IMG/VR virus record: IMGVR_UViG_3300009702_000072
Location: 1-26,076 of that record
Length of the DNA: 26,076 nucleotides
DNA from: a virus
Direction: 5' to 3' (one strand)
The translations under genes were made by a program, and so were the position numbers. Positions 1-26,076 of the stretch are shown here, in pieces. The stretch's first letter is position 1. Each line of letters begins with the position of its first letter. A model generated the notes under the pieces. The model ran no database searches and was not told where the DNA came from. It saw only the letters and a program-made list of their open reading frames with translations.

Positions 1-391
1 AAGTGTTTTGTCCAACAGGTACAGCAGAGTCTCCAGATGGATGAGAGAAGGTGTGTATAAAGCGGATGGTACCTTTGTATATTACTCCTGTAGTGCTACT
101 TGTTGTGTTTTCAAGTTCTAAAGAGCCAATAAGGTCAAGTGCCTGAGAAGGAGAGGTGGTGCCGATGCCGACGTTTCCGGAGCTATCAACATATACCCCA
201 CTACTGCCCCCCTCACCGACAAGGTAGTTTGTACCGAGGTCAACGTTTGCTCCTAACATGACAAGGTTTCCTGTCATAGTGTCCCCAGTAGTATTAACAT
301 ACCTATTATCTAGTACCCCCCCTAAATCACTTTCTGAGTGTGTGTGCATTAAGGGTTTACCTAATAAATAATCAAAAGTCACGTTTGGCAT
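1..391 (-). CDS. Tail fibre / receptor-binding protein, N-terminal part (cut by window edge)
   Basis: An open frame runs from an ATG at 391 to the window edge without a stop, so only the first 130 residues are seen. Residues 36-44 read NTTGDTMTG, a motif common in phage tail-fibre shafts. Further on is a segment of the form GNVGIGTTSPSQALDL, the repeat often found upstream of intramolecular-chaperone (peptidase S74-type) fibre tips. The expected role is host recognition at the virion surface. The start lies 3 nt after the endolysin stop codon, so translation is probably coupled; only a weak purine run precedes it. The function is inferred from these motifs; the receptor-binding tip lies outside the window. 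Confidence 0.8.
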   Translation of the reverse strand, partial: MPNVTFDYLLGKPLMHTHSESDLGGVLDNRYVNTTGDTMTGNLVMLGANVDLGTNYLVGEGGSSGVYVDSSGNVGIGTTSPSQALDLIGSLELENTTSSTTGVIYKGTIRFIHTFSHPSGDSAVPVGQNT

Positions 392-394
392 TTC

Positions 395-1399
395 TTATCT
401 TAAATTCTTTTGTACTGGTTGGTCTGTTAAAAACCTATTTGCAACTTGTAAAACACTAACAACAATTCCAACAACAGCCACTTCGGGATATTGTGATTGA
501 ATTGCTATAGCAATAGAGGTTAAAGCCCCTACAACTGCAATCCATATTGTTTTACTTGCATACCATTTTTTACCTACATCTTTTTTGTTTGCCATATTGT
601 TTGGATAACTTGATAATTTTTCTTCCAGTTCCTTAATCTTTTCCTCGTAAGAGCTTATTTCACTATCAAAGGCTTCTTTCTGCTCTCTGAGTAGTTGCTT
701 TCGTGTGTTATTAAGTGCCTTAACTTCGTCATCAAAATGTTTTTTCTGTTCTTCAAGTTCAGCAATAGCTTTGTTTCGATCTTCATCGGTAGTTAGCAAT
801 ATAGACATAAGAGTGTCAAAGGCTTCATCACCTTTAACAATTTTTCTGTCTTTTAACTTTTTAAATTCATTTATTTTGTAAAAACTGTCTGGTAGTTTTT
901 TAGTTGGTGAAAATTCAACGTATTTTGGCTTGTCGCCTGATGTTCCAGTATTGTCATCAATCTTATCTACCCACTTAACAAGTTTTTTATCTAAAGGGTC
1001 AATATATCCTACAAAACCATTTTTTCTATTTCTAGGTTTGGGAAAGACACCAAAATGTAAGTGAGGACCTGTACTATTTCCTGTGTTGTTAGATAGCCCT
1101 AAGAGTTGCCCTGCAACAACTTGTTGTCCTACTTTAACCTTCCAAGTGTTTAGGTGTGCATAAATAACACCGCATTTGCCATTCTCTACTTTTACATATT
1201 TTCCATAACCACGTACATCGTTTGCAATCTCTGTTACTTTTCCATTAATACAGCTATAAAGCTCTGTACCTGTAGGAATACCATAATCTATACCGTTATG
1301 ACCTTTTAAACCAAATCTAGCGTAGGCTTGTGGGTTAGCTCCAAATCTTTGTGTTAGCCTACCTTTTCCTTTAAATAAGCCTTTTTGTAGTGTAATCAT
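395..1399 (-). CDS. M23 endopeptidase endolysin fused to coiled coil and holin-like C-terminus
   Basis: Residues 12-140 form a peptidase M23 (lysostaphin-type zinc endopeptidase) domain. Visible are HNGID (His34, Asp38) and HLHFG (His113, His115) for zinc, and YAHL (His82) as the second catalytic histidine. It should cut peptide cross-links of peptidoglycan. A charged coiled coil covers about 205-265. The last 55 residues contain WYASKTIW followed by two hydrophobic stretches and NRFLTD, which is the layout of small phage holins. The protein therefore looks like a cell-wall hydrolase tethered to, or joined with, a holin. The start overlaps the stop of the upstream membrane protein by 4 nt (ATGA). 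The enzyme call is firm; the holin-like part is inferred from pattern. Confidence 0.88.
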   Translation of the reverse strand: MITLQKGLFKGKGRLTQRFGANPQAYARFGLKGHNGIDYGIPTGTELYSCINGKVTEIANDVRGYGKYVKVENGKCGVIYAHLNTWKVKVGQQVVAGQLLGLSNNTGNSTGPHLHFGVFPKPRNRKNGFVGYIDPLDKKLVKWVDKIDDNTGTSGDKPKYVEFSPTKKLPDSFYKINEFKKLKDRKIVKGDEAFDTLMSILLTTDEDRNKAIAELEEQKKHFDDEVKALNNTRKQLLREQKEAFDSEISSYEEKIKELEEKLSSYPNNMANKKDVGKKWYASKTIWIAVVGALTSIAIAIQSQYPEVAVVGIVVSVLQVANRFLTDQPVQKNLR

Positions 1400-1704
1400 T
1401 TACCAAGTAAAAACTTTCTAATATCCTTAATATCTGTCTTCATATCACCTATATTATCTTTAAATACAGCTATTTCTTTTTCGTTCTGTCTTACCTGTTC
1501 TCTAAATTTAGGTGTTTCCTCCCTGTCTATTTCTATAGCACTTACTCGACTGTCTAGGGTGTTGATACTATCTTGTATTGCTCTAGTAGCAACAGTAGAA
1601 GTAAAATAAGCAGTAAGCGAAAGAAGAGCAATACTAACCAACGTAATAATCGGTGATCCGTTCTGTTTATTAAGTTGTGAAAGTAATGTAATAATTTTAT
1701 CCAT
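1396..1704 (-). CDS. Small lysis-cassette membrane protein with coiled coil (holin or XhlA-like)
   Basis: This is a 102-aa protein. One hydrophobic segment at about residues 18-40 is followed by a long charged region with heptad spacing up to the C-terminus. One membrane span plus a cytoplasmic coiled coil is the layout of XhlA/hemolysin-type lysis accessories. The coiled coil could pair with that of the adjacent endolysin. It overlaps the endolysin start by 4 nt and begins 1 nt after the stop of the 28-aa cationic ORF. No Shine-Dalgarno is visible, so coupling is likely. Function is inferred from topology and position only. Confidence 0.65.
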   Translation of the reverse strand: MDKIITLLSQLNKQNGSPIITLVSIALLSLTAYFTSTVATRAIQDSINTLDSRVSAIEIDREETPKFREQVRQNEKEIAVFKDNIGDMKTDIKDIRKFLLGK

Positions 1705-1705
1705 A

Positions 1706-1792
1706 TTAAATGTGTAGCTTTTTTATTAGATTTTTTTTTAAAACTTTAATCTTTTTTATTAATTTTTTTATCTTGTATAATTTCCTTTTCAT
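1706..1792 (-). CDS. 28-aa highly cationic amphipathic peptide in the lysis cassette
   Basis: The ORF begins at ATG 1792, 3 nt after the stop of the 222-aa gene, and ends with TAA 1 nt before the next ATG. It fills the gap exactly as a real gene would. Of 28 residues, 12 are Lys and one is Arg, with no acidic residue. Hydrophobic residues fall at 5, 8, 11/12, 15, 17/18, 22/23 and 26, a 3-4 spacing that would give one greasy helix face. The sequence begins MKRKLYKIKK and ends LIKKLHI. Such peptides disrupt membranes, and phage lysis peptides of this kind are known (disruptin of coliphage phiKT). AT-rich DNA favours Lys, Ile and Leu codons, so chance is not excluded. Confidence 0.5.
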   Translation of the reverse strand: MKRKLYKIKKLIKKIKVLKKNLIKKLHI

Positions 1793-1795
1793 AAC

Positions 1796-2464
1796 CTAAC
1801 CTATAATTTGTGCAAAATTTCCAGCAGGTACTGTGTGACTTAGTTCATAACCAATACCATTTGCCCTCCTTTGAGAGGATATATTTATATCAACTGATGT
1901 ATCGTTAGTATCTTTAAAAGTAACTACAAGGTGATTAAAATCCTCGCCACTACCAGCTATTTGATCCACTATTTTGGTAAACCCACTACCAGCCGTTACT
2001 GAAGAGTCCGTATTATCTAAAAAGAAGCACCCCATTGTGGCATTCTTAGAACTAGAAAAAGCACCCATAGTTACTGAAAAATAACTAACCGCATTATTCG
2101 GAAAACTTTCAACATTTTGAACGGGTGTTTTTCCATAGTTAGCATTTGTAAACTCTACAACCCCCCAAGCACATCCAATTTGCCCTTGCCCTGAAAAAGA
2201 TATACTAATAGCCCCCGTACTAGGGGAGCTACTTTTACCTTTAAATACTGTTAATCTTCTTATCCCAAAGGGAATACTATTAATAACTTCCCAAGTTATA
2301 TTGTTACCACTTAAAGAAGCTTGGTTTCCATTACCACTGCCTACTTTACTAGACACAAAGACAAAAACAGTTTTACCTGCTGTTGGCGTTATACTAGCTG
2401 TACTATAACTAGATCTGTCGCTAGTATCTTTCCCTTGTGTTAAAACTGAATAAGATATTGCCAT
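1796..2464 (-). CDS. Beta-rich virion or appendage protein, unknown
   Basis: This 222-aa protein is rich in Ser, Thr, Gly and Asn, without signal peptide or membrane segment. Alternating hydrophobic strands and loops (for example KTVFVFVSSKVG, WGVVEFTNA, MGCFFLDN) suggest a beta-sandwich of the type used in phage tail or decoration proteins. Its ATG overlaps the stop of the preceding 297-aa appendage gene (TAATG), so the two are probably translated together and may sit in the same structure. I do not recognise a specific family. Confidence 0.6.
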   Translation of the reverse strand: MAISYSVLTQGKDTSDRSSYSTASITPTAGKTVFVFVSSKVGSGNGNQASLSGNNITWEVINSIPFGIRRLTVFKGKSSSPSTGAISISFSGQGQIGCAWGVVEFTNANYGKTPVQNVESFPNNAVSYFSVTMGAFSSSKNATMGCFFLDNTDSSVTAGSGFTKIVDQIAGSGEDFNHLVVTFKDTNDTSVDINISSQRRANGIGYELSHTVPAGNFAQIIG

Positions 2465-3357
2465 TATGATTTTGTAATTTTTAAACTAATTACTACCCTT
2501 GTTATGGTTGTACAGCTATCTACATTAAATCTAAGTATGTCTCCCGCACTAATTGTCTTTGTCCAGCCTGTTAGTGTGCTATCCTGGGATTTTGTGCTTG
2601 AACTTATGGTTATAGGAGCAGAGGCTGTAATACTATCTGCATCTGTTGGTGGAAAATTAGCATAAGTATCTTTCCAAACATCAACAACTACCGACCCCGA
2701 CTGATCCGCCATAGCCGTTGCTTGCGTTATAGTACAGTCAAAAGGTATTTCTAAATCTCCTTTAATACCTGTTTCCAAAGCTGAACCACCACCGTCTATT
2801 AAGAAAGATATAGAGGCTGTGCTGTTTGCAACACTATCAACATAAGCCTTAATACTCTGTTGTGTTGCTAAAGAAGTTGACCTGTCTGAGGTCATGGTGT
2901 CCTCGTCTTTTATAGCTGTCATTGTAGTACCAGCACCAACACTTATACCTTGAAAATCTACATTAGAGGACGAAAAGTCATGAGTACCGTCTGCTGAGTT
3001 GTGTTCTGCTTCAAATGTCGTTTTTAAACTGCCCCATGTAGCAACATCAACTACCGCCTCAACTCTTGCACCAACACTATGTGTTTGGTCTGAGCTTCCA
3101 TTTATCCCCCTTGTTGCTATTGTAAAAGTAGTTCCCGAAACATTAGTAACTAAAACATACTCCCTTTTACTTGGTGTATCTGTTCCCCCAGAGTCTTGCC
3201 TATCAATGACTAAAACTGCGGGATTTGTAGCACTTAAACCACTAAAATGACTACTCCAGTCATCTACTAGGGTTAAACTTGTACCCCCAGCAATTAGCTG
3301 TGCATCTAATGTACTTTGTAAAGCATTTTGGCTTGGTATTGTATATATTCCACTCAT
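2464..3357 (-). CDS. Tail fibre or appendage structural protein
   Basis: The protein has 297 aa. The N-terminal 110 residues form a beta-rich module with NGSSDQTHSVGARVE, resembling domains that attach phage appendages. Around residues 157-175 is ATQQSIKAYVDS, typical of phage fibre stalk junctions. The C-terminal 115 residues form a compact beta-sandwich of a kind recurring in phage fibres (ending VVISLKITK). The gene is preceded by a leaderless-type promoter whose -10 lies 6 nt before the ATG, and it is coupled to the 222-aa gene downstream. A virion surface protein is likely; the attachment point is unknown. Confidence 0.65.
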   Translation of the reverse strand: MSGIYTIPSQNALQSTLDAQLIAGGTSLTLVDDWSSHFSGLSATNPAVLVIDRQDSGGTDTPSKREYVLVTNVSGTTFTIATRGINGSSDQTHSVGARVEAVVDVATWGSLKTTFEAEHNSADGTHDFSSSNVDFQGISVGAGTTMTAIKDEDTMTSDRSTSLATQQSIKAYVDSVANSTASISFLIDGGGSALETGIKGDLEIPFDCTITQATAMADQSGSVVVDVWKDTYANFPPTDADSITASAPITISSSTKSQDSTLTGWTKTISAGDILRFNVDSCTTITRVVISLKITKS

Positions 3358-3363
3358 ACCCTA

Positions 3364-3393
3364 CATATACAAAAGGTTGATAATGGTTTTCAA
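3364..3393 (-). promoter_or_regulatory. Leaderless-type promoter of the 297-aa appendage gene
   Basis: The -35 TTGAAA (3393-3388) is followed by ACC. After an 18-bp spacer comes -10 TATATG (3369-3364), then six bases and the ATG at 3357. It shares the 15-mer TTTAACTTGAAAACC with the portal promoter. There is no Shine-Dalgarno. Confidence 0.6.
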
Positions 3394-3394
3394 G

Positions 3395-5224
3395 TTAAAC
3401 TCTGGTACTTGGATTAAGCCCCCCGCTAGTCATTAGTTGTGCATCTGTTCTAATACCTAAAAACTCAAAGTTAGAGCTTCCACTATTTGTTATTACTTCA
3501 ACCTGCATGACACGAGCTGTTTTATATAATTGTGCCCATCTTAAAATCTCTCCACCCTCAATAGCAATTGCATTATTTGTTGTTCCTGTCTGAAAAGTAC
3601 CCCACTGGTCTGTACCCCAACCACCAACACCTGTACTACCACTAATGTTAAAACTTTTACTTGTTACAGTAACACCATCTCTACCCTCTAAACGAATGTT
3701 GACAATAACATCACCCTTAACATTTCTAAACAAAACATTGAAAAGTTTAATAACTTTCATTACTGACCAATCTCCAAAATCTTCTTTTCTTGTTCTAAGG
3801 TTTTTGGAAATTATAACCCCACTATCTGTGTTGTAACTCGGGGAAAACTTTTTTACATACCCTGTGTCTGTTCCTGCAAGATAATGTTCACTACCACTAC
3901 TATCAATGTATCTAAGCCAACCTGTAACTCCCCAAGGTGTCTTCCAAGGACCTAAAAAACAACGCCTCTCATAGTCATAAACTACTGTTTCCCTTTTAGT
4001 TGCAAAAGATAAAATATATTTACTATCCATATAACCTGCTGTTGCCTCGTCAAGGTCTGTTTGTGTCAAACCCCTCATGTAGTTTCTTATCCTGCTTGAT
4101 ATTTCCTTGCTCCTTATCTCGTTTAGAAAGTTAGGCTCACTTCCTATCGTATAAATTCCTTTTCTATCCAAAAAGAAAGTATCATTTTCAACCTGTACTA
4201 TTGTCTTGTGAGATACTGCTCCAACAGGTGCTAACTGTTGAAACTGTGCGTCTGTTAAAGCATAGTTTCCTAGAGTAACAATCTTTAAGACTACTGCATA
4301 GGTACTCTTTTCTTTAAAAACAAGTATTGAGGCTGGTACACTACCGCCTTTAACGTTACTCCCTGCAATACCTAATCCCATAATCTTTTCTCCGTCATCT
4401 GGTGCAATCCTTATATAAGTCCCACCATAGCTCCAGTGTAGTCTGTCCTGATATGGATACCGCCCTGATATAAACAACAAACTATCATCTCCGTCTATAC
4501 CTGCAAAAACAAGCCTGTCGTCAAACTTCATTATATACTTTGCATTTGGTCCACCTGTTGTATCACTTGTAGGTATCAATAAAGTATCACTTTGAGGATA
4601 GCCATTATCAAAAAACTCTGTTGTATCCTTATCTACTTGTGCTATATAGCTTTCCTCTCCAGGACTTCCTCTATAAAGGTTATAACCTCTCAAAACACCG
4701 CTTGCCGCACTAACCCCTGTCCAACTAACCCCTATATAGGTTTCTGTTAAATCAAAGGGTAAATTAGAAAGCTCTACTGCTTCACTCCCTAAGGTTTCCC
4801 CAACTTGCGATAAGGCTGTAATTCTCCAACTCCAAATTGTACTACCACTAGCCCCACTTATGTTTGTAGCTAAAGCATTTGTAGGTTTTGCAATAGTAGG
4901 ATAGTTTAAAAGGCTAGTTCCATCGTATTTGCAAAGTTCCCTTGCACCGCCCACTAAGTATGTTAAATTTCCAAGCTGTGCCATTTCAACATCATAACCA
5001 CTTGCAAAAGATGCACCTGTTATCACACTATAACTAGCCCCACTTTTCTTAACTAGTAGCCCATTATCACTAACTGCCAATAGGTCATTAGTTGATGTAT
5101 TTGCATTGATATAAGTACCTAACCCCCTTATATGTCCACTACCCATTAATGAGTAGTCATCACTTCCCCACCTACCAGTAGGAACACCCTTACCTGTAAG
5201 CATTATATTTGTAGCCTCTGCCAA
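3395..5224 (-). CDS. Tail nozzle / stabilisation protein (beta-propeller, P22 gp10-like role)
   Basis: This protein of 609 or more residues is rich in beta strands, with repeated blades such as DRLVFAGIDGDDSLLFISGR and DTFFLDRKGIYTIG. That is the pattern of podovirus tail nozzle or stabilisation proteins (T7 gp12, P22 gp10 type). The early PNELAEATN...TGRWG matches the usual N-terminal 'neX..A.N...g...R.G' region. The neighbour upstream is the probable adaptor, as expected. The only in-frame start seen here is TTG at 5224, without Shine-Dalgarno. However, the reading frame continues upstream through GDFSGG and further to an ATG at 5347, broken by a TGA and a TAG (see next entry). The true start is therefore in doubt. 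Confidence 0.8.
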   Translation of the reverse strand: MAEATNIMLTGKGVPTGRWGSDDYSLMGSGHIRGLGTYINANTSTNDLLAVSDNGLLVKKSGASYSVITGASFASGYDVEMAQLGNLTYLVGGARELCKYDGTSLLNYPTIAKPTNALATNISGASGSTIWSWRITALSQVGETLGSEAVELSNLPFDLTETYIGVSWTGVSAASGVLRGYNLYRGSPGEESYIAQVDKDTTEFFDNGYPQSDTLLIPTSDTTGGPNAKYIMKFDDRLVFAGIDGDDSLLFISGRYPYQDRLHWSYGGTYIRIAPDDGEKIMGLGIAGSNVKGGSVPASILVFKEKSTYAVVLKIVTLGNYALTDAQFQQLAPVGAVSHKTIVQVENDTFFLDRKGIYTIGSEPNFLNEIRSKEISSRIRNYMRGLTQTDLDEATAGYMDSKYILSFATKRETVVYDYERRCFLGPWKTPWGVTGWLRYIDSSGSEHYLAGTDTGYVKKFSPSYNTDSGVIISKNLRTRKEDFGDWSVMKVIKLFNVLFRNVKGDVIVNIRLEGRDGVTVTSKSFNISGSTGVGGWGTDQWGTFQTGTTNNAIAIEGGEILRWAQLYKTARVMQVEVITNSGSSNFEFLGIRTDAQLMTSGGLNPSTRV

Positions 5225-5347
5225 TTCGTTAGGTTTTAGTTCTGTTGGTCTAAATATATTATTCTACCCACCACTAAAGTCGCCTCAGTCAAGTATTATG
5301 CTTTTGCGAGGTCTAAATTGTTTTGATCTTTTATCTAGTAGGGGCAT
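5225..5347 (-). other. In-frame 5' extension of the nozzle gene with two stop codons
   Basis: The same frame as the nozzle begins at ATG 5347, which overlaps the adaptor stop (TAATG). It reads 20 residues ending SIILD, then TGA (5287-5285), then GDFSGG, then TAG (5266-5264), then NNIFRPTELKPNE into the nozzle. An FSGGxN segment followed by a few residues and NE is what nozzle proteins normally carry at their N-terminus, so this stretch looks coding apart from the stops. It may reflect nonsense mutations, readthrough, or internal initiation with an unusual start codon. Confidence 0.6.
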
Positions 5348-6003
5348 TATTCACCGATACGAAAATTGATACGTGCATAGTAGTTGTCTATTGTATTAGT
5401 ACCACTCTCGCTTCTTCTCGTGTGTTCTTTCTCTAAAGCGTTTGCAAGTATCTGATCGGCTTTTGATTGTGCTATCGGAAATCTCTCGTCCGCCCTACTT
5501 TCTAATACATCTGCAATTACGCCTGTTGTAAGGTATTCTGGAGTATTAATATTTATATAGTCATTTAAGCTTGCAATACTTGAGGGATAACTTTGTACCT
5601 GCATTACTAAGCTTGCACCACTCGGAAAGCTATTTGGTACTATGATATTGAAGCCTACGGCTTCGTTACCCATGATATAAAAAACTTCATCTGTAGCATT
5701 TTCTATAGCTTCACTAGGTTCAACCTCTGTATATACTTTTGGGGTAGCACTACTGTAATAATATAAAGGAGAGGCTAGTTTTTTAAAGTTTGTAGGTAGA
5801 GATAACGTTGCCTGACTTGCTTGTGATGTTAAAAAATTGTATGTAGTTCTAAGTTCTTGCCAGTCGTACACTTCGCCGTAATTTCTAAGTCTTCTATTAA
5901 CTAAGCGTGTCCTAACAGCCAAATCTTCACCTGTTGGTGTGTCATCAGCTTGATCTACATAAGTTGAAATATCTTTTAAAATGTCCTCTAAGGTTTTAGC
6001 CAT
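5347..6003 (-). CDS. Head-to-tail adaptor / tail tubular protein
   Basis: This is a 218-aa protein. An N-terminal helical part (EDILKDISTYVDQ, VNRRLRNYGEVYDWQEL) is followed by a beta-rich middle (TNFKKLASPLYYYS), and it ends in a helix with RADERFPIAQSKADQIL. This layout matches podovirus adaptor or tail tubular proteins that sit under the portal (T7 gp11 or P22 gp4 role). The position directly before the nozzle gene supports it. A leaderless-type promoter ends 6 nt before the ATG, and the stop overlaps the ATG of the nozzle frame. The family call rests on pattern and order. Confidence 0.7.
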   Translation of the reverse strand: MAKTLEDILKDISTYVDQADDTPTGEDLAVRTRLVNRRLRNYGEVYDWQELRTTYNFLTSQASQATLSLPTNFKKLASPLYYYSSATPKVYTEVEPSEAIENATDEVFYIMGNEAVGFNIIVPNSFPSGASLVMQVQSYPSSIASLNDYININTPEYLTTGVIADVLESRADERFPIAQSKADQILANALEKEHTRRSESGTNTIDNYYARINFRIGE

Positions 6004-6009
6004 ATTTAA

Positions 6010-6039
6010 TGTATATTAAAAAGGCTAGTAGGTTTTCAA
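6010..6039 (-). promoter_or_regulatory. Leaderless-type promoter of the adaptor gene
   Basis: The -35 TTGAAA (6039-6034) is followed by ACCTA. An 18-bp spacer leads to -10 TATACA (6015-6010), then six bases and the ATG at 6003. It matches the spacing of the other copies exactly, and no Shine-Dalgarno is present. Confidence 0.6.
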
Positions 6040-6042
6040 ATA

Positions 6043-6360
6043 CTAAGTGTTTGGGAAGGCATCGCTAAATAACCCATAGGTTAAGCTAGCCCTATTACTC
6101 CAAGCTGTAGTGTAATCTACTGTTGAAGTATTGTTCTTTATAGTTGCAAATCTTATTGAGTTTCCATTTGAGGTGTCTATATATTTAATCATCCAATCAC
6201 CACCCACATTTTGATAACCAACATAAGTATCAGTACCGCTTGTTATCTCATTTAAGGTATTCCATATATCATGCATTACAACCCTTACACCCCAAGTCCC
6301 ACCTATGTTTATAAACTTTTCAAGCTCTTTTTGTGTTAAGTTATCTCTTATATTAGCCAT
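6043..6360 (-). CDS. Small virion-associated protein, unknown
   Basis: This 105-aa protein has an N-terminal helix (NLTQKELEKFINIGGTW) and a C-terminal beta region with DTYVGYQNVGGDWMIKYID and SIRFATIKN. It is soluble, with no membrane segment. Its ATG lies inside the end of the 123-aa gene (8-nt overlap), so translation is coupled. It lies between the glycosyltransferase island and the adaptor, which suggests a head-completion, decoration or tail role. I do not recognise the family. Confidence 0.55.
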   Translation of the reverse strand: MANIRDNLTQKELEKFINIGGTWGVRVVMHDIWNTLNEITSGTDTYVGYQNVGGDWMIKYIDTSNGNSIRFATIKNNTSTVDYTTAWSNRASLTYGLFSDAFPNT

Positions 6361-6724
6361 ATCTTGCTATCTCTCTTTCTATAGCCTTACTTTCATTGTA
6401 AAGATAAGCATACCTACTAAACTTTTTTATGCTATCACCTATTGCTTCTTTACCAACCCTATTTTGTAGCTGTCTTATTTCCCATAAAGCATCATTAAGG
6501 TTTTTAGCCCCTTTATTAACCGCATACTCCATTAAAAGGGTTAAATCCCTGTCATATTTTGTAGTTTCATCTGTTTTTACCCCAAGTTCTTTTCCTATCT
6601 CGCTTTTAATAACCTCATCACTACTTTGCATTATTCTTATAGGTATGTCTTTGCTATCTACCTTGACTACTTCCTCTTTTGCTTTTTCTGTTGCTTTTTC
6701 TATTATATTTTCTGTGTCTTCCAT
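6353..6724 (-). CDS. Acidic helical protein of the head-tail module, unknown
   Basis: This 123-aa protein is strongly charged. The first 25 residues form a Lys/Glu-rich helix. The rest is predicted helical, with YDRDLTLLMEYAVNKGAKNL and WEIRQLQNRVG. It is coupled to the 105-aa gene. It has its own leaderless-type promoter, so expression restarts here after the glycosyltransferase genes. No motif identifies a function; a structural or assembly role is inferred from place. Confidence 0.55.
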   Translation of the reverse strand: MEDTENIIEKATEKAKEEVVKVDSKDIPIRIMQSSDEVIKSEIGKELGVKTDETTKYDRDLTLLMEYAVNKGAKNLNDALWEIRQLQNRVGKEAIGDSIKKFSRYAYLYNESKAIEREIARYG

Positions 6725-6730
6725 AGTGTA

Positions 6731-6760
6731 ATGATATTTTAAATTACTTTAGGTATTCAA
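6731..6760 (-). promoter_or_regulatory. Leaderless-type promoter of the 123-aa gene
   Basis: The -35 TTGAAT (6760-6755) lies within the last codons of the GT2 gene and is followed by ACCTA. An 18-bp spacer leads to -10 TATCAT (6736-6731), then six bases and the ATG at 6724. Confidence 0.5.
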
Positions 6761-7454
6761 GTTTGGGGTACTTACCTACAGCCTTTAACTTTGCCATGTA
6801 TTTGTTGTACCCACCATGTATAAGGTTTTTCTCTTCCCAATCATCAGCCCTACCATGTGCTAAAGAATAACTTTTTATTGTTTGATCTATTTTAAAGTCA
6901 TAACCTTCTTTAAGATCATCTACCCTATAATTGACACTAAATCCGTCTAAACCGTAGCCTAAGTAGTCTAAAGCCTCATCGAACCCCCCGATGTTATACA
7001 AAGACTGTTTGGGGATACTTGCCAAGTTCCATTCAATATCACTCGGATAGACACTGTAAAAAGTTCCTTGATCATCTCTTTCTCGTGGGTCTTGCCATAT
7101 TTTTGCACCTAACTCCGGATATACTGTCGTATATTTATTACCAACCCCCGAAACTAGGGTCTTTGGTTCATTATTAAAATGAAAGTAAAACTTTTCTAAA
7201 CAATCGGGATCCGCAAACGTGTAATCTTGCCAGCTAACTATTAAATTACCTTTAGCCTTTTTTATTAGCTTATTGTAAATACGGTTAAGTGTCCAAACCC
7301 CACCCTTAAAGTTATCTTTAACCCATTTTCCATACCCTGTATTTGTGGGACTACCTACTAACCATTCAAAATCTCTAAATGTTTGCCTTTTTAGTGCAAT
7401 ATCAACTATTTCAAGCCCTTTAGGTCTTATTGTTGGTGTTATAACTGTAATCAA
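6744..7454 (-). CDS. GT2-type (GT-A fold) glycosyltransferase
   Basis: This 236-aa protein begins ITVITPTIRP, the first strand of family 2 transferases. QTFRDFEWLVG follows, then SWQDYTFADPD near residue 82 where the metal- and nucleotide-sugar-binding acids normally lie. Later IGGFDEALDYLGYGLDGFSVNYR is the acceptor/base region. It should transfer a sugar from an activated donor. The start is TTG at 7454, overlapping the TGA stop of the upstream transferase (TTGA). No ATG is in frame nearby, so coupled initiation at a weak codon is likely. It is the third transferase in the island. Confidence 0.82.
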   Translation of the reverse strand: MITVITPTIRPKGLEIVDIALKRQTFRDFEWLVGSPTNTGYGKWVKDNFKGGVWTLNRIYNKLIKKAKGNLIVSWQDYTFADPDCLEKFYFHFNNEPKTLVSGVGNKYTTVYPELGAKIWQDPRERDDQGTFYSVYPSDIEWNLASIPKQSLYNIGGFDEALDYLGYGLDGFSVNYRVDDLKEGYDFKIDQTIKSYSLAHGRADDWEEKNLIHGGYNKYMAKLKAVGKYPKLEYLK

Positions 7455-8392
7455 AATAATGCTTTTAATTTCTCGGCATACTTAATATGGTCATACTTTC
7501 CAACAATATACTTATCCCTAAGATTTATAGGATCTTGTTCAAAACTTGTAACCATTGCTAAGTAGGCGTTGCTAACCTCTTGTACAACAGGCTCACAACT
7601 CCATACACCCTCAAACTCACTTGCTTTGCTATCACTAGTAGCAAGCACTGGTATATTACAAGATAAGCTTTCTAAAGCACTTCTCTGTCCACCCCCTAAA
7701 TGTTCCGATGTTATTACTGTTCCAAAGCTTTGGTTATAAAAGAAAGGCATACTATCCATGGGTAAAGGCGGTGATACACTATGTCCATTCTCTTTTACCA
7801 CCTCAAAACAGCTTGTTTCGTGATCCTGCATGTGTCCTACCGCCAAACTTCCGTCAGGAACACTTTTAGCCCATAAGTTATGTCTTTTATATAAGGCAAA
7901 AGCCGCTGGGTAAAAAGCTGGATAAATCTTGTTTAACTCCATAGGTCTAAATACATCCGTGTTAGTTCCAAAAGCGACAACACTTCTATTAAATTCCTTC
8001 TTATCACTTTCATTCTCTACAACTACAATATCAAAAAGTCTGTTTGCGTTAGCTCTATCAGGCTTCCCACCTGCATATAGTAATATCTTCTTACTAGCAA
8101 CACCATTGTAGTTAAGTTCTTGCCAGTCATGAAAACTGGTACCCCAACCAAAAATAACGTTTGGTTGGTAACTATCTAGCCAATATCTCATACTGTTTGG
8201 TTGTGTAAAAAGCCTTATCTCTAAGTTCTCTTTTTTAATTAAAGAGTCTTGATCCGAGTAGCCGAATATATTTACCTTAAAATCCTTACCAAGCTCATTT
8301 AAAGCACCATAAAGTCCATCACACCAACTATACCACTGTCCTAGTGTTTCCCCCTTACCATGTTTAATTAGTGCTATTTTTCTTTTTGGCAT
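7451..8392 (-). CDS. GT4-like (GT-B fold) glycosyltransferase
   Basis: This is a 313-aa protein. The N-terminal half has KIALIKHGKGETLGQW and later NVIFGWGTSFHDWQEL. The C-terminal half contains LGGGQRSALESLSCNIPVLA, the GT-B donor-binding region with the conserved Glu. It should move a sugar from a nucleotide-sugar to an acceptor that cannot be read from sequence. It overlaps the GT2 gene downstream. Between it and the upstream gene (8393-8449) there is an AATCTTTT/AAAAGATT inverted repeat and no clear promoter or Shine-Dalgarno. Confidence 0.8.
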   Translation of the reverse strand: MPKRKIALIKHGKGETLGQWYSWCDGLYGALNELGKDFKVNIFGYSDQDSLIKKENLEIRLFTQPNSMRYWLDSYQPNVIFGWGTSFHDWQELNYNGVASKKILLYAGGKPDRANANRLFDIVVVENESDKKEFNRSVVAFGTNTDVFRPMELNKIYPAFYPAAFALYKRHNLWAKSVPDGSLAVGHMQDHETSCFEVVKENGHSVSPPLPMDSMPFFYNQSFGTVITSEHLGGGQRSALESLSCNIPVLATSDSKASEFEGVWSCEPVVQEVSNAYLAMVTSFEQDPINLRDKYIVGKYDHIKYAEKLKALF

Positions 8393-8449
8393 AAGCTGTC
8401 ATATTTATAAATATCAATAATCTTTTCACCCAAAAACCAAAAAGATTTT

Positions 8450-9100
8450 TTAAAGAAACTTTAACCATTCCTTAGATATAATTTTCCAGTCATAACTTTT
8501 TGCAAACTCTTTAGCTTTTTTGCTTTCCTCTGCCCACCTTTTGGGGTCAAGCATTAGAGCAATTAGCTTTCTTTTGTATTCCTCCTTAACTTCTGGCATA
8601 TAAATATCACCCTGTATTTTTATACCACTACCAACAGTTTCCTTTAAAGCGGCAAGTTCGATAACAACTGGTACTAAACCATCATTTTGGCACTCCAAAG
8701 CTGTTATACAGTTTATCTCTGTGAAATGAGTTGGGTAAGCCCATATACCACAGCTTTTTCTGATTTTTCTTAGTTCTCCCTGTCCAACTCTTCCATGATG
8801 TTTAATACCTTCTTGTTCCATCAGTTTGTTCATCTTTTCTTTCCAAGCTTGCCTTTCTGGGTTGTTACCATAGGCTTTATCAAACAAATACCAGCCATAA
8901 CAAACGTCTAGTGTTGCTTTAGGTACAGTATCCTTAATATCCGACCATATATTTAAAAGATGTTCTAAACCTCTGTCATACGATGAAAAATATCCGAGTT
9001 TATGTCTTTTGGGCACGATTGAGTTTGCTGTGTAATTTTTGGTGTTCTGATGCGTTTTTGAGAAGCATGAGGTTTTCTGGTCTATTGTCTTGTCTGTCAT
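8450..9100 (-). CDS. Glycosyltransferase C-terminal domain, detached by HNH insertion
   Basis: From about residue 25 the protein reads VPKRHKLGYFSSYDRGLEHL, then CYGWYLFD, GRVGQGELRKI, and a GT-B end with IWAYPTHFTEINCITALECQ. This is the sugar-nucleotide-binding half of a GT4-type enzyme. The matching N-terminal half is at the end of the 607-aa gene, 0.5 kb upstream, where it stops after ISNGITL. The first 25 or so residues overlap the HNH gene in another frame and are unlikely to be native; GTG within SIVPKRHK is another possible start. A free C-terminal domain would probably be inactive unless it pairs with the upstream half. Confidence 0.7.
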   Translation of the reverse strand: MTDKTIDQKTSCFSKTHQNTKNYTANSIVPKRHKLGYFSSYDRGLEHLLNIWSDIKDTVPKATLDVCYGWYLFDKAYGNNPERQAWKEKMNKLMEQEGIKHHGRVGQGELRKIRKSCGIWAYPTHFTEINCITALECQNDGLVPVVIELAALKETVGSGIKIQGDIYMPEVKEEYKRKLIALMLDPKRWAEESKKAKEFAKSYDWKIISKEWLKFL

Positions 9101-9509
9101 GATTAATATGGTGAACTACCTCCTGAGAGGCTAAACTTCTTCCAATTTTGCTTTCCATTACAAGTCGGTGTTCTCTCACATATCCATGATAATCGGAATC
9201 GGGGTGTTCGGGTTTCCATAATAGAATATAGCCACCTTTGCTTATTCTCCGCCCACCTTGCCAATTTGGGTTTTTGTTGCCCGACACATCTGCGTGATTC
9301 TCCGACATTTTCTTCCTTGCTGTAATGGGCATCTTTTTGTTTTTCCAATAACCTGGTCTTTTTTTGTCTCCCTCGTACTTGCATGCTCTTGAACAAAAAT
9401 GGGATTTGTATCCTTTTACTTTGTCCCATCTTATTCTGCTTGGATACACCCAATATTCTTTCTGACAAGAATCGCAAATTAGTTTTACCTTTTCCACATG
9501 CTTTGGCAT
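9000..9509 (-). CDS. HNH homing endonuclease
   Basis: This 169-aa protein has a Cys pair at the N-terminus (CDSCQKEY) and CSRAC near residue 38, giving a zinc-finger-like knuckle. GNKNPNWQGGR around residue 77 is a motif seen in phage HNH enzymes. The catalytic HNH part is near 113-157 (EHRLVMESKIGR, VVHHINHDRQDNRPENL, SEHQKLH). It should cut DNA at a specific site and spread its own gene. It lies between two halves of a glycosyltransferase. No promoter or Shine-Dalgarno is obvious. It is a single compact ORF without room for a surrounding intron core. Confidence 0.9.
   Translation of the reverse strand: MPKHVEKVKLICDSCQKEYWVYPSRIRWDKVKGYKSHFCSRACKYEGDKKRPGYWKNKKMPITARKKMSENHADVSGNKNPNWQGGRRISKGGYILLWKPEHPDSDYHGYVREHRLVMESKIGRSLASQEVVHHINHDRQDNRPENLMLLKNASEHQKLHSKLNRAQKT
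9030..9037. repeat. 8-bp direct repeat GTGTAATT, copy 1 (near HNH 3' end)
   Basis: The same octamer occurs at 9590-9597, at the end of the 607-aa gene. The two copies bracket the HNH gene and may be an insertion footprint or chance. Confidence 0.25.
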
Positions 9510-9531
9510 AAATATTATGGTACATCATATG

Positions 9532-9588
9532 ATGCCACATGTTAAGTCTATCATAACTTGACCCATAAAATAGTTTTAAATTCTTCAT
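9532..9588 (-). pseudogene. Glycosyltransferase fragment upstream of the HNH gene
   Basis: An ATG at 9588 overlaps the stop of the 607-aa gene (ATGA) and reads MKNLKLFYGSSYDRLNMW, after which similarity ends. FYGSSYDR and LNMW mirror GYFSSYDR and LLNIW in the C-terminal domain downstream. It therefore looks like the start of the same domain, broken by the HNH insertion. The start context TTACACTATG also occurs at the 123-aa gene. Confidence 0.5.
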
Positions 9589-11408
9589 AGTGTAATTCCA
9601 TTAGAAATTATTACTGCTTTTTCGTCAGGTAGTTTTGGTAAATTACATCTATGGTACTCACTTTTAAAGAATACTTTGTCTATCTTGTCCATCTCTTTTT
9701 TAGTCCACTGTGTTTGCCCTGCAACATCGTGTAAGTCCATAAACAACTTTTTAGCATTCTTAACTTTTTCTATTAAGTGAGGGGATCTCCAAAGGATAAA
9801 TATATTAAATTTGTCTTTCCAGTTTATTTGCCAGTAGGGTTTCCATTCAACACCATTAGGGCTTTTTTTGGTCTTTTCAATATCTGCATAGACAGTAACA
9901 TTGTACCCTGCCTTAGCCCACTCTTCGCTAAGTCTTATTACTGCTGTTTCACTTCCACCTATACCACCTTTCTCTGCACTATCAAAATTCCAACTTTCAA
10001 AATGTGGGTAACCAAAAGAGGCATAATAAACAATACTTTTCTTACCCCAAGTCTTTACCTTACCCACCTGCCCCGCTATATAGTTTATAGCTGGTAACTG
10101 CCCCAACTCGTTCGGTAAAACTTCTATAATTTTCCTTATAGCTTGTTTATCTCTGTGTATATTGTCTAGATATTTACAGAGGTTAAAAACCCCCTTTGCA
10201 ACCTTATCAATCTTCTGTATATTTTTTACCTCTTCATATAAGCCGTCATCTTTACCTAGTAAAGCCCTACGTTTACCCGACCACTCTATCATCTTATCTA
10301 TATCATTCTTGCGTCTTGCACTCATATAGTTAAGTGTTGTAGTCAACAAAAGTATTTCGTGTGTGTTTCCTATTGTTGTACTACTTGAAGGAGCCTCCAT
10401 TTTCATAGCTACATCAAGCCAGTGATCTGCAAACTCATCTTTCCCGAGCATAAAATAGCAATTAGCTATCCTTAAATGTGTGAGGTGTAGTTTTGGGTAT
10501 TCTATAATAGCCTTGTGGTAAACATTCAAAGCCTTTTTATAATCTCTCTGCTTTTCATAAATAAGCCCTAAGTATTCCAAAGCATTAGCTCTCTCTGTAT
10601 CCCAACCACTAAGCTCTAAGTATTTATGCAACCACCTCTTAGCCTCTTCCAAGTCTTTTGGAGAACCTTTATCAAAATATACTTTGGCAAGGTAAAATAA
10701 TGTTCTAGGGTCTTTGTAGTCCTCTTCTTTTGCCTGTATGTTAAGTATAAAAATGTTTCTATCAAATGCGGTTTTAACTCTTTTTTGCTCGGTTAGGTGT
10801 ACCCACTTACATGTTTTATTCTCACTGGTGCTTTCATCCCATGAAAACCCCTTTCCTTTTACTGAGTTGTCTATAGGTACGACAACCTCGTGTAATCTAC
10901 TAACCCACTTAAACTTGTTAGGCTTTATTAAACGTTCTCTAAGGTGTTGAATAACAACATCAACTACTCTTCCTTGTTTATCTGTTTTAACAGCGTACCA
11001 GTAATTAAAAAATACTAAATCAGCTTTCTTTTTTAGTGCTAGTTTTGATGCTTCTATAATTTCCCCACCCCCAACAAGTACATCGTCAACGTCAGCCCAA
11101 GAGATATAATCATATTTTTTATCTATTAATGACCAGCTTACATTTCTTGCCTCTGCAAAGTTTGAAAATACCCACTTACCCTCATGTTTAGTATATATTT
11201 TAGGGTGTGTTTTTGGTGTAGTTATAATATATTTACCCTTATACCTCTTAACAAGCTTTTTTAGTTTCTCGTTTTTACCACTTGTGCCTGTAATAGCAAC
11301 GTAAAGACCATCAAAGTAAGGGGTAAAAGACTTGAGCATTCTTTTGGCAAGGTGAAATTCGGTGTCGTCCTTAAAAATAGCAGTTAAACAAAGTTTTGGT
11401 TGTTTCAT
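9585..11408 (-). CDS. Two-domain glycosyltransferase with TPR linker (GT2 + TPR + GT4 N-half), truncated
   Basis: Residues 5-190 are a GT2-type domain (LCLTAIFKDD, FAEARNVSWSLI, and DVDD at 106-109 as the metal-binding motif). Residues 235-340 hold TPR-like helices (TLFYLAKVYFDKG, NALEYLGLIYEKQ, HLRIANCYFMLGK). Residues 455-607 are the N-terminal half of a GT-B enzyme (IVYYASFGYPHFESW, GGIGGSETAVIRLSEEW, LFMDLHDVAGQTQWT). The protein stops at VIISNGITL, where GT4 enzymes continue into their donor-binding half. That half lies downstream of the HNH gene. The GT2 and TPR parts should still work. The G-run before the ATG (GGGGGG) may help ribosome binding. Confidence 0.82.
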   Translation of the reverse strand: MKQPKLCLTAIFKDDTEFHLAKRMLKSFTPYFDGLYVAITGTSGKNEKLKKLVKRYKGKYIITTPKTHPKIYTKHEGKWVFSNFAEARNVSWSLIDKKYDYISWADVDDVLVGGGEIIEASKLALKKKADLVFFNYWYAVKTDKQGRVVDVVIQHLRERLIKPNKFKWVSRLHEVVVPIDNSVKGKGFSWDESTSENKTCKWVHLTEQKRVKTAFDRNIFILNIQAKEEDYKDPRTLFYLAKVYFDKGSPKDLEEAKRWLHKYLELSGWDTERANALEYLGLIYEKQRDYKKALNVYHKAIIEYPKLHLTHLRIANCYFMLGKDEFADHWLDVAMKMEAPSSSTTIGNTHEILLLTTTLNYMSARRKNDIDKMIEWSGKRRALLGKDDGLYEEVKNIQKIDKVAKGVFNLCKYLDNIHRDKQAIRKIIEVLPNELGQLPAINYIAGQVGKVKTWGKKSIVYYASFGYPHFESWNFDSAEKGGIGGSETAVIRLSEEWAKAGYNVTVYADIEKTKKSPNGVEWKPYWQINWKDKFNIFILWRSPHLIEKVKNAKKLFMDLHDVAGQTQWTKKEMDKIDKVFFKSEYHRCNLPKLPDEKAVIISNGITL

Positions 11409-11423
11409 ATCCCCCCACGCAAC

Positions 11424-11446
11424 TTGTAATTATAATATAAGTACAA
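11424..11446. promoter_or_regulatory. 23-bp near-palindrome with TATAAT upstream of the glycosyltransferase island
   Basis: Left arm TTGTA...TTATA and right arm TATAA...TACAA are mirrored around the centre with one mismatch. On the minus strand it contains TATTATAAT about 20 nt before the ATG of the 607-aa gene. No convincing -35 at 17-18 bp is seen, so it could be an operator over a weak promoter. Confidence 0.3.
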
Positions 11447-11474
11447 CATACTGTGGTTTTTGTAAATGATTACA

Positions 11475-11891
11475 CTATATCTTGTGGTGTTTAGCACTAA
11501 GTCTTGCCTCGTCAATCTCCGTGATAAACCGCCTATAAAAATTCCTTTTCTCTATATGTTCATTAGGAAAAAAGCTATTAAATATTTTGTAAAAATAAAG
11601 GGGAATTTCTAGTGTGTGCTTATAAAAGCCACCGTTCTCTTCTTTAACTTGGTATTTGTTAGTTTTATAAGCCTCTCTTATTTTAGCAACTTCCTTTTTC
11701 CAACCCTTGTAATCCTTTGGTTGTGCTTTTTTGTAGTATTGCCATAACCTCTTTACTATATACCAGTCATAGTCCGTTTCTACTTTACCGTTAGGGGAAC
11801 ACTTACGCCCCTCTTCCACTATTTTATCAATCACAGCAACTGCATCACTAGGTACTTTAGCGTATTGAAACCCCATTACATTATCACTCAT
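11475..11891 (-). CDS. Hypothetical protein after the capsid terminator
   Basis: This 138-aa protein is Lys- and Tyr-rich and soluble, with helices containing SDAVAVIDKIVEEGRKC and DWYIVKRLWQYYKKAQ. It has no signal or membrane segment, and I do not recognise it. It follows the strong terminator of the capsid gene, so it needs its own transcription. A candidate leaderless promoter has its -35 TTGACG inside the terminator stem-loop and its -10 TACATC six bases before the ATG. A second in-frame ATG lies five codons on (MGFQYAK). Confidence 0.6.
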   Translation of the reverse strand: MSDNVMGFQYAKVPSDAVAVIDKIVEEGRKCSPNGKVETDYDWYIVKRLWQYYKKAQPKDYKGWKKEVAKIREAYKTNKYQVKEENGGFYKHTLEIPLYFYKIFNSFFPNEHIEKRNFYRRFITEIDEARLSAKHHKI

Positions 11892-11897
11892 ATAGTA

Positions 11898-11926
11898 GAT
11901 GTAATAAAAAAGCCCCTCTCCGTCAA
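11898..11926 (-). promoter_or_regulatory. Possible leaderless promoter embedded in the terminator
   Basis: TTGACG (11926-11921) lies in the loop and 3' arm of the terminator hairpin. After 17 bp comes TACATC (11903-11898), and the ATG follows six bases later. The geometry equals that of the portal promoter, but the -10 is poor. Confidence 0.3.
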
Positions 11927-11938
11927 GGAAAGGGGCTT
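11906..11938 (-). terminator. Rho-independent terminator after the major capsid gene
   Basis: On the minus strand AAGCCCCTTTCC pairs with GGAGAGGGGCTT around a TTGAC loop, giving a 12-bp stem with one G-U pair. A run of T follows at once. It is the clearest terminator in the window and lies 26 nt after the capsid stop codon. Confidence 0.92.
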
Positions 11939-11963
11939 AAACTTGATACTAATAAAGCACTAT

Positions 11964-12866
11964 TTAATGAGCCTCTTTTTTGTATCCTGTTCTCTTACCG
12001 CTTGCTTTCTCAGCCAAACTCTCTACGGTAAACTCTGACTCATACATTCCATATCTAGCAGAACCTGCATAGGGAAGTTCATCCCAGCTTGGTTTTCTAA
12101 GATATGATACTTTGTACATTTCTTCGTTTACTAAGTAAACAGTTACGCTACCTGCAACGTTTCGAACGTCTTTGTGAGGTACAACTTTAACTTCACCAGT
12201 TGATCCTTCAAAAGTCTTTATATTTTTATAAAGCTTATCAGTTTCATTAACATAGTTAGTTACATTAGTTGTAAACCCGCTGATAGTTCTAGCAATACCC
12301 ATAGGTACTAATAGAGTTTTACCAACAAATCCATCTCCAACATCGTCCCAAACTTCTTCCATAATATCCTCTATTTCAGTAACTGACATAGAAGTACCAG
12401 AAGCTCGAGCTGTAACGTGGCTGGAAATCATAGCGTCAATACCTGCTGTCTGTCTTGCTGCACCAGAAGCACCAGAAGCCTTTGATCCGTTAATAATAAC
12501 AAATTCGTGGTCTTGTACTAATCTTCGTAAAGCAATTTCTTTTTGATCCTCAAATGAGTCTTTGCCTGTAGCATTATCGACTGCAAGTTGTGTCTTAGAT
12601 ACTTTAACCTCTCTTGCAGCAATAGCAGTAATATTATTACTTCTAGTTCCAAGTTGTGGATCGCCCTCACCAGCAGCAAAACCCTCAGCTCTATGTGTAA
12701 CAGATGTTGCACGTGAGATGTGTCTTGTAGTCCACTCGTGTAGTGTTCCCGAAGCTTTAGTTGTACCTAAGTTGTCATATAGATAGTTACCGTCTAAAGG
12801 GCTTATATCTTTCAGAATAGAAAGTAAGTCTTCTCTACGTGTACTATCTTGATACGTGACTAACAT
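11964..12866 (-). CDS. Major capsid protein (HK97 fold, SU10/DUF5309-like)
   Basis: This is a 300-aa protein. The N-terminal part (LLSILKDISPLDGNYLYDNL, TLHEWTTRHI, HRAEGFAAGEG) and VKVSKTQLAVDNATG match the SU10/DUF5309 capsid family. A central helix segment (QKEIALRRLVQDHEFVIING) and C-terminal strands (VYLVNEEMYKVSYL) complete an HK97-type core. It forms the head shell. It follows the scaffold gene directly. The start has a strong Shine-Dalgarno (AAGGAG, 9 nt before ATG), unlike most genes here, and a strong terminator follows. Both fit very high expression. Confidence 0.88.
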   Translation of the reverse strand: MLVTYQDSTRREDLLSILKDISPLDGNYLYDNLGTTKASGTLHEWTTRHISRATSVTHRAEGFAAGEGDPQLGTRSNNITAIAAREVKVSKTQLAVDNATGKDSFEDQKEIALRRLVQDHEFVIINGSKASGASGAARQTAGIDAMISSHVTARASGTSMSVTEIEDIMEEVWDDVGDGFVGKTLLVPMGIARTISGFTTNVTNYVNETDKLYKNIKTFEGSTGEVKVVPHKDVRNVAGSVTVYLVNEEMYKVSYLRKPSWDELPYAGSARYGMYESEFTVESLAEKASGKRTGYKKEAH

Positions 12867-12870
12867 AGTA

Positions 12871-12885
12871 TGATCTCCTTAATCA
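12871..12885 (-). promoter_or_regulatory. Strong Shine-Dalgarno of the capsid gene
   Basis: AAGGAGAT lies 7 nt before the ATG on the minus strand. It is the only near-perfect Shine-Dalgarno that I found upstream of a gene in this window. Confidence 0.8.
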
Positions 12886-12894
12886 ATTTAATAA

Positions 12895-13767
12895 TTATTT
12901 TTTCAAGCCACTTTCATAAGCTTTCAACCTATCTCTCAAAGCCTGTTTATTACCTCTTCTTGCCTCTAAGACAAGGTTGGTATCCCTGCTTGTTTCAGGT
13001 TGTCCCCTTACGGTGCTTGTCTGTACATTAGATGCTCTTGCTTTCGCTGTTTGCACCTTTTTGTACTCTTTAACAGCTTGCTTTTTATCCTGTGCTGTTG
13101 CCTTTGATGTTTCATCTAAATCAGATAAAACTTCTCTAACAACATTTACAAGTCTTGGTTGTTTACCTTGTGTGTAGTACCTCGTTAAACGATCTCGTAC
13201 TAAGTTGTACCTTTTTTCGTTAAAGTCCTCTGCACCAGGATCTAACCAAGTAGCCTCTTTGTAGGCTTCTTCAAGTTGTCTTTGTTGCTCTAACTGTTTT
13301 ATAGAATGTGCAACTTCGTTTGCTCTTCTCTCGGCTTGCTCTGCTCTAACATTAGCTTGTCGCAAAGCACTATTTAAGCCTTGAATATCAACATTTCCCT
13401 CGTTATCAACGAAGTCCTGTGCAATATTTCCAGCTTGTTGCTCTGAAAGGTGCGAAAAGTCATCAAGTTTTGGCACTTGTTGACCATTTGGTGTATCTAA
13501 CACCGAGTCTCCATATTTTTCTTTGCGTTCGTACTTTTCCAGTCTTTTGGCTAACTCCTTGTTTTTGTCTGTTAGCTTTTCAAACTGTTCTTTAGTCCGA
13601 TCACTAGAATTTTCTGGTAGCTCATCCTGTTCGGTTACTTCAGTGGTTTCTTCTGCACTAGGCATTGGTGCTTCCTGTATCTCCTCAGGAGTGGGGTTAA
13701 TATCTTGACTAGCCTCCTCTTGCCCTACGTCCTCAAGGACGTCTTTTGGATCTTTCTTTGTACCCAT
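12895..13767 (-). CDS. Capsid scaffolding protein
   Basis: This 290-aa protein is hydrophilic and mostly helical. The first 60 residues are acidic and Glu/Pro-rich. Coiled-coil segments cover about 60-85 and 135-170 (RQANVRAEQAERRANE), and a basic tail (DRLKAYESGLKK) ends the chain. An acidic start, a coiled coil and a basic C-terminal helix directly before the capsid gene are typical of phage scaffolds, which shape the procapsid and then leave. No Shine-Dalgarno precedes the ATG. A leaderless-type promoter and a 30-aa ORF lie just upstream, so coupling with that ORF may set translation. Confidence 0.8.
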   Translation of the reverse strand: MGTKKDPKDVLEDVGQEEASQDINPTPEEIQEAPMPSAEETTEVTEQDELPENSSDRTKEQFEKLTDKNKELAKRLEKYERKEKYGDSVLDTPNGQQVPKLDDFSHLSEQQAGNIAQDFVDNEGNVDIQGLNSALRQANVRAEQAERRANEVAHSIKQLEQQRQLEEAYKEATWLDPGAEDFNEKRYNLVRDRLTRYYTQGKQPRLVNVVREVLSDLDETSKATAQDKKQAVKEYKKVQTAKARASNVQTSTVRGQPETSRDTNLVLEARRGNKQALRDRLKAYESGLKK

Positions 13768-13825
13768 ATTTTTTTGTAAATTTGCTAAACTGCTCTAATT
13801 TGTCGGCGAGCATCACCGAAACCAT
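13733..13825 (-). CDS. 30-aa leader ORF overlapping the scaffold start
   Basis: An ATG lies 7 nt after the -10 of a leaderless-type promoter. It opens a 30-codon ORF with the segment MLADKLEQFSKFTKKYG and a basic end, stopping at TGA 34 nt inside the scaffold gene in another frame. It may be a small protein, or a coupling leader that brings ribosomes to the scaffold ATG, which lacks a Shine-Dalgarno. There is no family match by eye. Confidence 0.35.
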   Translation of the reverse strand: MVSVMLADKLEQFSKFTKKYGYKERSKRRP

Positions 13826-13832
13826 TAGTTAA

Positions 13833-13862
13833 TACATAGCAAAAGTGGAAATAGGTTTGCAA
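13833..13862 (-). promoter_or_regulatory. Leaderless-type promoter upstream of scaffold and capsid
   Basis: The -35 TTGCAA (13862-13857) is followed by ACCTATTTC. An 18-bp spacer leads to -10 TATGTA (13838-13833), preceded by TGC as in extended -10 elements. TTGCAAACCTATTTC is identical, 15 of 15, with the promoter of the 390-aa gene. The first ATG follows after 7 nt. Confidence 0.6.
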
Positions 13863-13909
13863 CCGCCTTAGGTAAGCCAAAACACTCTCATTTGCGTTCT
13901 AAGGGGTTT

Positions 13910-16900
13910 TTACTTGTAAGGAGTAAGTTTTATTGTTGGATTTGCTAAAGCTTTAAGCTCACTAGCTGATATTACGTCAGGAGTACTTGTAGTTAATGAT
14001 CCAAGTGTAATCGGTTTACTTTTTCTTAAACTATTAAATGATAATTTTCCTTTGGAATAGTAAGGTGATGTTTTTATGCTCCCAATTTTTACATTACTTG
14101 AAACACCTTTAAGTTTGTTTGGGTATTTTGATGATTTACCACTACCACTACCACCACCTAAATATCTAAACCCTGTGCCATAGTTGTATTTTGTAATATT
14201 AAACCCTTGATCGTTTAGGTACTTAACAACACCCTTAGTTAAAACTTTCCCCTCATATAACTTATTTACAACATCAGATAGAGCTGTGTCATCTTCACCA
14301 ACACTTTCGAGTTGTTTAATTACCCATTCACCCCTAGCTTCTGTACTTTGGCTACCGTCCTTGCTGTAAGTCATCACACCTATATCAAGTATTTGATCAG
14401 GTCTTTCCTTTTCTATCTGTCTTTTAAACCCCATAGCTGTGTCCATGCTATTCTGTAGCTCTTGAAGTTTTTTATCTCTTGTAGCTTGGTCATACTTAGG
14501 GTTATACAAAATATCTGTTTTCTTTTCTCTGTAACTATTTATGATTTTGTTTGTATTACCATAGAGAGATGCTAGGTCTTTTGTGTTTGTTGGTAGACTT
14601 GCCCCTGCACCCCTGGAAGCATCAACTTTATTACTACCAAATAGCTTTCCGAGTTTTACTCCTTTAGTACTTGTGCTTTTACTTGGGTATACAGGTAATT
14701 CTAAGGTACTCATTAAAGCTTCTGTAGGTGTTTTTCTACCTTGTGCAACTGCAATGGGACCGCCTATATAAGGATGAGCCAACTCCTCTGCGGTGTACCC
14801 TGCAAGCTTTCCAACCTTTCCACCTACTGTGTCCTCCTTTTTATAAATAGGACCACCATAAAATGTTCTATTAGTTAATAGAGAGCTACCAACATTTAAC
14901 GGTTGGCTGAAAAAACTACCAGCCCTTTGTGTAGCTGTTCTAACATCACCCTTTCTTAATGCACCACCAATTTCTAAACCTCTTCTTGGTACTGTTGCTA
15001 TACTTGGTTGAAGTGGTATAAACCAGCTCCTATTATTTTTTCTTGGTATTTCAAGAAAAAACTCTTTACCCCCTTTATTTTGGTGCATATAGTGTCCTGT
15101 AAGCTGTTTATTTAATAAATCATAAAGTACATAAGTTAACACTACACCCCCTAAGTATTTCCTATTGTACTTGTAAGCTGGGTTTGTTAAATTCTTAGGA
15201 AGTAGAGCCTTAATGTTCTTACCCCAAAAGTTAAGCATACTTTCTCTAAATGTAGGTGCAAAGAAAATAGTAGAAAGGGCATTTTCAACATCCTTACTTC
15301 TTGAAAGTTTATCAGCAACACCGTGCCATGCTTTGGTTGTATCTCCTGCAAGCTTTCTTGCTTCTTCGTGTGTAAGTCCCTCTTTTATACCCCTATCGTA
15401 AGTGTCTTTAAAAGTGTTGACTTCTAACATAGGCATAAACCTGTTAAAAGTAGGCTCTTCCATTGCTGTGTGCCACCAATCTGCAAATTTTTTACCAGCC
15501 CCCCTTGGTGCCTCTGCTTCTAATAAGTTTTTATAAGCTTTGTTATAATCCACAGTTGATCTACTTCTTATACCTTCCTCCGCCATCATAGTTGAATACT
15601 TGGCTCTTTCTTTGAAGAAGTTTTTTGTTTTCTTATCACTCATAGCTGTGAAAAAAGCCTGTGTAGGGCTTTTAAACCTACCTGCTGTAAACTCTTTTAT
15701 CATATTTGCTATAGTAAATGCATTAAGAGGTGTTTTTGGCACCCCACCACTCATGCTAACTTCCATAGTAGCTCTAGAAACCTTTGCCCCCGTCCTTAAA
15801 AAGGCATTACCTTTATCTAAAGTAAACATATTATTTAAGCTCTTAGCGATATTTGGTTCAGCTCTAAACCCATCCATATCAGGAACTAATTGTGTATCAA
15901 TAGTTCTCCAACCTGTAGGTGCTTTATCTGCTGGAACAATAGCCCCTAACCTCTTTAAATGGCTTATTAAATCTCTATTTGCTAATGCTCTTTCTAACTG
16001 ATACCTATAGTGAGCTGCTAACTGCCCGGGGTGTGTATATTTAGGTGTTAAACCATAAGCAACACCCTCTTCATACGTCTTAAATTTTCTTTGTTTAGTA
16101 AAACTTGGGTTCTTTCCTAAACCTTTACCCTTTTTCATATATTCTGCTAAAGCCTTATCAACTTCCTCTGGCGGGTTTTTCCACACTTGGTTTAAATAAT
16201 TATCTAAATAGTTAATATCTAAACCTCTTCTTATACCTTCCTTTCTTATACTGTTGTAATAGTTTCTAAGGTCAGACATTTCTTTTGCATATTTGCCACC
16301 TAAATCAACTTTTGCTTTAGGGTCTTGAAACTTTTTTATAAACTTCCAGCCATCTTTTTCATCAATACCACTAAACCTATTAATTACCTCGTTTGCTTTA
16401 GTTCTACCAGTAAGTATCCTACTACCCCAGTCTGATATTTCTTTTTGTACCTCTTTTGGTGCATTTTTAATAGGTTTGAGTATTTTATTTAGCTCTGCTC
16501 TAATACCTGTTTTTGTATTTATATCTATTGGTCCGTCAGGTGTTGGAAAGTTTGTTTGTATTGTTCTTGGTCTACTACTTTTAACTGTATTATCAACATT
16601 CTCAGGTACATTCTGTAAAAAGTTACTTAACTTACCACTTTTTACACCCTTTTTGTATTGTCCATAACTTATCTTATCAGCCTCACTTACAGGCAAGCCA
16701 CCTTTAACAAGGTTGTCTTGATAGCTAAGCAACCCCGATAAATTCCTTTTAGCTGGCTTGTTAGCTTCCCTTTCTGTAATAGGTTTAGCATTTATTTGTC
16801 TGTCTATGTTGTCTAGTGGTTTATTTAAAATATCTCTGTTATATTTCAAAACACCAGGAGTATTAAACAATCCGTCTACTTCCCCCGTCTTTAGGTTCTT

Positions 16901-18838
16901 AATAGCTAATTCCCTGTACTGTTTTTCACTTGGTTTTCTACCATATTCTGCAAAAAAATCTCTATACCATTGTGGATTTAAGCTCGACCTATAACCTCCG
17001 CCAGTAAAGTCCTCGCCTTTTTTAATAATACCAACACCACCTACTTGTGATTTAAGCCTTTCTACTTCTTGTTTAATAAGGTTTTTTGCTTGTTTAGAGA
17101 AATTACCAACACTATCACTAGCCCCCTTAGCTTGGTTGTAGATGTCGGTTAGTTGGGATTTGGTATAGACTGGTATGTTGTCTTCAAATATCTGATAAGT
17201 CATTCCTTGTTTTCCGTTTGCATATTCTGGAATAGCTACACCTATTTTCCCTTGTTTTTTAGCAACTTGTTCAGCTAAATCAGTATTAAGAGTTGACCAG
17301 TCTGCTTTGCCACCAGGAAACATATAATCAAAGTCTTGTCTTGTAAAATCTACTGTTTCGCCATCAATTGTTTTATATTTTTTACCTATAAAATCCTCAA
17401 ACATTTTTTTATTTGCGTTTACATCTAATACTTTATTTTTAATATTTCCAGGTGCTTGATAGACTTTACCTCCAAAACTGAATCCTTCTGCTATTTCTGG
17501 AGTATCTGTAAGAAAATGACCTCCCATATAACCACCTTTTTTAAGCTGATCTCCTGCACCAAAAGTAAGTTTTCCTCCCTTAATTTCATTAGGTGTCCCA
17601 TGATAAAGTGATTGTGCCTTAATAAACTCCTCTGCACTCTTATACTTCTTAGCTTCCTCGATAAGATCCTCAGGCTGACCTACCTTAGCACCAAAATCTA
17701 CAGCCCCTCTTTTACTTAATAAAGCCCCCTTGTAATCAATAGCCCTTATCTTGCCTTTTGTATCCCTTGTAAAGTTAAACCCTGCCTTTTCAAGCATATT
17801 TATATACTTTGGTTTAAAGGTAAACTCACCACTTGCTTTTTGCCACCTATAACTACCGTCTGGCATTTGTAGTAGTCTTGTTGTGCTATCTCCTACTGAC
17901 TTTTTAAATACGCCTGATAAAGCCTCACCACCTATAGGCATAAGTGCATCTATAGCAATACTCATAGCTGTCGTGTTTAAATCACTAGCCTTATCTATAA
18001 GTATTCCTTGCCCTACATTTGCCGCTGACCTTAATGCAAGTTTTTGTACTATTGGGAGTTTACTACCTACAGTAGTTACATACTCGTTGGTACCGCCCAT
18101 GACACCTGCCATTGGTATACTCTTATCTAGTCCTTGTATTGATGTATTAAATGCTCTGCCTAAGCTTCTATCTTTACCCCCTGTAATATAGTTTAAGCCT
18201 GTTCCGAGTGCCTGTTGCCCTGCAATCAAGGCTGGGTTTTCTAAACCAGTTGCAAATAAGGCTGGTGAAAAAGCACCTACTAAGTTACCAGCTGTCTTAT
18301 ATCCATACTTTAAAGGGTTAGCCTTTAGCTGGTCCCTAGCCCATTGTTCCCTAAATGGTAAAACAGCATTCTCTGCAAACTGGAAAGCTTTAGAGTCTGC
18401 TGTAAAAGGTCTTTGATAATTTATATTGTCAAAGGCTAAAGACCCTAAGGAGTTACCAACATCTCTTACTTGTCTTGGTATCTCCCTAACTGGACTACTA
18501 TTAAGTATATTTACACCAGCATTTGCTAGTGCTTTAGGAAAGCTTGAGCTACTTTCTGTAGGAGAAAATGGTGTGGGTATTCTTCTATCTGCTGTAGCGT
18601 TTAATCCTCTTTGTACAAAAGCTCCAGCTTTAGTAACAGGGTTAGCCCTATACTTGCTTGGGTTGTAATAAAAACTTTGTTTAGGTGTTGGGTTTAAAGG
18701 CTTTCTATTAGGGTTAAAATTGCTCCTATTCCATGCATTACCTATCCTCTCATCAATGTTTGTAGAATTATCCAGTTTACGTATAGCCCCTTTTACACGA
18801 TTTCTTACAATCTTGCTTATATTTGATATATCTGCCAT
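13910..18838 (-). CDS. Giant polyvalent/ejection protein with ADP-ribosyltransferase-like domain
   Basis: The protein has 1642 aa. Residues 1-330 are low in Cys and rich in Asn and Ser, with Gly/Ala-rich, weakly hydrophobic helices. Residues 410-560 look like an ART fold as seen in phage polyvalent proteins: LYHGTPNEI (410-418), GGHFLTDTPEIAEGF (439-453), NIKNKVLDVN, and a final strand MTYQIFEDNIP (546-556). Residues 780-1340 form a long helical region containing LDNYLNQVW, GWRTID and FFAPTFRESMLNFWG, as in large polyvalent-associated regions. A Ser/Gly-rich tail ends the chain. It is probably packaged and injected with DNA to act on host proteins or DNA. The catalytic state is not proven. 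Confidence 0.68.
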   Translation of the reverse strand: MADISNISKIVRNRVKGAIRKLDNSTNIDERIGNAWNRSNFNPNRKPLNPTPKQSFYYNPSKYRANPVTKAGAFVQRGLNATADRRIPTPFSPTESSSSFPKALANAGVNILNSSPVREIPRQVRDVGNSLGSLAFDNINYQRPFTADSKAFQFAENAVLPFREQWARDQLKANPLKYGYKTAGNLVGAFSPALFATGLENPALIAGQQALGTGLNYITGGKDRSLGRAFNTSIQGLDKSIPMAGVMGGTNEYVTTVGSKLPIVQKLALRSAANVGQGILIDKASDLNTTAMSIAIDALMPIGGEALSGVFKKSVGDSTTRLLQMPDGSYRWQKASGEFTFKPKYINMLEKAGFNFTRDTKGKIRAIDYKGALLSKRGAVDFGAKVGQPEDLIEEAKKYKSAEEFIKAQSLYHGTPNEIKGGKLTFGAGDQLKKGGYMGGHFLTDTPEIAEGFSFGGKVYQAPGNIKNKVLDVNANKKMFEDFIGKKYKTIDGETVDFTRQDFDYMFPGGKADWSTLNTDLAEQVAKKQGKIGVAIPEYANGKQGMTYQIFEDNIPVYTKSQLTDIYNQAKGASDSVGNFSKQAKNLIKQEVERLKSQVGGVGIIKKGEDFTGGGYRSSLNPQWYRDFFAEYGRKPSEKQYRELAIKNLKTGEVDGLFNTPGVLKYNRDILNKPLDNIDRQINAKPITEREANKPAKRNLSGLLSYQDNLVKGGLPVSEADKISYGQYKKGVKSGKLSNFLQNVPENVDNTVKSSRPRTIQTNFPTPDGPIDINTKTGIRAELNKILKPIKNAPKEVQKEISDWGSRILTGRTKANEVINRFSGIDEKDGWKFIKKFQDPKAKVDLGGKYAKEMSDLRNYYNSIRKEGIRRGLDINYLDNYLNQVWKNPPEEVDKALAEYMKKGKGLGKNPSFTKQRKFKTYEEGVAYGLTPKYTHPGQLAAHYRYQLERALANRDLISHLKRLGAIVPADKAPTGWRTIDTQLVPDMDGFRAEPNIAKSLNNMFTLDKGNAFLRTGAKVSRATMEVSMSGGVPKTPLNAFTIANMIKEFTAGRFKSPTQAFFTAMSDKKTKNFFKERAKYSTMMAEEGIRSRSTVDYNKAYKNLLEAEAPRGAGKKFADWWHTAMEEPTFNRFMPMLEVNTFKDTYDRGIKEGLTHEEARKLAGDTTKAWHGVADKLSRSKDVENALSTIFFAPTFRESMLNFWGKNIKALLPKNLTNPAYKYNRKYLGGVVLTYVLYDLLNKQLTGHYMHQNKGGKEFFLEIPRKNNRSWFIPLQPSIATVPRRGLEIGGALRKGDVRTATQRAGSFFSQPLNVGSSLLTNRTFYGGPIYKKEDTVGGKVGKLAGYTAEELAHPYIGGPIAVAQGRKTPTEALMSTLELPVYPSKSTSTKGVKLGKLFGSNKVDASRGAGASLPTNTKDLASLYGNTNKIINSYREKKTDILYNPKYDQATRDKKLQELQNSMDTAMGFKRQIEKERPDQILDIGVMTYSKDGSQSTEARGEWVIKQLESVGEDDTALSDVVNKLYEGKVLTKGVVKYLNDQGFNITKYNYGTGFRYLGGGSGSGKSSKYPNKLKGVSSNVKIGSIKTSPYYSKGKLSFNSLRKSKPITLGSLTTSTPDVISASELKALANPTIKLTPYK

Positions 18839-18844
18839 AGGTTA

Positions 18845-18874
18845 CCTATACAAAAGGAGAGTATAGGTTTTCAA
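18845..18874 (-). promoter_or_regulatory. Leaderless-type promoter of the 1642-aa gene, inside an inverted repeat
   Basis: The -35 TTGAAA (18874-18869) is followed by ACCTA. An 18-bp spacer leads to -10 TATAGG (18850-18845), then six bases and the ATG at 18838. An 8-bp inverted repeat ACCTATAC/GTATAGGT (18861-18868 and 18844-18851) spans from the spacer to the -10. Confidence 0.6.
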
Positions 18875-20047
18875 TTAAAAGGATTGTTCGTCTATAGGTT
18901 TTCTGTAACCAGATAAAACCATGCTTGGGTTACTGTTAGATGTTGAACCTATATTACTTGAGTAGTCACCGCTTCTATTAAAAGCATCTGTTATAACATT
19001 CCTTGAACTGTCAAAAGCGTTTGTACTTGCACCTTGTAATGCTTCATTATATTGACCCATAAGTGTATCGAGGTATCTTGTGGCGTTGCCTGTTTCAACA
19101 GCAATCTGTTGTGCAAAGCCCCTTGCTTCATCCTGTAGTTGTCTTGCTCTAGTTCTGTACTCCCTCATAAGGTCAAGTTTTATTTCATCTCTTCTACTAG
19201 CTATTTCACCCCTCATACTATCTACATCTGATAATCTTGCACTAAGTTGTGATTGTAGATTACTTATAGCTTGCTGTAGTTTAACTTGTACTTGCTGTAT
19301 CTTATTATTTGACTCAACTTCAACATTTTTTCTTTCATTGTTTAGCTGGGTAATATTGTTTATTAAGTTTTGATGTATAGAGCCTATGTTTCTTTGTAGT
19401 TCTCTTCCATATATCTCCTGTGCCGCTTCACCAACACCACTTAAAGCACCACTACCAAATAAGTTATTTGCTCTTTGAGTTAGCTGTCCACCTAAGTTTC
19501 TTGCTTGATCTACAGCTTTTCTACTTCCTTGTTCACTTGCAGTTTGTGCATCTTGTATAACATTTAAAGCCTTGTCCTTAGCTTGGTTTATTTGAGGTAT
19601 CTGCGAGTTAAAAAGGTCTGTAGTTGTTTTTACTTGGTTGTTAAAATCACCCCTTAGTCTATTCTCTGTATTATTTAAAGCTCCTAAGGTTTCAGAATAA
19701 GCACCACCTAACCTGTCGTAATAATCACTGGGGGAGTACCCCATTATTGTTTTACTACTACCATTGTCTCCAGGATTATCTACTGCTGTGTTTATAGTTC
19801 CACTACTTGAGCTTGTAGAAGCCCCCTTTACACTTCCGTAATCATTACTACTGTTTTTCCTTGGGTCACTCAAAGGAGCAAACCTATTGTAGTTAACATT
19901 AGTAGGTGTAGTAGCCTGTGTAATATAGTCTACTCCAGATTTACTACCTGTACTTTGTGGGTTTCCTCCTGCAAAAAACTCACTTAGCCCAAACTCGGGT
20001 AAATTTACTTTTCCTAAATTCCAATTACCTGTCATTGAAAATGCCAT
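18875..20047 (-). CDS. Coiled-coil internal virion (ejection) protein
   Basis: This is a 390-aa protein. The first 110 residues are Ser/Asn/Gly-rich and look disordered. From about 120 to 350 it is Gln-rich helical and coiled-coil (NNERKNVEVESNNKIQQVQ, LQQAISNLQSQLSARL). There is no membrane segment. It lies directly before the 1642-aa gene under the same promoter type, so the two may form the set of proteins injected with the DNA, as internal virion proteins of short-tailed phages do. No family motif is recognised; the role is inferred. Confidence 0.6.
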   Translation of the reverse strand: MAFSMTGNWNLGKVNLPEFGLSEFFAGGNPQSTGSKSGVDYITQATTPTNVNYNRFAPLSDPRKNSSNDYGSVKGASTSSSSGTINTAVDNPGDNGSSKTIMGYSPSDYYDRLGGAYSETLGALNNTENRLRGDFNNQVKTTTDLFNSQIPQINQAKDKALNVIQDAQTASEQGSRKAVDQARNLGGQLTQRANNLFGSGALSGVGEAAQEIYGRELQRNIGSIHQNLINNITQLNNERKNVEVESNNKIQQVQVKLQQAISNLQSQLSARLSDVDSMRGEIASRRDEIKLDLMREYRTRARQLQDEARGFAQQIAVETGNATRYLDTLMGQYNEALQGASTNAFDSSRNVITDAFNRSGDYSSNIGSTSNSNPSMVLSGYRKPIDEQSF

Positions 20048-20053
20048 AGTCTA

Positions 20054-20083
20054 TATATAGTAAATATAGAAATAGGTTTGCAA
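20054..20083 (-). promoter_or_regulatory. Leaderless-type promoter of the 390-aa gene
   Basis: The -35 TTGCAA (20083-20078) is followed by ACCTATTTC. An 18-bp spacer leads to -10 TATATA (20059-20054), then six bases and the ATG at 20047. It is a very close copy of the scaffold promoter. Confidence 0.62.
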
Positions 20084-20101
20084 GGGGTTACTTAAATTGG
20101 C

Positions 20102-20158
20102 TAGACCTCTGGGGCAACTAACCAGGGTATGAAGATATCATAATTAAGTTGAGGTCTA
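20102..20158. promoter_or_regulatory. Bulged stem-loop in the 575-nt gap
   Basis: TAGACCT pairs with AGGTCTA, and CAACT with AGTTG, giving 12 bp interrupted by a 6-nt bulge (CTGGGG) around a 27-nt loop. It could fold from either strand. It lies between the two opposed promoters of this gap. Confidence 0.4.
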
Positions 20159-20192
20159 ACCGCCTATACGTATAACACACTTAAACTGGTAG

Positions 20193-20222
20193 TTGCAAAC
20201 CTTTTGTTAATTGTTCTATATG
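20193..20222 (+). promoter_or_regulatory. Plus-strand copy of the phage promoter
   Basis: The -35 TTGCAA (20193-20198) is followed by ACCT. An 18-bp spacer leads to -10 TATATG (20217-20222). It has the same -35 core and spacing as the late promoters but opposite direction, and no gene follows on the plus strand. Transcription should begin near 20229. Confidence 0.45.
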
Positions 20223-20228
20223 TATTCA

Positions 20229-20460
20229 TAACTGCATGGGCGACCTCAGTAGACTTGGTGCAGTATAAATAAATGCAAGGCTCGACCAAACATATTAGGT
20301 ATGCTTGGTATAAAAACCCTTTAGCTAAAGTAAATAATCGTCGACATTTAATCAAGGCACAAGTCTTGAGTGGTTACCCCTTTCTCTACTTACTGGGTAT
20401 TGTATTTACTTGGGAAGGTAGGAAGGGCGACCTCCCACACTTAGGTGTCTTGGTATGTTA
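20229..20460 (+). ncRNA. Candidate structured non-coding RNA
   Basis: The stretch 20048-20623 holds no supported gene. After the plus-strand promoter come several inverted repeats: ACTGCA/TGCAGT (20231-20236, 20259-20264); a 9-bp hairpin with one mismatch at 20285-20309 (ACCAA, CATA / TATG, TTGGT); a perfect 12-bp palindrome CTTTAGCTAAAG (20319-20330); and ACAC-TTAG-GTGT near 20440. The decamer GGGCGACCTC occurs twice (20238-20247, 20425-20434). No U-rich terminator is visible on the plus strand, so the 3' end is a guess. A 62-codon ORF (ATG 20273) exists but has no start signal or protein-like features. Confidence 0.3.
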
Positions 20461-20590
20461 AATATAATATAATTACTATACATGAAACAAAGTATCTTCA
20501 ATAAGCCTTACACAAAAAGAGACTCGTTTAAGAAAATAAAAAAAGAACACAGATAAAAAGAGAGGCGTTTGTCAAAAAAACTAACAAAAA

Positions 20591-20620
20591 AGTATAGGAT
20601 CGCAACATAATCAAACGCAA
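20591..20620 (-). promoter_or_regulatory. Possible minus-strand promoter at the start of the gap
   Basis: TTGCGT (20620-20615), an 18-bp spacer and TATACT (20596-20591) lie just after the stop of the small membrane protein. It would give a long untranslated leader or a non-coding RNA across the gap. The -35 is weak beyond TTG. Confidence 0.3.
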
Positions 20621-20623
20621 ATT

Positions 20624-20896
20624 CTACTTGGTGATACCCCTGATTATCAAGTACGGTATTATTGTTATTAAAAGGAGAATTAAAAATACCATTATAGCCC
20701 CAAGGATACCATTAAGACCAAGCCATAAAGATTGTAACACTATTAGTACAACAAAACCTAATGCGTTACCATCCCTTGCAGTTTGAAATACAGTCTGAAA
20801 CCAGTCTATTATTGCGTTTATATATCCTAAAACTAGGGATATTTGCCATAGGATGTGTAAATAATCCTCGTGTTTACTGGTTAGGCGATCTAACAT
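20624..20896 (-). CDS. Small integral membrane protein
   Basis: This 90-aa protein has a hydrophobic segment at about 16-33, a short charged stretch (FQTARDG), and then almost continuous hydrophobic residues from about 46 to 85, probably two spans. It has no motif of known holins, though the size and topology would allow a holin or superinfection-exclusion role. It lies directly after the CAP-domain gene, so both may act at the envelope. Upstream, TAAGAT lies six bases before the ATG with TTGCCT 15 bp further up, a weak leaderless-type promoter. Confidence 0.55.
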   Translation of the reverse strand: MLDRLTSKHEDYLHILWQISLVLGYINAIIDWFQTVFQTARDGNALGFVVLIVLQSLWLGLNGILGAIMVFLILLLITIIPYLIIRGITK

Positions 20897-20944
20897 AATA
20901 ACATCTTATCATAAAAAATTATGAGGCAAAAATAACTTATAAAA

Positions 20945-21430
20945 TTAATACCTTATAAACAACTGTACTACATAAGTGCCATTAACAGCTACACAAGTTC
21001 TATCCACCTCAGTGTCAAGCATACCAGCATTGTGTGCAGGGGACCCTTCCCAGTTTTTTAAAGCTGCGTAATTACTAATAGACCCATGTAATATATTTTC
21101 ACTAATCCTCTTATACTTAAAAGTACCCCACCTTCTTTCAAAACCTGCATGACTGTAATCTGTCTTTATCTCCTTAGCTCGTTCCTTTGCTATAACACAA
21201 AGGTTATCATCGTGTATAAGTCTTGGTAGCCCTTTCTCCTCCCTGTAGTCGTTAACTAAGTTTTCAATAGTCATTGCGTCTAATACATATCTTCTAGGTT
21301 GTGGTTGTCCTACTGGTACGTGTTTTGTGGTAGACTTTTGGGCATTAAAGTACCCTTTGTTGCTTAAAAGATATAAAAATAATGCAGTTGCTAGTAACAA
21401 CATTACAAGTAACTTAGCTAACCTTTTCAT
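20945..21430 (-). CDS. Membrane-anchored CAP (SCP/YkwD-like) domain protein
   Basis: This is a 161-aa protein. Residues 5-23 form a signal anchor (LAKLLVMLLLATALFLYLL) after a basic start. The CAP domain covers 55-161: IENLVNDYREEKGLPRL, ERAKEI, SHAGF, SENILHG, SPAHNAGM and YVVQLF. The two His and one Glu of the CAP cavity are present. Bacterial YkwD-type proteins are secreted and their role is poorly known. In a phage it may alter the infected cell surface. It has its own near-consensus promoter ending six bases before the ATG, so it can be expressed apart from the packaging genes. Confidence 0.82.
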   Translation of the reverse strand: MKRLAKLLVMLLLATALFLYLLSNKGYFNAQKSTTKHVPVGQPQPRRYVLDAMTIENLVNDYREEKGLPRLIHDDNLCVIAKERAKEIKTDYSHAGFERRWGTFKYKRISENILHGSISNYAALKNWEGSPAHNAGMLDTEVDRTCVAVNGTYVVQLFIRY

Positions 21431-21436
21431 ACCTTA

Positions 21437-21465
21437 ATTATACTATAGGCTTGTATATTAGTCAA
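21437..21465 (-). promoter_or_regulatory. Near-consensus leaderless promoter of the CAP gene
   Basis: TTGACT (21465-21460), a 17-bp spacer and TATAAT (21442-21437) are followed by six bases and the ATG at 21430. The -35 lies over the stop of the 98-aa gene. It is the best sigma-70-like promoter in the window. Confidence 0.7.
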
Positions 21466-21754
21466 AGAAACTTACTTTTGTTTTTCTCCTGTGTCCCCAC
21501 TTACTCCAGGCACCATTTGATATTTCCTTAGGCTCATTACCCCATTCTAGCTTATCAAGTACATCTATAGTTCTTTCCCACCCCCGTACAGCACAACTGT
21601 ATAAAGAGGGGTGACTAATACCACTTTTTAGTACATAATCAAACATCAACTGGTTACCATCCCTTATCTCCCTAAGTGTCTTTAGGACGCCCTCTGTTAT
21701 ATTACTTTGATACTCTTTTGCTGTCATAAGTTTTAAGAAAAGTATTATCGTCAT
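21458..21754 (-). CDS. Hypothetical protein, 98 aa
   Basis: The core reads ITEGVLKTLREIRDGNQLM, then SLYSCAVRGWERTIDVLD, and ends basic (WGHRRKTKVSFFD). It is soluble and mostly helical. The start is uncertain: ATG at 21754 gives a hydrophobic 9-residue lead that overlaps the zinc-ribbon gene, while ATG at 21727 (MTAKEYQSN) gives a more usual N-terminus. Neither has a Shine-Dalgarno. I do not recognise the family. Confidence 0.5.
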   Translation of the reverse strand: MTIILFLKLMTAKEYQSNITEGVLKTLREIRDGNQLMFDYVLKSGISHPSLYSCAVRGWERTIDVLDKLEWGNEPKEISNGAWSKWGHRRKTKVSFFD

Positions 21755-21908
21755 CCATAAGTTGCATAGTACAGGTCTTACACTTTACCCACTTACCCTC
21801 TTTATACCACTCATGTTTATGTTCAATGTATCCTATCTTTGTTTTTATCTCTATCCCACCCTCTGTTTCCTTTATTATAGGTTGGCTTTGGTTAGTGTTA
21901 GATTGCAT
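21702..21908 (-). CDS. Small zinc-ribbon-like protein
   Basis: From ATG 21908 the protein has 68 aa; an earlier ATG at 21932 would add 8. EHKHEWYKEGKWVKCKTC has a His pair and a CxxC pair spaced as in a small metal-binding knuckle. The rest is polar. An AAGAG tract lies 7 nt before the chosen ATG, which decided the start. It overlaps the ends of both neighbours. A role in binding nucleic acid or protein is possible but not shown. Confidence 0.5.
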   Translation of the reverse strand: MQSNTNQSQPIIKETEGGIEIKTKIGYIEHKHEWYKEGKWVKCKTCTMQLMDDDNTFLKTYDSKRVSK

Positions 21909-22221
21909 AGCTTGGCTCTTCCCCTTCATCATCCTCTTTTTCTTTTTTCAAAAGGTTATTCATTATCTCTTCCTGTTGACTAATAATAGAATTAAATTGT
22001 TTTACTAAGTTAGTTCCACCTGTAGCGAAGATGTAATCTTTTTCTATTTGTTTGAAAGGGTTGTATTTATAAGATTTGTCCTGTGGGTTGGGGTACTTGC
22101 TGTTGGCTATTTGTGTTAACAACGCTACTGCTAGCTCCCACCCCTTGTGCTTCTGCAACTCCGTTAGTAGGCTGGCTTGTCTCAATGTTTCCGCTTCCTG
22201 CAATGTTAGTTTTTTGCTCAT
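21898..22221 (-). CDS. Small protein overlapping the portal 3' end
   Basis: This 107-aa protein is helical (LTLQEAETLRQASLLTEL, GWELAVALLTQIA) and ends in a charged, acidic tail (KKEKEDDEGEE). The first 155 nt overlap the portal gene in another frame, where the portal codes a Gln/Ser/Asn-rich tail. The unshared part reads like normal protein (DYIFATGGTNLVKQF). It also overlaps the zinc-ribbon gene. The compact helical makeup suggests an assembly partner, but I do not recognise it. Confidence 0.55.
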   Translation of the reverse strand: MSKKLTLQEAETLRQASLLTELQKHKGWELAVALLTQIANSKYPNPQDKSYKYNPFKQIEKDYIFATGGTNLVKQFNSIISQQEEIMNNLLKKEKEDDEGEEPSYAI

Positions 22222-24106
22222 CTATTTTCTGTACAAATTTGTCAGGATCTTTATATCCGCTATCTTCTAAGACTTGTACAACAAGCTCTTTTGTTTGTAA
22301 AGTATAGCCTTCTTGTTGTAACTTAGATGAAATCTGTGGGTTGATTGCAACCTCTAAGGCTTTAGTTCTACCATTCTGTCTTTCTTTTGCTGTGCCTAAA
22401 GCTAAACTATTAACGTCTGGAATATAGTCATAATATCCATCAAGGTCTTCGGGTTCTATTCTAAGAACACCTGTTTCACTCTCTTCGTCCATCTCTAATT
22501 TAGGATGTATATTTTTCCCCTCAACAACTGGTACTTTAGGTACTCTACTCATTTTTAAAAGTATTTTTAGCTCTTCGTCTGTAATGTCCGTGTTTTCATC
22601 TATAAATTTAACTATTTCTTGTATAGCTTCCGGATCACTGCTGTATTGATCTAGTTTATAATTTTTAAAGTCTTTTAGCATATCTTTACCTATTATCCTT
22701 ATGATCTTTACCTCTTTTGTTTTATCTGCAAATAAGTATCTCTGGTTATTCTTTAGCCAAAGCATCATCTGATCTTTTAATGCTTGCTCAAGGTATAACT
22801 GGTTGTATTGATCTCTTGATAGTTTTTGCTTCTCTAATGATTTAATTTCTGTTGCTGTTTTATCACCATTTCCAAAAGGGTCTACTGTAGATGTTGCTAA
22901 ACTACTATCACCCATTGCACTATTAAATATACTCTTTCCTGCACTATATAAGGTTTGAAAGTTTTTAATAAAAGCACCATTAGTTTGATGTTCTACAACA
23001 TTATTAACACTACTACCTGTCTTCCATATAACGTTTGGACCATAAACTATTGTGTCAATTCTCACACTTGCGTCGGAATGTGCTACCTTAACAGGAGGCT
23101 TCATTGTTATGTTACCCTCATCAACTGCACCTGATAGTATAGAATTTATCATTCTTGATACGGGTAGTACACTTTCAACCTCACTCTCACCATAATAATC
23201 ATCGGGTACAGGGTAGTATCTTAACTGTACAATAGGTATCGTTGCACCATAAGGGTTATCATAACCATTATTAAGTAAAATGTTATATCTAGGTGAAAAA
23301 CAATAAAATTTGTCTTTCCTCATCTCTGTTACTACCTCAATAACTGGAAAAGCACTATCAGTCCCTACCCTATCCTCAAGTCCTCTAATGTTCTTTAGTT
23401 GACTTTCATATCTAGCAGACCTTCTTTCCCCACCTGTCTTATTCTCTATCTTGTCTTTTAACCACTCAATGTTCTTATATAGAGGTTTTAAACCTCTATC
23501 TGTATAACTCTTATTAACATCCTCTAACTCCTCTACTGTTTTCCATTCCCTTAGTTGTACCCATTTGGCGTCTTTAACATGGGTAGCTGTGTAATCTACA
23601 AATATATCTCTTGGGTCAAGTACCTTAAACTCGTTACCTTCATATACCAACTCGCCCTCTTCGTTGTAATCTGTATGCCAGTAAACACGAGCAAAGGATG
23701 CACCGTATAACCTCGTTTGCATATCCATCAAAGCCCATTTCTCAATCATCGACCCACCTTTTTGTGCATTGTCCCACTGGTAAGAAAGAATAGCATTATT
23801 AATCTTGGCTTTTACAACATCCCCAGTTTCTCTTGGTACAAGCCTACCCCTTAACTTTCCATTGAAAAGACGTGCCGTCTTTTCTATGATTGTCGTTCTG
23901 ATAATAGGGTCATTTACTTTTGATAAATATACCCAGTTTTTAGGAAACACACCGTGATAAGCTTTTAAAACATCATTCCAACCATTTCTCCTAAGTCTTC
24001 TCTGGTCCATGTCATCTACACTTCTTGAATAGTGGTCTTTAACCAACTGTGATAATAGGTTACTATCTTTCTCTGAAAGAAAATTATTGTTCTTATCTTT
24101 AGCCAT
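22067..24106 (-). CDS. Portal protein
   Basis: This 679-aa protein is within the size range of short-tailed phage portals. An N-terminal helix-rich part (DHYSRSVDDMDQRRLRRNGW) leads to WALMDMQTRLYGASFARVYW and VLDPRDIFVDY, the portal wing. The stem region is near ESEVESVLPVSRMINSILSG, and a long helical crown follows. The last 40 residues are Gln/Ser/Asn-rich. It forms the dodecameric ring through which DNA enters and leaves the head. It directly follows the large terminase and has a leaderless-type promoter inside a perfect 12-bp inverted repeat. Confidence 0.88.
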   Translation of the reverse strand: MAKDKNNNFLSEKDSNLLSQLVKDHYSRSVDDMDQRRLRRNGWNDVLKAYHGVFPKNWVYLSKVNDPIIRTTIIEKTARLFNGKLRGRLVPRETGDVVKAKINNAILSYQWDNAQKGGSMIEKWALMDMQTRLYGASFARVYWHTDYNEEGELVYEGNEFKVLDPRDIFVDYTATHVKDAKWVQLREWKTVEELEDVNKSYTDRGLKPLYKNIEWLKDKIENKTGGERRSARYESQLKNIRGLEDRVGTDSAFPVIEVVTEMRKDKFYCFSPRYNILLNNGYDNPYGATIPIVQLRYYPVPDDYYGESEVESVLPVSRMINSILSGAVDEGNITMKPPVKVAHSDASVRIDTIVYGPNVIWKTGSSVNNVVEHQTNGAFIKNFQTLYSAGKSIFNSAMGDSSLATSTVDPFGNGDKTATEIKSLEKQKLSRDQYNQLYLEQALKDQMMLWLKNNQRYLFADKTKEVKIIRIIGKDMLKDFKNYKLDQYSSDPEAIQEIVKFIDENTDITDEELKILLKMSRVPKVPVVEGKNIHPKLEMDEESETGVLRIEPEDLDGYYDYIPDVNSLALGTAKERQNGRTKALEVAINPQISSKLQQEGYTLQTKELVVQVLEDSGYKDPDKFVQKIDEQKTNIAGSGNIETSQPTNGVAEAQGVGASSSVVNTNSQQQVPQPTGQIL

Positions 24107-24136
24107 AACCTACAAGTAATAAAATACTTGTAGGTT
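24107..24136. promoter_or_regulatory. Perfect 12-bp inverted repeat at the portal start
   Basis: AACCTACAAGTA and TACTTGTAGGTT flank a 6-nt loop and end one base before the portal ATG. The repeat covers the spacer and -10 of the promoter. It could be an operator, or, in read-through RNA from the terminase genes, a hairpin that hides the start or ends transcription. Confidence 0.6.
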
Positions 24137-24141
24137 TTCAA
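24113..24141 (-). promoter_or_regulatory. Leaderless-type promoter of the portal gene
   Basis: The -35 TTGAAA (24141-24136) is followed by ACCTA. A 17-bp spacer leads to -10 TACTTG (24118-24113, poor), then six bases and the ATG at 24106. The -35 region is identical over 15 bases with that of the 297-aa gene. Confidence 0.45.
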
Positions 24142-24142
24142 G

Positions 24143-25351
24143 TTAAAACATATCCTTATATGCTGTTAAATCGTTTTGTGGTATATATTCTTTTTCCTGT
24201 TGGTTTTTTACTATCTGAACACTAAAGCCGTACCTTATAGCGTCCATACTGTGATTGAAAGCGTCTATAGGCTTGTTTAAATTTTGTTCGGTGTTCTTAT
24301 CTTTAGCCCAAAGATAATTTCTATACTCCTTGATTACGTTTAAACTTCTCTTTGTAACACTAATCTTTTGATCTTGAATATATTGTATACCTTGAAGTAT
24401 GCTTCCTTGCCCTTTCTTAGCTGGTAAGATAGGAACACCATATAGCTTTATTTCATCAATACTTTTAGGCTCAGCAGCGTCTGCATAAACAAGTGGTCTA
24501 AGCTCTCTACCATTTAACACATCGGCTATCTGCCTGTTACTCAAGCCTTTTTGGTACAAAACTTCATCTATAATGTAGCCACCGTTGTAATAGTATATAT
24601 CAACAATAGATGTAGGATCGTTTGTATAACCAAAGTCAAGCCCCGCTCTCTCCAACCTTGCCTCGTGGGGTATTCCATCAATGAACTCCCAGCCTGTATA
24701 TATTCTTCCTTCTGCTTCTCCCAGTTCCCCCTTACCATACACCTTCCACCATGTTTTATTACCCTTTCTCGCTTCTATTGTTTTAACAATAGCTTGATCT
24801 AGTGCCTCATTGTCTAGGTAGGTCAGTGTAATAAAGTCACAGTCGGGTCTTGCTATAATATTGGGTTTATTGTTCTCATCCTTGTAAAACCAAAACTCGC
24901 TAACAGGGTTCCAGTCTAACCAAATAATCTTTTTGGTCCTAATTTCTAGCTGTGTAAAGGTTTCATAAGGTACATTGTTAGCCTCGTTGATAAATAGTAC
25001 ATCACGTCTAGGACCCCTTACTTTACTAGGCATATCAGCACTAAAAAATTCTATCTTATTGCCATTAGGGAAAAGATAAATAAAATCACTCCTATTCCAA
25101 CTACTCTCCTGATAATAACCATGTTGTTGCATTATATTAAGAAAATCACGCATGGCACCTCTCTTTAAGTGGGGCATTGTCTCAGATACTACACTTATAA
25201 GCTCGTTCCTAACATCCGGGTGTTGTGCATACGCTATCAGCCACATAAGTATACTCACCGTCTTGCTAGCACTAGTACCACCTGATACAGCTCTAATACG
25301 TTTCCTTAATTTCGTTATTTTAGTTGTCGCTGTGGTTTTTACAAAAGGCAT
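24143..25351 (-). CDS. terL: Terminase large subunit (Terminase_3 type)
   Basis: This is a 402-aa protein. The ATPase domain has GGTSASKT (24-31) as Walker A and VLFINEAN (118-125) as Walker B plus catalytic Glu. The coupling motif region is KIIWLDWNPVSEF. The nuclease domain has GLDFGYTND (237-245), YADAAEP (289-295) and HSMDAIRYG (about 375-383), which supply the metal-binding Asp residues of the RNase H fold. It pumps DNA into the head through the portal and cuts it. It begins 18 nt after the small-subunit gene without a Shine-Dalgarno, so it is probably coupled. Confidence 0.95.
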   Translation of the reverse strand: MPFVKTTATTKITKLRKRIRAVSGGTSASKTVSILMWLIAYAQHPDVRNELISVVSETMPHLKRGAMRDFLNIMQQHGYYQESSWNRSDFIYLFPNGNKIEFFSADMPSKVRGPRRDVLFINEANNVPYETFTQLEIRTKKIIWLDWNPVSEFWFYKDENNKPNIIARPDCDFITLTYLDNEALDQAIVKTIEARKGNKTWWKVYGKGELGEAEGRIYTGWEFIDGIPHEARLERAGLDFGYTNDPTSIVDIYYYNGGYIIDEVLYQKGLSNRQIADVLNGRELRPLVYADAAEPKSIDEIKLYGVPILPAKKGQGSILQGIQYIQDQKISVTKRSLNVIKEYRNYLWAKDKNTEQNLNKPIDAFNHSMDAIRYGFSVQIVKNQQEKEYIPQNDLTAYKDMF

Positions 25352-25369
25352 TGGTTTTTATCTATATAC

Positions 25370-25810
25370 TTAGTCATCCTTACCCTCCTCCACCTTAGGG
25401 TTAATTTGCATGATTGGTTGTACATTCACTTGAATACTGTTTGTTGCGTTAGCTTGACCCCTACCTTTAAGTTTTAAAGCTGTCTCAAGATACTTGTGTT
25501 GTGTTGGGTGATCGGGTACCTCAATAAAATCTGTTGTTGAAGCGTCTGCATTCTTACCCCCGTAAGAGCTTATTACCTTCTTTGCGTCAAGACCATCTGA
25601 AACTTTATCGATAAGGCGTTTATCTGTAATACCTGCTTCCTCTAATAACGTCGCAAAATCAAGCCTTTTCAAGTTTTGATGACCTATCTCTCCAGCTACA
25701 CGTCGGTTCTTACAGTTGTAAACTTGCCATGCCGCCTCGGTAGCTGTAGCTCCTTCGAGATAGAGCTTTTTAAACTTCTGTAATTTTAAAGATGCTTTCT
25801 TTCTTGCCAT
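25370..25810 (-). CDS. terS: Terminase small subunit
   Basis: This is a 146-aa protein. The N-terminal helix-turn-helix region reads KLYLEGATATEAAWQVY. Then comes LLEEAGITDKRLIDKVSDGLDA, and near the end HPTQHKYLETALKLKG, the usual central and C-terminal parts of small terminases. It binds the packaging start site on phage DNA and presents it to the large subunit, which is the next gene. TATAAT lies 15 nt before the ATG, over an imperfect palindrome, so it may have a regulated promoter. Confidence 0.85.
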   Translation of the reverse strand: MARKKASLKLQKFKKLYLEGATATEAAWQVYNCKNRRVAGEIGHQNLKRLDFATLLEEAGITDKRLIDKVSDGLDAKKVISSYGGKNADASTTDFIEVPDHPTQHKYLETALKLKGRGQANATNSIQVNVQPIMQINPKVEEGKDD

Positions 25811-25829
25811 AAAACAGTATTTCCATTAT

Positions 25830-25876
25830 ACACCAACATGTTGTGTTTATTTACAACTTAGGCACAACATATTGTT
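25830..25876. promoter_or_regulatory. Operator-like dyads upstream of the terminase genes
   Basis: ACACCAACATGTTGTGT (25830-25846) contains the perfect 10-bp palindrome CAACATGTTG. A second related site, CACAACATATTGTT, lies at 25863-25876. On the minus strand TATAAT abuts the first site. A -35 at normal spacing is not clear. This fits a repressor- or activator-controlled promoter, or a terminase-binding site. Confidence 0.35.
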
Positions 25877-26076
25877 ATTCATTTTCTTCCTTAGGTATAT
25901 CATTCCAAAAAGGTCTACCAGTTTCATACCTAATTTTTGGTTCCCCCATGTCTGCACCCTCTCTCTTAGCTTTGGTTAATTGTTCTTTAATAAACTTTTT
26001 TATTTGGTCGGGTAGTGGTATGTATTCAAACTCCTGACCACTAGGTGGGTATGCCACACTAAAAAACTTATCAAAT
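25875..26076 (-). CDS. Unidentified protein, C-terminal part (cut by window edge)
   Basis: The frame is open to the right edge, giving at least 66 residues that end GRPFWNDIPKEENE. A GTG at 26057 could be a start, but in-frame codons continue upstream (FDKFFS), so the start may be outside. It is hydrophilic, with a basic helix (KKFIKEQLTKAKREG). It lies just before the small terminase. I do not recognise it. Confidence 0.5.
   Translation of the reverse strand, partial: FDKFFSVAYPPSGQEFEYIPLPDQIKKFIKEQLTKAKREGADMGEPKIRYETGRPFWNDIPKEENE

Follow-up and report, generated by a model that had tools for sequence, protein, structure and literature searches.

The leader of the T4 gene 32 mRNA contains a pseudoknot. 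In Thermus phage phiYS40 the middle and late mRNAs are leaderless, and infection raises IF2 and lowers IF3 (review PMC3594737), so that leaderless phage mRNAs are known already, although from few cases. Leaderless genes of the TA-led type, described from Actinobacteria and Deinococcus-Thermus, carry TANNNT about 12 bp before the start codon and have no Shine-Dalgarno (SD) sequence (PMC3160421, PMC12340547). The late promoters of phage phiEco32 are read by a phage sigma factor, gp36 (review PMC3594737). Here we present the late promoters of a 26,076-nt stretch of viral DNA (IMG/VR record IMGVR_UViG_3300009702_000072, positions 1 to 26,076; the window), which is probably a partial genome and belongs to a family of uncultured, podophage-like genomes.

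As in phiYS40, late transcripts would lack leaders, in this case as a prediction from sequence. The -10 position and the absence of an SD are shared with the TA-led bacterial genes, whereas a conserved -35 element with an AACC extension, a small late regulon and a phage family distinguish the present case. With phiEco32 the window shares podophage late genes that are predicted to be transcribed by host RNA polymerase, and one relative (G022) also has a sigma gene. The likeness to T4 gene 32 is a leader pseudoknot on the mRNA of an abundant phage protein, but the core differs (UGA, UGCUC/GAGCA) and the capsid unit is served. In our reading, to which we assign a probability of roughly 80%, these are late promoters of bacterial RNA polymerase whose transcripts begin at the A of the ATG or a single base upstream, which makes the late genes leaderless, the capsid unit being leadered.

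Late promoters and genes of the window

The earlier note, made from the letters of the window alone, had claimed six sites with a -10 element exactly six bases from an ATG. All six are present, at minus-strand ATGs 3357, 6003, 6724, 18838, 20047 and 24106, each with a -35 element, a spacer, a TA-rich -10, six bases and the ATG. The -35 is TTGAAAACC at four sites, TTGAATACC at 6724 and TTGCAAACC at 20047; five of the six have an 18-bp spacer, and the site at 24106 has one of 17 bp. The promoters are as follows.

24107..24141, minus strand: late promoter of the portal gene, TTGAAAACCTACAAGTATTTTATTACTTGTAGGTT followed by the ATG at 24106; perfect 12-bp inverted repeat; relatives have an orthologous promoter
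21431..21465, minus strand: promoter of the CAP gene, consensus sigma70-like, TTGACT-17-TATAAT-6-ATG
20048..20083, minus strand: late promoter of the 390-aa gene, TTGCAAACC..TATATA-TAGACT-ATG
18839..18874, minus strand: late promoter of the 1642-aa gene, TTGAAAACC..TATAGG-TAACCT-ATG; 8-bp inverted repeat
6725..6760, minus strand: late promoter of the 123-aa gene, TTGAATACC..TATCAT-TACACT-ATG
6004..6039, minus strand: late promoter of the 218-aa gene, TTGAAAACC..TATACA-TTAAAT-ATG
3358..3393, minus strand: late promoter of the 297-aa gene, TTGAAAACC..TATATG-TAGGGT-ATG

From 3357 to 24106 the hexamers six bases before the ATG are TATATG, TATACA, TATCAT, TATAGG, TATATA and TACTTG. Their description as mostly TATA-like was right, although as -10 elements they are mediocre (TACTTG, TATAGG), with TACTTG at 24106 poor and a T at the hexamer end in TATCAT only. 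The promoter noted before the CAP gene at 21430 has the same geometry without the AACC. The genes served are listed below.

22067..24106, minus strand: portal protein, 679 aa (PHROG portal/head-tail adaptor match), without SD; predicted leaderless
20945..21430, minus strand: CAP-domain (PF00188) protein, 161 aa; possibly leaderless
18875..20047, minus strand: 390-aa late protein, ortholog group A; predicted leaderless
13910..18838, minus strand: 1642-aa late protein, downstream of its late promoter
6353..6724, minus strand: 123-aa protein, group J; predicted leaderless
5347..6003, minus strand: 218-aa protein, group G, with an ortholog in all seven long relatives compared; predicted leaderless
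2464..3357, minus strand: 297-aa virion/tail protein, group I (PHROG 35197, 10330); predicted leaderless

Size and position, rather than sequence similarity, led to the assignment of the 1642-aa protein as the counterpart of the motif-led 1,100-1,490 aa genes of the relatives.

That chance hardly explains the spacing was borne out by simulation. Sites were required to have TTGAAAACC (one mismatch allowed), TA at -12 and an ATG at 35-37; six occur on the coding strand and none on the opposite strand, and 300 Markov simulations produced none. Across the six starts nine upstream columns do not vary, whereas random sets of six ATGs had a mean of 0.13 and a maximum of 2 (5,000 sets).

An SD precedes none of 44 motif-led genes, compared with 112 of 337 other genes and 13% of random ATGs, and the gene of the major capsid protein (MCP) has a strong one, AAGGAGATCATACTATG. 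The contrast drawn by the earlier note between motif-led genes and the capsid gene is thus confirmed; its division of one late region into leaderless and SD genes agrees with these counts, the leaderless part being a prediction. A TANNNT-like -10 about 12 bp upstream combined with no SD is also the signature of TA-led leaderless genes (PMC3160421).

Conservation in relatives

Loss of the motif and spacing in relatives had been named beforehand as a refutation. The opposite was seen: motif, spacing and served genes are kept in divergent relatives. Members of the portal family (portal 35-53% identical) have the same arrangement at the orthologs of the portal, 390-aa, approximately 1,400-aa, 218-aa, tail and 124-aa genes, with TTG located 34-38 nt upstream at 42 of 49 starts (six gene groups, nine phages). 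Across 68 non-redundant loci, 46 TTGNNAACC sites have a gene-opening ATG (ORF of at least 80 aa) 35-38 nt downstream, whereas the controls gave 0; the pattern TTG[ACT][AT]AACC occurs at 119 sites in these loci, compared with 56 for each control pattern.

Regarding the wider searches, single-sequence scans with the portal, the MCP and the 390-aa protein yielded no viral relatives, and a motif scan of the viral collection yielded unrelated single matches. The motif is absent from the first terminase-only relatives (L004-L009), from distant MCP relatives (L131, L136) and from tail-domain relatives (L051-L130), which mostly have a C-terminal domain in common.

Within the portal family, orthologous late genes whose proteins are about 40% identical retain the predicted leaderless placement, and SD genes lie in the same region. 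The proposal that translation mode sets virion stoichiometry thereby becomes directly testable. Transcription would be common to these genes, but the low-copy parts of the virion would be translated in one mode and the capsid, which is high-copy, in another, a difference that could help to set the stoichiometry.

Register of the -10 element and predicted transcription start

In 49 ATG-aligned sites the -10 consensus is T-12 A-11 n A-9 n T-7 with a pyrimidine at -1 (T-12 in 39, A-11 in 42, A-9 in 30, T-7 in 32 and the pyrimidine in 45). (Note that the sites were selected by their -35 and its distance to the ATG, so that only the -10, the -1 position and the SD are independent statistics.) The geometry is of the sigma70 type, with a fixed TTG, a TAnAnT -10 and a spacer of mostly 18 bp (range 17-19), and the AACC extension is atypical. 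Where TTG lies 36 nt from the ATG, TA is found at -12 in 30 of 31 sites; at 37 nt (15 sites) it is at -12 in seven and at -13 in five, and at 38 nt it is at -12 in 0 of 3. Anchoring the alignment on the ATG or on the TTG gives nearly the same sharpness, and the -10 is therefore no more tightly tied to the ATG than to the -35. The -10-to-ATG distance, described earlier as fixed, is indeed six bases at all six sites of the window but sometimes seven across relatives, and leaders of 0-1 nt are therefore expected. Together with the pyrimidine at -1, the register predicts that transcription begins no more than one base from the ATG, and over the 49 sites it should place +1 on the A.

Real promoters might instead start a few bases off the ATG, giving leaders of 2-6 nt or starts within the ORF, with the distance reflecting genome compaction alone. 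Intergenic gaps that roughly match the promoter in length (at 24106, 18838 and 3357 they measure about 36 nt) and the existence of the 37-38 nt classes agree with this, as does gene A of G022, which has ATT at the expected ATG position and an ATG 3 nt further on. We nevertheless consider such starts unlikely, because 45 of 49 sites combine a -10 at -12 to -7 and a pyrimidine-purine step at -1/+1, and the -1 pyrimidine would not then be kept.

For starts at the ATG, the mechanism would be as follows. Bacterial RNA polymerase would read promoters composed of TTGNNA with the AACC extension, a 17-19 bp spacer and a TANNNT -10; the first transcribed base would be the A of the start codon or its upstream neighbor; and the leaderless mRNAs would be translated to give the products of the portal, 390-aa, approximately 1,400-aa, 218-aa, tail and 124-aa genes. 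Such promoters could be used to call gene starts in phages of this kind and may provide compact parts for leaderless expression.

Capsid unit and pseudoknot leader

The features of the capsid unit are as follows.

13826..13862, minus strand: late promoter of the capsid unit (seventh copy), driving a leader and not a leaderless gene
13791..13819, minus strand: H-type pseudoknot of the leader, with two crossing helices, S1 and S2
12895..13767, minus strand: scaffold protein, 290 aa, named by its position before the MCP; leadered
11964..12866, minus strand: major capsid protein, 300 aa (PHROG 1328), strong SD AAGGAG

The earlier note had listed a further copy near 13860, with seven bases between -10 and ATG. 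The seven bases hold for the copy at 13862, but the copy is the capsid-unit promoter with its structured leader rather than another leaderless gene: the ATG at 13825 opens a frame of just 30 codons, which is not the frame of the scaffold ORF (12895-13767). A frameshift reading of this ATG was dropped, as the relatives have a leader there and no N-terminal extension.

In about 30 phages the capsid-unit promoter is followed by a leader of 50-100 nt with a covarying H-type pseudoknot, then usually an SD and the scaffold gene. In the window, S1 pairs TCGG (13816-13819) with CCGA (13803-13806), with TGA as L1, and S2 pairs TGCTC (13808-13812) with GAGCA (13791-13795), with CAAATTA as L3. Pairing in S1 is 93.8%, compared with 48% (maximum 62%) in re-dealt sets; S1 shows all four Watson-Crick types and S2 compensatory changes. 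S1 held in ten members retrieved by a model without S1 (L287 needed a 2-nt rather than a 1-nt link). Against Rfam 15 the leader gave no gathering match and only chance matches at permissive E. This strongly covarying RNA looks like a new candidate class of cis-regulatory RNA.

The outer helix of the leader begins mostly at TTG+34 to +38, which is the position of the ATG in the leaderless genes and offers a second fix on +1. The window leader has no clear outer helix, and no SD precedes its scaffold gene. In the capsid unit, the same promoter would produce a transcript with an outer helix from near +1 enclosing the pseudoknot, usually an SD, and the scaffold and capsid genes.

The 36-nt element could also be an RNA site within a longer leader, for ribosome recruitment other than by SD or for a regulator. 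Its fixed distance to the ATG is compatible with this and two window copies fold well (z -6.3, -4.4), but ten leaderless sites yielded 0 consensus pairs, the element has two parts, separated by a spacer of varying length and with the -10 in canonical positions, and it drives the capsid leader although no functional ATG adjoins it there; we regard an RNA site as very improbable.

Regulator, polymerase and host

That a phage RNA polymerase of the single-subunit (T7) type reads these promoters, as several near-identical late promoters per genome might suggest, is scarcely credible, since spacings differ by 2-3 bp inside a single family, unlike in contiguous T7-type promoters of fixed spacing, the -35 and -10 are canonical, and 18 records gave no PF00940 match in a search without positive control.

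The -35 variant is specific to the phage, with a mean Hamming distance of 2.28 within a phage and 4.12 for the same gene across phages. These extension variants (AACC, AAGG, ATTA) suggest that a regulator or sigma factor of the phage co-evolves with them. Unlike phiEco32 gp36, the sigma factor encoded by G022 is RpoD-like (270 aa); a region-2 match was absent from the 16 other records searched, region 4 gave no match over the cut-off in 18 records, and the early-region proteins of five relatives had no common sigma factor or polymerase among the matches listed (25 per list).

With confidence little above even, we favor the broader reading that one late promoter serves two modes, leaderless for low-copy parts and with a new-class pseudoknot leader controlling or stabilizing the capsid message, its specificity drifting from phage to phage with a regulator and the leaderless geometry staying fixed.

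In the search of host genomes the portal family was found in 0 of 396, 0 of 398 and 0 of 345 in three phyla, and in 1 of 380 small genomes of a further one.

Gene content and promoter sites

All evident genes of the window lie on the minus strand, as listed below. The window makes up an entire IMG/VR record of 26,076 bases, but its relatives reach 40-44 kb, so it probably covers only part of a genome.

Genes of the window
22067-24106, minus: portal
20945-21430, minus: CAP protein (CAP-domain, SCP/PR1-like), encoded among the late genes and preceded by a consensus promoter of its own (-10 hexamer TATAAT)
8450-11408, minus: pair of glycosyltransferase-like genes that follow the capsid gene
minus: terminase
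minus: 390-aa protein (group A)
minus: 1642-aa protein
minus: scaffold, named by position
minus: MCP
minus: virion and tail proteins
minus: holin-like protein
minus: M23 endolysin

The late promoter comprises a TTG-type -35 with an AACC extension, a 17-19 bp spacer, a TA-rich -10, six or sometimes seven bases and the ATG. The six sites of the earlier note (ATG at 3357, 6003, 6724, 18838, 20047 and 24106) are all present exactly as placed there, with the -10 hexamers (-12 to -7) TATATG, TATACA, TATCAT, TATAGG, TATATA and TACTTG. Under a strict promoter definition the window holds six coding-strand sites, against 0 in 300 simulations.

Conservation in relatives

Single-protein scans found no viral relatives; a terminase profile led to loci with related portals, and a portal profile picked up 80 loci whose portals are 35-53% identical. 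In most loci at 39-45% identity, TTGAAAACC, TTGATAACC or TTGCAAACC lies about 36 nt before the portal ATG; among the closest loci (47-53%, AT-rich) the usual form is a TTG-first variant that lacks AACC, geometry unchanged. Ortholog groups were compared among the window, seven long relatives and G022, a close relative. Promoter-led in the window and most relatives were groups A (390 aa), B (about 1,400 aa), C (portal), G (218 aa), I (tail) and J (124 aa), with a TTG 34-38 nt upstream in 42 of 49 starts, so that the motif proposed for the window recurs at orthologous starts. No such promoter stands directly before the genes for scaffold, MCP, glycosyltransferase, the 609-aa protein and terminase, except at the 609-aa gene of G021 (promoter 37 nt before a GTG).

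Predicted transcription start

Across 68 non-redundant loci totalling 898 kb there are 119 copies of TTG[ACT][AT]AACC, versus 56 each for two control patterns; at 46 of these sites an ATG that begins a frame of 80 codons or more follows 35-38 nt after the TTG, versus 0 in the controls. The 49 ATG-aligned sites show T at -12 (39), A at -11 (42), A at -9 (30), T at -7 (32) and a pyrimidine at -1 (45); the -10 and -1 columns played no part in site selection. Transcription should start at the ATG, because the -10 sits at its textbook position when the A is +1. One-base jitter of the alignment lowered the -10 information every time (0/2000); a TTG-anchored alignment, however, is about as sharp as the ATG-anchored one. 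Of the 15 sites in the 37-nt class, seven have the -10 at -12 and five have it at -13, and leaders of 0-1 nt are therefore expected. The proposed mRNA start at or next to the ATG agrees with the -10 register, but a leader is not predicted to be strictly absent at every site.

With SD defined as GGAG, GAGG, AGGA or AAGG at -16 to -5, none of 44 motif-led genes has one, versus 112/337 others and 13% of random ATGs, which bears out the claimed lack of SD at the predicted leaderless genes. A difference in translation mode between these genes and the capsid unit may play a role in virion stoichiometry.

Leader of the capsid unit

The seventh copy, at 13862, opens no gene and is followed by GGTGATGCTCGCCGACAAATTAGAGCA. 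An ATG at 13825 begins a 30-codon frame (13736-13825) that runs through the capsid leader, crosses an A7 run and passes the scaffold ATG in another frame; it is probably incidental.

A pattern of crossing helices (S1 and S2 of an H-type pseudoknot) was searched in all fetched loci, giving 20 instances, all in portal-family phages, and none in the reversed sequence. Each precedes the scaffold gene, in nearly all cases with a late-promoter TTG 41-50 nt upstream. In S1 all four Watson-Crick pairings occur, and S2 is UGCUC/GAGCA or compensatory UGCAC/GUGCA. A covariance model with S2 pairs only (S1 unpaired) added ten members, including S2 forms UUCUC/GAGAA and UGCCC/GGGCA; S1 pairing holds in 10/10, L287 being given a 2-nt link. 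Over 28 leaders, 93.8% of S1 cells are paired, versus 48% (maximum 62%) with re-dealt arms. An outer helix scores 13.8, versus 6.7 (maximum 9.2) after re-dealing. Its 5' arm starts mostly 34-38 nt after the TTG, the ATG position at leaderless genes, and therefore independently supports the start-site assignment. SDs occur at 20/28 scaffold genes behind the leaders. The window leader has S1 and S2, no convincing outer helix and no SD. Rfam 15 gave no match to the leader.

Promoter recognition

The spacer varies in length, the -35 begins with TTG and the -10 reads TAnAnT, all of which point to a bacterial holoenzyme rather than a T7-type enzyme. The -35 extension differs phage by phage (TTGATAACCTCC in G018, G019 and G021; TTGAAAACCC/TTGAAAAGGC in G012; TTGCAAACC in G016; TTGATATTT in G022), which suggests a regulator co-evolving with the promoters. 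The G022 late region encodes an RpoD-like sigma factor (270 aa; L361:1051-1863, minus); none was found in 16 other records searched, several >40 kb. Perfect inverted repeats from AACCTA occur in some late promoters (window 24107-24141, 12 bp; 18839-18874, 8 bp), and L287 promoters carry AACCTAGA..TCTAGGTT. Such repeats occur at 6/52 sites versus 0.95 expected, possibly as the site of a dimeric regulator.

Comparison with known systems

In bacteria, leaderless genes that have TANNNT about 12 bp ahead of the start have been described (PMC3160421, PMC12340547), and so have middle/late mRNAs without leaders in phiYS40 (review PMC3594737); the leaderless kind is therefore already known. A text search, mostly outside subscription journals, found no earlier report of this promoter arrangement or the pseudoknot leader. 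What appears new, judged from sequence, is the leaderless placement kept throughout a family of uncultured phages, a -35 that is extended by AACC and drifts from phage to phage, and the apparent combination of such promoters with a pseudoknot leader that precedes the capsid genes.

Other observations

One of the two glycosyltransferase-like genes, of 607 aa and with TPR repeats, has orthologs in 7/7 long relatives compared. At 11475-11960, downstream of the MCP gene, lies a terminator-like AGCCCC..GGGGCT hairpin with a T-run, overlapped by TTGACG-17-TACATC-6-ATG at the following gene (ATG 11891). In more distant portal homologues (L180-L191 and L318-L336, e.g. L183, L180, L320), the portal ATG follows immediately on a terminator-like hairpin with a T-run, as in GCGCCTCACCAGGGGGCGCTTTTTTTATG, with fold z-scores of about -1.6 to -4.2 in seven examples; sister phages here show another unusual arrangement at a gene start.
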